Made by a program: the position numbers and the translations under genes. 64,000 nucleotides of DNA. It comes from Haloarcula sp. CBA1129. Its GTDB lineage: Archaea; Halobacteriota; Halobacteria; Halobacteriales; Haloarculaceae. The notes under the pieces are model-generated. The model saw nothing but the letters and a program-made list of their open reading frames with translations. It ran no database searches and was not told where the DNA came from. How positions within the stretch are numbered: position 1 is the first letter of the stretch; every line of letters begins with the position of its first letter. The DNA is taken from positions 248,001 through 312,000 of the forward strand of contig NZ_RKSM01000003.1 of NCBI RefSeq assembly GCF_008729015.1, in the 5' to 3' direction. Below are positions 1 through 64,000 of this stretch, piece by piece.

Positions 1-129
1 GTTCCGTCTGTCGGCACTAGCAATAGTATGAACATATGATCCATATAATTGCCAGATGGTACTATATTATCCCATTTCTATAGCGTATATTTGAATGATA
101 ACGCAGAGAAAGCTGCGTTAACGGAACGA

Positions 130-137
130 TTTAAGTA
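130..137 (+). promoter_or_regulatory. TATA-like promoter of the first BMP lipoprotein gene
   Basis: TTTAAGTA lies 39 nt before the ATG at 169, which predicts a short leader. The second BMP gene has CTTAAGTA at exactly the same distance (1468). The stretch just before each ATG also matches (CTACCC, GTT and a GT-rich end), so promoter and leader were duplicated together with the gene. No transcript data are visible here. Confidence 0.5.
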
Positions 138-168
138 ATTGTTTCTGCAATGGCTACCCGGTTAGTGA

Positions 169-1311
169 ATGGTTGACAAGAAATGCACCAAATCGAGACG
201 GGAGCTACTGACAGCGCTTGGCGCAGCAGGACTAGCCGGGCTAGCCGGTTGTAGCGGTGGTGGCGGTGGAGGTGACGGCGAAGCGGCCACAAACACCGCC
301 GACGGCGGCGCTGCTGACGGGACGACGACCAGCAGTGACGGAGCGGATTCGGTCACTGCCGCTTGGGTGTACAACTCGGAGGTCGGCGACCTCGGGTGGT
401 CATGGGCCCACAACGAGGGTCGAGAAGCGGTCGCAGAAGAGTACGACTGGCTGGAAACGGAGTACACCGAAGCCGTTGCCCCCGCTGATTCCGAGCGGGT
501 GTTCGAACAGTACGCACAGGGTGATGCGGACATCATCTTCGGCTGTACGTTCGAGTATCAGGACCCGATGGCGTCAGTCGCGGAGCAGTACCCCGACACG
601 TACTTCGAGCACAACACCGGCTACCTGACGATGGAGAACATGGGGCGGTACATGGGCCGGATCTATCAGCCCCGCTATCTCGCCGGACAGGCCGCCGGGA
701 GCGTCACAGAAACAGATACACTGGGATACGTGGCAGCGTTCCCGATTCCGGAGGTCATCCGTGGCATCAACGCCTACGCGCTCGGGGCCGCGTCTGTCAA
801 CGACAGCGCGACGCTGAAGGTCAGATGGACGAACTCTTGGTTCGACCCCCCGACCGAGAGCGAGGCGGCAAACGCCCTGCTGGACGAGGACGTCGACGTG
901 ATGGCCCAGCATCAAGACTCGCCCGCTGCACTCCGTGCGGCCTCCGATGCGGGTATCTGGGCGACCGGCTACGACGCCCCGATGGGCGACATCGCCGGCG
1001 AGAACTATCTCACCTCTCCGATCTGGCACTGGGAGGAGTTCTACGGCCCGACTATCGAGTCAGTCAGAGACGGAACTTGGGACTCCGACGCGTACTGGGA
1101 AGGGATCGACGCAGGTATCTGTAGTCTGGACGACTGGGGGCCAAACGTGCCTCAGGAAGCGAAAGACACCGTCTCGGAGTCGCGGTCGGCGATACTCGAC
1201 GGACAGCTAGACGTCTGGGCGGGCTCGGCGTTCGAAGGCGAGAGCGACGAGTTCCTCTTCCAAGAGATGAGTAGCTACGTCGACGCCGTCGAGGGGGAGG
1301 TCCCAAGCTGA
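169..1311 (+). CDS. BMP family ABC transporter substrate-binding lipoprotein (copy 1)
   Basis: 380 aa. The N-terminus has twin arginines (R10-R11), a hydrophobic stretch and a lipobox ending at Cys28, so Tat export and lipid anchoring outside the membrane are predicted. A Gly/Asp/Ser/Thr-rich linker follows, then a BMP/PnrA-type periplasmic-binding fold of usual length. Known members bind purine nucleosides or related ligands for an ABC importer. The product is closely similar over its whole length to the next gene (shared GDLGWSWAH, YQPRYLAGQAAG, AFPIPEVIR). No ATPase or permease of this transporter type is in the window, so these may lie to the left. The ligand is unknown; the downstream purine-type catabolic genes make a nucleoside or base plausible. 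Confidence 0.9.
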   Translation: MVDKKCTKSRRELLTALGAAGLAGLAGCSGGGGGGDGEAATNTADGGAADGTTTSSDGADSVTAAWVYNSEVGDLGWSWAHNEGREAVAEEYDWLETEYTEAVAPADSERVFEQYAQGDADIIFGCTFEYQDPMASVAEQYPDTYFEHNTGYLTMENMGRYMGRIYQPRYLAGQAAGSVTETDTLGYVAAFPIPEVIRGINAYALGAASVNDSATLKVRWTNSWFDPPTESEAANALLDEDVDVMAQHQDSPAALRAASDAGIWATGYDAPMGDIAGENYLTSPIWHWEEFYGPTIESVRDGTWDSDAYWEGIDAGICSLDDWGPNVPQEAKDTVSESRSAILDGQLDVWAGSAFEGESDEFLFQEMSSYVDAVEGEVPS

Positions 1312-1467
1312 TTCTGCCACCGGGACACAGCTGCCGCACTCACCTGCATGTACTGTGGCCTTCCGGACAACTCCAACAGATTTCGTGTTATTACTGACGC
1401 TCGAAATAGACATTCAGTCAATTTTGCCCGAATGTATTTGTTCGCTGCAAGGTCAAAGATGGTATCT

Positions 1468-1475
1468 CTTAAGTA
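1468..1475 (+). promoter_or_regulatory. TATA-like promoter of the second BMP lipoprotein gene
   Basis: CTTAAGTA sits 39 nt before the ATG at 1507, the same spacing as in the upstream paralogue. The shared promoter and leader suggest the two genes are transcribed separately but under the same basal signals. Confidence 0.5.
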
Positions 1476-1506
1476 GAAGTTTTCGCTACATCTACCCAGT
1501 TCAGTA

Positions 1507-2628
1507 ATGGTGAATACCAACCGAACGATATCGCGGCGGGAAATGCTAGGTGCCCTCGGGGCGTCGGGGGTAACTGCGCTAGCCGGCTGTAGTGGTGGCG
1601 ACGGCGGGAGCGGCGGCACAACAGACGGTACGACCACCAGCGGCGATGGTGGCTCCGGGTCTGACTCGGTCACTGCTGCATGGGTGTACATCTCAGAGGT
1701 CGGCGACCTCGGGTGGTCATGGGCCCACGACGAGGGGCGAAAGACGGTCGACGAGAAGTACGACTGGCTGGAAACCGAGTACACAGAAGCTGTCGCGCCA
1801 GAAGACTCGGAACGCGTTTTCGAGCAGTACGCGCAGGGTGACGCCGACATCGTCTTCGGGACGACGTTTGGCTACCAAGACCCGATGTTCAACATTGCGG
1901 AACAGTACCCCGACACGTACTTCGAGCATGCGACCGGCTATCGCACCCGGGAGAACATGGGGCGATACATGGGCCGGATTTACCAGCCCCGGTATCTGGC
2001 CGGGCAGGCGGCCGGAATGGTGACCGAGAACAACACCATCGGCTACGTCGCCGCGTTCCCGATCCCCGAAGTCATCCGCTCTATCAACGCGATGGCGCTG
2101 GGTGCGCGGTCGGTGAACCCGGACGCGACGTTCAAGATCCGGTGGGTCAACGCGTGGTTCGACCCACAGACCTCCAAGCAGGCGGCCAACTCACTCATCG
2201 ACGAGGGCTGTGACGTTATCTCACAGGAACAGGACTCTCCCGCACCGGTCAGAGCGGCCAACGAGGCGGACGTGTGGGCCTCCGGCTACAACGCGCCGAT
2301 GGGCGAGTTCGGCGGCGACAACTACCTCATCTCCCCGGTGTGGAACTGGGAAGAAGTCTACGGCCCGACCATCTCCGCAGTCCGGGACGGGACTTGGGAG
2401 TCCGATGCCTTCTGGGGCGGCATGGAAACGAACCTCCCAGCGCTGGACGAGTGGGGGCCGGCGGTCCCACAGGAGGTCAAAGACACCGTCGCCGAGACGG
2501 AGGAAGAGATCGTCAACGGCGAACTCGATGTCTGGTCCGGCTCACCGTTCGAGGGCGAGAGCGACGAGTTCCTGTTCCAAGAGATGAACAGCTTCGTCGA
2601 CGCCGTCGACGCCGAAGTGCCGGAATAG
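1507..2628 (+). CDS. BMP family ABC transporter substrate-binding lipoprotein (copy 2)
   Basis: 373 aa, a tandem paralogue of the gene ending at 1311. Twin arginines at 10-11 and lipobox Cys28 predict a Tat-exported lipoprotein. The linker is shorter, and the mature domains match almost throughout, including the conserved WVY-x-SEVGDLGWSWAH start and the GESDEFLFQEM end. Ligand-site segments differ modestly (for example NAMALGARSVN against NAYALGAASVN), so the two copies may have slightly different specificity. The gap of about 195 bp and its own promoter argue against an obligate operon with copy 1. It is followed by the convergent amidohydrolase at 2697. Confidence 0.9.
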   Translation: MVNTNRTISRREMLGALGASGVTALAGCSGGDGGSGGTTDGTTTSGDGGSGSDSVTAAWVYISEVGDLGWSWAHDEGRKTVDEKYDWLETEYTEAVAPEDSERVFEQYAQGDADIVFGTTFGYQDPMFNIAEQYPDTYFEHATGYRTRENMGRYMGRIYQPRYLAGQAAGMVTENNTIGYVAAFPIPEVIRSINAMALGARSVNPDATFKIRWVNAWFDPQTSKQAANSLIDEGCDVISQEQDSPAPVRAANEADVWASGYNAPMGEFGGDNYLISPVWNWEEVYGPTISAVRDGTWESDAFWGGMETNLPALDEWGPAVPQEVKDTVAETEEEIVNGELDVWSGSPFEGESDEFLFQEMNSFVDAVDAEVPE

Positions 2629-2696
2629 CACAGTCGGAGTTCGACACTCAGTTTTTGTCGCGCCACCACTGCACCGACAGGCAGCGGTCGAACCAG

Positions 2697-4412
2697 TCAG
2701 TCACCAGCAGCGCGGTCGAGGCCCGGACGGGCCGCACCGCCCCACTCCTCATAGGAGCGAAGCACCGCGCCGTTCCGAGTGCCGGTCGGTTCGCCGTCCC
2801 GGACGGCAATCTCACCGCCGACGAGGACGTATTCCATCCCGTCGGTGTACTGGAACGGCTCCTCGTAGGTCGCGTTGGCTGACACCGAGTCGAGGTCGAA
2901 GGCGACGAGGTCCGCGACGTACCCCTCCCGGACGTAGCCACGGTCCCTGAGCCCGAGGATGTCGGCCGGGTTTCCGGCGGCCTTGTACGCCATCAGTTCC
3001 GGCGAGAGCACGTCACGCTCTCGGACGTACCGTTCGAGAATTCGGCCAAACGCGCCGATAGCTCGCGGGTGGGGCTTCCCGCCGAAGATACCGTCCGTGC
3101 AGAACGTGCCGCGGTCGTCCGCGAGGAACCGCTCGATGTCTTCCTCAGCCATCACGAAGTCGGCCATCGTCACGTCCAGTTCCTCCGCGACGAGGAGTTC
3201 ACACATCGCATCGACCGGCTCGCGGTCCATCTCGGCAGCGATATCCTCGATGGTGTCGCCCTGATAGCGACTGCTTCCGGTTCGCGTGATGAGGATGTTA
3301 TCCCACGACCCGGCGGCGTACGCGAGGTTCTCCCAGTCGCCCGGCTGGGAGATGTCAGCGGCGATGCGGTCGCGAACTGCCGTGGAGTTGAGACGATGAC
3401 GGATGTCTTCCGACTCACCCTGCCGTGCCCACGGCGGCAACAGCGCGGTCAGCATCGTCGACCCGGCGGTGTAGGGATACTGGTCGAAGGTGACCCGTTG
3501 GCCCCGGTCGACGGCGTCGTCGAACAGGTCGAGCACGGCCTCGGACTCCCCCCAGTTCTGCTGGCCGCCGACCTTGAGATGGGAGACGTGGGCGTGACAG
3601 CCGCCGCGCCGACAGATGTCGAGATACCGGTCGATAGATTCGACCACCCGATCCGTCTCGTTCCAGACGTGGGAAATCATAAACGAGTCGCGCTGGGCGA
3701 GTGTGTCCGCGAGCGCCACCAGTTCGTCGTCACGGGCGTACGAACTCGGCGGGTAAATCATCCCTTTGGACATGCCAAAGGCCCCTTCTTCGAGCGCCAC
3801 TTCCAGTTCCTGTTGGAGGGCGTCCAGTTCTCCGGGTGGCGCGTCACCGTCGAACTCGGGTTCGGCCAGCCGCTGACTGGTGACTGGGCCGGCAGAGACG
3901 ACGTGTTCGCCAGTGAGCGGGCGGTCCTCGAATCCGGCCAGCATCGACCGGATGTTGCCGTGTGGGGCGTAGTACGCACAGTTGACGGCCGGCTCGGCTG
4001 ATTCGAGCGCCGAGAGATAGCCGTCGACGCTGTGCCACGGCCACGTATCGCCGAGGGTCCCGTCGAGTGACTTGACCCGTTCTGCCCATTCCTCGGTGAG
4101 GGCTGCCGGAACCGGGGCGACGCTGACCCCGTCCTGCCCGAGGACTTCTGTCGTGATACCCTGCGTCAGTTTCTCCTTGGCCCCGGGGTGCTCGAACAGG
4201 CGCAGTTCCGAATGCGCATGCATGTCGATGAATCCCGGCGCGAGATACGACCCGTCGAGGTCGACGATACGGTCGGCGTCGAGCGAGTCGTCGCTGATGG
4301 CATCGATTCGACCGTCGGCGACACGCACGCTCGCAGTGAACGGGGGGCGACCGCTCCCGTCCAGCACCCGCGCGTCTCGGAACGCGATAGACGCGGCACT
4401 CGGCTCGGTCAT
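2697..4412 (-). CDS. N-acyl-D-amino-acid deacylase-like amidohydrolase
   Basis: 571 aa from the ATG at 4412. A longer in-frame reading to 4811 would run through the divergent neighbour, so it is rejected. The N-terminal beta-sandwich is followed by APGFIDMHAHSE, the metal-binding HxH of the amidohydrolase superfamily, then a further metal-ligand region (HVSHLKVGG) and a C-terminal composite domain (GYVREGYVADLVAFD). This architecture is that of D-aminoacylase/N-acyl-D-glutamate deacylase enzymes, which hydrolyse N-acylated D-amino acids. Related dihydropyrimidinase-like activity cannot be excluded. The gene is divergent from the carbamoylase at 4563, and a shared operator candidate lies between them. 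Such a pair fits ring-opening and decarbamoylation of ureido or hydantoin compounds, which is inference. Confidence 0.85.
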   Translation of the reverse strand: MTEPSAASIAFRDARVLDGSGRPPFTASVRVADGRIDAISDDSLDADRIVDLDGSYLAPGFIDMHAHSELRLFEHPGAKEKLTQGITTEVLGQDGVSVAPVPAALTEEWAERVKSLDGTLGDTWPWHSVDGYLSALESAEPAVNCAYYAPHGNIRSMLAGFEDRPLTGEHVVSAGPVTSQRLAEPEFDGDAPPGELDALQQELEVALEEGAFGMSKGMIYPPSSYARDDELVALADTLAQRDSFMISHVWNETDRVVESIDRYLDICRRGGCHAHVSHLKVGGQQNWGESEAVLDLFDDAVDRGQRVTFDQYPYTAGSTMLTALLPPWARQGESEDIRHRLNSTAVRDRIAADISQPGDWENLAYAAGSWDNILITRTGSSRYQGDTIEDIAAEMDREPVDAMCELLVAEELDVTMADFVMAEEDIERFLADDRGTFCTDGIFGGKPHPRAIGAFGRILERYVRERDVLSPELMAYKAAGNPADILGLRDRGYVREGYVADLVAFDLDSVSANATYEEPFQYTDGMEYVLVGGEIAVRDGEPTGTRNGAVLRSYEEWGGAARPGLDRAAGD

Positions 4413-4484
4413 GTCTGCTGACTCGCGGAACGGTCGTTTGGCTCTTTCGGTGGTCTGAGCCGTGTGTGACAGCGGCGTGCGCGT

Positions 4485-4513
4485 GCCACAGCGTGTCTGT
4501 CGGCCTGTGTGGC
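4485..4513. promoter_or_regulatory. Candidate operator A (GCCACA-N17-TGTGGC)
   Basis: A perfect 6-bp inverted repeat, GCCACA at 4485-4490 and TGTGGC at 4508-4513, lies between the divergent amidohydrolase and carbamoylase genes. A weak TATA-like element (TCTTCAAG, about 4531) and the ATG at 4563 follow. It shares the 12-mer GCGTGTCTGTCG with the site upstream of the first molybdenum hydroxylase. Binding is inferred only from recurrence. Confidence 0.45.
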
Positions 4514-4562
4514 GTCTCTCCCCGACACAATCTTCAAGACGACACCGCGGAACAGCTACCCA

Positions 4563-5795
4563 ATGCCATCCGTCAGTCTCGACAGCGAACGGTTCAGACG
4601 GCGCTTCGACACATTCAACGAGATCGGCGCGACAGAAGCGGGCGGCGTCAATCGTCCCAGCCTCTCCGACGCGAACAAGGATGCTCGCGATACGCTCGTC
4701 GAGTGGTTCCGCGAGGCCGGGCTGGAAGTCCGTATCGACACGATGGGCAACATCTTCGGTCGCCGAGACGGGGCTGACGGCGACGCCGCGCCGGTCCTGT
4801 TCGGGTCGCACATCGACAGCCAGTACAACGGCGGGCGGTACGACGGCGTTATCGGCGTCCTCGGCGGGCTGGAGGTCATCGAGGCGTTCAACGACGCCGG
4901 CGTGACGACCGAACGCCCACTAGAGGTGGTCGCTTGGAGCAACGAAGAGGGCGTACGCTTCCAGCCGGATATGCTCGGCAGCGGCGTCTACTGTGATATC
5001 TTCGACCTCGACTACGCGTACGAGCGCGAGGCCAAGGACGGGAAGCGCTTCGGCGACGAACTCGAACGCATCGGCTACAAGGGCGAAACACCCTGTGAAG
5101 CGGACGATATCCACTGCTACTTCGAGATGCACGTCGAGCAGGGGCCGTTTCTCGAACAGCAGGACATCCCCGTCGCCGCCGTCGAGGGCGTGTTCGGCTT
5201 TTCGTGGCTGAATGTCACCTTCGAGGGACAGGCCAACCACGCCGGGCCGACGCCGATGGATATGCGCCACGACGCCTTCGTGGCGACGGCGGACGTGACG
5301 CGAGCCGTCCGGCGGATTACAGCAACCGAGGGGACAGACCTCGTTGGTACGGTCGGCAGCGTCGACGTGTGGCCGAACGCTATCAACGTCATCCCCGAAC
5401 GCGTTGAGTTCACGCTCGATTTCCGCTCGTACGACGACGCAGTCGTCGACGCGGCCGTCGAACAGATCAGAGCGGAGGTCGCCCACGCGGCCGAGCGCGA
5501 AGGGCTCGAATACGAGATCGAGGAGATCATGCGGGTCGACGCGGACCCGTTCGACCAAGACTGCATCGACACCGTCGTCGAGGCCGCCGAGACAGTCGGC
5601 TGTGAGTACACGCGGCTAGTCAGCGGCGCGGGCCACGACGCGAACTACCTCAACAAGATGACCCCAACGAGCATGATTTTCGTGCCGAGCGTCGACGGGA
5701 TCAGCCACCGCGAGAGCGAGTTCACCGATTGGGAGGACATCGTCACCGGGACCGAAGTACTGCTGAACGCAGTCCGGACGAAGGCCGCCGAGTGA
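4563..5795 (+). CDS. Zn-dependent amidase of the hydantoinase/carbamoylase family
   Basis: 410 aa from the ATG at 4563; an in-frame ATG at 4509 is rejected because it overlaps the operator and promoter. This is an M20-type metallopeptidase fold. The metal region GSHIDSQYNGGRYDGVIGVLGGLE, the acidic pair in WSNEEGVRFQP, and HVEQGPFLE are those of N-carbamoyl-L-amino-acid hydrolases and allantoate amidohydrolases. GFSWLNVTFEGQANHAG is the dimerisation-domain segment, and SGAGHDANYL holds the last metal ligand region. These enzymes release ammonia and CO2 from carbamoylated amino acids or ureides such as allantoate. Next to xanthine dehydrogenase-like genes, an allantoate-type role in purine breakdown is attractive, but the substrate cannot be fixed from sequence. 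Confidence 0.88.
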   Translation: MPSVSLDSERFRRRFDTFNEIGATEAGGVNRPSLSDANKDARDTLVEWFREAGLEVRIDTMGNIFGRRDGADGDAAPVLFGSHIDSQYNGGRYDGVIGVLGGLEVIEAFNDAGVTTERPLEVVAWSNEEGVRFQPDMLGSGVYCDIFDLDYAYEREAKDGKRFGDELERIGYKGETPCEADDIHCYFEMHVEQGPFLEQQDIPVAAVEGVFGFSWLNVTFEGQANHAGPTPMDMRHDAFVATADVTRAVRRITATEGTDLVGTVGSVDVWPNAINVIPERVEFTLDFRSYDDAVVDAAVEQIRAEVAHAAEREGLEYEIEEIMRVDADPFDQDCIDTVVEAAETVGCEYTRLVSGAGHDANYLNKMTPTSMIFVPSVDGISHRESEFTDWEDIVTGTEVLLNAVRTKAAE

Positions 5796-5831
5796 ACGGC
5801 CGCGTTCTCAGAGAAGATGTGTCACAGGTTT

Positions 5832-5860
5832 GCCACACGGCACACGTTGACTGGCGTGTC
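5832..5860. promoter_or_regulatory. Candidate operator B upstream of the first molybdenum hydroxylase
   Basis: GCCACA (5832-5837), 17 nt, then an imperfect second half CGTGTC (5855-5860). GCCACACGG here also occurs at the phnD and amidohydrolase sites, in the same orientation relative to the gene. A separate TGTGGC half-site is at 5904-5909, and a TATA-like CATATATG follows at about 5949-5956. The surrounding 80 bp is unusually rich in GTGT/CACA words. Confidence 0.35.
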
Positions 5861-6004
5861 TGTCGCAGGTGTGTCAGTATAGTGTCTTGTAGTGTCCTCT
5901 GCCTGTGGCTTCGTCTGGCAACATTGCAATCAGGTACCTGTGAACCATACATATATGGGATAGTGTTGCACACTTGTTCACTAACAGGCGTGTGTCCGTA
6001 GCGC

Positions 6005-6583
6005 ATGCCGAAAACTGGAGGATACGCTGTGGATATTGAACTCACAATCAACGGCGAGCGGACAATAGTCGAAGCCGGGTCGGAGACGGACCTGGCGACG
6101 GTTTTGAGACAACACGGCTACATCGGCGTCAAGTGCGGCTGTGACGGTGGGACCTGCGGCGCGTCGAAGGTGTTCGTCGACGGCGAGGTGCGCATGGCCT
6201 GCGGGATGACTGCGGCGGACGCTGACGGAAGTGAGGTACAGACTGTCGCGGCGCTTGGGACACAGGACGACCTGCACCCGGTCCAGCAAGCGTTCGTCGA
6301 CAACTTCGCCGTCCAATGTGGATTCTGTATCCCGGGGATGGTGATTCAGGCGGTGGCGTTGCTGGATTCGAACCCCGACCCAACCGAACGGGAGGTCCGG
6401 GAGGCACTGGACGACAACGTCTGTCGGTGTACCGGCTATCAGAAGCCAGTCGAGGCCGTTCTAGACGCAGCAGATCGAATGCAGGGCGAGCAGTCGGTGG
6501 CCGCAGACGGCGGCCAGCCGGCCAGTTTGGGACCCCGTGGAGCCGACTCGACAGACTGCTGTGGAGGTGGCTGCGATGAATAA
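6005..6583 (+). CDS. Molybdenum hydroxylase 2Fe-2S subunit 1 (CoxS/XdhA-like), unusual cluster ligands
   Basis: 192 aa. A plant-type ferredoxin domain (about 1-85) is followed by the C-terminal 2Fe-2S helical domain (QCGFCIPGM ... CRCTGY, complete), as in small subunits of xanthine dehydrogenase/CO dehydrogenase-type enzymes that pass electrons from the molybdenum centre. In the first cluster loop the usual C-x4-C-x2-C reads C46-x4-C51-x2-Ser54, with Cys66 as fourth ligand and an extra Cys44. The family's third ligand is therefore Ser here. A tail of about 35 residues ends in DCCGGGCDE, absent from typical family members. The gene overlaps the next by 8 bp, so the two are surely co-translated. 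Confidence 0.92.
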   Translation: MPKTGGYAVDIELTINGERTIVEAGSETDLATVLRQHGYIGVKCGCDGGTCGASKVFVDGEVRMACGMTAADADGSEVQTVAALGTQDDLHPVQQAFVDNFAVQCGFCIPGMVIQAVALLDSNPDPTEREVREALDDNVCRCTGYQKPVEAVLDAADRMQGEQSVAADGGQPASLGPRGADSTDCCGGGCDE

Positions 6584-9026
6584 CGACGACGAGACAGCCA
6601 AAGCTGACGGGGGCACGGCCTCCCAATCAGAGACCGTCGAAGACGAGCGACACGAGGAACACCCACTGGAGTGGGACGAACCGGAAAACAACGACAAGGC
6701 CCCCGACGAGCGCGACAGCGTCTCTCACCGGGCCGAGAAGTACGACGACCGAAAGCTCGTCACCGGACAGGCGAAGTACACCGCCGACTATGAGGAGCGG
6801 TATCCGGACCTCGCGTACGCAGCGGTCGTCCGGAGCGAGATTCCACACGGCCGCGTGACCGGTATCGATGCGAGCGCAGCCGAGGCGATGGACGGCGTCG
6901 AAGTCGTCCTGACACCTGAATCCGACGCGGTTCCGAACGGAAAATACACGAGCGCCGGGCAGTCCTATCCCGAACCGAGCCCGTGGGACATGCGGGTGCT
7001 GAACGAGCACGTCCGCTACATCGGCGACCCGGTTGCCGCCGTCGCAGCCGAAGACCGGGCGACCGCGACTGCCGCCGTCGAGGCTATCGAGGTGTCCTAC
7101 GAAGAGGACGACTACGTCACCGACCCCGAGGAAGCCTTCGACGGGGACGCACCCCAGCTGTTCGAGGACGGCGAGGTCGAAAACGAAATCGTCGGCTACG
7201 ACTACGACCGCAACCGGATGGCCCATATCGAGGGGGAACTCGGAGATGTGGACGCGGCGCTCGACGGCGACACCCACGTCCACGAGACCGAGTGGGAGAC
7301 GATTCGCCAGTCCCACGCGAACGTCGAGAAACACACCTCGCTTGCGTATACGGACGAAGATGACCGCCACGTCCTCATCACCAGCACGCAGGTGCCAAAC
7401 CACACGCGCCGCCAGCTCGCCCACCTGTTCGACATTCCAATCCGCGATATCCGGGTGACGAAGCCGCGGGTCGGCGGCGGTTTCGGCGGCAAGCAGGCGA
7501 TGGTCGTCGAGCCGATTCCGCTCGCGCTGTCGCTTGCCACCGACCGCCCGGTCCTCTACGAAGCCAGCCGCCAAGAGGAGTTCTACGCGATGCGCTCGCG
7601 CCATCCGATGAAAGTCCGGGCGAAGACGGCCGTGACCGACGACGGCGACATCGAAGCCATCGACCTGTACGCGCTGTCGAACACTGGCGCGTACGGCAGC
7701 CACGGCATGACCGTCGCGGGCAACGTCGGAAGCAAGCCACTGCCGCTGTACTCGAAAGTCCCCAACGCCCGCTTCGAGGCCGACATCGTCCACACGAACA
7801 CGCCACAAACCGGGGCGATGCGGGGCTACGGCGCGCCACAGGGCACGCTCGCGCTGGAAGGCCATCTCGACGAGGTGGCCCGCGATCTCGGTCTCGACCC
7901 TATCGAGTTCCGCCGACGGCACCACATGGAAGTCGGCGACCTCGACGAAATCGCGGGGATGATGGGCGGCGAAGGCGCAGAGCGTCGAATTCGGTCGTGT
8001 GGCCTCGATGAGTGCATCGAACGCGGGAAAGAGGCTATCGGCTACGACGACCTCGAACAGCCCGAAGAAGACCATCTGCATCGCGGCATCGGGATGGCGC
8101 TGTCCGCGCAGGGAACCGGCGTTGCCGGCGACGAACTCGGGGCCGCCCAGCTGATGATGAACGAGGACGGGAGCTTCCACTTGCAGGTCGGCGGCGTCGA
8201 TATCGGGACGGGTGCTGACACGGCGTTCCTCCAGATTGCCGCGGAAGTACTGGGCTGTGACGAGGACGACATAATTGTCAAATCCTCCGATACGGACGTG
8301 ACGCCCTTCGACTACGGTGCGTACGCCTCCTCGACGACATACATCAGCGGGATGGCCGTGAAGAAGGCCGCGGAAGATGCGAAAGCACGAATTCTCGACT
8401 GGGGGTCCAAGCTGCTCGACGAACCGGTCGAGAAGCTGGAAACGGGCAACGGGACGGTGTACAGCGAGACCAGCGGCGATTCAGTCGCGCTCGAAGAAAT
8501 CGGCTACGAAGCCGCGTACGGCGACGACGAACGCGAACACATCCTTGGGAAGGGGACTCACTGCACCGACGAGAGTCCCCCGCCCTTCGCCGCGCAGTTC
8601 GCCGACGTGACGGTCGACGAGACCACCGGCGAGTTCGATGTGCACAAACTGGTTGTCGCGGTCGACTGTGGCGTCGCCATCAACCCCGGTATGGCCGAGG
8701 GGCAGATCGAGGGCGCGAACCACATGAGCTACGAGATGGCCGTCAGCGAGGGCATCACGCTCGACGACGAAGGACGAGCGGAAGTAACGGACTTTGACGA
8801 GTACGGGCTGCCGTCGGCGACCGAGACGCCGCCTATCGAGTCGATTCTAGTCGAGACCCACGAACCAACCGGTCCCTTCGGCGCGAAGTCGGTTGCCGAA
8901 GTCCCGACCAACACGGTCCCACCGGCGCTGTCCAACGCCGTCCGTGACGCCGTCGGCGTCCGTATCCGTGAAATGCCGATCACCGCCGAAAAAATCGCGT
9001 CGAAACTGGACGAGCGTACGGACTGA
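6576..9026 (+). CDS. Molybdenum hydroxylase molybdopterin-binding subunit 1 (xanthine dehydrogenase family)
   Basis: 816 aa from the ATG at 6576, which overlaps the small-subunit gene by 8 bp; the in-frame start at 6537 would intrude further. An acidic N-terminal extension of about 60 residues precedes the aldehyde oxidase/xanthine dehydrogenase a/b hammerhead domain (from KLVTGQAKYTADY). The two Mo-pterin domains follow: the GGGFGGKQ loop near residue 300 and FGAKSVAE near residue 771, where the Glu is the family's catalytic base. It should hydroxylate a purine- or aldehyde-like substrate. No FAD (CoxM-like) subunit is nearby. SelD, YqeB and YqeC nearby suggest a labile selenium ligand at molybdenum. 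The exact substrate is unknown. Confidence 0.92.
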   Translation: MNNDDETAKADGGTASQSETVEDERHEEHPLEWDEPENNDKAPDERDSVSHRAEKYDDRKLVTGQAKYTADYEERYPDLAYAAVVRSEIPHGRVTGIDASAAEAMDGVEVVLTPESDAVPNGKYTSAGQSYPEPSPWDMRVLNEHVRYIGDPVAAVAAEDRATATAAVEAIEVSYEEDDYVTDPEEAFDGDAPQLFEDGEVENEIVGYDYDRNRMAHIEGELGDVDAALDGDTHVHETEWETIRQSHANVEKHTSLAYTDEDDRHVLITSTQVPNHTRRQLAHLFDIPIRDIRVTKPRVGGGFGGKQAMVVEPIPLALSLATDRPVLYEASRQEEFYAMRSRHPMKVRAKTAVTDDGDIEAIDLYALSNTGAYGSHGMTVAGNVGSKPLPLYSKVPNARFEADIVHTNTPQTGAMRGYGAPQGTLALEGHLDEVARDLGLDPIEFRRRHHMEVGDLDEIAGMMGGEGAERRIRSCGLDECIERGKEAIGYDDLEQPEEDHLHRGIGMALSAQGTGVAGDELGAAQLMMNEDGSFHLQVGGVDIGTGADTAFLQIAAEVLGCDEDDIIVKSSDTDVTPFDYGAYASSTTYISGMAVKKAAEDAKARILDWGSKLLDEPVEKLETGNGTVYSETSGDSVALEEIGYEAAYGDDEREHILGKGTHCTDESPPPFAAQFADVTVDETTGEFDVHKLVVAVDCGVAINPGMAEGQIEGANHMSYEMAVSEGITLDDEGRAEVTDFDEYGLPSATETPPIESILVETHEPTGPFGAKSVAEVPTNTVPPALSNAVRDAVGVRIREMPITAEKIASKLDERTD

Positions 9027-9124
9027 GTGGCCACAAATTCCCGTTTGCGAGCCGCTGTCCGCGATAGCTATTTACCGCTCTGTTCATCACATTGCTGACA
9101 ACAGCGAGATATCGCGTGAGTGAT

Positions 9125-9691
9125 ATGCAAATCGAACTGGAAGTGAACGGCGAGACGGAGACGTTCGAGGCGACCAAATCCGACTCCCTCCTCGATGTAT
9201 TGCGAGCGAACGGATACACCGGTGCGAAGCGGGGGTGTGACACCGGTGCGTGTGGATTCTGTACGGTGCACGTCGACGGCGAGCCAGTGAAATCCTGCGT
9301 CGAGCCGGTGCTGAACGTACAGGACGCATCCGTCGAGACAATCGAAGGACTGGGCGAACAGGACGACCTCCACCCGGTACAGCAGGCGTTCGTCGACAAC
9401 ACCGCGCTGCAGTGTGGCTTTTGCATCCCGGGGATGATAATGCGCTCGACAGCGCTGCTGGAGACGAACCCGGACCCCACTGAGAAAGAAGTCCGGGAAG
9501 CGCTGTCGGACAATCTCTGTCGGTGTACCGGCTACAAGAAAATCGTCGAAGCGGTGCTAGACGCCGCCGAGCGGCTGAACGACGAGACAGCCGTCGCCGC
9601 CGACGGTGGGACGGCAGTGGATAGCGACAGCACCGCCACTGTGACCGAGTGTTCACTCGGCGGATGCGATTGCATGGAGGGCGAGCAGTGA
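9125..9691 (+). CDS. Molybdenum hydroxylase 2Fe-2S subunit 2
   Basis: 188 aa from the ATG at 9125; an upstream ATG at 9092 lies too close to the TATA-like TATTTA near 9069. Both clusters have complete ligands: C38-x4-C43-x2-C46 and C58 in the ferredoxin domain, then CGFC and CRCTGY in the helical domain. It is clearly paralogous to the subunit at 6005, but with the normal third Cys. It also carries a non-family C-terminal tail, here ECSLGGCDCMEGEQ with Cys176, Cys181 and Cys183. The GTGA overlap with the following large-subunit gene indicates coupled translation. It accepts electrons from the second molybdenum subunit; the outlet (ferredoxin or membrane) is unknown. Confidence 0.92.
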   Translation: MQIELEVNGETETFEATKSDSLLDVLRANGYTGAKRGCDTGACGFCTVHVDGEPVKSCVEPVLNVQDASVETIEGLGEQDDLHPVQQAFVDNTALQCGFCIPGMIMRSTALLETNPDPTEKEVREALSDNLCRCTGYKKIVEAVLDAAERLNDETAVAADGGTAVDSDSTATVTECSLGGCDCMEGEQ

Positions 9692-12168
9692 GCGATTCCG
9701 ACCGGGCGCGGGAGACGGGCGAGCGGCCCGACAGGACAGGGGTGGAGGGGACAGACCCCACCGACGCCGATACGGAGTCAGGGGCGAACGCAGCACGCGA
9801 ACCCGACCGGAAGCCCGAATCCGAGCGCGACGCCATTACCGTGGACGAAGAGAAAGACGACGCGCGGAAAATCGTCACCGGCGATGCCCGGTATACGGCG
9901 GACTACCGCGACCGGTTCCCGGACCTCGCCCACGGGAAAGTGGTTCGCAGCGACATCGCCCACGGCTACGTCGAGTCAATCGACACGAGCGAAGCCGAGG
10001 CGATGGATGGCGTCGACGCTGTCATCACGCCGTTCGACGACGTGGTTCCGGACAAGCTGTACTCCAGTTCGGGCCAGTCCTATCCCGAGCCGAGCCCGTG
10101 GGATCTGAAAGTACTCCGCGAACACGTCCGCTTCGTCGGCGACCCGGTCGCAGCCGTGGCGGCCGACGACCCGGAGACAGCAGACCGAGCCGCCCGGAAA
10201 ATCGATATCGAGTACCGTGAGCTGGATGCCGTCTTCGACCCTGAAGCGGCTTTCGACGCGGATGCACCACAACTGTTCGAAGCCGACGACGTGGAGAACA
10301 AGCAGTCGGGCGCGGACTACAACCGAAACCTCGAATCGCACTTCGAGGGAGAGCTCGGTGACGCGGATGCGGCGTTTGAGCGGGCGGACAACGACGAGGA
10401 GCGGCACGTCATCCAGACAGAGTGGGAGACGCCGTATCAGTCCCACTGCGTCCCGGAACCACACACAACCATCGCCTACACGGACGAGGACGACCGACAT
10501 ACGTTCATCACGGCAACGCAGGTCCCCTTTCACACCCGCCGCCAGATAGCACACCTGTTCGACGTGCCCATCCGCGACGTGCGGGTGAAGAAGCCGCGTA
10601 TCGGCGCGGGGTTCGGATCGAAACAAGAGATGGCAATCGAGCCTGTCGCGTTCGCGCTGCACCTCGCGGCCGGCCGACCGGTCAAACTGGAGATGAGCCG
10701 TCAAGAGGAGTTCACCGCACTCCGCTTTCGGCACCCGATGCAGATGCAGATGCGGACCGCAGTCACCGACGAGGGCGACATCGAGGCGATGGACCTCTAC
10801 ACGCTGTCGAACTCGGGGGCCTACGGGACCCACGGCATGACCGTCGCGAACAACGTCGGAACGAAGCCACTTCCCCTTTACCCCCGAGTCCCGAACGTCC
10901 GCTTTTCGGGGGACGTGGTCCACACGAACCTCCCGATGGGCGCGGCAATGCGGGGTTACGGCGCGCCACAAGGCCACTTCGCTGTCGAAGCACACATGGA
11001 CGAGGTGGCCCGCCGCCTCGACTTCGACCCCATCGAGTTCCGCCTGCGGAACGCGGTCCGTGAGGGCGACCTCGACCAAAGCGTCGCCATTCTGAAAGAC
11101 GGCGACCGATTCGCCCGAGAGATCCGCTCCTGTGGCATCCGCGAGTGCATCGACCGCGGCAAGGCAGCTATCGGCTACGACGACTTAGAGCAACCGGACG
11201 AAGAGCACCTGCACCGCGGCGTCGGCATGGCGCTGATCGCACAGGGCAGTGGCGTCGCGGGGAAGGAACTCGGCGCGGCGCAGGTCCAGATGAACGAGGA
11301 CGGGAGCTTCCACCTGCAGGTCGGCGGCGTCGATACCGGGACGGGCGCAGACACGATGTTCTCCCAGATCGCTGCCGAGGTGCTGGGCTGTGCTCCCGAA
11401 GATATCGTTGTCATCGCCGCCGACACCGACCTGACGCCCTTTGACTACGGCGCGTACGCTTCCTCGACGACATACATCAGCGGCCGCGCGGTCAAGAACG
11501 CCGCCGAGGACGCCAAAGAACGGCTCCTAGAGTGGGGGTCGAAGCTACTCGACGAGCCGCCCGAGGTGCTCGAAACTGGCGACGACGGCGTGTACAGCGA
11601 GCGGACCGAAAACCGCGTGTCGCTGGACGAAATCGGCTACGAAGCCACCTATGGCGACGACGAGCGCGAACACATCCTCGGGGACGGGAACCACTCGACC
11701 GACGAGAGCCCGCCGCCATACGGCGCGCAGTTCGCTGACGTGACAGTGAACGAAGAGACCGGCGAATACGAACTCAACAAACTAGTGTTCGCCGCCGACT
11801 GTGGCGTCGCCATCAACCCCGCGCTGGTCGAGGGGCAGATCGAGGGCGGCGAGCACATGAGCCTCGAATACGCTACCAGCGGCGACCTCACCTTCGACGA
11901 CGAGGGGGCCCCCGAAGTGCTCGGGTTCCGCCAGTACGGGATGCCGCGAACGACGGACCACCCCGAGATGGAGACGATTCTCGTTGAGACTCACGAACCC
12001 ACGGGTCCGTTCGGCGCGAAGTCTATCGCGGAACTCCCGACGAACGGCGTCCCGCCGGCGCTCTCGAACGCGATTCGCGACGCCGTCGGCGTTCGGCTGG
12101 CAGAGCTACCGTTTACCGCGGACGACCTGAAGACGGCACTCGACAAGCGGTCTGCTGACGATAGGTGA
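9688..12168 (+). CDS. Molybdenum hydroxylase molybdopterin-binding subunit 2 (xanthine dehydrogenase family)
   Basis: 826 aa from the GTG at 9688, whose GTGA overlaps the previous stop; the longer reading from 9649 is rejected. It has a very acidic N-terminal leader of about 55 residues, then the a/b hammerhead domain, the Mo-pterin loop as GAGFGSKQ near residue 307 (GGGFGGKQ in paralogue 1) and FGAKSIAE near residue 777 with the catalytic Glu. Similarity to the 6576 product runs end to end, so the pair arose by duplication of a small-large cassette. The changed loop and active-site surroundings suggest a different or partly different substrate. This is typical of purine catabolism, where successive ring hydroxylations occur. 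Confidence 0.92.
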   Translation: MSDSDRARETGERPDRTGVEGTDPTDADTESGANAAREPDRKPESERDAITVDEEKDDARKIVTGDARYTADYRDRFPDLAHGKVVRSDIAHGYVESIDTSEAEAMDGVDAVITPFDDVVPDKLYSSSGQSYPEPSPWDLKVLREHVRFVGDPVAAVAADDPETADRAARKIDIEYRELDAVFDPEAAFDADAPQLFEADDVENKQSGADYNRNLESHFEGELGDADAAFERADNDEERHVIQTEWETPYQSHCVPEPHTTIAYTDEDDRHTFITATQVPFHTRRQIAHLFDVPIRDVRVKKPRIGAGFGSKQEMAIEPVAFALHLAAGRPVKLEMSRQEEFTALRFRHPMQMQMRTAVTDEGDIEAMDLYTLSNSGAYGTHGMTVANNVGTKPLPLYPRVPNVRFSGDVVHTNLPMGAAMRGYGAPQGHFAVEAHMDEVARRLDFDPIEFRLRNAVREGDLDQSVAILKDGDRFAREIRSCGIRECIDRGKAAIGYDDLEQPDEEHLHRGVGMALIAQGSGVAGKELGAAQVQMNEDGSFHLQVGGVDTGTGADTMFSQIAAEVLGCAPEDIVVIAADTDLTPFDYGAYASSTTYISGRAVKNAAEDAKERLLEWGSKLLDEPPEVLETGDDGVYSERTENRVSLDEIGYEATYGDDEREHILGDGNHSTDESPPPYGAQFADVTVNEETGEYELNKLVFAADCGVAINPALVEGQIEGGEHMSLEYATSGDLTFDDEGAPEVLGFRQYGMPRTTDHPEMETILVETHEPTGPFGAKSIAELPTNGVPPALSNAIRDAVGVRLAELPFTADDLKTALDKRSADDR

Positions 12169-12199
12169 GTTGGATCCGGTCGGTTTTCAGCGCAAAAAC

Positions 12200-12228
12200 A
12201 CCACACTCGGTGGGTTCGCCAGTGTGTC
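12200..12228. promoter_or_regulatory. Candidate operator C upstream of the DsrE operon
   Basis: ACCACA (12200-12205), exactly 17 nt, then TGTGTC (12223-12228): each half has one mismatch to GCCACA/TGTGGC, with the same spacing as site A. A TATA-like TATTAAG follows at about 12238, and the ATG is at 12269. Position relative to TATA and start resembles site A. Confidence 0.35.
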
Positions 12229-12268
12229 GGGCAAACTATTAAGAGCGATTCACCGAAATCCCGACAGT

Positions 12269-12640
12269 ATGGCGTACATCGGGTTTCTGCTGACAGGCGG
12301 TCCCTTCGACAGCGAGCGGTGGCGGACCGCCTACGAACTGGGGCGGGCGGCGCTGGATCAGGGCCACGAGGTGAGCTACTTCCACTACCTCGACGGCGCG
12401 CTCGTCCCCGTCGCGGACCAGACGCTGCCCGGCTGTTCGGATAGCGGGCTGTACGACGAAATGCCGACCGAGAAGTTCCAAGAACTCATCTCGGATGGGG
12501 CGGAGGTCATCTGTTGCGGTCTCTGCGTCGACGCCCGCGGCATCGATGCCGACGCGGACTACCCCGACGGCGTCGAGGTGGGCCTGCTTCCCGACCTCGC
12601 GGACATCGTCGGCGAGGCGGATCGGGTGGTTTCGCTATGA
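12269..12640 (+). CDS. DsrE/TusD-like sulfur (or selenium) relay protein with active-site Cys
   Basis: 123 aa from the ATG at 12269, 30 nt after the TATA element; an upstream ATG at 12170 lies before the promoter. It has a DsrE/F/TusD fold: a GFLLTGGPFDSERW start and a conserved CCGLCVDARGI motif near residues 89-99, containing the Cys that in DsrE and TusD accepts persulfide. It is first in a tightly overlapping operon with a second DsrE-like protein, a DsrH-like protein and the XdhC-YqeB fusion (ATGA junctions). TusA, its usual partner type, is encoded beside selD at 16124. A role in handing sulfur or selenium to the molybdenum hydroxylases is inferred from this context. Confidence 0.8.
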   Translation: MAYIGFLLTGGPFDSERWRTAYELGRAALDQGHEVSYFHYLDGALVPVADQTLPGCSDSGLYDEMPTEKFQELISDGAEVICCGLCVDARGIDADADYPDGVEVGLLPDLADIVGEADRVVSL

Positions 12641-12990
12641 AACGAGATGTCGTCGTGTTGCTCACCCGCGCTCCGTACGGCCGGGTCCACATCCCCGAGG
12701 GTCTTCGCGCGGCCCGTGGTGTCGCGGCCGGGTTCGACCTGCACGACGTGACCGTCATATTCACTCAAGACGGTGTGTACGGCGCTCGGGAAGCTGTCGA
12801 CCGCGAGGCCCTCAATATGAGCGGGCACGTCGCCGACTTGGTGGAGCAGGGCGGACAGATGATCGCGGATGCGGGGGCGATGGCCGAGCGCGGCGTCGAC
12901 GAGGGTGAAATCGCCGACGACGTGGCAGTCTGGTCGGGCGACCGCATCACCGCCCGCATCCACGACGCCGAACGGACACTGGACTTCTGA
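12637..12990 (+). CDS. DsrE/DsrF-like protein (TusC-like)
   Basis: 117 aa, starting at the ATG inside the ATGA that ends the previous gene. The Rossmann-like DsrE fold is suggested by DVVVLLTRAPYGRVHIPEGLRAA and VTVIFTQDGVYG. It contains no cysteine, so it would be a structural rather than catalytic member of a heteromeric TusBCD/DsrEFH-like complex. The whole order (DsrE with Cys, DsrE without Cys, short DsrH) parallels tusD-tusC-tusB and dsrEFH. Longer readings beginning at 12514 run through the upstream gene and are ignored. Confidence 0.78.
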   Translation: MKRDVVVLLTRAPYGRVHIPEGLRAARGVAAGFDLHDVTVIFTQDGVYGAREAVDREALNMSGHVADLVEQGGQMIADAGAMAERGVDEGEIADDVAVWSGDRITARIHDAERTLDF

Positions 12991-12992
12991 CA

Positions 12993-13238
12993 ATGCTATA
13001 TCTCATCGACAAACCGATGGCCGAAATCGGACTGCGCACCGCCGCCGGGGATCCCGAAGCACACGTCGTCCTGATTCAGGACGGCGTCTACCTCTCGCCG
13101 GACGTCGACACGCCCGTCTCAGCGGTCGCACGGGACGTCGACGTGCGCGGCGTCTCTCTACCCCCCGACATCGACCGAGTATCATACGACGACGTGGTCG
13201 AAACCCTCGTCGAACGGGAGGTCAAGAGCTTCGTATGA
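12993..13238 (+). CDS. DsrH/TusB-like protein
   Basis: 81 aa, starting 2 nt after the preceding stop. Short length, the MLYLIDKP start and HVVLIQDGVYL fit the DsrH/TusB family, third component of the sulfur-relay heterohexamer. The Cys seen in DsrH/TusB is missing, so only the first subunit of this trio carries a thiol. Its stop overlaps the start of the XdhC-YqeB fusion (ATGA), so relay trio and molybdenum-hydroxylase maturation factor are translated as one unit. That is the strongest contextual hint that the trio serves the molybdenum enzymes. Confidence 0.75.
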   Translation: MLYLIDKPMAEIGLRTAAGDPEAHVVLIQDGVYLSPDVDTPVSAVARDVDVRGVSLPPDIDRVSYDDVVETLVEREVKSFV

Positions 13239-14815
13239 GCCTGTTCGAGCGGCTCGACGAACTGGCCGCGCGGGGAGAGCCGGCAGCGCTCCTGACCATC
13301 GTCCGCAAGGACGGCAGCGCACCGCGGGACGTGGGGGACAAGATGGTCGTCACTGCCGACGAGGAGTACGGGACCATCGGGGGCGGCACGGTTGAACACC
13401 TTGCTGTCCAAGACGCACGGTCAGTCCTCTCGGAAGCCGACAAGCCCGGCGTCCGGACGTACGAACTCGAACGTGGCGGCAACACGGGCATGGTCTGTGG
13501 CGGCGAGATGGACGTGTTCATCGACCGGGTTCGTGGACAGGCACAGCTCTACATCGCCGGCGGCGGCCACATCGGCGTCGAACTGGCCCCGCTGGCGGAG
13601 CGGCTCGGCTATGCCGTCACCGTGGTCGACGACCGTGAAGCGTACGCCGACCCGGGGCAGTTCCCCAACGATACCGACGTGATTCACGGCGACTACGGGG
13701 AAGCGCTCGGCGGCCTGCCGATGGGGCGCGAGACGGCCGTGGTCGTCGCGACGCGGAGCGGGACGTTCGATCGAGAGGCTGTCGCCGCGGCGCTGGACGG
13801 CGAGGCTGGCTACGTCGGCCTTGTTGCAAGCGAGACGAAAGCCGACCACGTCCTCGGCTCACTTGCCGAGGCGGGGTACAGCCGTCGAGAGCTGAGCCGG
13901 GTTCGAACCCCAGTGGGACTTGACCTCGGCGGGAGCGGGCCAGCCGCCGTCGCGCTCTCGGTTCTTTCCGAGGTCTCCATGGACCGCCACGACGCGACCG
14001 GCGAACGGGCCACGCGCCTGAACCTCGACGACCTCGTCGTCGTCCGTGGTGGCGGCGACCTCGGGAGCGGCGTTGTCTACCGGCTCCAGCAGGCCGGCTT
14101 CCCGGTCATCGTCGCCGAAGTCGAACAGCCGACTGTCGTCCGGCGGGCGGTCGCCTTCGGCGCGGCGCTTTACGAGGACGAGGTGACGGTCGAAGGAGTT
14201 CCCGGCCGGGCGGCAGCGGATATCGACGAGGCGCTCGGACTGCTCGCTGACGACGTAGTCCCGGTGATCGTTGACCCCGACGCGGCTGTCGCCAGCGAAC
14301 TTGACGCCACAGTTCTCGTCGATGCTATCATGGCAAAAGGGAAGTTCGATACCGGCACACGACGGTCTGATGCCGACATCGTTGTCGGGATGGGACCCGG
14401 TTTCGAGGCTGGCGAGGATGTGGACGCGGTCATCGAGACGGACCGTGGGCACGAACTCGGCCGCGTGTTCTACGAGGGGACGGCGAGCCAATACGACGGC
14501 GAGCCCGGCAAACGGCGGGGCTACACCCACGAGCGAGTGCTCCGCGCCCCGGCCGACGGTGACTGGACCCCCACGGTCGGTATCGGCGACAGTGTCACAG
14601 CCGGTGACGTGGTCGGGACCGTAGGCGACCGGCCGGTCGAAACCGAGATCGGCGGTCTCGTCCGCGGCCTCGTCCATGGGGGCCTCAGGGTCGAGGATGG
14701 TGCCAAACTCGGCGATGTGGACCCCCGGGGCGAGTCCGTCGATCCGACGAAGATCTCGGACAAGGCGCTTTGCCTCGGCGGTGGTGTGCTGGAGGCAGTG
14801 CTTCGGCTGCGGTAG
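13235..14815 (+). CDS. XdhC-YqeB fusion, molybdenum hydroxylase maturation protein
   Basis: 526 aa from the ATG at 13235 (ATGA overlap); a longer frame from 12869 lacks support. Residues about 1-260 are XdhC/CoxI-like: the first domain has SAPRDVGDKM and GTIGGGTVEH, and the Rossmann domain has LYIAGGGHIGVELAPL. XdhC binds molybdopterin cofactor and promotes its sulfuration before insertion. Residues about 265-526 match the YqeB/EF2563 selenium-dependent molybdenum hydroxylase family (VVVRGGGDLGSGVVYRLQQ, RRAVAFGAALYEDEVTVEG, VPVIVDP, the MAKGKFDTG region). In other genomes these two are separate neighbours. Here they are one chain, which ties cofactor chaperoning and selenium-type maturation together. 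Confidence 0.9.
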   Translation: MSLFERLDELAARGEPAALLTIVRKDGSAPRDVGDKMVVTADEEYGTIGGGTVEHLAVQDARSVLSEADKPGVRTYELERGGNTGMVCGGEMDVFIDRVRGQAQLYIAGGGHIGVELAPLAERLGYAVTVVDDREAYADPGQFPNDTDVIHGDYGEALGGLPMGRETAVVVATRSGTFDREAVAAALDGEAGYVGLVASETKADHVLGSLAEAGYSRRELSRVRTPVGLDLGGSGPAAVALSVLSEVSMDRHDATGERATRLNLDDLVVVRGGGDLGSGVVYRLQQAGFPVIVAEVEQPTVVRRAVAFGAALYEDEVTVEGVPGRAAADIDEALGLLADDVVPVIVDPDAAVASELDATVLVDAIMAKGKFDTGTRRSDADIVVGMGPGFEAGEDVDAVIETDRGHELGRVFYEGTASQYDGEPGKRRGYTHERVLRAPADGDWTPTVGIGDSVTAGDVVGTVGDRPVETEIGGLVRGLVHGGLRVEDGAKLGDVDPRGESVDPTKISDKALCLGGGVLEAVLRLR

Positions 14816-14832
14816 CCCATTCCTAATCGGTG

Positions 14833-15873
14833 TTAGCGACGAACTTCTTCGATGGTTGGGTCTGCGAGCGTGACGCCGCGCCCGGCAGTGACACGCCCCA
14901 CGTCGCGGTAGAACACGCCGACATCGTCGAACGCTGATTCAACGGCGTCGGTCGCAGTCGGCGGGACAGCAACGAACAGTCCGCCGCTGGTCTCCGCGCT
15001 CTCTCCCTCGGTTAGCCCGTATCCGAAAAGCGTCGAGAGGGCGGGTGTTCCCGCGATGACCGGGAGGTGTGTGAGTTCGATACCGACGTTCGAGCGGGCA
15101 GCCACCACGCGGCTCTGCCCCGCGAGGCCGAAGCCGGTAATGTCGGTCGCTGCAGTCGCGTGTTCGCGGCATGCGAGTGCCGCGTCCCGGTTCGGCGTCG
15201 TCATCCACGCGATGGCCTCTGAAGCAATGCTGTCGAGTGGGCGGTCAGTGGCGTCGGTAACTGTGCCGATGAACTGCTCGTCGGTCACGCGGGACGCACC
15301 CATAGCCGGCTGTGTCCCGAGCGGTTTGGTCAGATAGAGGCGGTCGCCGGGGCTGGCTCCCCGCGATGTGAGCAGGGCGTCGGGACGCGCCGTCGCCGAA
15401 ATAGCGCCGCCGGCGAACGGCCACGGACTCATAATCGTGTGGCCGCCGGCGATGACGCCATCTATTGTGTCCAGCGTGTCAGCCATGCCAGAGAGAATCT
15501 GGGCCGCGCTGTCGGTCAGTTCTCGTGGAAGTCCGAGGACGACCAGACAGTCGACGTTCTCGACGGCACCTGTAGCGAAGGCATCACTGGCAGCGTTACA
15601 GGCGGCTACACGGCCGAAGTCGTACGGATCGTCGACGATGGGCGTGAAGAAATCTACCGTCGAGACCAGCGCGAGGTCGTCACTCAGTCGCCGCGCAGCG
15701 GCGTCCTCGCCGACGCCGAACAGCAGCGCGTCGCTGTCACTGGTGAGGCCGGCATCGGCCAGCAGCGAGTCGAGGTCACTTTGCCCGACCTTGCAGGAAC
15801 AGCCGTGGAGTTCCGTATACTCTGTCAACCGAGTCACCTCGTCATCACCGTCAGTCTCCGCGTTACGACCCAC
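14833..15873 (-). CDS. selD: Selenide, water dikinase (selenophosphate synthetase)
   Basis: 346 aa from a GTG at 15873, 2 nt after the stop of the TusA-like gene; earlier in-frame codons lie inside that gene. The GCSCK motif (Cys25, Cys27, Lys28) matches the GCGCK active site of SelD with Cys, not selenocysteine, as first catalytic residue. GVGEDAA and VDFFTPIVDDPYDFGRVAACNA are the glycine/aspartate-rich ATP and metal segments, and GGHTIMSPWPFAGGAISA follows. It makes selenophosphate from selenide and ATP. No selenocysteine or selenouridine genes are visible, so it is probably an orphan SelD serving the molybdenum hydroxylases. It is convergent with the XdhC-YqeB gene, 17 bp apart. Confidence 0.93.
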   Translation of the reverse strand: MGRNAETDGDDEVTRLTEYTELHGCSCKVGQSDLDSLLADAGLTSDSDALLFGVGEDAAARRLSDDLALVSTVDFFTPIVDDPYDFGRVAACNAASDAFATGAVENVDCLVVLGLPRELTDSAAQILSGMADTLDTIDGVIAGGHTIMSPWPFAGGAISATARPDALLTSRGASPGDRLYLTKPLGTQPAMGASRVTDEQFIGTVTDATDRPLDSIASEAIAWMTTPNRDAALACREHATAATDITGFGLAGQSRVVAARSNVGIELTHLPVIAGTPALSTLFGYGLTEGESAETSGGLFVAVPPTATDAVESAFDDVGVFYRDVGRVTAGRGVTLADPTIEEVRR

Positions 15874-15875
15874 AC

Positions 15876-16124
15876 TCAGGCCTCCGAAAGCGACGCCATC
15901 TCGGTCACCTGAAGTTCGAGTTCGAACTCGTCGGACTTCCCAGCAGTCTCTGCGGTCGTCACGTCGATGCCGTGAGTTGTACACATTCGCCGAAGGTTCT
16001 CCTCGGCCGGTGGGTAATCACCTCGAACAACGAGCGTCTCGCCGGTGTCGAGGTCCGAAAGCGCCTGCCGGACAATGAGTGCCGGACGGGGACAGATTTC
16101 ACCACGAACGTCTACGCGGGGCAT
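15876..16124 (-). CDS. TusA/SirA-like sulfur or selenium carrier protein
   Basis: 82 aa. The motif GEICPRPAL (Cys11) is the signature of TusA/SirA proteins, whose Cys carries a persulfide. It is first gene of a two-gene operon with selD, 2 nt apart. In bacterial selenium clusters the YedF protein joins a SirA-like and a DsrE-like domain. Here the SirA-like part sits beside selD and the DsrE-like parts beside xdhC-yqeB, which makes a selenium-related relay likely, though plain sulfur transfer is not ruled out. The promoter region is shared with the divergent yqeC gene. Confidence 0.85.
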   Translation of the reverse strand: MPRVDVRGEICPRPALIVRQALSDLDTGETLVVRGDYPPAEENLRRMCTTHGIDVTTAETAGKSDEFELELQVTEMASLSEA

Positions 16125-16218
16125 ACCGATATGTGTGTTACTAAATCACAAAAACGCTATCGACGCCACACGTCGTTGCCCCGGCAAGCTATTTCTGTGT
16201 CTCCCGTGGAGCGACCGT

Positions 16219-16998
16219 ATGCAACTGGCTGCTGCGCTGGGCCTGCGTTCTAGCGCCGTTGTCGCCTTTGTCGGGGCCGGCGGGAAGAAGACCGCGATGG
16301 GACAGTTGACGGTTGAAGGAACCGACGAGGGGTACGACGTGGGGTACACGACAACGACGGCGATGCCACCACCGTCTGACCTGCCGCTGACGCTCACCAG
16401 TCCGGACGAGTGGCGGGCCGACCTCGAAGCACGCGAACCGCCAGTCGCCTTCGCCCGCGAGAGGGTCGTCGACCCGGCGCGAGTCGACCGGAAGGTTCGT
16501 GGGTTCGAGGTGAGTGTGGTGGAACAGCTATCCGACGCCGGACTGTTCGACTGGCTCCTCGTCAAGGCTGACGGTGCACGCAAGCGGGAGTTCAAAGCGC
16601 CCGGTGATGGGGAGCCAGTCGTACCGAGTACAGCGAGCCACGTTGTCCCGGTCGCATCGGTCGCCGCAGTCGGTGAGCCTCTGACGACGGATGTGGTGCA
16701 TCGGCCGAATCGGGTGGCTGACATCACCGGCCTCCATATAGGCGACGCGATTACGCCGGAAGCTGTCGGGACAGTGCTCACGCATCCCGAGGGTGGCCTC
16801 CGAAACGCGCCGGCGGAGGCGTCTGTGATACCGCTAGTCAACAAAGCGGATACCAAAACACAGCAGCGTACCGCCAGAGACGTACTCACGCACGCACTGT
16901 CACAGACCGGGCGGTGTTCTCGGGGAGTCATCACGTCGTTCACGTCGGCTGTCTGTGAAGTGGTTTCAGCGACGACTGTACAGGAGGAGCAGCGATGA
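16219..16998 (+). CDS. yqeC: YqeC-like selenium-dependent hydroxylase accessory protein
   Basis: 259 aa from the ATG at 16219, about 30 nt after a TATA-like CTATTTCT; longer readings from 16045 overlap the divergent tusA-like gene. VVAFVGAGGKKTAMGQL is the nucleotide-loop-like start, and VKADGARKREFKAP with EPVVP is the family's most characteristic block. YqeC is known by association with YqeB, SelD and molybdenum hydroxylases, with undefined chemistry. A GCCACA half-site (16165-16170) lies just before the TATA element. The stop overlaps a 17-codon minigene that leads into the MocA-like gene. Confidence 0.85.
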   Translation: MQLAAALGLRSSAVVAFVGAGGKKTAMGQLTVEGTDEGYDVGYTTTTAMPPPSDLPLTLTSPDEWRADLEAREPPVAFARERVVDPARVDRKVRGFEVSVVEQLSDAGLFDWLLVKADGARKREFKAPGDGEPVVPSTASHVVPVASVAAVGEPLTTDVVHRPNRVADITGLHIGDAITPEAVGTVLTHPEGGLRNAPAEASVIPLVNKADTKTQQRTARDVLTHALSQTGRCSRGVITSFTSAVCEVVSATTVQEEQR

Positions 16999-17048
16999 CA
17001 AACTTCGAACGAACAGACGGAATCGTTGCGATGCGAAGGCGATTATGA
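16995..17048 (+). CDS. 17-codon minigene bridging yqeC and mocA-like genes
   Basis: ATG at 16995 overlaps the yqeC stop (ATGA), and the TGA at 17046-17048 overlaps the ATG of the MocA-like gene (ATGA). It encodes MTNFERTDGIVAMRRRL. The perfect double overlap suggests it passes ribosomes from one gene to the next, or is what remains of a lost gene. No family is recognisable and the peptide may have no function of its own. Confidence 0.35.
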   Translation: MTNFERTDGIVAMRRRL

Positions 17049-17662
17049 GTGGTCAACACCGGCCCAAAGTCGGGGGCGTCATCCTCGCCGCTGGACGGAG
17101 TTCACGGTACGAGGCGGGTAACAAACTACTGGCAACCATCGATGGGACGGCGGTCGTCCGACGGGTAGCCGAAAGCGCCAGCGAGGCATCCCTGTCGGAC
17201 ATTGTCGCTGTCCTCGGATACGAAGACGTGGCCGTCGCCGAGGCGCTGGATGGTCTCTCGCTTTCGCTTCGTCGTAACGACGATTACACAGCCGGCCAGA
17301 GTACGTCAGTTCGACACGGGGTCGACTACGCACAGGAATACGGCTGGGACGCCGCTTTATTCTTGCTTGGCGATATGCCGTTCGTACGGGCTGCTACTAT
17401 CGAGGAGCTTATCCAAGCGTACCGGACAGGAACAGCAACCATCGTGGTTCCCAAACACGAGGGGGCCCGGGGCAACCCCGTGCTGTTCGACGGCTGCCAC
17501 TTCGATGCGCTCGCCTCGGTCTCCGGTGACCGCGGCGGTCGAGATATCATCGAAACCACTGAAAAGACAGCGTTCATCGAGGTGGAGGACCCCGGAATCC
17601 ACTGGGATATCGACACCAATGCGGACTTCACCGATTTCAGGGACCGCCGAGATGGCCTGTGA
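17045..17662 (+). CDS. MocA-like molybdenum cofactor nucleotidyltransferase
   Basis: 205 aa from the ATG at 17045; an earlier in-frame start at 16955 lies within yqeC. GGVILAAGRSSRY followed by NKLL is the nucleotide-binding signature of MobA/MocA-type transferases, LGDMPFV carries the metal Asp, and GARGNPVLFDG is typical of MocA/YgfJ. MocA attaches CMP to molybdopterin to give the cytosine dinucleotide cofactor used by xanthine dehydrogenase-family enzymes. Its place after yqeC fits cofactor finishing for the two hydroxylases. GMP transfer (MobA-like) is possible but less likely in this context. Confidence 0.87.
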   Translation: MSGQHRPKVGGVILAAGRSSRYEAGNKLLATIDGTAVVRRVAESASEASLSDIVAVLGYEDVAVAEALDGLSLSLRRNDDYTAGQSTSVRHGVDYAQEYGWDAALFLLGDMPFVRAATIEELIQAYRTGTATIVVPKHEGARGNPVLFDGCHFDALASVSGDRGGRDIIETTEKTAFIEVEDPGIHWDIDTNADFTDFRDRRDGL

Positions 17663-17670
17663 ATTTAAGA
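17663..17670 (+). promoter_or_regulatory. TATA-like promoter of the ridA gene
   Basis: ATTTAAGA begins at the base after the MocA-like stop and lies 25-32 nt before the ATG at 17695. This is the spacing expected for a leaderless haloarchaeal transcript, so ridA probably has its own promoter despite a gap of only 32 bp. Confidence 0.45.
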
Positions 17671-17694
17671 TGCTGATGGTGGAACACCCGACTG

Positions 17695-18075
17695 ATGAAA
17701 CGGACTATCAGCACGACCGATGCACCCGATGCGGTCGGCGCATACAGTCAGGCAACGACAAACGGCTCGCTCGTGTTCACCGCGGGCCAGATTCCGATGA
17801 CACCCGATGGCGACCTGCTGGACGATGAACCGATAGCGACGCAGGCGGAACAGGCACTATCGAACGTCGAAGCGGTGCTGGCTTCGGAGGGGTTGGAGAT
17901 GAGCGATGTGTTGAAAGTGACCGTCTATCTCGACGACATCGGCGATTTCGAGTCGATGAACGACACGTATGCCGGCTTCTTCGACGAAGAACCGCCGGCC
18001 CGGAGCGCAGTCGAGGTCGCAAGTCTGCCAAAAGGTGTTGGCGTCGAAATCGAGGCCATCGCAACGAGCGACTGA
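17695..18075 (+). CDS. RidA family reactive intermediate deaminase
   Basis: 126 aa, the usual RidA/YjgF length. AVGAYSQAT at the start, VFTAGQIPM, KVTVYLDD and PARSAVEVASLPKGVGVEIEAIA at the end cover the family. The conserved Arg (in PARSAVE) that binds the carboxylate of enamine/imine intermediates and the terminal Glu are present. RidA hydrolyses reactive 2-aminoacrylate-type intermediates; relatives occur in pyrimidine and purine breakdown operons. The gene sits between the molybdenum cofactor genes and the ABC transporter and has its own TATA element. Confidence 0.9.
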   Translation: MKRTISTTDAPDAVGAYSQATTNGSLVFTAGQIPMTPDGDLLDDEPIATQAEQALSNVEAVLASEGLEMSDVLKVTVYLDDIGDFESMNDTYAGFFDEEPPARSAVEVASLPKGVGVEIEAIATSD

Positions 18076-18099
18076 GGCCGACAGACACTGCCGTCGTGA

Positions 18100-18120
18100 G
18101 CCACACGGACGAGATGTGGC
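18100..18120. promoter_or_regulatory. Candidate operator D (GCCACA-N9-TGTGGC) before phnD
   Basis: Perfect inverted repeat GCCACA (18100-18105) and TGTGGC (18115-18120) with a 9-nt spacer, immediately upstream of a TATA-like GTTTCAAG (about 18128-18135) and the ATG at 18161. The location upstream of TATA is one where archaeal activators commonly bind. Confidence 0.42.
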
Positions 18121-18160
18121 GCACACAAGTTTCAAGCCCGGCGGCTTGCAGTAACACGTA

Positions 18161-19036
18161 ATGCGACCGACGAGGCGTGGATTCATAGGTACAGCGGCAG
18201 CGCTCTCGCTGTCGGGCTGTCTTGGAAGTACTACGACGCCGACGCTGACCGTCGGTGTCGTGCCCGATGTGGATCCCGATACCGCCATCGAACGGAACAC
18301 CGAACTCGCAACGTATCTGTCGACCGAACTCGACGTCGAGACCGAGCTACGTACAGCGGCTGACTATGCCGGGATGGTGCAGGCGATGGTAGCGGAGCAG
18401 GTCGATATCGCCTACTACGGCGGCGTGTCCTACATCCTCGCGCATCGTCGAGCAGGCGCAAAGCCAGTCGTCGTCGGGTCACGGAACGGACAGACGGAGT
18501 GGCACTCCGTGTTCATCGCCCCGTCAGAAAGCGGCCTGACAGGGATGGCCGATGTGGTCGAAACTGCAAGCGAAACCGAACTGGTGTTCGGCGACCCGCT
18601 CTCGACCAGTGGGACCGTGATGCCGACGTATCATCTTCAGACAGAGTACGGTCTGGACACCGACGCATTCGCGCAGGTCACCCACGTCGGCGCGCACGAT
18701 GCGACCGCAGAGACAGTCGGTCGAACCAGCGGCGTCGTCGGTGCGCTAAATGCCCGCATCTACGACAGACTACGCGCGGACGACGCCGTGGAAGGGGTGC
18801 GAGAGCTATGGCGGACTCCCGGCTTCCCAGATTACCCCTGGGCCGTCGCTCCGTCGCTTGAAGTGACGACAGCAGAGGCTGTTCGGACAGCGTTTACCAC
18901 TCTCGATTCAAAGGGTCGAACGGACATTCTCGACCAGCAGGCCGTCGACCGATACGTCGAGGTAGACCATGGCGCGTTTACTTCGCTGGAAACGGCCGTC
19001 GAGATGGCTGGCATCGAACAGGGAGGCGACGAGTGA
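18161..19036 (+). CDS. phnD: PhnD-type ABC transporter substrate-binding lipoprotein
   Basis: 291 aa. A Tat-like start (R5-R6, short hydrophobic run, lipobox Cys20) predicts a lipid-anchored extracellular protein. The mature part is PhnD-like: [43 protein letters not shown], and [17 protein letters not shown], the anion-binding Ser/Thr loop. Known PhnD proteins bind phosphonates or phosphite. Related PhnD-like proteins next to selD in other genomes have been proposed as selenium oxyanion binders. Here the neighbours are selD and molybdenum hydroxylases upstream, while phnM lies far off at the right edge, so the ligand is open. It overlaps phnC by GTGA. Confidence 0.87.
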
Positions 19037-19854
19037 GGAACAAGCGTATGGAGCGACCCAAGGGAAGACGGTCAGGCCAGCAGCTTGTTTTCGACGGCGT
19101 CACCAAGCGATTCGGTGGGGAAGTTGCACTACAGGATGTCTCGCTCAGCCTCGATGCCGGTGAACGGGTCGCCGTTGTCGGTCCGTCAGGTGCAGGTAAG
19201 ACCACGCTCCTCAGACTGGCAGCCGGTGCATTGCGACCCGATACAGGGACGGTGACATTCGACGGGAGCAGCATTACTGGTTCGACCGCGACGCTTGCGT
19301 ACCAAGGGGAGACACTCGTGGACCGGCGGACGGCACTGTCGAACGTCCTCACTGGGCGCCTCGGAGCGCTGTCCCGGCTCCGTGGCTTCATCGAACCACT
19401 GCTGCCACGGCACCCAGAGCCAGCCCTCGAACGACTCGATGCAGTCGGGCTAGCGGAACGTGCCGATGTCCCCGCAAAATCGCTGAGTGCTGGCGAGCGC
19501 CAGCGGGTCGCCTTTGCACGGGCGCTCATGCAGGACGCAGCAGTCGTACTGGCCGACGAGCCGACAGCGAACCTCGATCCGAACTCCCGTCGAAACGTTA
19601 TCGACGTGCTCAACGCTGCCCTCGACCGGGAACTGCTGGTCACCGCCCTCCACGAGGTCGATTTGGCACTGGAGCACTTCGACCGAATCGTCGGCGTGGC
19701 CGACGGTCGAGTCAGGTTCGATACGCCCGCACCAGCGGTGACCAACGACCAGCTCGACGCCCTGTTCGCGGCAGGCGCATCCACGCCGGATCCCGACGCG
19801 AAGCAGGCGCGGCCAGAGAAAGAGAGCGACGGTCCGGTTCCGCGCTATGTCTGA
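19033..19854 (+). CDS. phnC: PhnC-type ABC transporter ATP-binding protein
   Basis: 273 aa from the GTG at 19033 within the GTGA that ends phnD; an ATG at 19048 is the alternative. Walker A is GPSGAGKTT near residue 55, the Q-loop is YQGE, the signature [15 protein letters not shown] and Walker [13 protein letters not shown], with the switch His in ALHEVD. It powers import of the ligand captured by the lipoprotein. Residues from about 245 form a charged tail. The 3' end overlaps the permease gene by 8 bp. Sequence type is phosphonate/phosphite-like; the true substrate depends on PhnD. Confidence 0.88.
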
Positions 19855-20725
19855 GGAATATAGCGGCCCGGACGCGACCCGGCACCCTGATACGGGGCTG
19901 TCGAAACACCAGCTCACGACACTGCTGGGCGGGTGTTGCATCTTGATTGCTGCGGCGTGGGTCGCCGAAGTGGATCTGATGGCCCTGTTCGCTGCCGGTG
20001 CTCGTGAGCAGATGGCCGCCTTCATCGCTGAGGGCGTCCCACCGGAGACGAGCCGTGACTACCTGCTGGGACGTGGCCTTCGTGATGGCCTGCTGTGGGC
20101 AGTTGTGGAGACCCTAGCTATCAGCGTCGTCGGAACCACGCTTGCTGTCACGTTCGCCGTTCCACTCGGTCTGACCAGTGCCGCCACCGTCACCCATCGC
20201 GGCCCGTTGTACAGAAACGCCTCGGCCGGCCGTATCGCTGCCGGACGCGGTCTCTATCACACCAGTCGTACCGTACTCAGCTTTCTACGCTCCGTTCCCG
20301 GTATCGTCTGGGGGTTCCTGTTCGTTACCGCTATCGGCCTCGGCCCGTTTGCGGGCGTTCTCGCGCTTGCGGTCCACAACGCCGGTGTTCTGGGGAAACT
20401 GTACGCCGACTTTCTCGAAGACACGGACCCGATGACGACAGAGGCGGTCGCCGGGAGCGGCGCGACACGCCTTCAGGCGGTCTGTCACGGGATGGTCCCG
20501 CAGGTGACGCCGACAATCGCCTCGTACACGCTGTACCGCTGGGAGTGTACCATTCGGTCGGCCGCTATCCTCGGGTTCGTGGGCGCGGGCGGCATCGGAT
20601 ACTATCTCGTTATCACCATTCAGCGGTTGCAGTACGGGAAACTCTCGACCGCCATCCTCGCCGTGTTTGCGCTGGTCGTTACGAGCGACTGGCTCGGATC
20701 GCGGTTGCGGACGCGGCTCGGCTGA
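19847..20725 (+). CDS. phnE: PhnE-type ABC transporter permease
   Basis: 292 aa, overlapping phnC by 8 bp. Several transmembrane segments are visible: after residue 20 ([17 protein letters not shown]), near 80-110 ([21 protein letters not shown]), and at 145-175, 215-240 and near the C-terminus. The binding-protein-dependent transport permease loop is recognisable around [21 protein letters not shown], where the EAA-type helix contacts the ATPase. It completes a DCE-order single-permease transporter. It is convergent with the amidohydrolase gene, 28 bp apart. Confidence 0.87.
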
Positions 20726-20753
20726 CGCTTGGGCGAAAACCGACAGGTCTGCC

Positions 20754-22088
20754 TCAGGGCTTCTGTTCCTGTGCGGACTCCCGTTCGTCTTCGAGGTCCA
20801 TCTCAAGCCCCATTGTCGAGGCCTTCGAACGAACGGCGTCGGCGTCGATAGTAGTTACTTCGCCGTGCTCCATGAGCACGTTCCCGTCGACCATCGTGAA
20901 GCGGACGTCGTCGCCGTGGGCCGCAAACACCAGATGGGAGAGCACGTCGTGCAACGGCGTCGCTCGCGTGAGGTCCGTATTCAGACCGACGATGTCGGCG
21001 CGCCACCCCTCCCGAATCGCGCCGAGTTTGTCGAAGCCAGCGGCTTTCGCGCCGTTGCGCGTCGCCATCTCGAAGATTTCGGCTGCGGGCGTCACCGTCG
21101 GGTCTAGCTGGTCGACCTTCTGGAGCAGGCTCGCCTGTCGCATCTCGGTGAACGCATCGAGTGTGTTGTTACAGGGCGGCCCGTCGTTGCCGATGGCGAC
21201 GTTGATACCGCGGTCGCGGTAGTCCCAGATCGGCGCGATACCGCTGGCGAGTTTCATGTTCGAGGAAGGGCAGTGGGTGACGTGCGTCCCCGTCTCTGCG
21301 AGGACCTCACGCTCGCTCTCGTCGGTCCAGACGCAGTGTGCAAGGACGACATCCTCGCCGGTGAGACCCACCTCGTCGAGCCAGTGGATGTTTCGCATTC
21401 CGGTGTCCTCTTTGACCGTCTCGATCTCGCTCTGGTTCTCACTGGCGTGTGTGTGGATGCGGACGCCCTCGTATTTGTCCACGAGCTCACGTGCGCCACG
21501 GAGACAGGCCTCGCTACAGGAGACGGCAAAGCGGGGGGTGACGGCGTACCGAATCCGGTCGTTGTAGGCACCGTGGTACTGCTGAATGAGCCGCTCGGAC
21601 TCGTCCAGTGCGGCCTGCGTCTCCTCTAGCAGGCCATCCGGCGAGCGCTGGTCCATCAGTACCTTGCCGAGAACGCCGCGGATACCGATCTCGCCCGCCG
21701 CTTCGAAGGCCCGGTCCGCATGCGCGACCGACAGGTGGTCGATACAGGTCGTGGTCCCGCTTTCGATCATTTCCAGATAGCCCAGCTTCGCCGCAATCTC
21801 CATCTCCTCGGCGGTCAAGGAGGCTTCCATCGGCAGAATGTAGTCGAACAGCCAGTCAAGCAGTTCCGTGTCATCGGCAATGCCGCGGCCGAGACTCTGC
21901 ACCGAGTGGATGTGACCGCCGACGAGTCCCGGCAACAGCACGTCGTAGGACTGGTGTTCGTGGTCGGCGTACTGCGCTTCGAGTTCGGTCCGGGAACCCA
22001 CAGCCTCGATGCGGTCTCCGGAGACAACGACCGCCCCGTCCTGCAGGACAGTCTCAGAATCTGCAACAACAGTCCCAGTCAGTAGCAT
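20754..22088 (-). CDS. SsnA/TRZ-ATZ family aminohydrolase
   Basis: 444 aa. Amidohydrolase superfamily: GLVGGHIHSVQSLGRG contains the metal HxH, HTHASEN the third metal-ligand segment, HCVW the next, and GNDGPPCNN the final Asp region. Overall layout is that of TRZ/ATZ deaminases, which include guanine, 8-oxoguanine, S-adenosylhomocysteine/methylthioadenosine deaminases and SsnA. SsnA genes occur in bacterial YqeB/YgfK purine clusters, so deamination of a purine feeding the hydroxylases is likely. Adenosine-type substrates are an alternative. A TATA-like TTTATGTA (minus strand, 22116-22109) lies just upstream of the ATG at 22088. Confidence 0.87.
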   Translation of the reverse strand: MLLTGTVVADSETVLQDGAVVVSGDRIEAVGSRTELEAQYADHEHQSYDVLLPGLVGGHIHSVQSLGRGIADDTELLDWLFDYILPMEASLTAEEMEIAAKLGYLEMIESGTTTCIDHLSVAHADRAFEAAGEIGIRGVLGKVLMDQRSPDGLLEETQAALDESERLIQQYHGAYNDRIRYAVTPRFAVSCSEACLRGARELVDKYEGVRIHTHASENQSEIETVKEDTGMRNIHWLDEVGLTGEDVVLAHCVWTDESEREVLAETGTHVTHCPSSNMKLASGIAPIWDYRDRGINVAIGNDGPPCNNTLDAFTEMRQASLLQKVDQLDPTVTPAAEIFEMATRNGAKAAGFDKLGAIREGWRADIVGLNTDLTRATPLHDVLSHLVFAAHGDDVRFTMVDGNVLMEHGEVTTIDADAVRSKASTMGLEMDLEDERESAQEQKP

Positions 22089-22159
22089 ACGTCCTGCAAG
22101 ACGGTCTCTACATAAAGAAGGTCCTCATCTCGGGATGCCCGGCGAGTGCAGACAATCCA

Positions 22160-22187
22160 GCCACAGGCTTGTGGCACTCCGTGTGGC
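22160..22187. promoter_or_regulatory. Candidate operator E upstream of the SsnA-like gene
   Basis: On the plus strand GCCACA (22160-22165) and TGTGGC (22182-22187) are separated by 16 nt, with an additional TGTGGC at 22170-22175 that pairs with the first half over 4 nt. The site is about 45 bp upstream of the TATA-like element of the minus-strand deaminase gene. On the minus strand it begins GCCACACGG, as at sites B and D. Confidence 0.42.
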
Positions 22188-22207
22188 GCGTGTGCTTTGC
22201 GGTGGCC

Positions 22208-22405
22208 TCACCTTTGCGAGCCGTTCCGTGTCCGTTTTTTTCGGGTGATGTATCTGGTGAGTCGGGTTTGGGTGCGACACGAATCCACGCCGGCAAGTCG
22301 CTGAACAAGACGAGTGTTTGTCTCGTACTGCTCGGTAAACAGCTCGGGATACTCCGACAGTAGCCTGTCGCCGATGTCGATTATCTCTTTGGGGTCGGCC
22401 TGCAT
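22208..22405 (-). CDS. Divergent ribosomal protein S17e paralogue
   Basis: 65 aa, the length of archaeal eS17. Recognised from the pattern IGDRLLSEYPELFTEQYETN in the first half and RTQTRLTRYITRK at the end, matching the archaeal protein's I-x6-YP-x-F...E-x-N and R-x-R-x-x-x-Y-I-T-R-K signature. It differs at many positions from the usual haloarchaeal S17e (for example CRTQTRLTR where the standard protein has KGVRNRIAG), so it is probably a second copy rather than the housekeeping gene. The gene stands alone beside a degenerate NAD synthetase paralogue. It may be a specialised ribosomal or extra-ribosomal protein; function is not known. Confidence 0.7.
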   Translation of the reverse strand: MQADPKEIIDIGDRLLSEYPELFTEQYETNTRLVQRLAGVDSCRTQTRLTRYITRKKRTRNGSQR

Positions 22406-22540
22406 GGATGTGAGACTCGCGGAGTATAGCTGTTAACTGCTTTGTTCACAGAAACACCACGGGTGTGGCTCATGCTGTTGGCTGTCCCTGTTGCGAGAGA
22501 TTTGCGACCCCCGGGGTGGCGAAATATTCCACAGACAGTA

Positions 22541-23377
22541 TCAGTTATCCATCGATGGCTTTGGTGGCGTGTGTCGCTTGTGGCGCGTACTGGCACACCA
22601 CTGAACCGCTCGTTCAACGATAGATTCGCCAACGCCGACCTTGTCGGCCACCGCCGATGCGGAACAGCCCCTATCAACCGCGAAATGGAGGATGCTGTCA
22701 AGTTCTTGCTGGTCAATACCCAGTTCCGCCACATCAGTTGCACCAACCTGCCACATTGGATGTGGGGACTGGTTGAGGAGGTCCGATGGGACCGCAAGTG
22801 CATCAGCGAGGGCATCGATTTCAGTTCTATAGAGGTCGCCAAACAGCGATAGATCCACGCCGTTCTCGCCGTGTTTCGCAACGGATCCCAGCAGTCGGTC
22901 AGTCCGGGAAACCGTCCCGACGACGAGTTCGTTTCTGGTGTTGGCGACGTAGTACTTACATGCCATCCGGAAGCGTTCGGTGGCGTTTTGCATTGCCACG
23001 AGGTCGTCGGTCGGCCCACCGGTCTCATCGACGACTCGCTGGAACGCCGTAAGCACTGGCTGCAGGTGGAGCCGGTGGCAGTCGATGTCCAGCAGCGACG
23101 CGACGGTTTCAGCCGTTCGAGCAGGTCCTTCGTCGCTTAGCTGCACCGGCATCACCAGACCGGTCACGTAGTCGGCCCCAATGCCGTCGACGGCCAGCGC
23201 CGCCGCAACCGTCGATTCGACGCTGCCATCGAGGGCAACGACCAGTCCGTTAGCCTCTGCCTCGATGATCTTGTTCTCCAAGAACACCGGAAGGATGCCC
23301 TGTATCCGTCTAGTCGCTGCCTTCGACGTCGCCAATCCGTGTTCCTCACGCGGGAGTTTGAGCGTGTGAGGATGCAT
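22541..23377 (-). CDS. NAD synthetase-like protein with degenerate ATP loop
   Basis: 278 aa from the ATG at 23377; an ATG at 23422 would add 15 residues. Similarity to NadE is clear over the second half: RMACKYYVANTRNELVVGTVSRTD, GVDLSLFGDLYRTEIDALADALAVP, ELGIDQQELDSIL and the C-terminal KRHTPPKPS. In the first half the PP-loop SGG-x-DS expected of NadE reads DGSVES at residues 50-55, losing the first Ser, one Gly and the Asp (now Glu). The usual P-rich KPP segment is also altered (NQSPHP). Standard ATP-dependent amidation of NaAD is therefore doubtful. It may bind NAD precursors in a regulatory way or be decaying, though the frame is intact. Confidence 0.75.
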   Translation of the reverse strand: MHPHTLKLPREEHGLATSKAATRRIQGILPVFLENKIIEAEANGLVVALDGSVESTVAAALAVDGIGADYVTGLVMPVQLSDEGPARTAETVASLLDIDCHRLHLQPVLTAFQRVVDETGGPTDDLVAMQNATERFRMACKYYVANTRNELVVGTVSRTDRLLGSVAKHGENGVDLSLFGDLYRTEIDALADALAVPSDLLNQSPHPMWQVGATDVAELGIDQQELDSILHFAVDRGCSASAVADKVGVGESIVERAVQWCASTRHKRHTPPKPSMDN

Positions 23378-23713
23378 CGCTTTACTCACGGGCGCTCTCC
23401 GCCTCCACGAACCAAGGCGCACTCGGCGATGCAGCTAGGAAACGCGCGCATCCAACCAGCCCAGTCATAGTAGAACGTAGACTGCTGGTGTCGTATAACT
23501 GTTGTCGACAAACGTCATGGGAGTCTGCAGTAGCCTCGATACACCTTATACAGCACATATATTACTCTAAACTTATAGCCGCCTCCAGTACCGAAACCAT
23601 GCTAGTAACCGACAAGAACTGTTCAATTCCAGCATTATCTAGATATCATTGTCCATTTATCAGGCCCCACACCACATGCATCGGCGATAGGCCAAAACCA
23701 ACGGCGGGATCAG

Positions 23714-24538
23714 CTACGTCGCGGGTGTAGTCGTTCCCACTGACTGCTCTGTGACAACCAGTTTCCGGTTGACAATCCAGTCGACGACTGTGCTGCTGTC
23801 TAGCTGGTCCGGAACAACATCGCCGTCTGCAGTGCAGCGTCTTATTTTGTATGAGTCCATCGCGTTCCGGTTCTCGGTGACAGCTTCGACGACTTCGATT
23901 CGCTCGTCAGTTGCAGTGTTACGGTACGTGACACCGGGGACAAAGCTGACAGTTGGGACATCAGTCGGCCAGTCCCAAGTAAACTGCTTGTGGTACTGGT
24001 CGAACTGCCACACGAGCCGGTCGGTGGGGGCCTCAGTTTCGAGCGTGTTGTTGGCGGCCGCCTCTAGCGTCCGGTCCCAGTAGTCCATCACGCAGGATTT
24101 GAGATCCGTCTGAAGCTGTCCCTCGATCATCTTTTGTTCGATTGGATACCGTAATTCGATAGCGACGATGGCCTGACTGTCGAGGCGGGTAAGACACCGC
24201 TGGCACTCCATCTCAAACACGGAGAGACCAAGCGGCTGCTCGGCCGTGAGATGCACGAGTTCGTTCCCGCAGTTCGGACACCAGAGGAACAACACGCCGT
24301 CGTGGCTACCAGTCAGTTCCGCCAGTACAGTCAGATCGTCAAACGCCTTGTCGATGTCGGCGGCCTGTGACTGGCCGGACTCGCCCATCGCAGTCCCGCC
24401 GTCGTCGTTGGCGTACTTCGCGATTTTGCGGTCTTTCAGCAGCGATTTGATGACCGAATCGTACGACGAATGTGATTCCGCGTCTCGGATTCTTCGTAAT
24501 TCTTTTTTCGTCCAATCTTTGACCCGTATGGTCGCCAT
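23714..24538 (-). CDS. Ribbon-helix-helix and zinc-ribbon hypothetical protein
   Basis: 274 aa from the ATG at 24538; an in-frame start 24 nt earlier is possible. Residues 1-45 (MATIRVKDWTKKELRRIRDA then HSSYDSVIKSLLKDR) look like a VapB/CopG-type ribbon-helix-helix DNA-binding start. A CPNCGNE...CQRC four-cysteine zinc ribbon lies near residues 90-125. The remaining 150 residues (GQLQTDLKSCVMDYWDRTLEAA...) are unfamiliar. It lies 160 bp downstream of the SMC-related gene on the same strand. A DNA-binding regulatory role is inferred from the N-terminus only. Confidence 0.7.
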   Translation of the reverse strand: MATIRVKDWTKKELRRIRDAESHSSYDSVIKSLLKDRKIAKYANDDGGTAMGESGQSQAADIDKAFDDLTVLAELTGSHDGVLFLWCPNCGNELVHLTAEQPLGLSVFEMECQRCLTRLDSQAIVAIELRYPIEQKMIEGQLQTDLKSCVMDYWDRTLEAAANNTLETEAPTDRLVWQFDQYHKQFTWDWPTDVPTVSFVPGVTYRNTATDERIEVVEAVTENRNAMDSYKIRRCTADGDVVPDQLDSSTVVDWIVNRKLVVTEQSVGTTTPAT

Positions 24539-24697
24539 CTGATTATAGAATCCCCGTACCACTAATAGTATTTTTGTATTATCGTCCTAAAAGTAGAAGT
24601 ATACCTATGAAGTATAGTCTGTTCTCAGACAACAGAGCTATACAGCCGAGCAAGACATCGGCGTCAGTAAGAGACATCCGTCTTTGAGGGGGGGGAG

Positions 24698-26488
24698 TCA
24701 GTCAGCCGAGGCCTCTTTCTCGTTCGCAACGGTCCACTGGGTCGGGTCGATCTCGCGTCCGTCAAAGGCTGTGTATTCCGGGTACGCAGTAAACACCAGA
24801 TACTCTGTCCGCTGCTGCAGGTACTCGATAAGGGTGTGGAGATTGTCGTCATCAAGGCCGCCCAGACCGTCGACGAGCAAGAGCGGTACAGCGTCGCCAA
24901 CGTCGAAAGACTGGCGACCGGCCAGCGCTGCCACAAAACCGATGAGTTCGAGTTCACCCTCGCTGAGGGCATCTAAGCTCGCTTCTTGGCCGTCGCGAGC
25001 GACCACAATGTCGAAGTCAGCGGTGAGTCGGGCCGTTTCGAACCCCGTCCCGAATCTGGAGAGGATGTCCTGCATCGCCGTGTCGAACGCCTCCCGTGCC
25101 TCGCGCTTGAGTCGGTCTTTCCGACCCCGTAATTCTGCGAGGTCATCGCGTACAGCTTCAATCTCGGTTTCCAGCGTGTCAACGCGGTCCGCTCTCGTTT
25201 CCAGTTGTGCCAGTTCGTCGGCGGTGTCTTCGAGTTCGGCCTCGCGGTACTTAATCTCACTTTCGACGTCCGAAAGCTCCGCTACGGCCGCATCAACATG
25301 GTCGGAGAGTCGCTCCACGTCCGCCTGAGCCTGTTCGAGCCTGTTGCTAGCAGTGTCAAGGCTCTGTTTCCGGTCGGCTAGCGTCGCCTCCAGTTCAGCG
25401 ATGTCTTCCTCTAGGTCCGCCTTTCGACGGCGAGCCTGACTGATTTCCTCGCGCTGTGTTTCCAGTTCCTCGACAGTGTCTCGGTAAGTCTCCTTCTGAG
25501 CTCGAAGCGCGGTGAGTTCGCTCCCGAGCGCGTCCAGTTGGTCAGCCAAGTCCGCGCGAGTCGTCTCACTGCCGCACGTCCAACAGGCCACGGTGTCACC
25601 GTCGATATCACGCTCCACCTCGGTAAGCAGGTCGAGCCGCTCCTCACTGAGTACCATCTCTGTGGCCGAGTACACAGACTGGAGTACCTCGGCGTCTCGC
25701 TCCACCTGCGAGAGCCGCTGCCGTGCCTCCGAGAGTTTGTCCTCAACATCAGTGTATTCAGGAATTTCGAGGGCCTCAAGCGTATCTTGACGCTCTGAAA
25801 GACGCTGTTCCGTCCGCTCGATACTTTGTTCGAGTCGTTCGACGCGGTTTTTGGCCTGATTCTGTTCAGTCCGTGCTTGGCTGAGTTGACGGCGAACCGA
25901 CTCTGAACTGTCGTCGCTTCCTGCATCACTGTCGATTGTTTCGCGTTTAGCCCGCAAATCTTCGATCTCGTTTTCCAGCCGCGTCACTTTCTCCTGAACG
26001 CTGGGGATCCGCTTTTTCGCTTCGCGTGCCTGCGTGAGTTCCGTTTCGATCTGTTCGCGTTCCCGCTGTAACGTCTCGATCTGTGAGTCGATGTTCTGGA
26101 AATCAAGCGGCCGCAACAGCACGTCCTCGAGGTTTTCTCCTGCCCGGACAGCGCGACGGACTTCGTTACGCTCATCTAAGCACGCGAACAGTTCAGCGCG
26201 GACCACGTCGTACTCGTCGCTGAGGTACGGGTCACCGTGTCGGGCCACGGTGCCGTTTTCACGGGAGAGCGTCACATCATAGACGCCCGTTGGCGTTTCG
26301 AGATGCACTGTACCGCTGTCCGCTCCTTCAGTCAACTCTGTGGAGGTGCCAAGGGACGTTTTGATGGCTTCAATGAAGCTCGATTTCCCCTGCCAGTTCG
26401 AGCCACGGACGACGTTCAATCCCGGCTCTACCGTCGCCGCCCCCTCAAGGATACCCGCGATTCGTTCGATTTCGATGGTCCAAGTCAT
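24698..26488 (-). CDS. Archaea-specific SMC-related protein (Rad50-like ATPase)
   Basis: 596 aa. Walker A GSNWQGKS (residues 29-36) in an N-terminal ABC half, then long coiled coils (about 140-470) interrupted by a CWTCG zinc-hook-like turn near residue 303. The ABC signature (LSEGELELIGFVAAL, near 508) and Walker B (PLLLVDGLGGLDDD) complete the C-terminal half. This is the layout of Rad50/SMC-type ATPases, but much shorter, as in the haloarchaeal SMC-related family. The gene overlaps rdfA by 4 nt, a conserved pair in haloarchaea. Rod formation has been linked to this locus in Haloferax, so a role in cell shape or chromosome organisation is reasonable. Confidence 0.9.
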   Translation of the reverse strand: MTWTIEIERIAGILEGAATVEPGLNVVRGSNWQGKSSFIEAIKTSLGTSTELTEGADSGTVHLETPTGVYDVTLSRENGTVARHGDPYLSDEYDVVRAELFACLDERNEVRRAVRAGENLEDVLLRPLDFQNIDSQIETLQREREQIETELTQAREAKKRIPSVQEKVTRLENEIEDLRAKRETIDSDAGSDDSSESVRRQLSQARTEQNQAKNRVERLEQSIERTEQRLSERQDTLEALEIPEYTDVEDKLSEARQRLSQVERDAEVLQSVYSATEMVLSEERLDLLTEVERDIDGDTVACWTCGSETTRADLADQLDALGSELTALRAQKETYRDTVEELETQREEISQARRRKADLEEDIAELEATLADRKQSLDTASNRLEQAQADVERLSDHVDAAVAELSDVESEIKYREAELEDTADELAQLETRADRVDTLETEIEAVRDDLAELRGRKDRLKREAREAFDTAMQDILSRFGTGFETARLTADFDIVVARDGQEASLDALSEGELELIGFVAALAGRQSFDVGDAVPLLLVDGLGGLDDDNLHTLIEYLQQRTEYLVFTAYPEYTAFDGREIDPTQWTVANEKEASAD

Positions 26489-27132
26489 GAATTGTGTGCT
26501 GACAAACTCGCGTTCCGGTGTTGCTTGCAGACGTACCCACGTTCGAGTGCGACATCGAACGGAACACGGGTCGGACAGTCTGGGCAGCCGAGTTGTATCT
26601 GGGCCTCTATCTCCGCGGTGTCACCGCCGTCAAGATCGCCTTTCTTCGCGAGCGAGGACAGTGCCGTTTCGGCCTTCCGTTCGACAACCGTTTTCGCCGT
26701 TGCCACGCTCTCCTGCTCCCAGTTAGTTGTCGCCTTCGGGAGCTCTTTTTCACCGTCTAAACAGTCATTGAGGTGCGTTCGCATCGTTCCCCACGACACC
26801 ATGTCGTCGTGGAGCGACGCTCCGGGGATACCCGTGGCTTGCAGTCGCTCGATGAGTTCGTCCCGTTGTAAGTCGTCGTCGCCACGCAACGTCGTGTAGT
26901 CACTGTCGATACGGGTGTCAAGGGATTCACGACCGTGTTCAGTGTAGACCTGTTTGAGGAGTCGTTTGTTGAACCACGCTGTCAACGACCGATACCCCAT
27001 TTCAGTTCGGTCATCAGCACCCGTCCAGCGTGCGAGCAGGCCATTGTCAAGGGACTCGTAGACTGGGTCTGCCGATGCCAGCCCGTACTTGTCGATAACC
27101 GCGTCTACTTTGCAACCGGAGTCAACAGCCAT
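26485..27132 (-). CDS. rdfA: Rod-determining factor RdfA
   Basis: 215 aa, recognised by its start (CKVDAVIDKYGLASADPVYESL), the WTGADDRTEMGYRSLTAWFN block and the C-terminal zinc-finger-like CPDCPTRVPFDVALERGYVCKQH. RdfA is required for rod shape in Haloferax volcanii. It is the first gene of an operon with the SMC-related gene (ATGA overlap). The minus-strand sequence ACTATTAC about 30 nt upstream of the ATG is a plausible TATA element. Biochemical activity is unknown; the Cys/His cluster suggests metal binding. Confidence 0.85.
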   Translation of the reverse strand: MAVDSGCKVDAVIDKYGLASADPVYESLDNGLLARWTGADDRTEMGYRSLTAWFNKRLLKQVYTEHGRESLDTRIDSDYTTLRGDDDLQRDELIERLQATGIPGASLHDDMVSWGTMRTHLNDCLDGEKELPKATTNWEQESVATAKTVVERKAETALSSLAKKGDLDGGDTAEIEAQIQLGCPDCPTRVPFDVALERGYVCKQHRNASLSAHNS

Positions 27133-27678
27133 TGTCCAGTTGTTTCGGCCTGTTCAGTAATAGTTTTTGACGGACGGTGTATCCGCGGTGTAGTTGTCGC
27201 CTGCAAAATATACACCCTTAGTATGTATTTTGAAAGTGGGTAAACGGTTGGAAAGAGATTGTATTTTTTGAACTGATGGAAAAGTCAGATATTCAAATAG
27301 TATTGTGTTATTACTATTATCGGACATTATTGACACACTATTATACGATAATTACACGCAGCACTAAATTCGGGTTCCAGCTAATATTCGTATAAATCGT
27401 GTTTCCACACGCTCAGTATCTGTACGATAGTATCTTATGAAAGTGTATTTTGACATATATAACGTTCCGCCATATGTACTATTTCAATAATATCGATGAA
27501 AATGAACCGTGGTTCGGAGGGCACAGTGTCCGGATACGGTCTAAAATATGAGTGACCTACTAGTTTGGAGAAGAAGCCGAATTCCTCACGGGAGACGGTA
27601 CTGCCAACGGGCGTAGAACCACGGCAGCGTTGCGACCAAGTCAAACGTTTATACGGACTGTCGCGTAAGTAGTGTAGT
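27133..27678. other. AT-rich intergenic region between rdfA and the Bat-type regulator
   Basis: No convincing gene. The rdfA promoter is at the left edge. At the right edge TTTATA (27648-27653) lies 26 nt before the ATG at 27679, giving a textbook leaderless promoter for the regulator. The middle (about 27200-27480) is unusually AT-rich for this genome, and short ORFs there lack haloarchaeal composition. Confidence 0.6.
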
Positions 27679-30600
27679 ATGCGGAAGTTGGCCGGTGAGA
27701 CTGGACCGGCGCCAACGGATAGTGGAACGGCAGCCTCGAAAATCAAGGTGCTGTTAGTCGATGACTACGGCGAGTTCCGGCAGACGACGGCGGAACTGCT
27801 GGAACACGAGAACGACCGTATCGAGGTCATCGAGGCCGCGAGCGTCGAGGATGCGCTCAGTTACTTCGATTCAGAGTCGATCGACTGTATCGTCAGTGAC
27901 TACGAGATGCCCGAAACTGACGGGATTGAGTTCGTAGAAACGGTGCGACAGTCTAACGGTGACCTTCCGTTTATTCTGTTGACAGGGCAAGGGAGCGAGA
28001 AGCTCGCCAGCGAAGCGGTTTCAGCCGGCGTCACCGACTACTTCGTGAAAGGCGGCGGGCCAGAGCAGTACACAGTGCTCACAAACAGAATCGAGAACGC
28101 GGTCGAATCATACCGATTTCAACGGGAAACAGCGCGCTTATCTCGGATCAATTCACTATTTCGGGAGATAAACCGCCAAGTGTTGCGGGCATCAACGGCC
28201 GAGGAGATCAAAGAGGCTGTCTGCGAAATTCTGACCAGTTCGGATGCCTACCAGTTCGCTTGGATCGGCGAAAAAAACGAGTCAGGCGACATCGTCTCCT
28301 CTGCGGGTGGTGGCGACGCACTCGAATACGTCGAAGCGATGCTCTCCCGCTATGGCCGCTCAGTTTTCGATGACGGGCCGTTCGGCCGTGCGATCGAAAC
28401 CGGCGAGCATCAAGTAGCGTCTGACATCCGGACTGAATCATCGGCTCAGCCTTGGCGCGAGCTCATATCGGAATACGGGTTTCGGTCGATGATCGTGCTC
28501 CCCATTCAGTACACGGGATCAGTACAGAGTGTGATTTCGATATACGCTGACACACCCTTCGCGTTTGACGAGGCGGAGCAGGCTGTGCTGACAGAACTTG
28601 CGGAGATTGTTGCTGATGGCCTCCATTCAACCGCGACGCGTGCCGAACTCGAAATGCGGGAAGAAGTCCTGCGAACGATTACTGAAGTGTTCACAGCACG
28701 AGAAGGCGCACTACAGGAACAGATAGCGGACCTCATGCAGGTCGGCCGCAGTGTGCTTGGGACTGAGTATGCGACACTCTCTAATGTCAACGGAATGGAA
28801 TACGATTTCGAAGTACTTCAGACACCTGACGAAACAATTTTTTCAGGTGGAACGATTCCCCTGTCGGAAACCCCCTGCGCGGAAGCTATCGCAAACGGGG
28901 AGACAGTCGTGGTGACAGACGTTGATACCGAATGCGGTGACAGTGACCGAAACAATATATGGGATGACGAAGTCAATCGATACCTCGGAACGCCACTGAC
29001 TGTGGGTGGGAGTACTTACGGAACGCTCTGTTTCTACGGTTCCGGGACAGACAAGGCCGGGTTCTCGGACTGGGACGTAACACTCGTGGACCTGCTGAGC
29101 AAGTGGATCGGTAACGAACTACAGACACAGCGGGCGGAGATGGGTTTTACACAGTTGTACGAAACGGCAACAGATCTCTTGGGCGTGACTTCAGAGGAGG
29201 AAGCTGCTCAAATTGTTGTATCGCGAACCCGTGATATTATCGGTCTCCCCGAAGTTGTGCTGTACGCGTTCGACAGCGAGACCAACGTCTTCCGCCCACT
29301 TGCTGCCACGGAGATCGAGGAGTATCAGGCTCTCCCAGCAGACGGTGATAGCCCTGTTAGCTCAGCCTTTTTCACCGAGGAGACTATCGTGTGCGACGAA
29401 AACTCGACGTCGAAAGCAGGCGGGGACACGATGGCTGATGGGAAAGCCGTGTTTGTCCCGCTGGGGGACCACGGGGTGCTTCGAGCGGGCGACACTATCG
29501 GCGGCGTGTTCGATACCCAGACACGTCGAATTACCGAACTCCTCGGTGCGACAATTCGAGCGGCGTTCGATAGGTTGACTTACGAGACAGAACTCGAAGA
29601 CAGACAGCGTGATCTGGAGAAACGGACGGTTCAGCTTGAGCAGATGAATCGACTGACAGAACTGAGTCAGAAAATTCACGAGCGCGTACTCAGGGCAGAC
29701 AGTCGCTCAGAAATAGAGCAAGCAGTGTGTGACCAGTTGGTCGCATCCGACATCTGTTCGTTTGCTTGGATCGGCGAATACGAATCCGATACCGACCGGG
29801 TTACACCACGGACGTGGGCAGGAACCGACCGTGGCTTTCTGGAGGAATCCCGTACGCCCACGAATGAGACACCGCCTCCGCCAGCAGTCCAGACAGCCCG
29901 AACTAACGAACAGACGCTGAACAACAACATCGCAGACGGGCTCAGGGGAAAGGGGTGGCAGCGGCGGCTGCTGGAACGGGGGTTCCAGTCAGTCGTCAGC
30001 ATCCCACTCAGCTATCAGCAGCTCTCCTACGGCATTCTGACCGTGTATGCGAAAACGCCGGACGTTTTCGATCTGCCGACACAGTCAGTACTCGAAGAGG
30101 TGAGTGAAACGGTCGGATACGCTATCAACAGCATTGAGACGAAGCAAGGGCTCGTCGCAGATCGGGCTGTCGAACTCCAGTTGGAAGCGACGGACTCCGA
30201 CGATATCATTCATCGTATCGCTGGCGTCGTCGATGCAGAAATCACATTCGAAGGAATCGTCCCACAGGGCGATACCAGCTGTATCGTGTTTTTCAGCACT
30301 GACGCTTCCCCCGGTGACCTACAAGCGTGTTTGGACACCCTACCCCGGATTGAGCGATTAGAGTGTCTAACTGACACTGAAGACACGAGCTTGTTCGAAG
30401 CAACAGTATCAGGGACACAGCTCGCACTGACAGTCGCCGAACAAGGGGGGGCCCCGAAGTTAATCCAGTCTGACGGTGAAATTCTGGAGATTCAGCTTGA
30501 GGTCCCACAGACTGTCGATATTCGCCAGCTTATAGCTGAATTACGGCGGTCGTGTCCAGACATCGAACTCGTGAGCCGTCACAAGCGGGAACATGGTGTC

Positions 30601-30843
30601 CAAACTCGTGAGTCGTTCCACTCAGAATTGACAGCACAGCTAACCCCCCGTCAATTCGAGGTCCTGCTTGCAGCCTTTTATAGCGGATTCTATCAATCTC
30701 CACGCGACAAGACCGGTCAAGAGATAGCCGATACTCTCGATATTTCACAGCCGACGTTCAGCCACCACCTTCGGGTAGCTATCCGGAAGCTACTTGAACA
30801 GTTGTTTAGCGAAGGCGGAACGACCCAGCATCTAGATAGATAG
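27679..30843 (+). CDS. REC-multi-GAF bacterio-opsin-activator-type transcription regulator
   Basis: 1054 aa, cytoplasmic. A response-regulator receiver domain (about 20-140; acidic pair D28-D29, phospho-acceptor Asp74 in VSDYEMP, switch Lys in DYFVKGG). Then sensor repeats of GAF type at about 150-300, 320-470, 480-640 and 660-815, a Bat-type GAF/HTH-associated domain (about 820-980), and a C-terminal HTH-10 domain (LTPRQFEVLLAAFYSGFY ... SQPTFSHHLRVAIRKLLE). The first and fourth GAF modules resemble each other (AWIGE, SVISIPL-like segments). Such proteins couple a histidine kinase and small-molecule or redox sensing to transcription. No kinase gene is adjacent, so the partner is encoded elsewhere. 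Confidence 0.92.
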   Translation: MRKLAGETGPAPTDSGTAASKIKVLLVDDYGEFRQTTAELLEHENDRIEVIEAASVEDALSYFDSESIDCIVSDYEMPETDGIEFVETVRQSNGDLPFILLTGQGSEKLASEAVSAGVTDYFVKGGGPEQYTVLTNRIENAVESYRFQRETARLSRINSLFREINRQVLRASTAEEIKEAVCEILTSSDAYQFAWIGEKNESGDIVSSAGGGDALEYVEAMLSRYGRSVFDDGPFGRAIETGEHQVASDIRTESSAQPWRELISEYGFRSMIVLPIQYTGSVQSVISIYADTPFAFDEAEQAVLTELAEIVADGLHSTATRAELEMREEVLRTITEVFTAREGALQEQIADLMQVGRSVLGTEYATLSNVNGMEYDFEVLQTPDETIFSGGTIPLSETPCAEAIANGETVVVTDVDTECGDSDRNNIWDDEVNRYLGTPLTVGGSTYGTLCFYGSGTDKAGFSDWDVTLVDLLSKWIGNELQTQRAEMGFTQLYETATDLLGVTSEEEAAQIVVSRTRDIIGLPEVVLYAFDSETNVFRPLAATEIEEYQALPADGDSPVSSAFFTEETIVCDENSTSKAGGDTMADGKAVFVPLGDHGVLRAGDTIGGVFDTQTRRITELLGATIRAAFDRLTYETELEDRQRDLEKRTVQLEQMNRLTELSQKIHERVLRADSRSEIEQAVCDQLVASDICSFAWIGEYESDTDRVTPRTWAGTDRGFLEESRTPTNETPPPPAVQTARTNEQTLNNNIADGLRGKGWQRRLLERGFQSVVSIPLSYQQLSYGILTVYAKTPDVFDLPTQSVLEEVSETVGYAINSIETKQGLVADRAVELQLEATDSDDIIHRIAGVVDAEITFEGIVPQGDTSCIVFFSTDASPGDLQACLDTLPRIERLECLTDTEDTSLFEATVSGTQLALTVAEQGGAPKLIQSDGEILEIQLEVPQTVDIRQLIAELRRSCPDIELVSRHKREHGVQTRESFHSELTAQLTPRQFEVLLAAFYSGFYQSPRDKTGQEIADTLDISQPTFSHHLRVAIRKLLEQLFSEGGTTQHLDR

Positions 30844-30913
30844 CGCCCGTTATTTGAGTTTGCTAGTCTGATAGAGTATATACTGATACGGGAGTGCGTT
30901 CATACAAAGAACA

Positions 30914-31177
30914 ATGAGTTTGGAGTGGAACGAGACAGAAACTGTCTTTTGGGCAAACCAGTACGAATCGCCGAGTGAAGCGATTGTAACCGCTATAGCA
31001 GCGAAAGAATCCGTAGCGGAAACCAGTCTCCCGCCGTTGTATAACCAAATTGACCCGGACGCCCTCGACACGCTTGTTGCAGGGCAGTCCAACGACGACA
31101 TTCAGATTAGTTTCACATACAGTGGGTACACCGTTCGGATTCGAGATAGCGAGACCATCGAAATCACGCCGACATAA
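30914..31177 (+). CDS. HalOD1 output domain protein
   Basis: 87 aa. It corresponds to a stand-alone haloarchaeal output domain 1: SEAIVTAIAAKESV, LPPLYNQIDPDALDTLV and the C-terminal beta strands ISFTYSGYTVRIRDSETIEI. The domain is usually attached to or encoded next to receiver-type regulators. Here it follows the REC-GAF-Bat gene by 70 bp, so it may be an output or interaction partner. A TATA-like GTATATAC lies about 35 nt upstream. Confidence 0.85.
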   Translation: MSLEWNETETVFWANQYESPSEAIVTAIAAKESVAETSLPPLYNQIDPDALDTLVAGQSNDDIQISFTYSGYTVRIRDSETIEITPT

Positions 31178-31899
31178 CTGGCTAGCAACGTCCTACTAGT
31201 TCTTACGTGAACAGATAACGAGGAGCCACCGGCAAGAGAGCACGGCGTGGAGACAATGCGGGAGAACAACACAGAGGCCACAGAGACATAGGCGAATTTG
31301 TAGAGCGATTATTGAGGGGTCACGCTCTCAACCCAATCAGTAGACGAGATCTTCTGCCATGCATCAATATACGCCCGATATGTCAGCATGGAGGACAGCC
31401 ACAGAGAATTCTTTTTCCATGTGATTACTGAATCGCCTGTCAGCAACTTAGTGAATCGAGTAGCAGAATCAGCCCTACGGAGACGCTATGTATTATTAAT
31501 AGGATGTTATGTAGTTTCCGTCTATCCTCATTGAGGTTTGATATTGTAGTACTAATATATGGTATTATACTAATACGAAAGGATCCGCAGCTTCGCAGTA
31601 CTGAAACAGAGGCGTGTACCGATCTAAACAATAACGCACTGTACTGCGCTTTCACGCGCAGATTTGTTTTTATTCATTACACGTAGCTATGACTGGATTA
31701 TGTTGTACGTTAAACACTTCACGATGTGGAATTTTAAGGGATTATATACTGACTGTGGTCAGTCAGCGAAGAACAGTAGTTCGGTGCGCTGGACAAGTAG
31801 CTATTTCTTACTCTGGAATTAGAAGGTAACGGGGGTGTAACAAAACGGTACCCCGGGTTTCGTGTATATATGTCGCTCTCGCGGCCTGAACACAAACCA
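31178..31899. other. Intergenic region with possible gene remnant, palindrome and promoter
   Basis: No intact gene. On the minus strand an open frame without a proper start (31309-31485) ends in a Trp-rich stretch (TDWVESVTPQ), which could be the 3' end of a lost gene. A perfect 7-bp inverted repeat, CTGACTG-TGGT-CAGTCAG (31749-31766), follows a TATA-like TTATATAC. A second TATA-like TGTATATATG at 31863-31872 is the likely promoter of the next gene. Base composition is AT-rich, unlike region 1. Confidence 0.5.
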
Positions 31900-31920
31900 A
31901 TGCAGCAATCGAGGTTATGA
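31900..31920 (+). promoter_or_regulatory. Six-codon leader ORF coupled to the DUF7344-type gene
   Basis: ATG at 31900 encodes MQQSRL and ends at a TGA that overlaps the ATG of the next gene (ATGA). The TATA-like element at 31863-31872 would place transcription start within a few bases of this ATG. The leader peptide would then be read first and the main gene by re-initiation. Confidence 0.4.
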
Positions 31921-32471
31921 GCGAACCGATGGTAGAGGAAGAACCAGAGCTCTCACGCGATCAAATGTTCGACATCCTCAGCAGTTCGAGGCGTCGATAT
32001 ACGCTTTACTATCTACGCCAGCAAAAGGAGGCGGTCCAGCTAACCGATTTAGCTGAGGAGTTAGCTGCGTGGGAGAACGACACGACCGTCGAAGAACTCT
32101 CCTCGCAGGCGCGAAAGCGGGTGTACGTTTCACTGTATCAAACCCATGCTCCGAAGCTTCAAGAGGCAGGGTTGATAACGTACGACGCCGATACAGGTGA
32201 GATAGCTCTTCGAGAGGATGCTCCGGAGGTGGAACCGTTCATTAGCAATAGCGATGATGATTCAAAATGGTATCAATACTATGGAGCTGCCGCCCTGTTG
32301 AACGCCATTTTACTCCTTGCAGCAATTGTCGGCCTTCCGCCACTCAGTGCGGTCAGTCCGATAGTTGTCGGACTAGTTGTCATTAGTTCATTTCTCGTGC
32401 TTTCTATTGCTCACGCAGTCTCTAGGCGGCGAGGAAAGAATGGCAAGTCCTTCGATATCGGCGAGCCGTGA
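31917..32471 (+). CDS. DUF7344-type winged-helix membrane protein (copy 1)
   Basis: 184 aa. N-terminal winged-helix-like domain (MFDILSSSRRRYTLYYLRQQ, LTDLAEELAAWEN, RKRVYVSLYQTHAPKLQEAGLI) ending near residue 110, then WYQYY and two transmembrane segments (about 122-142 and 146-168). The family is widespread in haloarchaea and is taken to be a membrane-tethered transcription regulator; no target is known. A paralogue with the same layout lies at 63030, on the far side of the polysaccharide cluster. Translation is probably coupled to the six-codon leader. Confidence 0.8.
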   Translation: MSEPMVEEEPELSRDQMFDILSSSRRRYTLYYLRQQKEAVQLTDLAEELAAWENDTTVEELSSQARKRVYVSLYQTHAPKLQEAGLITYDADTGEIALREDAPEVEPFISNSDDDSKWYQYYGAAALLNAILLLAAIVGLPPLSAVSPIVVGLVVISSFLVLSIAHAVSRRRGKNGKSFDIGEP

Positions 32472-32511
32472 GCGGAACTATGTTGACTGGTAAGCACCCC
32501 CCGGGGGTGTG

Positions 32512-32631
32512 TTATTCTTTGTCGTCAGCCGCCCCGTCAGGTAGTAACTGATCTGGCGACCGTTTGTACATCGGAGTGCTCGCGAATTCCGAAATCCGTT
32601 CCATTTCGCTGTCGGAGATATGTTCCGGCAT
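32512..32631 (-). CDS. 39-aa acidic hypothetical protein
   Basis: ATG at 32631 to TAA at 32512. The product starts MPEHISDSEMERISEFA and has 11 acidic residues in 39, typical of haloarchaeal proteins and unlike a random reading frame in this AT-rich stretch. The pattern 'ERISEFASTPMYKRSPDQLLP' resembles tiny proteins seen in other haloarchaea; I do not know a function. It follows the 46-codon ORF by 26 nt on the same strand. Confidence 0.45.
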   Translation of the reverse strand: MPEHISDSEMERISEFASTPMYKRSPDQLLPDGAADDKE

Positions 32632-32657
32632 ACACCGCTACGAGTAACTGGTACAGT

Positions 32658-32798
32658 TTAGTAATTGAGTTCATATTTGAGGTAGTTGGCTTCTTCTACA
32701 CTCTTACCAGTTAATTCATATCCGAGGTGTACTGGTGTCGAGCTTTCGGAATTTTGTTGTAAACCACTCTGAATTTTGCGCCGATCATAGGTACACAT
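32658..32798 (-). CDS. 46-aa helix-turn-helix-like fragment or small protein
   Basis: ATG at 32798 to TAA at 32658. The order YDRRKIQSGLQQNSESS - PVHLGYELTGKSVEEANYLK resembles a short archaeal winged-helix core without its wing. An in-frame stop directly precedes the ATG, and other open pieces occur upstream in different frames. It may be the end of a decayed regulator gene rather than a complete small protein. Confidence 0.3.
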   Translation of the reverse strand: MCTYDRRKIQSGLQQNSESSTPVHLGYELTGKSVEEANYLKYELNY

Positions 32799-33222
32799 TC
32801 AGGAATCGGTGTAGGGGAGTTCATCGGCTATTTTGAATGCAATCATAACGTCGCTTCTCGGCCGCGAGTTCTAGTACAGTTGCGTTATATCTGCTGGATA
32901 CCGATGGCATTCTAGTTCCTAACACAGTTAATCAGGGCAATCAGCGAATCCGTAGCAAAAGATTTGAGTTCAGTCGTCATAGCTAAGAAGTCGAGACCGG
33001 AGTGAGCCGGATAAAACGGTGTGACCGAAGCCGTTCCGGCTCACTGTCAAAGTGGAGAGAGCGATCCGAGTCGACAGCGACTATACAGGGCACGAGCGTC
33101 CCTGAGGGGGGTGGTAAGGATTGGGCCGGTTGTGGGTGTCGGGTAACTGCCCTCTCCATCAGGACCTTCCGTACAGGGGCGTATTGTTATAGTCGTGTTA
33201 TTCCGGCATAGCGGAGCTTACC

Positions 33223-33229
33223 ACTATAG
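33223..33229 (+). repeat. Target site duplication, left copy (ACTATAG)
   Basis: ACTATAG directly abuts the left inverted repeat of the insertion sequence and is repeated exactly at 34298-34304. A 7-bp duplication is in the range produced by IS4/IS5-type DDE transposases. Confidence 0.85.
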
Positions 33230-34297
33230 GAGGGTGTCATAGAACGAGTAGCACACCAAAGAGCAGGGTGAACGCTGAGGTGGATGAGTCCAGCGACCCT
33301 GCAAGATGATCCTTCGGTAGAGTCGTTCTTCAATGTCGTGGAGACGGAAACGTTAGCGTTGTTTGAGCACCTCTCCTTCGAGTTTCTCGAAGGGTTCGAC
33401 GTGTTCGCCCCGGCAAAGACGGGGCGAACACGAGACCACGAACCACCAGAGCTGATGCGTGGCTTTCTCCACTGCTACTACAAGGACATTTACGGCATTC
33501 GTCCGGTTGAGCGGGAGCTTCGGAACACGGTTGTTTGGCTGAGCTGTGGCTTCGATCGACCGCCGTCGAGAGACGCGGTCGATCGCTTTCTCACCGACCT
33601 CGAACACGTCGTCAACGAGGTCTTTGACCGACTCGTCGAGCAGGCCGCCCGACGCGGCCTGCTCGACTTGACCTACTGTATCGATTCAACCGACGTGAGG
33701 GCGATGCCCACCGATCCAGACGCGTCGAAGTGCTACGATCCAACCGACGACGAGTACTACTACGGCTACGGTTGCACGATCGTCTCGACCGGGCAAAAGA
33801 TCCCGATTGCAGCCGAGTTCACCGAGAGCAAACAAGCACCGGAAGAGACGGCGATGCGCGTCACACGTGACGCGCTCGCCGTTGAGCAACCAATCTGGAT
33901 GGTTGGTGACAGCGCCTACGACACGCTCGACTGGCACGACCACCTGCTGACCGCAGGGGTCGTGCCAGTCGCTCCGTACAACGCGCGAAACACTGATGAC
34001 CCGAAAGACATCGAGTACAGGATCGAAGACCGCATCGAGGAACACAGTGAGGGCGTCCAGCTGAAGCAATCAATCCTAGACGAGACGTACAACCGCCGTA
34101 CTGGCGTCGAACGAACCAACGAATCAGTGAAGGACTGCGGCCTCGGGCGAACGCACGCCCGAGGCCGCGTCCACGCACGATCGCAGGTGTTTCTTGCTCT
34201 GTGCCTTCGCCTCGTCGTCGCTATCACCAACTACGAACGCGGAGACAATCCGGGAAGCACGATCATCACGGTGTGACAAGAGTTCTATGACACCCTC
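33230..34297 (+). mobile_element. Intact 1068-bp insertion sequence
   Basis: The ends are inverted: GAGGGTGTCATAGAAC at 33230-33245 and its reverse complement at 34282-34297, 16 of 16 matching. The similarity continues inward with a shared CACACC after six mostly different bases (23 of 28 overall). A 7-bp target duplication flanks it. It carries one transposase gene. Perfect ends and duplication indicate recent, probably still functional insertion. No gene is visibly interrupted. Confidence 0.92.
33284..34276 (+). CDS. DDE transposase (IS4/IS5 superfamily)
   Basis: 330 aa filling the insertion sequence. N-terminal helical domain (HEPPELMRGFLHCYYKDIYGIR), then the catalytic core with a DDE set: Asp in CIDSTDVRAM, Asp in MVGDSAYDT and Glu in RRTGVERTNES. 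The YGYGC and GVVPVAPYNAR segments are typical of haloarchaeal IS5-like transposases. The frame is uninterrupted. It catalyses cut-and-paste transposition of the element via the 16-bp ends. Confidence 0.92.
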   Translation: MSPATLQDDPSVESFFNVVETETLALFEHLSFEFLEGFDVFAPAKTGRTRDHEPPELMRGFLHCYYKDIYGIRPVERELRNTVVWLSCGFDRPPSRDAVDRFLTDLEHVVNEVFDRLVEQAARRGLLDLTYCIDSTDVRAMPTDPDASKCYDPTDDEYYYGYGCTIVSTGQKIPIAAEFTESKQAPEETAMRVTRDALAVEQPIWMVGDSAYDTLDWHDHLLTAGVVPVAPYNARNTDDPKDIEYRIEDRIEEHSEGVQLKQSILDETYNRRTGVERTNESVKDCGLGRTHARGRVHARSQVFLALCLRLVVAITNYERGDNPGSTIITV

Positions 34298-34304
34298 ACT
34301 ATAG
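34298..34304 (+). repeat. Target site duplication, right copy (ACTATAG)
   Basis: Second copy of the ACTATAG duplication, directly after the right inverted repeat. Confidence 0.85.
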
Positions 34305-34762
34305 ACTTACGTGGAATGCGGTAGCTGATTCGATCACTCAAAATCGAGTAACACCGGAGGTACGAAATGGCACCAATTAAGATTTGATTGTTACTTTAGA
34401 GTCTCAGGCGTAGCGCTCAGGTAGAAGGGTCCGTATGGATACATAGATGACAGGTCCACAGATACAGGAGTGGCATTGGTACAGGTACACTCGAAAACCC
34501 TTGGATGAGTCCAACCCGATAGTGGATCCCGTGGCTGTATTCATTTGCTCACCGTACTACGGTGCAAGACGGTGTCATTATCCAGTGTAGTCCTGTCGAA
34601 TATCAGGGTAATTTGAACCTACTACCAGATATTGAGGTGTTTTCACGGGATTATTCCATAGGAGATTATAGGGAGAATTGGTAAGTAAATAGGTGTAAAT
34701 GGTATATACATATTGCATATAAGGACGCAATCTTTAATATAGTAATTACTCCTTTCCGAGAT
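34305..34762. other. AT-rich intergenic region after the insertion sequence
   Basis: No gene is supported. The only clear signal is a TATA-like TTTAATA at 34733-34739, 27 nt before an ATG at 34763, predicting a leaderless transcript of the small ORFs that follow. The rest resembles non-coding accessory DNA. Confidence 0.5.
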
Positions 34763-34912
34763 ATGCTCGATGTCAGCGCAATAGAGAGGAAGTTCAAAGA
34801 TTGTCTTAATCTAAGATTAGCGGTACGGAGAGGTGGTCAGAATTCGCTATTTTCCCACCAGCGGTTGAGTTTGTCAAGACTAGAATGTTTGAATGGAGTG
34901 GCAGCTGAATGA
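34763..34912 (+). CDS. 49-aa small ORF coupled to the next gene
   Basis: ATG at 34763 lies at the expected start of a leaderless transcript. The frame ends at a TGA (34910-34912) that overlaps the ATGATG start of the 66-aa gene. The product (MLDVSAIERKFKDCLNL...) is basic rather than acidic and resembles nothing known to me. Position and overlap argue that it is translated; composition argues against a conserved protein. It could act mainly as a leader for translation of the next gene. Confidence 0.35.
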   Translation: MLDVSAIERKFKDCLNLRLAVRRGGQNSLFSHQRLSLSRLECLNGVAAE

Positions 34913-35109
34913 TGACCACAGAGGAGTGGGAAGACGTACCGACAGATCCAGACTGGGAATCAGATCTGGGCTACGAGATGGAAGAACTAACGGTTGTCAA
35001 ATCGTCAACTGATTCACAGTTGATATTTTTGCCGGAGCATGAGTCACAACTCGGTGAAGAAGAGTTTATTGTTATTCACTCGGATTCGCTTCGAGATCTA
35101 CGGCGATAA
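34909..35109 (+). CDS. Small acidic haloarchaeal protein
   Basis: 66 aa (65 if the second ATG at 34912 is used). Composition is strongly acidic, with the recognisable layout EEWEDVPTDPDWESDLGYEM - EELTVVKS - LIFLPEHE - EEFIVIHSDSLRDL. This looks like a conserved small haloarchaeal protein with a beta-rich second half; no function is known. Tight overlap with the upstream 49-codon ORF suggests coupled translation. Confidence 0.65.
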   Translation: MMTTEEWEDVPTDPDWESDLGYEMEELTVVKSSTDSQLIFLPEHESQLGEEEFIVIHSDSLRDLRR

Positions 35110-35502
35110 CGGAACAACGTTACTAGCGAAGCGAGAATGTGTTTCATCCGCACAAGTCGGTCACGATTAGTCGCAGCATCACAGTAGTACATCTGAGAAA
35201 GCGTGAGCGATGAAAACATAGCTCTCGCGGCGGGGAGGGAACACGGCTTTAGCCACTGACTGAGGACCTCCCGAAAGCGTTAGTTGAAGTCGATTGAAAA
35301 CCGGTTCTGACACATTGTCTTCGAAGTACTGTTTCTCTTAGTGACAGTGTTCCTGTGGCTCATCGACAGAGCTCCCAGTTGAATATTGTGTATCAATAGC
35401 TACCAACATGGTGACCACCGCTGTAAGCGGCATCCAAACCACCTTTCAATAGGACGCGATAGTAGTAGCATAACAAAACAGGAAGACGTGTATTGACTGA
35501 CT
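35110..35502. other. Intergenic region without recognisable features
   Basis: 393 bp between two small genes. No ORF with haloarchaeal composition, RNA gene or inverted repeat stands out on either strand. Confidence 0.5.
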
Positions 35503-35778
35503 ATGTGTGCTGGATGGGTTCGACGGTTCGTGGGGGTTTTTATCGTCTGGCTATCAGCGACGCTGGGAGGGATGATGTTTATCGGTCGTTGGAACCCGCT
35601 ACTGTATTACCTGCTCAGCTACGCAGGCTTTCTGTTTGCGGTCGAACTCAGTAATCCAGATGGTGTCCGCCCAAAAAATCACAAACGGCTACGCTGGGTT
35701 TCCATGGGTGGGTTTGTAGTATTCATCTACGGAGTTGTATCATGGGTACAGGCAGTCATTGCGACCATGCCAGGGTAG
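35503..35778 (+). CDS. Small polytopic membrane protein, hypothetical
   Basis: 91 aa with three predicted transmembrane segments: VGVFIVWLSATLGGMMFIG (about 9-27), PLLYYLLSYAGFLFAVEL (about 32-50) and WVSMGGFVVFIYGVVSWVQAV (about 65-85), and a charged loop (PDGVRPKNHKRLR) between the second and third. It is of a type common in haloarchaea and has no assigned role. It precedes the first glycosyltransferase gene by 86 bp on the same strand. Confidence 0.7.
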   Translation: MCAGWVRRFVGVFIVWLSATLGGMMFIGRWNPLLYYLLSYAGFLFAVELSNPDGVRPKNHKRLRWVSMGGFVVFIYGVVSWVQAVIATMPG

Positions 35779-35864
35779 GGATGGACAGGAGAATGTGTTT
35801 CCTACTAATGACAGGATGGCTATACTAATATGTTGAAAAAGAGTTCTACTTCGTAGAATATTAC

Positions 35865-36668
35865 ATGGTGTCGGTCAGCGTTATCATCGCGACGTTGAAG
35901 CCGCGTGATGAGATTGAAGCAATACAGTGCCTCAAAGACCAGACGTTCGACGACTTCGAGGTTATCGTGTGTGATGAGAGCCCAGTGACTAAGGCACGAA
36001 ATGAAGGAATCAGACAAGCCTCAGCCGACAAGATAGTATTTCTCGATGATGATTCCCGACCCCGTCAAGGATATCTACAAAAGGCTGATGAGGTCCTCGA
36101 AACAGAGGCGGCATACGCCGGTCGAACCGTCCACCCAGTCGATGATGTGTTTGCCCACCATTTCACAGCCCATTACGACTGGGGAGACGATCCTTGCTAC
36201 GTCAACCACTTCTGGGGATGTAACATGGGTGTTCACAGGACCGTCTTTAACGCTGTTGGTGGGTGGGACGAACAAATGGGGTGGGGTCACGAAGAAAAGG
36301 AACTCGCCAGACGAATCAGAAGCGAGTTTGATATTCGGTATGACCCCGAACTCATCGTCGACCACCCGTACGCATCATCTATTACCGAGTACTGGAAGAA
36401 ACAGTATAAGCTCGAGACAAAGAGTCCGTACTACTGGTCAAAATGTAACGTCCCGCGAACAAATCAGCTCAAGAATGTTTTCTGTGAGGCACTTGATCCA
36501 TTGAATTACGTCAGAATAACGCCAGTAGCGACTGTGGTAGAAGCGGGCAGTACTGTTGCAAAGACAGTTGGGCGTATTCGAGGATACCTGAGTCACACCC
36601 ACGAAGAGGACAAAGGCGAGGTACCGGATATTGATCGATCCGTCCAATCCACAGATCCGTCAGACTAA
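35865..36668 (+). CDS. Family 2 glycosyltransferase
   Basis: 267 aa. GT-A fold: VSVIIATLKPRDEIEAIQCL start, DDFEVIVCDESP, then the metal/nucleotide-sugar site as FLDDDSRP, and an acceptor region WGCNMGVHRTVFNAVGGWDEQMGWGHEEKELARRI (the ED-type catalytic Glu/Asp). It should transfer a sugar from a nucleotide donor to a lipid-linked or protein-linked glycan on the cytoplasmic face. The N-terminal strand-helix unit is shorter than in typical GT2 enzymes (the usual 'T-x-N-R' loop reads TLKPRDE). It is the first polysaccharide gene in the cluster, separated from the rest by accessory DNA. Confidence 0.85.
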   Translation: MVSVSVIIATLKPRDEIEAIQCLKDQTFDDFEVIVCDESPVTKARNEGIRQASADKIVFLDDDSRPRQGYLQKADEVLETEAAYAGRTVHPVDDVFAHHFTAHYDWGDDPCYVNHFWGCNMGVHRTVFNAVGGWDEQMGWGHEEKELARRIRSEFDIRYDPELIVDHPYASSITEYWKKQYKLETKSPYYWSKCNVPRTNQLKNVFCEALDPLNYVRITPVATVVEAGSTVAKTVGRIRGYLSHTHEEDKGEVPDIDRSVQSTDPSD

Positions 36669-36770
36669 CGTACCGCTGGGACTTGTTAGTATTTTCATAT
36701 TACACAAGCTCACAAGCTAGTAGCCGCTGGTCTCAACCCGTGGTAGAGAGTGTACGAGAAACAAGAATAA

Positions 36771-36944
36771 TCACTCTCCAAAGCCCTGTTCTCCATAACC
36801 ATCCTCGCCGTACCCACGATACAAGATCTCCCGTTTCAAAAGCACTGCAGCACCGAACGAGAGTCCAGTCGCAACGAGGGCTAGAATGGTCCGACGGGTC
36901 GCCCGCTCCGACTCCACGGCCCTAGTCTCTCCATCTGAAGACAT
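36771..36944 (-). CDS. Small single-pass membrane protein with C-terminal GYG repeats
   Basis: 57 aa from the ATG at 36944; a longer reading to 37025 adds a basic, atypical N-terminus. An acidic start (MSSDGETRAVESERATRR), one transmembrane helix (TILALVATGLSFGAAVLL), then a positively charged stop (KRE) and the tail YRGYGEDGYGEQGFGE. The tail has three G-[YF]-G units. The large carbohydrate-binding lipoprotein at 42230 also ends with FG...GYG...GYG. The feature may be a surface-assembly or sorting tag, but no processing enzyme is visible here. Confidence 0.6.
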   Translation of the reverse strand: MSSDGETRAVESERATRRTILALVATGLSFGAAVLLKREILYRGYGEDGYGEQGFGE

Positions 36945-37561
36945 CAGTACAGTGAGATAGCTCCCCTTGTTACTGTAACTGCGCTTTGTCGGCGACGACT
37001 TTGGTCCATCATTGTGAAAAATCAAACGACGGAGACCGTTTTAGTAAACAGGCCATACCGTCAATATTGTTGCAGCGGATGCTATTAATCACCTAACGGT
37101 TTGGACAGGGATACAACTAATATAGATATGGGGTTATCCAAAAATCAAACGCCAACTGGTTTAACTGGCTTCGTATATTCGATCAACGAGCGACAGTGGT
37201 CGGTTCACGAGTGAACAGATCCTTTGTTGGTGGTCTGGTTGTCCTGATTGGAATCCGCCGAGAGCTTCAGACACTACCACAACCACGAACGGCCGAACCA
37301 AGCACTCGACGGCGAAACACCAGCCGATGTCATCCAGAACTAGACAGTGCTCCGAAAGCGGAGTGGTTAAGAGTCATATAAAACTCTGTGTATGTTCTAA
37401 AACTACACAAGATGGTTGTCTACACCCGTTCTGATAAGAAGAGACGAGAGTTTCAGAGATATTATTACGGTAGCATTGAGAGACCACCCAGTCAGTGTGG
37501 ACTGTCTGAATGACTCAGTACGAGGTTACTACTATTGTGGCTACTATCCCATCTTCAATTA
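36945..37561. other. Accessory intergenic region with transposase remnant
   Basis: No intact gene. A 96-bp open piece at 37248-37343 is the C-terminus of a transposase (listed separately). The rest is AT-rich, with promoter-like sequences ahead of the oxidoreductase at 37562 but no clear TATA choice. Confidence 0.5.
37248..37343 (+). pseudogene. C-terminal remnant of an rve-type (IS3/IS481-like) transposase
   Basis: The frame ending at the TAG at 37341 reads ESFRHYHNHERPNQALDGE followed by TPADVIQN. HYxNxERPxQALxGxTPA is the standard end of integrase-core transposases of IS3/IS481 type. A stop (37245-37247) lies immediately upstream, so only about 30 codons remain. It is unrelated to the intact element at 33230 and marks an older insertion. 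Confidence 0.7.
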
Positions 37562-38698
37562 ATGACGTACACTGTCGCAGTCATTGGGACTGGCGCAGAT
37601 CCGGACGATCCGGATACTGACGGGTTCGCAATGGCATATAGACATGCAGGCGCGTACAGACGGCTAGATTCCTGTGAACTCACCGCCTGTGCTGACGTCA
37701 TCCCGGAGAACGCGAAAGATTTCGGTGAACGGTGGGATCTCTCAGACCGAAATGTCTACACGGACACTGAGAAGATGCTCAATGCTGTCAAGCCCGACAT
37801 TGTCAGTGTCTGTGTTCCGCCACATATTCACGCACCTGTTGTGATGACGTGTGCTGAAAGTGGGGTAATGGACGCGATTCACTGTGAAAAGCCGATGGCA
37901 ACGAGATGGGAGGACTGTCAGAAAATGGTATCGGCCTGTAAGCGTGCTGGCATCCAACTTACGTTCAACCACCAGCGGCGGTTCGGAAAGCCGTTCCGGA
38001 AAGCCAAATCGCTGCTTGAAAACGGAAGAATAGGCTCGTTAGAGCGGATTGAACTCGGTGGAAAAAACCTGTTTGATTACGGGTCACACCTGTTTGATCT
38101 CTGTGGGTACTTCACTGACCAGACGATGTCAAAATGGGTGATGGCTGGGATCGAATACAGCGAGGAAAACGTACAGTTTGGGGCCCATAACGAAAATCAA
38201 GCCATCGCGCAATGGCGTTATACGAACGGTGTCAACGGGCTTGCATCAACAGGGGATGGTGGTATTGTCGACTGCCATATGCGATTGCTGGGATCAGACG
38301 GAATGATAGAAATCGGCGGCGAGGTTCCGCTACGGGTTCGGACCGGCAGAAAGTGGGAGACGATCGGTACAGATGGAGAGGACGTACATGGTCCCAACGA
38401 AACAATCTTCGATGCCGCAAAACAGAAGATCAGCGCTCGAATTCCGGGAGCCACTGTAGAAAACGCGAGACCTGAAACCTATATCGACCGTGCCATAGCA
38501 GACTCCGTTGACGCACTTTCTACAGGTCGTGAACCTGAACTTTCAGCCGACAACGCACTGCAGGCAACGGAACTTATATTCGGCTGCTGGGAGTCCGCTC
38601 GGCGGTGCGGCCGAGTCGACTTCCCGCTGGAAATCGACGATAACCCGCTGGAGTCGATGGTCGAAAGCGGGCAGGTACTCACTGCGAACAATCAATGA
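37562..38698 (+). CDS. Gfo/Idh/MocA family oxidoreductase
   Basis: 378 aa from the ATG at 37562. N-terminal Rossmann fold (VAVIGTGADPDDPDTDGFAMA, ACADVIPENA, PDIVSVCVPPHIHAP), the CEKPMA motif near residue 110 with the conserved Lys, and a C-terminal domain with FDYGSHLFDLC. These enzymes oxidise or reduce sugars or their nucleotide derivatives with NAD(P). In this position it probably makes a modified sugar donor for surface glycans. The dinucleotide loop carries an insertion (GTGADPDDPD), so coenzyme preference cannot be read. The next gene, a flippase, follows after 237 bp. Confidence 0.85.
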   Translation: MTYTVAVIGTGADPDDPDTDGFAMAYRHAGAYRRLDSCELTACADVIPENAKDFGERWDLSDRNVYTDTEKMLNAVKPDIVSVCVPPHIHAPVVMTCAESGVMDAIHCEKPMATRWEDCQKMVSACKRAGIQLTFNHQRRFGKPFRKAKSLLENGRIGSLERIELGGKNLFDYGSHLFDLCGYFTDQTMSKWVMAGIEYSEENVQFGAHNENQAIAQWRYTNGVNGLASTGDGGIVDCHMRLLGSDGMIEIGGEVPLRVRTGRKWETIGTDGEDVHGPNETIFDAAKQKISARIPGATVENARPETYIDRAIADSVDALSTGREPELSADNALQATELIFGCWESARRCGRVDFPLEIDDNPLESMVESGQVLTANNQ

Positions 38699-38935
38699 AT
38701 CCCAGTACACTCGAATAGTTGCACACTGAGAAGGACTGTCAAGATACGCCCGGATAGTTCAGCTGCACTACAGTTACCCCGCCCATAACAAACAGATGGT
38801 ATCCGAAGTATGTAGCAACGGAGAGTCTATGCAGGCACAGCAATATAGGGTTCTGAGTTGGAAGAACACACTGAGATCCGTCAATCGTCCTAGTGTTGTG
38901 GCTCGTCACACACGCGACAAGGAGTGCGAACGGCG

Positions 38936-40441
38936 ATGCTAGATCAACTGAAGCGGTTAATAAAGCGACTGCTCCCGGCCAGTGATGATGTCATGGAGCA
39001 GGCCGTGAAGAGTGGTGTTTGGGTCGGCGTAATGAACGTCACCGAACGAGGACTAGAGTTGCTATTGTTAGTCATCGTGGCCGCATTGTTATCCCCACGT
39101 GCATTCGGTTTGATGGGGATCGCGCTGTTGACACTCTCTTCACTCAAGAAGTTCTCCGAGTTGGGCATCAAGTCCGCTCTGATACAGGCCGAGGAGGACA
39201 ACGTCGACGACGAGCTCAACACTGCCTGGACAATCGAGACAGCCAGAGGGACGGTAATCGCCTTGATCCTGTTCCTTGGCGCTCCGTTTATTGCGTCGTT
39301 ATTCAACCAACCTTCGGCGACCGATCTGTTTCGAGTGATCGCCCTCTCGCCGTTTATCGTTGGGTTACGAAACCCTGCTGTCGTCTATTTCCAGAAGAGT
39401 CTAGATTTCCACAAAGAATTCGTATACAGAGTCAGCGGCGCAGTGGCATACTTCGTCGTCACCGTAGGCCTGGCTCTGTATGAACCGACCGTCTATGCAC
39501 TGGCAATCGGATACATCGCCGGCGACATGGCCCGGTTCCTCGTCTCGTATCTGGCGGACGGGTACCGTCCGTGGCCTTCGTTCGATCTCGATGTTGCGAA
39601 GAAGCGCTACAGTTTCGGGAAGTGGATGACTGCCAATTCCATCTTGTATTTCCTGTACAGCAGAGGAGACGACGCGTTTGTCGGCTGGGCGCTCATGGCG
39701 AGCGCACTGGGGTTTTACCAACTCGCCTACCGACTCTCGAACGCGCCAGCGACCGAAATCACTCAGACAATCTCAAGTGTGACGTTTTCGGCGTACTCAA
39801 AGGTACAGAACGACGTGGAAAAGTTGCGGTCCGGCTACTTCCAGACACTTAGGATGACCACGTTAGCTTCGTTCCCAGCAGCAATGGGGATCGCAGCAGT
39901 CGCACCCGCATTTGTTGAAGCATTTTTTACCCCGGAATGGCAGCCGATGGTACCAGTGCTGCAGTTGCTAGCTATCTACGGATTGTTACGCTCAATGGGT
40001 GCAACGATGGGCCCGGTCTGGAAGGCGGTCGGGCGACCGGATTACATCGCTAAACTCTCCGCTCTGCGTGTAGTCCTTATTGCCATATTCATCTACCCGG
40101 TCACAATGAGATATGGGATCGAGGGGACATCGGCGCTCATCACGGGCGTCTACATCTTCCCGATGATGCCGATAGACGCGTATCTCATCGCCCGGACCGT
40201 GGAAGCGTCGCCGATACGAGTGTTCAGGGAGGTGTCGTATCCGCTTGCGGCGAGCGTCGGGATGGCGGCCGCCGTGACCTACGTGTATCAGACGGTGACG
40301 CTCGATGCACCGCTGCTGGAGTTCGTTTTGCTGGTACTCGTCGGTATCGGGGTCTACGTAGCCCTGGCACTAGCACTCATGTTTAGTTTCGACTGGGAAG
40401 TGAAACAGAACCTCGAATCCATCTTCGATGCCTTGGCGTGA
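38936..40441 (+). CDS. Polysaccharide flippase (Wzx-like, MOP superfamily)
   Basis: 501 aa from the ATG at 38936; a GTG at 38924 overlaps the ribosome-binding-like AAGGAG (38919-38924) and is less likely. About 12-14 transmembrane helices, with GVWVGVMNVTERGLELLLLVIVAALLSPRAFGLMGIALL as the first pair and the LGIKSALIQ motif of O-antigen/teichoic-acid exporters. Such proteins flip lipid-linked oligosaccharide from the cytoplasmic to the outer face. It supports the reading of this cluster as a surface polysaccharide or N-glycan locus. The following gene starts 55 nt after its stop. Confidence 0.88.
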   Translation: MLDQLKRLIKRLLPASDDVMEQAVKSGVWVGVMNVTERGLELLLLVIVAALLSPRAFGLMGIALLTLSSLKKFSELGIKSALIQAEEDNVDDELNTAWTIETARGTVIALILFLGAPFIASLFNQPSATDLFRVIALSPFIVGLRNPAVVYFQKSLDFHKEFVYRVSGAVAYFVVTVGLALYEPTVYALAIGYIAGDMARFLVSYLADGYRPWPSFDLDVAKKRYSFGKWMTANSILYFLYSRGDDAFVGWALMASALGFYQLAYRLSNAPATEITQTISSVTFSAYSKVQNDVEKLRSGYFQTLRMTTLASFPAAMGIAAVAPAFVEAFFTPEWQPMVPVLQLLAIYGLLRSMGATMGPVWKAVGRPDYIAKLSALRVVLIAIFIYPVTMRYGIEGTSALITGVYIFPMMPIDAYLIARTVEASPIRVFREVSYPLAASVGMAAAVTYVYQTVTLDAPLLEFVLLVLVGIGVYVALALALMFSFDWEVKQNLESIFDALA

Positions 40442-40496
40442 TCAGAATGAGACAGAGAATACAGAGCAGTCGAGTCGGAGGGCGGGGGAGAGTGCG

Positions 40497-41000
40497 ATGA
40501 AACGACGAACGCTACTCGGCGGCGCACTCCCACTGTTGGGAGTCGGACGCTGGGTAGACCAGCTCCTGTTCGCCAACCGAGGTGAAATCGTCCAGAAGCG
40601 GCTTATCGGGACCGTGGCAGGGGAAGCGACCGAACTCGTCGTCATCGACAGTGACGGGGCCGCCGTCGCAGCCGAACACGAAGAGGTGCTCGGGCAATCG
40701 CCCGGAGGTGTTCCGGCCGGGACAGCGAACGCCCTGCGGGAGCGGTACGATTCGCTACGCTTCCAGCTAACGGTCAGCCACCACGACGACGGCCCCGCGA
40801 TGTTGGGTCGGACCGGAACGACGGAGTACCGGACGTCGAGAACGCTTTACAGCGGGACCACGGTGGGGGACCACATCTCGTTTCAGACCTCCCTACTGGA
40901 GCGGGAGACCATCATCTCGCTGTCGTGTCTCGCAAGCGACGAGGAGTCCTTACAGCGTCGGTGTCGGGTCGACATCGACGACCCGACGGGGGAACGATAG
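40497..41000 (+). CDS. Hypothetical Tat-like secreted protein
   Basis: 167 aa from the ATG at 40497; a longer reading overlaps the flippase gene. The start MKRRTLLGGALPLLGVGRW has twin basic residues and a hydrophobic core, a short Tat-type signal or anchor without lipobox. The remainder is beta-rich and acidic (TELVVIDSDGAAVAAEHEEVL, LRFQLTVSHHDDGPAMLGRTG) with no known family. It is probably co-transcribed with the flippase (55-nt gap). It may be an extracytoplasmic factor of the glycan pathway; the sequence does not show more. Confidence 0.65.
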   Translation: MKRRTLLGGALPLLGVGRWVDQLLFANRGEIVQKRLIGTVAGEATELVVIDSDGAAVAAEHEEVLGQSPGGVPAGTANALRERYDSLRFQLTVSHHDDGPAMLGRTGTTEYRTSRTLYSGTTVGDHISFQTSLLERETIISLSCLASDEESLQRRCRVDIDDPTGER

Positions 41001-41161
41001 AAGCGCCGGTGCTGGTTCCCGGTGCGACACTGCACGGTGAGGACTGGTCGGGAACGGGTTGGGGCTCACGGATTGGCAGTAAACTCAGGACGTAAACTAG
41101 CGAAGTGACCCAGTTTTAGACGGTATAACAATACGTTCGACAGCGGTCCCACCAATTAGAG

Positions 41162-42006
41162 ATGTACACGCTGGAGTCGTTGAAACACGGCCTCGACGAG
41201 CCACACAAAATTTTACAGGAAGTCAACCGCCTCTACCACCGCCGGCTGCGGACGTGGCCGTACAACCGGGACGGCATCGATATCTTTGCTAGGGACTGGG
41301 ACCACCTCCTCATCTTGGATGCGTGTCGCTACGATATGTTCAAGGAGCGGAGTTCCACGGACGCGAGTTCCTCGATACGGTGTACGTAACGGGAAGCCCG
41401 ATGTTGCATAGACACCGGGACAAGGTAGAGACGCAGTTTCACGACATCGTCGACGTGTGGAGAAAGGATGGATGGAACGAGGAATACCGGACGGTCCTCC
41501 CCGAAACGATGACCGAAGCCGCGATACAGGCGAAGGAGCGGTACCCCAACAAGCGACTGCTGGTCCACTACCTCCAACCACACTACCCGTTTCTTGGACC
41601 GACCGGACAGGAGCGTTTCGACCTGGACCGGCTCGATTTCGAGTGGTACAAGCTCCTCAGTGGTGAATTGGACGTCTCCGATGAGGTCGTCGAGCGCGCG
41701 TTCAGAGAGAACCTTGACGTGGTGTTGCCAGCGGTCGAACGACTCTTCGGCGAGTTCTCGGGTAAAACGGTCGTGACAGCAGACCACGGGCAAGTCATCG
41801 GCGAGCGGAGTTTCCCAGTACCGATCCGGGAGTACGGACACCCGGGAGGGGTGTACGCCGACGGACTGGTCACGGTTCCGTGGCTGACATACGAGCGCGG
41901 CGACCGCCCGGAAATCACCGCTGAGAATCCCGACGGTTCGGACGCGACCGAACAGGACAGAGAAACCGCCCGCGAACGGCTCGAACATCTCGGCTACGTG
42001 AACTGA
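41162..42006 (+). pseudogene. Broken alkaline-phosphatase-superfamily (sulfatase-like) gene
   Basis: Two overlapping frames make one protein. 41162-41389 encodes the N-terminus up to HLLILDACRYDMFKE, which contains the nucleophile-region DACRYD motif of these archaeal sulfatase-like enzymes. 41323-42006 continues with GAEFHGREFLDTVYVTGSP through HYLQPHYPF and TADHGQVIGE, the metal-binding second half. The join near 41341 lacks the 20-30 residues that relatives have between these blocks and shifts the frame, so a small deletion inactivated the gene. Relatives act as phosphatases, sulfatases or phosphoglycerol/alkyl transferases on surface glycans. A homologous intact member lies at 48383. Confidence 0.75.
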
Positions 42007-42229
42007 CTGACGGGACCGGTCGCGTCGTAGCTGGATCTGAACCACGTGACAGCGGGTCTGCAAGTGAGTCACGGACTGGAGGGAGATCGGTAAGAACCTA
42101 CTGTAATGGAGCGTTAATACTATCCTACTACCGCTGTCGTTCGGCGATAACAGTCGACGTTTAATAGGTTAGCTGTCATTTTCGTTTGTAATTTTCTCTC
42201 AATTTTGGTACGCAAGTTACACTGCATGG

Positions 42230-44437
42230 GTGGCAAGTACTTCAAACAGCAGTCAACCCGCAACAACGAATAAAATAGTAAATAGGGATTACCGGAGTGT
42301 GACCAACGAAGAACAGAATCGCTCGCACGACAGTGAGGGGGTGTCGCGGGAAGACAGGAGTCCGACGGGCACGACCGTCGTAGACCGCCGCACGTGCATG
42401 AAATTGGTAGGTGTTGCCGCTGCGTCCCTGGCGGGATGTGCCGGTAAAGGTAGTCCTACCACAGGTAGTTCGGCGACACAGTTCGGATACGGGGGCGAGC
42501 CCGCAGTGACATCCCAACTCGCCGCGGTCGACGTTTCGGAGGTAGCCGGAAACGCAAGCGTGGCGAAGTCGGTCAGTAGCCTCAGCGTTGATTCGACGCT
42601 CTCGACGGCGCTCTCGACGGGCACGTCAGACCTCTTTGCGTTCAGGCCTGACGCCGAAGACGTAACCGTCAAGTTCACGCCCGGCCCCGACACGGGGCCC
42701 GCGGCCCTCGGGGTATTCGACCCCGACGGCGAACTGCTGTCACAGGCGTACGCGAGTTCGGACGCCCCCGTGTATCTCCCAGAATCGCTCTCAGACAGCG
42801 GGACATATTACCTGCAAGTCATGGATGTCAGTCGGAGCGGTGGCGATTACTCGCTGGCCCTCTCGGCTGGCAACACGACGCAGTCACAGTCCCCCTACGA
42901 GGGAACGGTCAGGTCGATTCCGGGCCGTATTCAGGCACAGAACTTCGACATCGGCGGCGAGGGCGAAGCGTATCACGACACATCCGCCGGGAACGTCTAC
43001 GGGCCCGCCAACCGGGACACCGACGTCGACATCCGATCGACGGGGGATGAGTCCGGGGAGTACAACGTCGGCTACTTCCAAGCCGGGGAGTGGCTCGAGT
43101 ACACGACCGCCGTCTCTCCGGGAACGTACGATATCAGTCTGCGAGTCGCGTCGGCGCTCTCGGACGGACAACTCGAACTGTCTATGGGCGACGGGACTCT
43201 CGCAACAGTCACCGTACCTAACACGGGCGACTGGACCTCATGGGAAACCGTCACCGTAGAGGATGTCGAAATAACGGCCGACCAGCAATCGACCCTTCGA
43301 GTCGAGGCGCTGGATTCCGGTGTGGAGTTCAATTGGGTCGAGTTCGAGAAAGTTGACGTTCAAGAACCGTACAACGGGACATCCGCAACGATTCCCGGCC
43401 GTATCGAGGCCCAGACGTACGATACGGGCGGCGAAGGGGTCGCGTACTCCGATACGACAACCGGCAACGAATACGACACCGGGTACCGCGATTCCGATGT
43501 CGACATCCGAGAGACACAAGACGTCTCCGGCAAGTACAATATCGGCTACTTCGAGGATGGCGAGTGGCTCGAATACTCGGCCGACGTTTCGCCGGGCCAG
43601 TACGACATCAAGGTCCGCGTGGCGACGACCCGGGACGACAGACAACTCCGGTTCACGCTCGGCGAGCAGACGCTCGGCACCCTTGACGTCCCCAACACGG
43701 GCGACTGGACAGCGTGGACAACTGCGACGTTAGAGGACGTTACCATCGACGCCGACGGCCAGCGAGTGCTTCGGGTCGAAGCTATCGGGTCAGGTATCGA
43801 TTTCAATTGGGCTGAGTTTGAGATCGCCGGGAATCAGCCGCTCGACGACGTTCCGACGCTTCCCGGCAGGATACAATCCCAAGCGTACGACCTAGGCGGC
43901 GAAGGCGTGTCGTATCATGATACCACTACTGGTAATGAGTACGACCTCGGCTATCGGGGCTCTGACGTCGACATCCGGGAAACGCAGGACAGTTCCGGGA
44001 CGTACAACGTCGGGTATTTCGAGGACGGCGAATGGCTCGAATATACCGCTGAGGTGCCGGCCGGAACATACGATATCAACGTCCGCGTTGCGACGACACG
44101 CGATACCAGACAACTGCAGTTCAGCCTCGACGGTGAGCAACTTGGGACAGTCGATGTGCCAAATACCGGTGGCTGGACAGCATGGGAGACAGCGACCCTT
44201 CCTGACGTAACGGTTCAGGATAGTGGTACTCACGTCATCCAAGTGAAAGCAATCGGCTCCGGCATTGATTTCAACTGGTTCGAATTCAGTGAAGCGGCAG
44301 AGACGGAGACAACAACTAAAACCGAGACATCGACAGAAACGGAGACAGCAACAGAAACCGAGACCGCAACCGAGTCAGATACTGACAACTTCGGAAGCGA
44401 AGGCTACGGAATGGGTGGGTACGGGGGTGCCCAATAA
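42230..44437 (+). CDS. Tat lipoprotein with three CBM6-like carbohydrate-binding modules
   Basis: 735 aa, GTG start at 42230. A polar leader of about 50 residues precedes twin arginines (53-54) and a lipobox ending at Cys70. A beta domain resembling pre-peptidase C-terminal modules follows (about 90-215; FTPGPDTGPAALGVFDPDGELL). Three homologous modules come next at about 229-373, 388-530 and 543-686, each with a PGRI-x-(A/S)Q start, GYF-x-x-GEWLEYT and a [GV]-[IV]-[DE]FNW end, as in family 6 carbohydrate-binding modules. A Thr/Glu linker (689-718) leads to the tail FGSEGYGMGGYG. No catalytic domain is present, so it probably binds surface polysaccharide. The beta-helix gene starts 12 nt after its stop. 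Confidence 0.85.
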   Translation: MASTSNSSQPATTNKIVNRDYRSVTNEEQNRSHDSEGVSREDRSPTGTTVVDRRTCMKLVGVAAASLAGCAGKGSPTTGSSATQFGYGGEPAVTSQLAAVDVSEVAGNASVAKSVSSLSVDSTLSTALSTGTSDLFAFRPDAEDVTVKFTPGPDTGPAALGVFDPDGELLSQAYASSDAPVYLPESLSDSGTYYLQVMDVSRSGGDYSLALSAGNTTQSQSPYEGTVRSIPGRIQAQNFDIGGEGEAYHDTSAGNVYGPANRDTDVDIRSTGDESGEYNVGYFQAGEWLEYTTAVSPGTYDISLRVASALSDGQLELSMGDGTLATVTVPNTGDWTSWETVTVEDVEITADQQSTLRVEALDSGVEFNWVEFEKVDVQEPYNGTSATIPGRIEAQTYDTGGEGVAYSDTTTGNEYDTGYRDSDVDIRETQDVSGKYNIGYFEDGEWLEYSADVSPGQYDIKVRVATTRDDRQLRFTLGEQTLGTLDVPNTGDWTAWTTATLEDVTIDADGQRVLRVEAIGSGIDFNWAEFEIAGNQPLDDVPTLPGRIQSQAYDLGGEGVSYHDTTTGNEYDLGYRGSDVDIRETQDSSGTYNVGYFEDGEWLEYTAEVPAGTYDINVRVATTRDTRQLQFSLDGEQLGTVDVPNTGGWTAWETATLPDVTVQDSGTHVIQVKAIGSGIDFNWFEFSEAAETETTTKTETSTETETATETETATESDTDNFGSEGYGMGGYGGAQ
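42914..44290 (+). repeat. Three tandem CBM6-like module repeats (about 460-470 bp each)
   Basis: Units start near 42914, 43391 and 43856, each encoding PGRI-x-(A/S)Q at its beginning. Units 2 and 3 are the closest pair (shared DVDIRETQD, GYFEDGEWLEY, RVATTRD, GSGIDFNW), so the third module arose from the second or the reverse more recently than the first. Recombination between units could change module number. Confidence 0.7.
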
Positions 44438-44449
44438 CGCACTATATCA

Positions 44450-45709
44450 ATGGCAGAACGATACAACACGCCCGCGGAGGGCACGCTCGATTGGCACGTA
44501 CCGCTTAACGAAAACTTCGAAAAACTCGACAATCACGTCGAACTCCGGGACGCTGAGTCTAACATCAGCCAGTACGAACCGAAGACAGGGTCGAAGTTCC
44601 TGGCGACCGATACCGGCACAGTATACATCGGCGACGGCACCAACTGGAACCGCGTCGGGAGCCTCAGTACATCCGACGATTCAGTTTCTGAAGCCGACGA
44701 CGGTTCGCTCATCGCCCCGCCGGGCGAAGTACAGTCCGTGATCGATCAGGCGTCGAAGTCACATACATGGGCACAGGGCCCAAGTCGGACTGTAAAGCTC
44801 GTCTCCGGGGAGAACTACTTCCCGTCGGATACTATCAAACTGAGACGGAACGTCCGACTCGAATGTAACGGTGCTCGGATCATTCCAGAAGGCGACTTCA
44901 ACGTCATCGAGATGTACCGTGGGACACAACTCATCGACCCGTTCATTGATACCCGGTCTGTTAGCTGGAATTCGACACAGGTCGTCGTCGGCGCACCGGA
45001 CGCAGACAAGATCGAACTGGCGAACCGTGCAACCGTTGAAAACGCCTATCTCTGGGGAACTCCCGGAGAGGGTATCGGACTGCAGTTCTTAGGCGGGACG
45101 AGGCCCTGCTCAATGCAGGTGGCTAGTGGAACAATACACGGGTTCGATATCGCGATCGACCTCTATGCCAGTGGGGACGATTACAGTGGACAGGGCGACT
45201 GGTCGAACGGGAACCAGTTCTACGGCTCACTAGAGGCCTTCCGTGTTGGCGTCAACCAGCGCTCTGAGGGCGCCGAAGTCTCGGGGAACGTCTTCAAGTT
45301 GATGGTCCAACCCGACAACGACGTGAGCGAGTGGCTCTGGTACATGGAGGACGATCCCCGCTCTGACAGCGACCGGGACGACAATATGTACCGGAAGTCC
45401 GGGAACACCATGATGGTGTATCCGTGGGATAACAATAATTACATGGATAACAATCCGTTTGCCGAGAGCGACGACCGGAAGCCGCCGATATGGTACATCG
45501 GCGAGGGGATAAACTACGGCAATTCACTCGTTGACCAGTCAGGGAAGCTGGGGAACCAGTACATCGTCAACAATTCGGACTACCCAGATCGGAACGGGGT
45601 TTTCACCTATCATGGTGGGAAGGTCACCGGCACCAGACAGTTCTCACACCCGCCTGCGTACCAGCGGAACAGCGATAGTCGGATGTGGCACGAGGACTCG
45701 AAGAACTAA
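44450..45709 (+). CDS. Tail-spike-like parallel beta-helix protein (copy 1)
   Basis: 419 aa, 12 nt after the carbohydrate-binding lipoprotein gene and so probably in its operon. The N-terminus (GTLDWHVPLNENFEKLDNHVE, then SKFLATDTGTVYIGDGTNWNRVG) is like the start of phage tail-fibre proteins. The middle (GENYFPSDTIKLRRNVRLECNGARIIPEGDFNVIEM...) is a right-handed beta-helix pattern of pectate-lyase/tail-spike type. No signal peptide, twin arginines or transmembrane segment is present, so location and export route are unclear. A paralogue lies convergently at 45756. It may bind or depolymerise glycan; catalytic residues cannot be assigned. Confidence 0.75.
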   Translation: MAERYNTPAEGTLDWHVPLNENFEKLDNHVELRDAESNISQYEPKTGSKFLATDTGTVYIGDGTNWNRVGSLSTSDDSVSEADDGSLIAPPGEVQSVIDQASKSHTWAQGPSRTVKLVSGENYFPSDTIKLRRNVRLECNGARIIPEGDFNVIEMYRGTQLIDPFIDTRSVSWNSTQVVVGAPDADKIELANRATVENAYLWGTPGEGIGLQFLGGTRPCSMQVASGTIHGFDIAIDLYASGDDYSGQGDWSNGNQFYGSLEAFRVGVNQRSEGAEVSGNVFKLMVQPDNDVSEWLWYMEDDPRSDSDRDDNMYRKSGNTMMVYPWDNNNYMDNNPFAESDDRKPPIWYIGEGINYGNSLVDQSGKLGNQYIVNNSDYPDRNGVFTYHGGKVTGTRQFSHPPAYQRNSDSRMWHEDSKN

Positions 45710-45755
45710 CCGTCGGAGGACTCACTAAACCCTCCTGACAATACGAGGCAGCGGT

Positions 45756-47057
45756 TTACTCATCCTCATTGCGCGACTGAGGGTGCCAATTTCGGCTGTC
45801 GTTTTGCTGGTAAGCTGGGCTTGTCTCGTACTCCGTGGTGCCGACGACGAATCCACCATGTGCAGTGAAGATGCCATTTCTGTCTGGTGTATCTGAGTTG
45901 TTGAGCACGTATTGGTTTCCCCGCGCCCCGCTCATATCCACAAGTGAGTTTCCATACCGGCGACCGCGTCCGATAAACCAGAATGGCGCATCTCGATCAC
46001 TCTCTGAATAGTATGAGTTGTTCCGTTTGAACGAGGATACATCCCAAGGATATGCCATTACTGTATTGCCTTTCATGACGTACATATTATCATCTCGGGA
46101 CTCACGTGGATCGTCCGCCATTTTCCAGAGCCATTCACTTACCTCTGGTTCGGGCTGAGCTTGAACACGAACGGTATTTCCGCTTACCTCTGCACCGTCC
46201 GACCGCATACTAATCCCGATCCGGAAGTCTTGTATCCGTCCCCAGAACTGGTTCCCGTTCGACCAGTCGCCCTGTGGATCGCGGTTCTCACCGGTAGCGT
46301 AGAAATCTATGGCCCGGTCAAAGCCATCGATAGTTCCGTTTGCGGTCTGCATCGAGCAGGGTTTCGAACCACCGCGGAACTGTATGCCGATGCCCTTGCC
46401 TGTATCTCCAAGGAGGTATGCGTCTTTCACCCAAGCGCGGTTGGCTGTATCCAACTTTTGTGCGTTTTGAGGACCGATAACGACCTGTATCGAACTCCAG
46501 CTTTTGCCGCGGGTATCGACAAACGGGTCAATGAGAACTGTATCACGGGCGAGCTCAAAGACGTTGAAATCGCCCGTCGGAACTACTTTAGCCCCATTGC
46601 ACTCCAGTCTGACTCCTCTCTTTAGACGGATAGTCTCGGATACTTCGTACGTCTCACCGGATACCATCTTGACGGTCTGTGCAGGAGCCTGCCCGAACTC
46701 AGATCCAGTAGATGCGGTATCGATAACATCGTGTAGCTGCCCCGGTTGAGCGATGAACGTTCCGTCACTCATTACTGTGGTTCTCCCACTGTTCTCGCCA
46801 AGTGAGACTGAGCGCGCGAGTCCTGCCGCGCTACCGAACTCCAGCCACTCCTCCCCGTTTCCAAAAAAGATACGTCGCGAATCTGTTGCGAGGAACTTGG
46901 CACCCTCCTTCGGTTGATACTGGTCCAAGTTTTCTGCAGCATCCTTGATTTCGACTTCCGTGTCGATGCGAGAGAAATTTTCGTTCAGCGGGATATGCCA
47001 GTCCTGTGTACCACGATCCGGACGCTGATAGCTATGATTCGGCGTCTCTTTTGCCAT
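45756..47057 (-). CDS. Tail-spike-like parallel beta-helix protein (copy 2)
   Basis: 433 aa from the ATG at 47057 (a start at 47075 is possible). It is homologous over its full length to the convergent 44450 product: GTQDWHIPLNENFSRIDTEVE, AKFLATDSRRIFFGNGEEWLEFG, RLKRGVRLECNGAKVVPTGDFNVFEL, PCSMQTANGTIDGFD, NQFWGRIQDFRIGISMRSDGAEVSGN and GNSLVDMSGARGNQYVLNNSD. It also lacks any signal peptide. The two genes end 46 bp apart. They have diverged enough (insertions, many substitutions) that the duplication is old or the copies came from different sources. Similarity to phage tail spikes suggests a trimeric glycan-binding fold. Confidence 0.75.
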   Translation of the reverse strand: MAKETPNHSYQRPDRGTQDWHIPLNENFSRIDTEVEIKDAAENLDQYQPKEGAKFLATDSRRIFFGNGEEWLEFGSAAGLARSVSLGENSGRTTVMSDGTFIAQPGQLHDVIDTASTGSEFGQAPAQTVKMVSGETYEVSETIRLKRGVRLECNGAKVVPTGDFNVFELARDTVLIDPFVDTRGKSWSSIQVVIGPQNAQKLDTANRAWVKDAYLLGDTGKGIGIQFRGGSKPCSMQTANGTIDGFDRAIDFYATGENRDPQGDWSNGNQFWGRIQDFRIGISMRSDGAEVSGNTVRVQAQPEPEVSEWLWKMADDPRESRDDNMYVMKGNTVMAYPWDVSSFKRNNSYYSESDRDAPFWFIGRGRRYGNSLVDMSGARGNQYVLNNSDTPDRNGIFTAHGGFVVGTTEYETSPAYQQNDSRNWHPQSRNEDE

Positions 47058-47127
47058 ATCGATCACTTTACACAAACCAAGTAAAATATGCTGATGCTAC
47101 TCTTCAAATAAAATTTCGGGGGAGCCA

Positions 47128-48309
47128 TTATTCGATCAGCGGTTGTGCGTAGGCGGTCCCTTCAGGCCTTTTTTCCAGTTCCCGATACACTCGCTCGAAG
47201 CCGTCGACCATCGAGTCGGTCGTAAATTCGCTCGCCGCTCGCTGCCCTGCGGCGGTTCCAAGGGTTTCGGCAAGAGACTGGTGCTGATGTAGCCGTATAG
47301 TCGCCCACGCAATTTCATCGGGTGCCTGTACGTCGACGAACAACCCCGTCCGGTAATTCTCCAGCAGGTCGTTAGTACCGTCTACAGGTGTCGCGACGAT
47401 TGGAAGCTCGGCAGCCATCGCTTCGATCACTGCGCCAGGGAGTCCCTCGTAGTGAGAAGGGAAGACGAAGACATCTATCGAGCCGAGAATTGCTGGAACA
47501 TCCTGTCGGGTGCCGAGGAAATGAACTGAATCAGCACAGTCGAGTGAATCGACTCGTTCCGTCAGCCGCTCTCGGTCGGCCCCATCACCGACGAAAACAA
47601 GATGTGCTTCGGGGATTTCGGAGACGATAGTTGGCCATGCATCGAGGAGATCAAAGTGGCCTTTCCGCTCAACAAGACGACCGACGGTTCCGATGATAGT
47701 GTCCTCCGTCGGGATGTCTAGCTCTGATCGCAGGTTCGCTGGGTCTGTTGTCCGATACTGTTCTACGTCCCGCCCATTGTAGACCACCGCCACGTTTTCT
47801 TCGTCTGCACCACGTTCAATGGCGTATTTCCGTCCCGCTGTGGAGTTCGAAACGATGGCGTGTGAGAGTGAGATCGTCATCCGATCGAGAACACGGCGGA
47901 CAAACGGTTCCTCGTTAGGTACTTCTCGAATGCCGGTAATAATGGTTGCAGAACAGACCACGCCAGCGATCCTAGCGATTACGTTGTCGTAAAAAAGGAA
48001 CGATTGTATGAGGTCGGGTTGTTCACGGCGGGCGACGAGACAGAACTTGAGCGGGGCGAACAAATAGACGAGTGGGCTTTCGACTCCATCTATCGCCCCG
48101 TTTGAAACACGACCAGCGTCCGTGAGCGACCGAACGGTGACCTCCGGGGAAAGGTCTGTCGCAAGCGGATTCGTGGAAAATATTGTCCAGATGGTGACAT
48201 CATACTCATCTCCATTGACCTCATTCGCGAGGTCAACAAGTGTGCGCTCGGCACCACCGACGACCAGCGCGCCGATGAAGTACCAGAGGGTCGTACGCTC
48301 CGCGGTCAT
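47128..48309 (-). CDS. Family 4 glycosyltransferase (copy 1)
   Basis: 393 aa, GT-B fold. N-terminal GALVVGGAERTLVDLANEV (acceptor-side glycine loop), C-terminal donor domain with IIGTVGRLVERKGHFDLLDAWP, LVFVGDGADRERL, LGTRQDVPAILGSIDVFVFPSHYEGLPGAVIEAMA; the E-x7-E motif (EGLPGAVIE) is present. It should build the cluster's glycan from a nucleotide sugar. It lies on the minus strand with the other polysaccharide genes from 47 to 56 kb, 73 bp from the sulfatase-like gene upstream. Confidence 0.88.
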   Translation of the reverse strand: MTAERTTLWYFIGALVVGGAERTLVDLANEVNGDEYDVTIWTIFSTNPLATDLSPEVTVRSLTDAGRVSNGAIDGVESPLVYLFAPLKFCLVARREQPDLIQSFLFYDNVIARIAGVVCSATIITGIREVPNEEPFVRRVLDRMTISLSHAIVSNSTAGRKYAIERGADEENVAVVYNGRDVEQYRTTDPANLRSELDIPTEDTIIGTVGRLVERKGHFDLLDAWPTIVSEIPEAHLVFVGDGADRERLTERVDSLDCADSVHFLGTRQDVPAILGSIDVFVFPSHYEGLPGAVIEAMAAELPIVATPVDGTNDLLENYRTGLFVDVQAPDEIAWATIRLHQHQSLAETLGTAAGQRAASEFTTDSMVDGFERVYRELEKRPEGTAYAQPLIE

Positions 48310-48382
48310 TCCTGTGTCACTCCGCTTGGTTGTATGCTATTGCGATAGAGTGTGTACTCCATGTTCATGCGAACGATCATAC

Positions 48383-49579
48383 TCAGAGATACCCCATGTT
48401 TTCGAGTTGTTCTGTCGTGCTTTCGTCGATATCACGTACTTCCTCCTCACTCTCTCCGGAGAGGATGGCCGCGATATCCGTCCGCGCTTCCTCCGCGGTA
48501 AACTGTGGGTTGCCATACGTCTGATGTCCCGGGGTGAATCGACGATATGAGTCTCGAATCTTCTTGTTGTGGAAGACCTGTCGTCCGAAGGGCTTCTCGA
48601 GTAGCAGTGCCAGATAGATGATCGATGACGTCGTTTTGTGCCCGTCGACAAACGTGTGGCCACCATGTTCGTCCCAGAGGCTCTTGATCGTCCGCTCAAA
48701 CCCGCCAGTGAAACTGACGACCTTCTCAGCGGGTCCCGGTAACGAGCCGTACCGAATGTGGTTCAGGTGGGTGTAACCGGTCGTCCGACCCTCTCCTTCT
48801 CTGTTTCCATCCACCCGACCGAAATCAGGTTTGGAGGACATCGCGCTCGCGACCGTCGGTAAGATGTCCACATGATGTAAGAGCCCGTTCTCACCAGAGG
48901 GGGCCAGATCCGGATGAATGAACGACGTCGGAACGTAGACGACTTCAGGCGTCGCAAGGTGTGTGTGTCCGAAGTACCCGTATTCTCCGAGTACCTCGCC
49001 GTGGTCACTGGTATAGATGACGAGAGTATCTTCACGAAGCCCCCTACGTTCGAGCGTCTGAAGTACGCTCTTGAACTCTTCGAACGAGCGGCCAACACCG
49101 TTGTAGTAGTCTTCTCGCGCCGTGTTCGGGTCTGACGATACGCGCCAGAGGTATTCAAGAGCGGTCTCGCTGCGGTATTCGTAGTTGTCCCAATCGAATC
49201 CGTTATACGGCGCGTGGCCACCGGGCCGACGCGCAACGTGGACAAAGGGGGGCTCGATCTCGTTAATCGATTTTCGGGGGGGATTAGCAAACATCTCCGC
49301 AATACTGTGGTTCATGCCCCCTTGAGCGGCTATTGAAACCTTGTGGCTCTCGATATCGAATGCTGAGCGGACGTTCGCGGGCACAGAATGCTTGAAACTG
49401 TGGATGTTGCTGTTCGGTGGTAATAGCCCGGTCAGTAGACTCCCGAACGACGTGGGCGTGTGTGTTGATGCTGCAACCGTCTTGTGGGTCTGCCCGAGTT
49501 CCGCGAGATCATCGTTAATTGCGTTATATCTGACAGCATCGTCGACATATATGAGGACGTTCTCTACCTCGAGATCCAT
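48383..49579 (-). CDS. Sulfatase-like alkaline-phosphatase-superfamily protein
   Basis: 398 aa. VENVLIYVDDAVRYNAI holds the first metal Asp and a DAVRY nucleophile region; THTPTSFGSLLTG replaces the usual Cys/Ser-x-PSR sulfatase site. YTSDHGEVLGEYGYFGH is the second metal site. No signal peptide, so it is likely cytoplasmic or anchored otherwise. The C-terminus ENMGYL resembles that of the broken homologue (EHLGYVN). Members in surface-polysaccharide loci add or remove phosphate- or sulfate-type groups. The substrate is not deducible. Confidence 0.8.
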   Translation of the reverse strand: MDLEVENVLIYVDDAVRYNAINDDLAELGQTHKTVAASTHTPTSFGSLLTGLLPPNSNIHSFKHSVPANVRSAFDIESHKVSIAAQGGMNHSIAEMFANPPRKSINEIEPPFVHVARRPGGHAPYNGFDWDNYEYRSETALEYLWRVSSDPNTAREDYYNGVGRSFEEFKSVLQTLERRGLREDTLVIYTSDHGEVLGEYGYFGHTHLATPEVVYVPTSFIHPDLAPSGENGLLHHVDILPTVASAMSSKPDFGRVDGNREGEGRTTGYTHLNHIRYGSLPGPAEKVVSFTGGFERTIKSLWDEHGGHTFVDGHKTTSSIIYLALLLEKPFGRQVFHNKKIRDSYRRFTPGHQTYGNPQFTAEEARTDIAAILSGESEEEVRDIDESTTEQLENMGYL

Positions 49580-49690
49580 GCTACCAGAGGTTGGCTACTA
49601 CAGCAGTATAGTAAAGACACCCCTACGAAGTATGAAGCAGCGGGTAAAAACACTACCAGATGGCTATGCAGAGCATCTATTTGAACTGAC

Positions 49691-50647
49691 TCATTTCGTA
49701 ATTGCTTCATTTTTAACCGAGTTGAGAGTCTTCATTGCGCTTTTCGCCGGTTTGTAGCTAAATCTGCCCCCGAGCGCAGCGAGTGCGAACATCCACCTGT
49801 CAGTTCGAAACGGCCAGTAGTACACTGATTTAAGTAGTTGTGTTCTCGCATCGGAGTATGCTCTGGCGCGTAGCGCTTCCTGTCCAAGAATGAACAGCAG
49901 TGACGCGAGGAAGGCCCGCTCATATTTTCGTCCGTACCGCGCAGCGAGCGCCCGGTGTTTCTCGACCATCAGCGGGTAGGAAGTGTCTCGTTTTTCAGTG
50001 TAGTTGTTACTGATTCGGTCTGTACCTTGCGGGCAATCCCGACGTGTCAATGCTTTCGGGATGACACGAAACTCAGCGTGTAACGAGAGTCGTATCAGCC
50101 ACTCTCTATCTTGCCAGCTGGGAAACCGCTCGTCTGGGAGGCCAGCTTGTGGGATAATATCTGTCGCGACCATCAGTGTCGAGAATTCACCGAATGACTC
50201 ACCTAAGAGGAGCTCTTTTGTCACGTTCCCTTCGGTGGTAAAGATAACCTCCCGTGTGTAGTCTCCGTAATCATACTCACAGCCAGTGTAGACTACGCCG
50301 ACGCTGTCAGCGCTCTCTTCCATCTCAGAGGCCTGTCGAGCAATCTTCTCCGGGTCCCATTCATCGTCGTCATCTAACAACGCGATGTACTCCCCATCTG
50401 CCCGTTGAATTCCTGTGTTCCGTGCCTGGTTCGCTCCTCTGTTCTCTTGATGACGGACACAGTTGATTTCGATACCCTTTAGTGACTCTCCAGCAAGTGT
50501 ATCAGCTGCCGGTTGCGGAGAATGATCGTCTACAACGATGAGTTCGATGTTTGAGTACGTCTGATCTGCGACGCTCCGTGCTGCACTCCGAAGCTTGTCC
50601 GGTCGTTTGTATGTTGGGAGGACAACGCTGACGAGAGGATTTGGCAT
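49691..50647 (-). CDS. Family 2 glycosyltransferase
   Basis: 318 aa from the ATG at 50647. It is a typical GT2: PLVSVVLPTYKRPDKLRSAARSV, IELIVVDDHSP, NRGANQARNTGI, then the DxD-type YIALLDDDDEWDP. The C-terminal third (LASLLFILGQEALRARAYSDARTQLLKSVYYWP) is helical, common in archaeal surface-glycan transferases, and could touch the membrane. It is in a run of minus-strand genes with the polytopic membrane protein next upstream (64 bp). Confidence 0.87.
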   Translation of the reverse strand: MPNPLVSVVLPTYKRPDKLRSAARSVADQTYSNIELIVVDDHSPQPAADTLAGESLKGIEINCVRHQENRGANQARNTGIQRADGEYIALLDDDDEWDPEKIARQASEMEESADSVGVVYTGCEYDYGDYTREVIFTTEGNVTKELLLGESFGEFSTLMVATDIIPQAGLPDERFPSWQDREWLIRLSLHAEFRVIPKALTRRDCPQGTDRISNNYTEKRDTSYPLMVEKHRALAARYGRKYERAFLASLLFILGQEALRARAYSDARTQLLKSVYYWPFRTDRWMFALAALGGRFSYKPAKSAMKTLNSVKNEAITK

Positions 50648-50711
50648 ATAACTGGTGGTGGTTTGGGGTATCAAAGTAAAGTTAGTGTCTGGCTATGCGT
50701 CACCTTGCTGG

Positions 50712-52502
50712 CTAATTTTGGGGCGTCACAGACCAGCCAGTGAACCCACCATTGGTGTAAACCTTGTTTGCTGTCGGATCGTTGTGCATCCTCACCAGAC
50801 TGTCTTCATCATAACGGAATAGATACTCCTGTTGGTCTTTTGTATAATACGAAGCAGTGTGCTGTTTGACATCGTGTGTTTTGGTGACGACGTAGCCTCG
50901 GCCGAATGTGTCAGCTGCAATAACATCCGGACTAAAATAGCCAAGATTCCGTGGCAAGTTATTGTCCACACCGAAACTCTGCGGGTAGTAGCGCGGATGG
51001 TTTGTACCCAAGACGAACGCTTCCATCTTGTGTGACGTATCCATCGCATGAATAGGAACCCCTTCATCGATATTCGTTGCCATGAATTGAGACCCGTCAT
51101 ACTCTGCGTAGGTCATGTGACGGTTTGGCTCGTAGGCAGCGTTTGCAGCGAGACAGGCGCTCAAAAGCACGAGCACCGTCAAGCAAACCGTGATTACTGA
51201 GTGCCGCCTGACAGCGCTATTGATTAGCGCCAGCCCGACAAGGACTGCAGCGAACAAGAGTGCGTATCTGTTTATTCTGATTATTCCTTTCACGATAAGA
51301 TTGCCCAAGAGGAAGGTCGCTGCGACACCGATCCCCGCGACAAAGTGAACCGAACCGAAGCCCCACTCGTACTGCATTTCCTTGGAGAGAAACCAGTACA
51401 GCGTGAAAAGGACGAATAACCCAGCGATAGCGAAGTAAATTGTGGTCGAGCCGTACAGCGTGACGAATTTTTCAGCGAGTTCCACCGGGGAAAACTGGAC
51501 GGACCCCGCTCGCTGCACCTCTCTAGCCGCTGGATTCACGTCATCTTGCGACGCAACGACTTTTATTATAGCCTGACGCGTCTGACCGAAGTTGGTGAGC
51601 CAAGCGAATAGGAGCGGAAGGAAGGCCACGCCAAGTCGCGGGCTGAGTTGCGGGGTGGACGAAAGGGAAAGCCGTCCGAATACCCCGGAGTAAACCGAAG
51701 TCAACAGTAGTATACCCAACATAAACAAGGTTGTCATCGGGTGCGAGTAGATGACAAACAAACCAAATAGGAGAATCAAGAGAAGATACTCATTGTCGTT
51801 GCTCCGTCGATACAGTTCTGTGAGCGTGAGTAAAACTGGGACGACCATGAATGAGTTCATGGCCGGATGGTTTGAGAGATGGAAGGTCGTATACAGGAGT
51901 GTGCTGCCAGCTGCTAATCCAGCCGCTAGACTCCCTCGTTTATCAGAAAGTGTCTTCACAAGGACCCCGATTCCGATAATCTGGAGCGTCGTAAACAGCA
52001 ACGCTATCAGATATGGCATCGCGTCCATCGGGACACCTAGCATTGCCATCTCGGCCATCAACACATGTTCGCCCGGGTACCAGATTCCCGGAAGTGAGCC
52101 GGTTTCCAGAATCGCCCTGACGTCGCCGATGTGTTGTAACGCGTCTGCCGTTCCCTGTCCATAAAACCGATAACCGCGGGCTTTCGGAAGAAAAAAATAC
52201 AGCGCATAGTTTGAAAGCACGAGGCCAAGACCATGTCGCCAGTACCTCGTTTGCGTAATAGCTGCTGCTATCAGTGTCAATATTCCACCAATCAGAACCG
52301 AATAGAAGGCGAACCAGAACAGGTGGGATAGTCCGTCTACCAGCGAGGTTTCATATCCGGTTACCGGTTGAATGGACAGGAAAAGCACGGTCTCGAGGAC
52401 AAGAATCCCGGACAAGAGTATGACCAGATATTCCTGTATATCGCGGTTGGCGAACTCAAAGCTGTCAAACGACTCCTGATCAAGGTTAGTCTCGTGACTC
52501 AT
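50712..52502 (-). CDS. Polytopic membrane protein, possible GT-C type glycosyltransferase
   Basis: 596 aa with about 12 transmembrane helices (VILLSGILVLETVLFLSIQ, FWFAFYSVLIGGILTLIAAAI, YLIALLFTTLQIIGIGVLV and others) and a C-terminal soluble part of about 120 residues (MTYAEYDGSQFMATNIDE ... VYTNGGFTGWSV). An exposed loop between helices 3 and 4 (GTADALQHIGDVRAI..GIWYPGEHVL) has the HIGD-type acidic residues often near the active site of GT-C or oligosaccharide polymerase proteins. Assignment as Wzy-like or GT-C is inference from topology and neighbourhood. Confidence 0.75.
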   Translation of the reverse strand: MSHETNLDQESFDSFEFANRDIQEYLVILLSGILVLETVLFLSIQPVTGYETSLVDGLSHLFWFAFYSVLIGGILTLIAAAITQTRYWRHGLGLVLSNYALYFFLPKARGYRFYGQGTADALQHIGDVRAILETGSLPGIWYPGEHVLMAEMAMLGVPMDAMPYLIALLFTTLQIIGIGVLVKTLSDKRGSLAAGLAAGSTLLYTTFHLSNHPAMNSFMVVPVLLTLTELYRRSNDNEYLLLILLFGLFVIYSHPMTTLFMLGILLLTSVYSGVFGRLSLSSTPQLSPRLGVAFLPLLFAWLTNFGQTRQAIIKVVASQDDVNPAAREVQRAGSVQFSPVELAEKFVTLYGSTTIYFAIAGLFVLFTLYWFLSKEMQYEWGFGSVHFVAGIGVAATFLLGNLIVKGIIRINRYALLFAAVLVGLALINSAVRRHSVITVCLTVLVLLSACLAANAAYEPNRHMTYAEYDGSQFMATNIDEGVPIHAMDTSHKMEAFVLGTNHPRYYPQSFGVDNNLPRNLGYFSPDVIAADTFGRGYVVTKTHDVKQHTASYYTKDQQEYLFRYDEDSLVRMHNDPTANKVYTNGGFTGWSVTPQN

Positions 52503-52733
52503 TTATTCCCCTTCTGACCTGCCACACAGCGTGATGTCAACTTCTTGTGCAGTCTTATGTACAGTAGATATTAAGTAATCAGCAACTAATGCGTTTGAGA
52601 CGATCACTCTCATCGAATTCAGGCCACGGACAGCGCCAATAAACCACCTAAGAAAAAATGTTGGTTGTTTTATGAAATTGCGACAGTGGCATAGAACTGA
52701 GCAACCTGAACCAGTCGGGGCTCGATACGCCAT
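52503..52733 (-). CDS. Doubtful 76-aa ORF filling the gap between two cluster genes
   Basis: The frame starts 5 nt after the stop of the upstream glycosyltransferase gene, and its TAA directly abuts the ATG of the membrane-protein gene. The exact fit is the only argument for it. The product (PTFFLRWFIGAVRGLN, ALVADYLISTVHKTAQ) is Cys- and Arg-containing, hardly acidic and matches no family I know. It may be a remnant of a lost gene or chance. Confidence 0.25.
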   Translation of the reverse strand: MAYRAPTGSGCSVLCHCRNFIKQPTFFLRWFIGAVRGLNSMRVIVSNALVADYLISTVHKTAQEVDITLCGRSEGE

Positions 52734-52737
52734 TCGT

Positions 52738-53928
52738 TCAGAGTTCGTCCTTAATCACGGGCGCGGGGCTGCTGGTTGACTCCGTTTTTTCTTGAATCAC
52801 AGAGTCGCCGGTTTCAGCCACTTGGCCCAGTATTTGTGTCGTTGCTCGCACTGTTTCTTCCCAATTGTACCGCGTCGTGACTATTTCTCGACCGTGCTCT
52901 CCGAGTTCTGAGAGACGGTGCTGGTCGCTAAGTAAATCAACAATCGCTGTCGCGAATCCCTCAGCATTGCCGACTTGGACTGCTTCTCCAGTTTGGTTAA
53001 CTATTTCCGAGGTCTGCTCAAGATTGCTGGCAACGACTGGTGTTTCACAGGCTAACGCTTCGATAACTGTCCGTGGAAACCCTTCAGTCCGACTCGGAAG
53101 CACAAAGAGGTCCGCTGCTCGGAATACCGAGGGCATTTGCTGATATGGAACACGGCCCAAAAATTCCACAGCATCTGTAAGTCCTTTATCAGCAGCCGTC
53201 GATTCAAGACTGTCTCGAAGCGGGCCATCGCCGCAGAAAAACAGCGATGCGTCTGGGCACCGATCTCGTATCGTATCGAACGCATCTAATACGTCCTGGG
53301 GCCGCTTCCCGTCGACTAAGCGGCCGACAAATACAATTGCCTGACCGCTCTGGTTCGCGATACGGGGATAATCTCGTCCAGTAGGTGAAAAGCGGCTGGT
53401 ATCGATCCCGTTGTTTACAACCGCGATGTCAGCGTCGACACCAAGATCACGGAGTTTAGATTGCTCAACATCGGTGTAACAAAGCGTGATGTCGGCCGAA
53501 TCGTATGTCCACTTGCCCAGCGTACGTAGGTGTGCACGCGAGAACCAGAACGGACCTCGTTGTGAGTTGAGACCATGGCATGTGATTGCAACTGGGATAT
53601 CAGCCATTCGGCAGTACAGTGCGGCCACGTTACTCGAAAAAAACAGGTGAGAATGGGTATGAACCACGTCGTAGTCTTCCACACCACGCAAATCACGGAC
53701 AGTATTGGCGAAGATTTGATTCCCGAGGAGCTCTAGCTTCGGCGGTTGTTTGATCAGAGTGTACCCGTTCTGGTCAGTGACCTCTCGCTCTTCGACATCG
53801 TCCGAAACAGTCAATACGGTGACCTCGTGGCCCATCGCAGCCTGATCGCGGCTCAGGGCATGTATGTGATATGGCGCACCACCGACGGTTTCAGGAAAGA
53901 TATCTTGCGCGACCCGGAGTATGTGCAT
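52738..53928 (-). CDS. Family 4 glycosyltransferase (copy 2)
   Basis: 396 aa, GT-B fold. The N-terminal domain carries the typical PETVGGAPYHIHALSRDQAAMGHEVTVLT, then VVHTHSHLFFSSNVAALY and TCHGLNSQRGP. The donor domain has IVFVGRLVDGKRPQDVLDAFD, LFFCGDGPLRDSLE, LGRVPYQQMPSVFRAADLFVLPSRTEGFPRTVIEALA with the E-x7-E pattern. It is among the closest here to phosphatidylinositol-mannosyltransferase-like enzymes of archaeal surface glycans. The 130-bp gap to the asparagine synthase gene upstream holds no feature I can support. Confidence 0.88.
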   Translation of the reverse strand: MHILRVAQDIFPETVGGAPYHIHALSRDQAAMGHEVTVLTVSDDVEEREVTDQNGYTLIKQPPKLELLGNQIFANTVRDLRGVEDYDVVHTHSHLFFSSNVAALYCRMADIPVAITCHGLNSQRGPFWFSRAHLRTLGKWTYDSADITLCYTDVEQSKLRDLGVDADIAVVNNGIDTSRFSPTGRDYPRIANQSGQAIVFVGRLVDGKRPQDVLDAFDTIRDRCPDASLFFCGDGPLRDSLESTAADKGLTDAVEFLGRVPYQQMPSVFRAADLFVLPSRTEGFPRTVIEALACETPVVASNLEQTSEIVNQTGEAVQVGNAEGFATAIVDLLSDQHRLSELGEHGREIVTTRYNWEETVRATTQILGQVAETGDSVIQEKTESTSSPAPVIKDEL

Positions 53929-54058
53929 TTATTTCGGCCGATCATTACAGGTAGACGGGTATAGTTAATAGTCCGATTTTTTGAGTAATACGCCTCTATA
54001 ACCGGTTCGCGACACCAAATTGTGGCGTGCGATCACATTGAATCTTGACTTCGTTTGC

Positions 54059-55948
54059 CTATTCGAGGACTCCCTGTTCTTGCATGCGCAGAGCCCAGTG
54101 TTTGAAAACGTATACCGTCCAGAGGAACCGCGAGTGGTCGTGGTTTCCATTGAGATGCTCCTCGAATAGATTTAAAACCGCAGCGGTATCGAGAATGCCC
54201 AAATCGGTAGAACGGACCATCGAGACGAACTCGTCTGCGAGTTCGTCTTTGAACCACTCACCGATCGGCATGTCGAAACCGTGTTTGCTTCGCTGTAAGA
54301 TAGACTCCGGCAGCACATCATCGAAGGCTCGTTTCAGCACGCGTTTTCGATCACGGCCAGTTAGTTTGTGATCTGTTGGGAGACTGAGTGCATACTCAAC
54401 GACATCAGTATCGAGGAACGGAACACGTACTTCAAGTGAATTGTACATACTGGCCTGGTCAACTTTCGTGAGCATTTGATCTGGGAGCGACAAGCGGGTG
54501 TCAACAGCCTGTATCCGTGCCAGACTTGCCTGATCAGTCAGTTCGGGCGATATCGCGGCGTGCTGTGTCCGGAGGGTGCTCTGCCCAGCTTCGATTGGGT
54601 CAACGTTCGTGACGGACTGGATAGCTTGGTCATCGGATACACGCATTAAATCGAAGTGACGTTCGGGAACCGATCGCTCTCCACTTCGGTTTATGAACCA
54701 CTGTCCTTTGTATACGGCGTCTCCGATTGCAGTCCCACGCGAGGCTGGTAGCGCATTCACAGCCGGTTCAACGGCGTATTTTCGTATTTGCGATGGCAGC
54801 GCTCGATAGTATTTTGACAGGGACTCAACCCGGTACTTATCATAGCCAGCAAACAGTTCGTCGGCACCGTCCCCTGAGAGTGCGACCTTGACGTTATTTT
54901 TCGTGGCTCGAGACACAGCGTAGCTCGGCATCAGTGCCGGATCAGCAAAGGGTTCCCCCAATTTATTCAGAACATCCGGCACGGATTCACGGACGTCATT
55001 GGCTGTGAGCGTGATCTCGTGATGATCGGTATTGTGGAAAGACGCCACCTCTCGTGCCGCCCAAGACTCATCAAATCGAGCTTGGTCGAAACCGACGGTA
55101 AACGTTTTTATCGGCTCATCGAGTAACTGTGCCATCGTCCCGACGATTATTGTCGAATCAATTCCCCCGCTGAGGAACGCTCCAAGTTCAACATCAGCCA
55201 TCAGACGTTTTTCGACCGCCGATTCGATGAGCGAGCGTAGGTGTGAGGCAGCAGTGTCAATGTCAGGGTCGCGGGGAGTGATCGATGGCTCGTGGTATTT
55301 GTCGCGGTCGATACCGTCGTCGGATATGAGTATCCGCTCGCCGGGTTGGACCTTCGAGACGTTACGGAAGGCCGTTTTTGGTGCCGGGATATAGCCGAAT
55401 GCGAAGTACTGAGCAAGTGCGTCTCGGTCGATGCCGCCGAGTTCCATATCGCTCTCGAACAGGGAACTGAGCTCGGAGGCAAACGCGAGCTTGTCGTCCG
55501 TTTCGGCGAGAACGAGCGGCTTGATACCCATCGGGTCCCGGGCCAGTAATAAACGGTTTCGATCACTGTCCCACAGAGCGAACGCGAACATTCCGTCGAG
55601 TTCGTCGACGAAACTTGGACCTTCTTCCTCATAGAGATGAACCAGCACTTCCGTGTCGGTCTCAGTGGTAAACCGGTGTCCAGCGGATATGAGTTGATCT
55701 TTGAGACGACCGTAATTATAGATCTCCCCGTTGAAGATGACGGTTACCGTACTGTCCTCGTTATCGATTGGCTGTCCGCCGCTCTCGGGGTCGATAATAC
55801 TGAGTCGTCGGTGTGCGAGTCCAACGCTTCCATCTGTAAAAATTCCGTCATCGTCAGGACCTCGATGACGCTGACAGTCGTTCATACGTTCAAGATCATC
55901 AGTTACAGGTGAGCCAGATCGAAGATACTGACCACAGATTCCACACAT
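54059..55948 (-). CDS. asnB: Asparagine synthase (glutamine-hydrolysing)
   Basis: 629 aa. Cys2 after Met1 (MCGICGQ) is the glutaminase nucleophile once Met is removed. HRGPDDDG, VIFNGEIYNY and LDGMFAFALWD complete the Ntn domain (to about 210). The synthetase domain has the PP-loop SGGIDS (260-265), ALSGDGADELFAGYDKY, DQMLTKVDQASM, and KRAFDDVLP with the R-S-KHGFD-MPIGEWF end. It makes asparagine from aspartate, or amidates another carboxylate, with glutamine and ATP. AsnB-type genes are common inside archaeal and bacterial glycan clusters, where they may amidate sugar acids. It is the last minus-strand gene before the divergent glycosyltransferase at 56219. Confidence 0.88.
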   Translation of the reverse strand: MCGICGQYLRSGSPVTDDLERMNDCQRHRGPDDDGIFTDGSVGLAHRRLSIIDPESGGQPIDNEDSTVTVIFNGEIYNYGRLKDQLISAGHRFTTETDTEVLVHLYEEEGPSFVDELDGMFAFALWDSDRNRLLLARDPMGIKPLVLAETDDKLAFASELSSLFESDMELGGIDRDALAQYFAFGYIPAPKTAFRNVSKVQPGERILISDDGIDRDKYHEPSITPRDPDIDTAASHLRSLIESAVEKRLMADVELGAFLSGGIDSTIIVGTMAQLLDEPIKTFTVGFDQARFDESWAAREVASFHNTDHHEITLTANDVRESVPDVLNKLGEPFADPALMPSYAVSRATKNNVKVALSGDGADELFAGYDKYRVESLSKYYRALPSQIRKYAVEPAVNALPASRGTAIGDAVYKGQWFINRSGERSVPERHFDLMRVSDDQAIQSVTNVDPIEAGQSTLRTQHAAISPELTDQASLARIQAVDTRLSLPDQMLTKVDQASMYNSLEVRVPFLDTDVVEYALSLPTDHKLTGRDRKRVLKRAFDDVLPESILQRSKHGFDMPIGEWFKDELADEFVSMVRSTDLGILDTAAVLNLFEEHLNGNHDHSRFLWTVYVFKHWALRMQEQGVLE

Positions 55949-56218
55949 TGCTCACGTAATCTACACCGGTGCTCAAAATTATACCCTCCCTACACGGACG
56001 AGTTAGATGGATTATTCTCCGCGCTATGCTACCTACGTCTGGTCTGCTAGTTCGTTGTGTCACTCTCATAGAGAGCAGTCCGCCCCCCAATACACGACCT
56101 GCCGAGTTGGTTCGAGAGATTCGAACCAACGAAATCACTACCGAAAAGTCAGAAACGCACACCGAGAAACGGTGTAAGGTGAGTATAAACAAGCCCTCCC
56201 ACACAGATTGTGAAACTA

Positions 56219-57388
56219 ATGGTAAACACTGGGCCGATAGCGTTCTTCGTTCCCTCTCTGACAGTCGGTGGTGCTGAACGTGTGACCGTTTCTGTCGCGA
56301 ATGGACTCTCGAAGCGTGGATATGAGGTAGATCTTGTGGTGTCGTACAACGAGGGAGATTTCCGGTCCGATGTTCTTGGGAGTGTAAATATGGTTGACCT
56401 CGGAACACGGCGGATTCCAGGGATAGGAATCGGTGCGAGCATTCCCGCTTTCGTGCGATATCTGTGCCGACGGTCTCCCGAGATACTTTTCTCACAGATG
56501 ACATATGCTAACGATATTCATATGATTTCACAGGCGCTATCTGGGTCAGATACTGTCACAATCTCGACAATTCATAACACGCTCGGGCTGCAGAAGGGGT
56601 CGAAAGAGAAGCTCGTCCAATGGTTGCAGCGTCGCCTCGCCCATCAGTCGGACCAGTTCGTCGCCGTCTCTGAAGGTGTCGCCAACAGCGTCGTAGAACA
56701 CGTCGGCGTCGGCCGCGAGAAGGTGGCCGTTCTCCACAACCCAATCCCAGTCCAAGAGGTACAGGAGCGGGCAGAGGAATCGGTGGATCATCCATGGACC
56801 CACTCGCCGAACCTCGACGTTGTTCTCGGTGTCGGACGCTTAGAGAGAGCGAAGAACTTTGAGTCGTTCCTCCGCGCTTTCAAACGGATCCATGCTGCTC
56901 AACCGGACACGCGTGCAATAGTTGTGGGTCGTGGGTCGAAGCGGACCGAACTCGAAAGGCTCGCAGCCGAGTTGGGTATCGACGATGTAGTTTCGTTTCC
57001 CGGTTTTGTCGACAATCCCTACGGCTACATGGCGAGTGCCGATGTCCTCGCAATGTCTTCAATCCACGAGGGTCTGCCGACCGTCCTCATCGAGGCACTT
57101 GCCTGCGGATGTCCAGTCGTCTCAACCGATTGTCCCAGTGGCCCAGCAGAGATCCTCAAAGACGGTGAGTTTGGCCCACTCGTGGATGTCGATGACGATG
57201 AAGGACTTGCAGCGGCCATCCAGACGACGCTCGACGACCCACTCCCGAGAGATGTGCTGGTTGAGCGTGCGACCGATTTCGCCCCGACAGCCGTGATCGA
57301 TCAGTACGAAGCGTTTATTCGAAACGTCGTGTCTGTGGAGGGCACCAATAATGTCGGTAGCCGTTCCGAGCCACTCACCCCGTCATGA
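56219..57388 (+). CDS. Family 4 glycosyltransferase (copy 3)
   Basis: 389 aa from the ATG at 56219; a GTG at 56210 is possible. GT-B fold: FFVPSLTVGGAERVTVSVANGL, then ISTIHNTLGLQKGSKEKL, FVAVSEGVANSVVEHVGV, LGVGRLERAKNFESFLRAFKRI, IVVGRGSKRTELERLA, FPGFVDNPYGYMASADVLAMSSIHEGLPTVLIEALACGCPVVSTDCPSGP; the motif EGLPTVLIE is the donor-site pair. It is divergent from asnB and convergent with the DUF1616 gene, so it probably has its own promoter in the 270-bp gap. It should add one sugar to the lipid-linked glycan. Confidence 0.88.
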   Translation: MVNTGPIAFFVPSLTVGGAERVTVSVANGLSKRGYEVDLVVSYNEGDFRSDVLGSVNMVDLGTRRIPGIGIGASIPAFVRYLCRRSPEILFSQMTYANDIHMISQALSGSDTVTISTIHNTLGLQKGSKEKLVQWLQRRLAHQSDQFVAVSEGVANSVVEHVGVGREKVAVLHNPIPVQEVQERAEESVDHPWTHSPNLDVVLGVGRLERAKNFESFLRAFKRIHAAQPDTRAIVVGRGSKRTELERLAAELGIDDVVSFPGFVDNPYGYMASADVLAMSSIHEGLPTVLIEALACGCPVVSTDCPSGPAEILKDGEFGPLVDVDDDEGLAAAIQTTLDDPLPRDVLVERATDFAPTAVIDQYEAFIRNVVSVEGTNNVGSRSEPLTPS

Positions 57389-57455
57389 GTTAGGCTGTCC
57401 TACAATAATCATCAAACTGTCCCAAACCGACCTGCAGGTTCCTGTCGTTGGTAGC

Positions 57456-58391
57456 TCACGTTACATCGACCCAGATGTGGGTCTCACGGTACGCATTTTC
57501 AGCTGTGGGTTGATCCGGGAGGCCGCCCCTGTACAACAGATACGTCAACCGCAAGCGCTCCCCTTCCAGTACTGGCGTAACCGTGTGACGTTGCAGCCAG
57601 CGGTCTCCAGTCGCAGTCCGGTTGTTATAACTATCAAGCCGTGTCCGCTCGGTCACTTCTCCAGTCGGCGCGACTCTGGCCAACTGCACGACTACGACGT
57701 ACTCAGTTGTCTCCATTTCGTGGTTGGTGACAGTGAAATACATCTGTTTGGACTCGCCCATCGCGATCTGTTCTGGGTAGCCACTGGCCTCCAGATCGCT
57801 AGCCTCACTCTCGGTCAGCAGCCCAAACTCTGTGTACGCTTCGCCGCGTTGTGGCTGAGCCGCGACCAATGTTACACTGGCGAACGTGACAAGAATCGCC
57901 ACGCTCACAGCGATAGTTCCTAACTGTATTCTCTCCCCGTCGGAACGTCCACTGGCTGCCTGTGAAGTTCCAGAGGGCATTGAGGCTTGGCCGAGGCCCG
58001 TCGGAGCCCTTTGGTGGCGTCGATACCATGCGATCCCGGCTGTCACCACAGTTACGATAGCAAGGGCAGTAATAACTGGTGTTGGGTGAATCGGCCACGG
58101 TGTGAACTCAATATTGACTCCAACGATGATTGCCAAACAGATACTCGCCGCAACTGAGTACAGTAGCCGTTCGGTGGCAATCAATCTGTGATTCTCGTAC
58201 TCCGGGTTCCAAGTGGGAAACAGCGACGCGACCACGGCATAACCCGGGACGAATAGCAAGAACGGGAGCGCGATGGCTGCGAGAAAGACTCCTTCAAGAG
58301 ACGAGAGTGAAGCGAGGAGCACAACCGCTGTGTACCCAACGGCAGCAAGCAAATCCACAGTCGCTGGCAAAGTATCAGACCACCTTCCCAT
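57456..58391 (-). CDS. DUF1616 family membrane protein
   Basis: 311 aa. Transmembrane helices at about 10-45 (AAVGYTAVVLLASLSSLEGVFLAAIALPFLLFVPGY), 75-95, 105-122 and 160-180, then an extracytoplasmic domain of about 130 residues starting AYTEFGLLTESEASDLEASGYP with a beta fold (MYFTVTNHEMETTEYVVVVQL) and GLLTE signature. DUF1616 proteins accompany archaeal N-glycan and surface polysaccharide genes, without a known reaction. It precedes the family 2 transferase gene by about 100 bp, both on the minus strand; they are often neighbours. Confidence 0.82.
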   Translation of the reverse strand: MGRWSDTLPATVDLLAAVGYTAVVLLASLSSLEGVFLAAIALPFLLFVPGYAVVASLFPTWNPEYENHRLIATERLLYSVAASICLAIIVGVNIEFTPWPIHPTPVITALAIVTVVTAGIAWYRRHQRAPTGLGQASMPSGTSQAASGRSDGERIQLGTIAVSVAILVTFASVTLVAAQPQRGEAYTEFGLLTESEASDLEASGYPEQIAMGESKQMYFTVTNHEMETTEYVVVVQLARVAPTGEVTERTRLDSYNNRTATGDRWLQRHTVTPVLEGERLRLTYLLYRGGLPDQPTAENAYRETHIWVDVT

Positions 58392-58491
58392 GCGTTCCGC
58401 TCACGCCTACGCTGTAATAAGTAACAACTGCATACCGGCGTTTGATTACGTCGCTTCCGGACCAGAAACGACGTACACCCATCTTGAGTGG

Positions 58492-59334
58492 TTACTCCGG
58501 TTCTGTTCGGGAGAGATACTTTTGTTGTAACCGCCAGATGCACCCATAAAGTAACAGAAGAGATAGCTTCGGGACGAACGAGCTGTATCTGATTCCGCTC
58601 GACTCGTCGCCATAAAGCGCCTCCATCGGCACGTCCTGAACAGTCATTCCATTGGCGTCTAACTGAATGAGCATATCATTCAGGAACCCATAATCGTCGA
58701 ACAGGTCGTTCAGCGAGAGTGCCTCCAGCGCCGTCGCAGAGATCGCAGTGTATCCGTTCTGTGGATCGCGCATCTTCCAGTGTCCGCTGGCCATCTTTGT
58801 CAACAGCGTGAGAAGAGCATTCCCGAACAACCGCCAGTTGGACATCTGAGTACAGTGACGGCGGGATATCAGTCGGTTGCCTTTCGCGTAATCCGCTTCC
58901 CCCTCGACGACCGGGTCGAGTATCTTCTCAAGGATGTCCGGGTCCATCTGGCCGTCGCCATCAAGGACCGCAACCACGTCCATACCGCTTATAAGCGCTA
59001 GCTCGTATCCAGTTTGTACGGCGGCCCCGCGACCACCGTTGGTCTGATGGCGGACTGGGACGATCCGCTTGTCGAGGAACGTCTGACTTTCAGAGATTGT
59101 TGTCCCGGCCCCATCGGCCACAACTATTTGTTTTGAAGAGTCGCTAGAGATACCTGCCTGTTTTTCCTCGGTGTCGACGTATTCCTTGATTTCAGTCCAC
59201 GTGCCATCTGTCGAGCAGTCGTCGATAACGAACACTTGGTCAACGTACTCCGGAAGTGAGTCAACGACCTCACCGATGAACCCCTCTTCGTTGTATGCCG
59301 GAACGACGACACCGACAGTCGAGCCTTTATACAC
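58492..59334 (-). CDS. Dolichyl-phosphate-sugar-type family 2 glycosyltransferase
   Basis: 280 aa from the GTG at 59334. This start is chosen because AAGGAGGA (minus strand, 59348-59341) lies 6 nt before it; an ATG at 59391 gives an atypical N-terminus. GT2 features: VGVVVPAYNEEGFIGEVVDSL, VFVIDDCSTDGT, NGGRGAAVQTGYEL, VAVLDGDGQMDP (DxD) and MRDPQNGYTAISATAL. This belongs with polyprenyl/dolichyl-phosphate glucosyl- or mannosyltransferases like AglJ and relatives. No C-terminal membrane helix is obvious apart from SFVPKLSLLLLYGCIWRL, which may be a short anchor. It is co-directional with DUF1616, a usual partner. Confidence 0.85.
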   Translation of the reverse strand: MYKGSTVGVVVPAYNEEGFIGEVVDSLPEYVDQVFVIDDCSTDGTWTEIKEYVDTEEKQAGISSDSSKQIVVADGAGTTISESQTFLDKRIVPVRHQTNGGRGAAVQTGYELALISGMDVVAVLDGDGQMDPDILEKILDPVVEGEADYAKGNRLISRRHCTQMSNWRLFGNALLTLLTKMASGHWKMRDPQNGYTAISATALEALSLNDLFDDYGFLNDMLIQLDANGMTVQDVPMEALYGDESSGIRYSSFVPKLSLLLLYGCIWRLQQKYLSRTEPE

Positions 59335-59340
59335 GCTATG

Positions 59341-59348
59341 TCCTCCTT
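59341..59348 (-). promoter_or_regulatory. Shine-Dalgarno sequence of the family 2 glycosyltransferase
   Basis: On the minus strand AAGGAGGA is followed by CATAGC and GTG (59334). Strong Shine-Dalgarno matches are uncommon in this genome's mostly leaderless genes, so this one decides the GTG start over the upstream ATG. Confidence 0.65.
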
Positions 59349-59713
59349 GAGAGTGAGGAATGCTGCTTCGCTTCTGTGAGTTGTACAGCACAGTTGTGTT
59401 GCTGGAGCGAGTTCACTACGGTACGCACAGAGCGACTGAAAAAGGAGCGGGTTATCTCGGGTCGCCTTTCATGCCAGACCCACGCTCCAATAGCAACCTC
59501 TGGTTCAGTGATAGTCATGGTAGGTTGTAGGGCCGCTTACCGGCTACCAACAGGGCCCTCTCTGTCGCCGCATTGGACCAATCAATCTATTGTTATTCCT
59601 TACTTTCCAAGGTTAGCAGTCATATACAGTGAACTGTCGGGTCGATAAATATCTCGTTAGGCCGATTCCGAAACGTGCCTGCGTCCGGCGATTACTGTTG
59701 TTAGGGGGAGTGG
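59349..59713. other. Intergenic region between glycosyltransferase and CARDB gene
   Basis: 365 bp. A minus-strand frame (59336-59518) ends one base before the GTG of the transferase, but its basic composition and lack of family do not support a gene. No tRNA or terminator hairpin is evident. Confidence 0.5.
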
Positions 59714-61561
59714 TTATTCGAATTGCTCCTGATACGTCGTCCTGATATCCGTCTGGCGACTGGCGGTTAACTTCTCGTACGACTTTCCGTACGTGTCGTT
59801 TGCTAGCTCGTCCCAAGATTCAATTCGGTCACTGGACTCAGTCTGAAACTGTGCATCGAAGTCTGCTTCGACCTTCTGTTGAGTTTCAATATCTAACCCA
59901 GTGAAATTGAAATTATCGCCAGGTTTCACATCGGCACCGTACTCCTGCCGAGCGATCTCCTCACGCGTCCGAACCTCTGTAGCCGCAAGGCCCTCGGCAA
60001 ACGGCTGACGTTCGTGAATCTCCTCGATCTGGCGCTTCGTTTCACCGCTCACCTCATCATAGTAGAGTCCGTACTTGTCCTGGGTTATTTCATCGAGAGA
60101 AGCGCGGTCTCCATCAGAGACACTGGTACTTCCGCTGGAACCGCTGGACTCGCCGTCTTTTGCCCATGACGGCTTGACCGACATGGCTGTTGACGCACGC
60201 GCGTCTCCTGAATAAATGCCGTAGACGTACGTCTGCAGGCTCAGTGGTTCCACAGGGTAGTCCGTCGAGTCAGTTACCGTGTATTCGATTTCGAACCGAA
60301 CACGAGTCGATTCGCCGGGTGCAAGCGTCACGTTTCTGTCGACTCCGTAGGCCTCCGGTCGATCATCGTCATCGCTGTCGATGCGGTGCTGGATCGATTG
60401 GGATCCCGTTATCTCACCCGTGTTCGTCACATCGGCGGAAAACACAGCCGTATCGCCGACATACAGGACATTCGGTCCCGCCAGATTTGACACGTCGAAA
60501 TGACTGTCCTGTACCGTCATCGAGACGGTATCTGTGTCGTTAGCAGTTCCAAGTGAATAGTTGTGTGTCCCGCGGCTCAAACTCGTCGTATTCACTCCAA
60601 TGGACACCGTTCTCGTTTCGTTGGCAGCAAGTGAAACAGAGCGCGAATAGGTGGTGTTCATGGACTCACTGCGGAGTCTGACAGTGTCGGTCCCGTCCAC
60701 GTCACCAACGTTCTCGACGATTGCTGAGACATTAGCAGTGTCTCCTTTCGTTACGTTGACCGGTACGGTCGTATTCTGCACCCGGAACGTCGCCGGTTGC
60801 TGGACACGGAGTACCCCGGTCGTTGTTGTGTTACCGGTGTGGACTTTGTATTGGTATCGTCCGGGTGCCAGATCAGCGGTATGGACCGTAGCAGTGCTCA
60901 TCTTGCTCTGGCCGGCCGCAAGCGAGTGGACGTTCTCGTTCAGCAATTCAGCGTCGGAGTACTGGCCGTTTTGGTTCGCATCGATAGCGATTCGCACTGT
61001 CTGGACGCCGCGATATGCACCGACGTTGGTCAGATTTGCTCGGATAGAGGCGTTCGTTCCACGGACTATGGTAGCGTTTTCGGTGGTGTCGGCGAGTACG
61101 AACGTAGGCGGGGTGAGGACAGCCACGCTCCCGGTTGATTTCGGGGACGATGATTCACCGACGGTAACGGCGTACGTGTATTCCCCGGAGCCGAGTTGAC
61201 CGGACTCGACAGCAAACGTCACGTCCGTCGGTTCTGCAGCCGAAACCTCGACTTGTTTTGTTGCTACCGTTTCAGGTGGCTGTTGGTCTCCGTCCCCGTT
61301 CAATCGTAGTGCTACTTGTTGCGTTGTCGTTTCCGATCCCACGTTTATGATTCGAAGTTGCACACGCAACGGTTCATCTGGCCGAATTTCGGTTGGTGCC
61401 TGCACAGTGCGGATCTCCATTTCATCCTCGCCCACAGTGGCCCCAGAATCCGCCGGCACATCAGCGAAGCCACCGATTCCAAGCCCCAGCGTAGCGCCTC
61501 CAAGGAGTAACAGTCCAGCGGCGCACCCGATCAATAATTTTCCGTAGCCTATGGACAACAT
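59714..61561 (-). CDS. Secreted/anchored CARDB-repeat protein
   Basis: 615 aa. An N-terminal signal or anchor helix (KLLIGCAAGLLLLGGATLGLGIGGFA) precedes four CARDB-like beta-sandwich units at about 45-150, 155-255, 258-350 and 355-465; each has the pattern [IV]-[NT]-V-G-x-x-x-[GT] in its middle (IINVGSETT, LTNVGAYRG, VENVGDVDG, VTNTGEITG). Many NxT/NxS sequons are present, so N-glycosylation is likely. A Ser-rich linker (about 485-500) leads to a helical C-terminal part with short repeats (DEITQDKYGLYYDEV, RTREEIARQEYGADV, WDELANDTYGKSYEKL). It is probably a cell-surface protein modified by this cluster. Confidence 0.78.
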   Translation of the reverse strand: MLSIGYGKLLIGCAAGLLLLGGATLGLGIGGFADVPADSGATVGEDEMEIRTVQAPTEIRPDEPLRVQLRIINVGSETTTQQVALRLNGDGDQQPPETVATKQVEVSAAEPTDVTFAVESGQLGSGEYTYAVTVGESSSPKSTGSVAVLTPPTFVLADTTENATIVRGTNASIRANLTNVGAYRGVQTVRIAIDANQNGQYSDAELLNENVHSLAAGQSKMSTATVHTADLAPGRYQYKVHTGNTTTTGVLRVQQPATFRVQNTTVPVNVTKGDTANVSAIVENVGDVDGTDTVRLRSESMNTTYSRSVSLAANETRTVSIGVNTTSLSRGTHNYSLGTANDTDTVSMTVQDSHFDVSNLAGPNVLYVGDTAVFSADVTNTGEITGSQSIQHRIDSDDDDRPEAYGVDRNVTLAPGESTRVRFEIEYTVTDSTDYPVEPLSLQTYVYGIYSGDARASTAMSVKPSWAKDGESSGSSGSTSVSDGDRASLDEITQDKYGLYYDEVSGETKRQIEEIHERQPFAEGLAATEVRTREEIARQEYGADVKPGDNFNFTGLDIETQQKVEADFDAQFQTESSDRIESWDELANDTYGKSYEKLTASRQTDIRTTYQEQFE

Positions 61562-61963
61562 GCGTACGCAGGTAGGTTACAAATCATTATTGTTACGGCC
61601 GCTATACCCGCCAGTAGACACTCTTTGCGTTCAATCTCTAAGAATAGCTTTCTTCAGGGGGATGTCTCGGGAGGGGTAGCGTTCGTTTACCACCGGACAC
61701 ATCCGTCAGGATGGGAACTTCCAGCCATAGTCGTAGTAAGCCGATACCGTTCGTTGACGTCTCGATTAAACGACTGGGGTTACCGAATCTATGGAGAGCA
61801 CACCGTATTGTGAGAGAATCATAGAGTTAGTGTGACGGAGTAACGTCTACGCGAAATACTCATATCGGTTTATAAATTCAATTCGAATCGAAACGGGAGA
61901 TAGAGATGGTTCTAAGTCGACGCAGTTGTGCGATCCTGTCAGCCCGAGGCCGAGTCGCGACAG
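61562..61963. other. Intergenic region between CARDB gene and winged-helix regulator
   Basis: 402 bp. An AT-rich stretch near 61860-61890 (TTTATAAATTC) could be a promoter for a plus-strand transcript, but no gene of credible composition follows. A 62-codon plus-strand frame at 61625 lacks acidic bias and is not supported. Confidence 0.45.
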
Positions 61964-62245
61964 TTACGCCATGTTCTTCCGCTCGATTGTTTCCCAAATA
62001 TTGACACCCTTCTCGGTGATGTCGTACACGCGGCCTTTCTTCCGATCTTCCGAAACTAATAGGTCAACGAGTTCCGATTCACGGAGCTCCTGCAGGGCGC
62101 GTGAAACATGAGCAATGCTCATTTCCCTGTCGTCCGCGATTAACGACGGTGTCGCAGGGCCTTCTGACAACCGACGGAGAGTCTCGACTCGATACCGTGA
62201 ACTGATTACGTAGCTCACTTCGTCCCACTGATCAAAGTCTGCCAT
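61964..62245 (-). CDS. Winged-helix transcription regulator (ArsR/MarR-like)
   Basis: 93 aa, a single winged-helix domain: YVISSRYRVETLRRLSEGPATPSLIA (helices 1-2), MSIAHVSRALQELRESELVDLLV (recognition helix) and RKKGRVYDITEKGVNIW (wing and last helix). This is the typical small haloarchaeal regulator of the ArsR/HTH-20 group. It stands alone and divergent from the region leading to the DUF7344-type gene. A target is not indicated, though the adjacent polysaccharide genes are candidates. Confidence 0.85.
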   Translation of the reverse strand: MADFDQWDEVSYVISSRYRVETLRRLSEGPATPSLIADDREMSIAHVSRALQELRESELVDLLVSEDRKKGRVYDITEKGVNIWETIERKNMA

Positions 62246-62926
62246 CGTATCTATTCGTATGCACGAGTGTACCAGCTACCTTCTTTGGACACAGACTCGT
62301 GTACAGTGATATTCCATGTGCCTATGGTTAATTGTTTCGCTCGTGTCTTTTGCTCTCGCTTCGTAGCCATACACGATTTTGGTTGATATACTGAGTATGT
62401 GGTGAGTAATATCCCTCTTCCACTCTGTTCACAAAAACGCGTATTTCATCTACGTGCTCAGCCATTAGACAGCAACCGGTCAACAACAAAGACTGCGAAG
62501 TCCGTAAGGCTCCAATTCCTGACGACAACCCAGAAGAGAATGTATTCGGGACCTTCGCCCGTACGGGTGCATCTCTTCGATACAGATGGCCGTTCAATTG
62601 CAACTCATAAGATTACGTTACTGGAACAGCTCACAGAAACGGTGGATATACGCTACAATTTATCCGGTACAATTTCGAGGATTTCAGTTGCGTTTACCCG
62701 CAATATTAGAGTGTCTAGGCGATTATGGCAGGTATTCCACGTATTTTTCGCATCTCAGTACACACTGAGGCAGGCTTTCAGTATGGATCATCAGATATCG
62801 AGTCGAAGAACGCTGTTACTCCCGGAATACCCAAACAACTACTCACTACCCCTGCGGTAATCAAAGAAAAATTATCTAACCAGTCACATAACAAAGTATT
62901 AAGTGGCAAGGTGATGTTGATTTGAA
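62246..62926. other. AT-rich intergenic region with doubtful small ORF
   Basis: No firm gene. On the minus strand a frame from an ATG at 62465 to 62328 encodes 45 residues (MAEHVDEIRVFVNRVEEGYY...), with an acidic first half; it could be a small protein but resembles nothing known. A TATA-like TATTAAG at 62897-62903 lies about 27 nt before the first micro-ORF of the DUF7344-type leader. Confidence 0.4.
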
Positions 62927-63027
62927 ATGCTGGCTGACAGCGTAACGCTCCGTCGATACAGCCGGGGGGCTGTGTGAGCGCGATTCCAGACGGGTGGACG
63001 ATGTCGCAGCACACAGGAAGTGGGTAA
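62927..63027 (+). promoter_or_regulatory. Leader with two coupled micro-ORFs before the second DUF7344-type gene
   Basis: Micro-ORF 1 (62927-62977, 16 aa) begins where a leaderless transcript from TATTAAG should start. Its TGA overlaps a GTG (GTGA) that opens micro-ORF 2 (62974-63027, 17 aa), which ends 2 nt before the ATG at 63030. The first DUF7344-type gene has a similar but shorter arrangement at 31900. Confidence 0.4.
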
Positions 63028-63029
63028 AT

Positions 63030-63662
63030 ATGGGAGTCAAAGACACCGCACAAACGAAAGCAGAACCGAATAATGAACTAAGCGACGAATCTGTCCCGGT
63101 GCCAAAAGGAAAGGAAAGCAGTACCGACCAGACGGCGCCGCAGGAGCAGGACGAATCTGGTGCATCTCTAGATGTTATTTTTGAAATACTGAAAAACAGC
63201 CGTCGGAGAGAGGTCCTCCACTTTCTTCGAGAACGAGACGAACAGGTCTCTCTTGGAGAACTCGCAGAACACGTCGCAGCCATCGAGAACGAAACCACAA
63301 CTGATGCGTTGACATCAAGTGAGCGCAAGCGCGTGTACGTAGGATTGTACCAATGCCATCTCCCGAAGATGGACGACATCGGTGTCATCGATTTTAACCA
63401 AGACAGAGGGCATATCACCCTTACCGAGAAGGCCAACGACTTTGAAGAGTACCTTGACCGCTCTGAAGAGGAGGAAGGAGAACAGTGGTATCAGTATTAC
63501 GCGGCTGTCTCGGTGCTGGGTGCGATGGTCCTAGCCGCCTCTGTCGCCTTCTCTCTTTCCGGAAGCACGGTTTTAGGTCTGTTTTCTCTGGTAGTAGGTG
63601 TTGCAGGGGCATGTTCGGTGTATCACTGGTCAGTTGAACGCGAAAAGGCAGACAGCGAGTAG
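63030..63662 (+). CDS. DUF7344-type winged-helix membrane protein (copy 2)
   Basis: 210 aa from the ATG at 63030; an in-frame GTG at 62994 would add 12 residues. After an acidic leader of about 45 residues it has the same layout as the 31917 product: IFEILKNSRRREVLHFLRE, LGELAEHVAAIEN, RKRVYVGLYQCHLPKMDDIGVI, then EQWYQYY and two transmembrane helices (about 155-175 and 178-198). It is probably a membrane-bound regulator. The two copies bracket the accessory and polysaccharide regions, which invites the idea that they respond to surface conditions; this is inference. Confidence 0.8.
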   Translation: MGVKDTAQTKAEPNNELSDESVPVPKGKESSTDQTAPQEQDESGASLDVIFEILKNSRRREVLHFLRERDEQVSLGELAEHVAAIENETTTDALTSSERKRVYVGLYQCHLPKMDDIGVIDFNQDRGHITLTEKANDFEEYLDRSEEEEGEQWYQYYAAVSVLGAMVLAASVAFSLSGSTVLGLFSLVVGVAGACSVYHWSVEREKADSE

Positions 63663-63719
63663 TCCGATAAGAACGGTTTGGTTCGCGTGCAGTTTTACTC
63701 GGTAGACGTCACGAGTAGG

Positions 63720-64000
63720 CTATGCGGAGCGATAGACTTCGTCGCCGGCAACAAATGTTCGTGCTATCGATGGAACCGGGTCTGGGTCAACAATAATAAG
63801 ATCGGCCCTTGCCCCGCACTCCAATCGGCCACGGTCGTACAGGCCGGCAGCAGCAGCTGGTGCAGTAGACACACGTAACACCCGGTCTGTGAGAGAATCA
63901 CCGTTTTCGATGAAAACAGAGCTAAGCAGTGATTGCGGACGAAAGTCGCTACAGAGGATGTCGACAACACCGTCTCTGATTGCCTGAGAAGCGTCGAGCC
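63720..64000 (-). CDS. phnM: PhnM, alpha-D-ribose 1-methylphosphonate 5-triphosphate diphosphatase (3' end only)
   Basis: The frame ends at a TAG (63722-63720) and runs open to the window edge, so about 93 C-terminal residues are visible and the start lies outside. LDASQAIRDGVVDILCSDF then RPQSLLSSVFIENGDSL matches the PhnM pattern with its last metal-binding Asp (SDF/SDY). TAPAAAAGLYDRGRLECGA followed by RADLIIVD and TFVAGDEVYR is the amidohydrolase C-terminal domain. PhnM removes pyrophosphate in the C-P lyase route of phosphonate use, so further phn genes are expected to the right. Confidence 0.82.
   Translation of the reverse strand, partial: LDASQAIRDGVVDILCSDFRPQSLLSSVFIENGDSLTDRVLRVSTAPAAAAGLYDRGRLECGARADLIIVDPDPVPSIARTFVAGDEVYRSA

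Follow-up and report, generated by a model that had tools for sequence, protein, structure and literature searches.

A megaplasmid-borne gene island of haloarchaea that probably links selenium-dependent molybdenum hydroxylases to reductive purine degradation

Which pathway is served by the long-known orphan selD of haloarchaea is the question raised by a locus of Haloarcula sp. CBA1129, here analysed in a stretch of 64,000 nucleotides (the window; contig NZ_RKSM01000003.1, positions 248,001 to 312,000). Haft and Self proposed in 2008 that orphan selD serves molybdenum hydroxylases, and pNG700 of H. marismortui was one of the two founding cases, with HyuA-, SsnA- and YedF-like genes already listed; the catabolic pathway of such loci was not known at that time (PMC2276186). 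The locus shares with the orphan-SelD trait (PMC2276186; the third selenium trait of PMC2432076) SelD, XdhC-fused YqeB, YqeC, a MocA-like protein and Mo-hydroxylases, both lacking the selenocysteine and selenouridine systems. Gene content and analogy with bacterial clusters indicate that it is probably a purine/urate-degradation island that haloarchaea carry on megaplasmids, centred on two selenium-dependent molybdenum hydroxylases and following the reductive (yanthine) route, and selenium-dependent purine catabolism as such appears well supported.

The block at 4563-22088, singled out in a preliminary description, is confirmed as a real gene island, with chance excluded by a gene order kept in about 30 haloarchaeal loci and by identical presence in 22/292 genomes. 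YqeB, SelD, DsrF, an SsnA-like protein and the orthologue of an LLM enzyme are intact in exactly the same 22 of the 292 Halobacteria genomes sampled for co-occurrence, which span 6 genera and 5 families (the LLM orthologue at 86 % identity or more, followed by a clean gap down to 54 %), and SelD and YqeB were never found apart in the 292. Differences from PMC2276186 are this perfect co-occurrence across 6 genera and the DsrEFH triad and F420-type gene, which that paper did not discuss. The island resides on large plasmids in halophilic archaea. In one genome outside the 22 (G073), DsrF fragments lie next to a YqeB remnant, and the locus is therefore read as a decayed island. All the genes listed in the preliminary description are present at or inside the block (Table 1), but the pathway is not complete there, as the functional unit begins upstream of the window, at C3:238761, and takes in 2697-4412; the DsrE, DsrF and DsrH genes at 12269-13238 had been overlooked. 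The neighbouring NadE and S17e-like genes are mostly Haloarcula plasmid neighbours and were left outside the unit, and a tRNA-Cys called by ARAGORN at 23795 was rejected, being without Rfam support and antisense to a conserved ORF.

Table 1. Features in and around the island within the window (scores as score/cut-off, in bits)
Feature	Position	Strand	Basis
Two BMP-family ABC substrate-binding lipoproteins	169-1311, 1507-2628 (169..2628)	+	Haloarcula-only accessory to island
D-aminoacylase-family amidohydrolase, UacY-like candidate for 2-ureido group removal	2697..4412	-	phmmer
M20 hydantoinase/carbamoylase-family hydrolase, candidate for 3-ureido group removal (YgeY slot)	4563..5795	+	NF006769 499/452
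CoxS1, putative 2x[2Fe-2S] subunit, Mo-hydroxylase 1	6005..6583	+	profile matches
CoxL1, putative molybdopterin subunit, Mo-hydroxylase 1	6537..9026	+	Pfam MoCoBD_1/2; NF043082 654/780
CoxS2, putative 2x[2Fe-2S] subunit, Mo-hydroxylase 2	9125..9691	+	profile matches
CoxL2, putative molybdopterin subunit, Mo-hydroxylase 2	9649..12168	+	identity: XdhD 36 %, XdhA 35 %
DsrE (TusD-like), invariant CCGLC	12269..12640	+	Pfam DsrE 72.8/22.7; alignment
DsrF (TusC-like), no conserved cysteine	12637..12990	+	Pfam DsrE 41/22.7; alignment
DsrH (TusB-like), no cysteine	12993..13238	+	TIGR03011 24/49, Pfam DsrH 23.3/24.4, both below cut-off
XdhC-YqeB fusion, putative Mo-cofactor sulfuration/selenation chaperone	13235..14815	+	TIGR03309 365/220; XdhC_C 124/30
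SelD selenophosphate synthetase, GTG start	14833..15873	-	TIGR00476 271/125
TusA-like (SirA-like) carrier, CPRP motif	15876..16124	-	nearest curated family YedF TIGR03527, N-terminus, 35/110
YqeC	16219..16998	+	TIGR03172 200/73
MocA-like nucleotidyltransferase, molybdopterin cytidylyltransferase type	17045..17662	+	TIGR03310 148/186, below cut-off
RidA	17695..18075	+	TIGR00004 154/106
PhnD-PhnC-PhnE-like ABC transporter	18161-19036, 19033-19854, 19847-20725 (18161..20725)	+	PhnE 226/217
Purine-type amidohydrolase deaminase, 5'-deoxyadenosine deaminase family	20754..22088	-	NF005557 707/522

Judged against curated NCBIfam cut-offs, YqeB, SelD, YqeC and the carbamoylase all pass. SelD retains the catalytic Cys and Lys in HGCSCK, and XdhC-YqeB is 40 % identical to E. 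coli YqeB over its full length. SelU, SepSecS and SelA (over cut-off) were found in 0/22 island genomes and tRNA-Sec in none of the 22, the sole match over threshold, in H. vallismortis (G051), being a tRNA-Ser(TGA) within a tRNA array; this absence indicates an orphan selD, used for molybdenum hydroxylases. The genome search suggested in the preliminary description thus revealed no Sec or selenouridine machinery in this genome or its 21 island-bearing relatives, and the proposed joining of an orphan SelD/YqeB/YqeC maturation set to purine enzymes is borne out by gene content. From these genes we infer that the hydroxylases are selenium-dependent and contain selenium.

The TusA-like gene, already recognized in the preliminary description, is the first gene of a tusA-selD pair and lies two bases upstream of selD, while the DsrE-DsrF-DsrH triad overlaps XdhC-YqeB. 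Two of the three triad members pass the Pfam DsrE cut-off, and DsrE is the only one that bears cysteines. The triad shares with the TusBCD/DsrEFH sulfur relay the gene order E-F-H and the DsrE/DsrF Pfam domains, but scores under the curated TusD, TusC and TusB cut-offs (21/89, 29/94 and 24/49 bits), has no conserved cysteines in DsrF and DsrH, and is linked to SelD and YqeB, not to DsrAB or MnmA. Another parallel in gene context is the E. faecalis locus, which brings together SelD, a TusA-domain protein (YedF), YqeC, YqeB, RidA and an NCS2 permease and likewise has TusA/YedF between selD and yqeC. E. faecalis YedF is, however, a single TusA-DsrE fusion, whereas in the island TusA and DsrE are separate genes, DsrF and DsrH are added and the YedF cut-off is not reached; hhalign aligns the TusA-like protein with YedF residues 1-79 at 93 %, the DsrE part being weak. 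E. faecalis also has SclA (selenocysteine lyase) and DUF3343, neither of which was seen in the haloarchaeal loci examined. Sulfur transfer is the known function of TusA and DsrEFH, and sulfur roles have been proposed for SelD-like proteins of some archaea (PMC4210487); this would accord with ordinary sulfido-Mo hydroxylases for which SelD, TusA and DsrEFH handle sulfur and selenium goes unused. Such an explanation is nevertheless very unlikely, as SelD scores over its curated cut-off while other haloarchaeal matches stay far below it (best 97 vs 125 bits in 292 genomes), YqeB and YqeC are markers of the selenium trait (PMC2276186, PMC11448449), and SelD and YqeB do not separate.

The two Mo-hydroxylase pairs noted earlier, CoxS1-CoxL1 and CoxS2-CoxL2, occupy 6005-12168, and the first pair is kept in all 23 loci viewed with full flanks (11 Haloarcula and 12 others). 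Assignment of either large subunit to XdhD or XdhA was abandoned, both by identity (CoxL1, 35 % and 34 %, respectively), where the differences are too small, and by the Glu606 loop, which is alignment-dependent; the loop of CoxL1 varies with the alignment, and in three alignments made with MAFFT CoxL2 shows an acidic residue where XdhD has Glu606. Both proteins score below the cut-offs of Se_dep_XDH (TIGR03311, 277-298/830 bits) and Se_sel_red_Mo (TIGR03313, 492-502/1102 bits). The Cys-rich tails of CoxS1 and CoxS2 were dismissed as selenium carriers, being largely confined to Haloarcula and not conserved elsewhere. An FAD subunit (PF00941) is absent from this genome, and it is also missing in C. 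difficile (PMC12507026).

Could the island degrade another N-heterocycle, such as nicotinate, a pyrimidine, hydantoin or a plant alkaloid, with the purine genes incidental? The substrates of Mo-hydroxylases are not easily deduced from sequence, the nearest solved structure is 4-hydroxybenzoyl-CoA reductase, and relatives of the LLM and M20 genes occur in pyrimidine-like loci. However, xanthine-type permeases (TIGR03173 over cut-off), adenine deaminase and hypoxanthine phosphoribosyltransferase (Hpt) recur in relatives, and the SsnA/HyuA/D-aminoacylase set fits urate chemistry, which makes this alternative distinctly unlikely.

The product of 20754-22088, present in 23/23 loci viewed and 31 % identical to E. 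coli GuaD, had been described as an SsnA/TRZ-like deaminase; it does belong to a deaminase family but is not SsnA (186/455 bits for TIGR03314). The gene that does resemble SsnA is found outside the window, 8-9 kb upstream of it, with HyuA-like, threonine-synthase-like and F420-type (LLM) genes as neighbours. Its best family is SsnA, at 260/455 and 286/444 bits, below the cut-offs. Between the E. coli cluster and the island, SsnA and AmH2 (27 % over 451 aa), HyuA and AmH1 (31 % over 455 aa, 4e-58) and the two YqeB proteins are mutual best matches within the two clusters. The threonine-synthase-like PLP enzyme exceeds the thrC cut-off (231/167 bits), its likeness to YgeX being at superfamily level only, and the LLM product is closest to F420-dependent Mer; relatives add NpdG, CofC and CofH. 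Within the window, the D-aminoacylase-family gene adjoins the M20 gene in most loci; its product belongs to the UacY family and best matches N-acyl-D-glutamate deacylase among PDB entries (3gip/3giq, 1e-62, phmmer), and no YgeW match was found in the island. The M20 protein, described earlier as a carbamoylase, has N-carbamoyl-amino-acid and beta-ureidopropionate hydrolases as PDB relatives, shows no clear similarity to YgeY and is not its orthologue.

Li et al. (2025, PMC12507026) described a reductive uric acid pathway in E. coli and C. difficile whose genes likewise cluster: an XDH-type Mo enzyme, SsnA-like and HyuA-like proteins, UacY, M20 and PALP. The D-aminoacylase, SsnA-like, HyuA-like, PLP and F420-type genes fit that pathway. 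The island thus appears to be a new archaeal variant of a reductive urate route already known from bacteria. It differs in being archaeal, in drawing M20 and PALP from subfamilies other than YgeY and YgeX, and in that no YgfK homologue was found (UacX, PF01180, lay outside the search), with an F420-type LLM enzyme in its place, a replacement of the reductase YgfK/UacX previously predicted for Chloroflexota only (PMC12507026). In other haloarchaeal loci, which look like reductive pyrimidine degradation with LLM in the PydA slot, the gene of an LLM relative (50 %) overlaps that of an M20 relative (45-49 %) or lies directly next to it; UacX of C. difficile is homologous to PydA (PMC12507026). This suggests that, in haloarchaea, F420-linked LLM enzymes may stand in for PydA-type reductases in the degradation of purines as well as pyrimidines.

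The preliminary description had envisaged deamination, ring hydroxylation and ureide hydrolysis; the purine enzymes stand, but an oxidative scheme is not supported, since it leaves the linked D-aminoacylase, SsnA-like, HyuA-like, PLP and F420-type genes unexplained and no uricase is encoded in this genome or in 20/22 island genomes (HpxO-type urate hydroxylases lay outside the search). Conversion of purines via urate and allantoin to allantoate, with the HyuA-like protein as allantoinase and M20 as allantoate amidohydrolase, could draw on the M20 score, which exceeds that required for an allantoate-amidohydrolase subfamily, on a HyuA-like score of 270 bits for allantoinase against 256 for dihydropyrimidinase (both below the named equivalog cut-offs), and on uricase in two island genomes. 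However, the M20 name carries little weight because the same subfamily occurs in pyrimidine-type loci, and the oxidative route is on balance unlikely. Mutual exclusion of island and uricase was also considered, and gave no clear signal (2/22 vs 26/270). Haloarcula species are usually grown aerobically, which counts against a reductive reading; the pathway nonetheless probably runs reductively, by the yanthine route, rather than oxidatively through allantoate.

In the proposed scheme, drawn for catabolism by analogy with PMC12507026 and for maturation from the genes present, selenide would be activated by SelD, TusA and DsrEFH would form a dedicated selenium or sulfur carrier relay in the place of bacterial YedF, and XdhC-YqeB, helped by YqeC and MocA, would load the Mo cofactor with its labile ligand. 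Purines would be imported and deaminated by the 20754-22088 enzyme and, in relatives, by adenine deaminase; the hydroxylases would convert xanthine and urate into each other and also reduce urate, yielding 2,8-dioxopurine (yanthine), presumably exchanging electrons with a ferredoxin-like carrier because no FAD subunit exists. Yanthine would then be dearomatised by the F420-type LLM enzyme, the two rings opened by the SsnA-like and HyuA-like amidohydrolases, and 2,3-diaminopropionate converted to pyruvate and ammonia by the threonine-synthase-like enzyme, with RidA clearing 2-aminoacrylate. The combination of an F420-dependent dearomatising reductase, a selenium-dependent megaplasmid module that moves horizontally, and TusA-DsrEFH as a dedicated selenium carrier feeding SelD/XdhC-YqeB, all within an archaeal reductive urate pathway, is put forward tentatively. 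If true, it would extend to archaea a pathway that PMC12990295 describes as confined to anaerobic bacteria, give the haloarchaeal orphan selD a concrete pathway, point to DsrEFH as a missing part of Mo-cofactor selenium chemistry, and offer Haloarcula as genetically tractable hosts for labile-selenium loading on the Mo cofactor.

Transport genes are more variable. The BMP-family lipoproteins occur in 11/11 Haloarcula loci and 0/12 others. The PhnDCE-type transporter, a putative selenium-oxyanion uptake system, has a PhnD-like component below the cut-off for selenate substrate-binding proteins (TIGR04553, 164/250 bits). About one locus in three lacks the transporter or keeps only fragments of it, and it is thus dispensable; it sits inside the originally described block, where it had gone unlisted.

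The window (G000:C3:248001-312000) is part of a contig of 528,641 bases that is distinct from the main chromosome of the 4.05 Mb genome. Copies of the locus in relatives are carried by megaplasmids, among them pNG700 of H. marismortui and, in H. hispanica, a plasmid of 405.8 kb. ORF and family searches recovered the genes listed between 4563 and 22088 in the preliminary description, except that the deaminase, described there as SsnA/TRZ-like, is of the 5'-deoxyadenosine-deaminase kind (707 bits against a curated cut-off of 522, versus 186/455 for SsnA). The searches added a DsrE-DsrF-DsrH triad, whose last gene shares four bases with xdhC-yqeB, as well as a PhnDCE-like transporter. About two thirds of loci carry this transporter intact and in the remainder it is broken or absent, so that it is dispensable or replaceable. 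The unit is not limited to that span, since further genes lie upstream, and it is larger than the window.

Positions of features (window coordinates unless a contig or locus is named; C3, contig of the window; L096-L098, other haloarchaeal loci)
Feature	Position	Remarks
SsnA-like amidohydrolase, HyuA/allantoinase-like amidohydrolase, threonine-synthase-like PLP enzyme, luciferase-like F420-type oxidoreductase (LLM), ABC system	C3:238761-247860	upstream of window
D-aminoacylase	2697-4412	
CoxS1/CoxL1 and CoxS2/CoxL2 (Mo-hydroxylase pairs), XdhC-YqeB fusion, SelD, TusA, YqeC, MocA-like, RidA, carbamoylase, deaminase	4563-22088	
M20 carbamoylase	4563-5795	
CoxS genes	6005-6583; 9125-9691	
DsrE-DsrF-DsrH triad	12269-13238	
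PhnDCE-like transporter	18161-20725	
NadE-like NAD synthetase	22541-23335	TTG at 23335; beside small S17e-like gene
tRNA-Cys call (ARAGORN)	23795-23885	91 bases
Response-regulator/GAF/BAT/HTH_10 sensor-regulator	27679-30843	bacterioopsin-activator type
Surface-polysaccharide-like region	38924-61561	
LLM + M20 loci	L098:8745-15595; L097:6720-16117; L096:10773-13047	
DsrF and YqeB fragments	G073:C10:121117-121537	adjoining

The core of DsrEFH, XdhC-YqeB, SelD, TusA and YqeC is present in all 23 loci examined with full flanks. In other genera, the LLM, D-aminoacylase and M20 carbamoylase genes are neighbours and are followed by the hydroxylase and maturation genes. Loci outside Haloarcula also include adenine deaminase (at least 11/12), two NCS2 permease types (at least 10/12 and 11/12), NpdG (at least 9/12) and a second TusA (at least 11/12), these counts being lower bounds because the locus views stop about 20 kb from YqeB; MoeA, CofC, CofH or Hpt occur in some, and such extra genes are displayed in the public annotation of Haladaptatus, Haloterrigena and Natrinema records.

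In the reductive urate pathway, XdhD converts urate to yanthine, which is dearomatised by YgfK or UacX, a PydA homologue; SsnA and HyuA open the rings, the 2-ureido group is removed by YgeW or, in C. difficile, by the D-aminoacylase UacY, the 3-ureido group is removed by YgeY, and YgeX performs diaminopropionate lysis (Li et al. 2025; PMC12507026). Judged by sequence, each step has a candidate in the island. E. coli HyuA and SsnA match the two upstream amidohydrolases over their full length, the D-aminoacylase is a UacY family member, and the type to which the M20 enzyme belongs, N-carbamoyl-amino-acid/beta-ureidopropionate, would suit the 3-ureido group. The PLP enzyme and YgeX share only a common superfamily. 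RidA, found also in the E. faecalis locus, is compatible with a PLP lyase releasing 2-aminoacrylate. Sequence comparison names neither Mo-hydroxylase as XdhD; like C. difficile XdhD, both are without an FAD subunit, and a search of the entire genome gave no PF00941 protein. The CoxS C-termini are Cys-rich (CCGGGCDE; CSLGGCDCMEGEQ), mostly in Haloarcula only. Several parts score below curated cut-offs, and what is claimed is therefore that the island probably acts in the manner of the reductive urate pathway; its parts are not claimed to be individual orthologues. An oxidative purine route is weakened as an alternative, because no uricase was found in this genome.

No island protein matched YgfK. 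The LLM protein, nearest to F420-dependent methylene-H4MPT reductase, would take its place as a candidate dearomatising reductase; in Chloroflexota, an F420-type luciferase-family enzyme lies beside SsnA (PMC12507026). At three further plasmid loci of haloarchaea, relatives of LLM (50%) adjoin M20 relatives (45–49%). Two of the three also encode a dihydropyrimidinase-like protein, an omega-aminotransferase and a CoA-acylating, malonate-semialdehyde-dehydrogenase-like methylmalonate-semialdehyde dehydrogenase (539/449 in L098), with a cytosine permease in one of these two. By gene content, such loci look like reductive pyrimidine degradation in which the LLM enzyme replaces PydA, and this position, together with the PydA homology of UacX, lends independent support to LLM as the dearomatising reductase of the reductive urate-like island.

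SelA (at cut-off), SelU and SepSecS are absent from all 22 island genomes, and their sole over-threshold tRNA-Sec match is a tRNA-Ser(TGA) inside a tRNA array. Across haloarchaea, this upholds the orphan-SelD reading that Haft and Self proposed (PMC2276186); every archaeal selenium-cofactor user was assigned to Halobacteriales by Lin et al. (PMC5322559). TusA, encoded first in the tusA-selD pair, is nearest to the curated family YedF (TIGR03527, 35/110 bits) and was aligned with the N-terminus of E. faecalis YedF by hhalign (93%); in that species yedF lies between selD and yqeC, the position held by the island tusA. SelD retains Cys and Lys in HGCSCK, which we take, from E. coli SelD, to be active-site residues. 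The invariant CCGLC of DsrE resembles the CGxC motif of the DsrE-like domain of YedF (PMC5322559), with weak sequence similarity, and the DsrF and DsrH alignments contain no conserved cysteine. TusA and DsrEFH may thus represent a split, extended YedF function; a literature search found no paper linking DsrEFH to SelD.

In a single fixed sample of 292 Halobacteria, counted as raw genomes with related ones included, YqeB and SelD (both over cut-off), the SsnA-like gene, LLM (at least 86% identity) and DsrF each occur in the same 22 genomes, from six genera and five families; the next best SelD match scores 97 bits, below the cut-off of 125, and the next LLM group lies at 48–54%. YqeB of one Halostella genome (G053) is 86–88% identical to Natrialbaceae versus 83% to the other island-bearing genome of its genus, and Natrinema has two island types (71–76% between types, 84–94% within), a pattern suggesting that the module passes from one lineage to another. 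It also appears to be lost whole: one Haloarcula genome (G227) lacks every island gene. G073, otherwise island-free, holds DsrF and YqeB fragments that are probably a decayed copy.

Beyond the island, the tRNA-Cys call is probably false: it overlaps a conserved hypothetical ORF in the antisense direction and has no support from Rfam. The polysaccharide-like region encodes a polysaccharide synthesis protein, a glycosyltransferase, asparagine-synthase-like and CBM proteins, and three proteins of more than 400 aa without a Pfam match. NadE is conserved at the locus in Haloarcula only.
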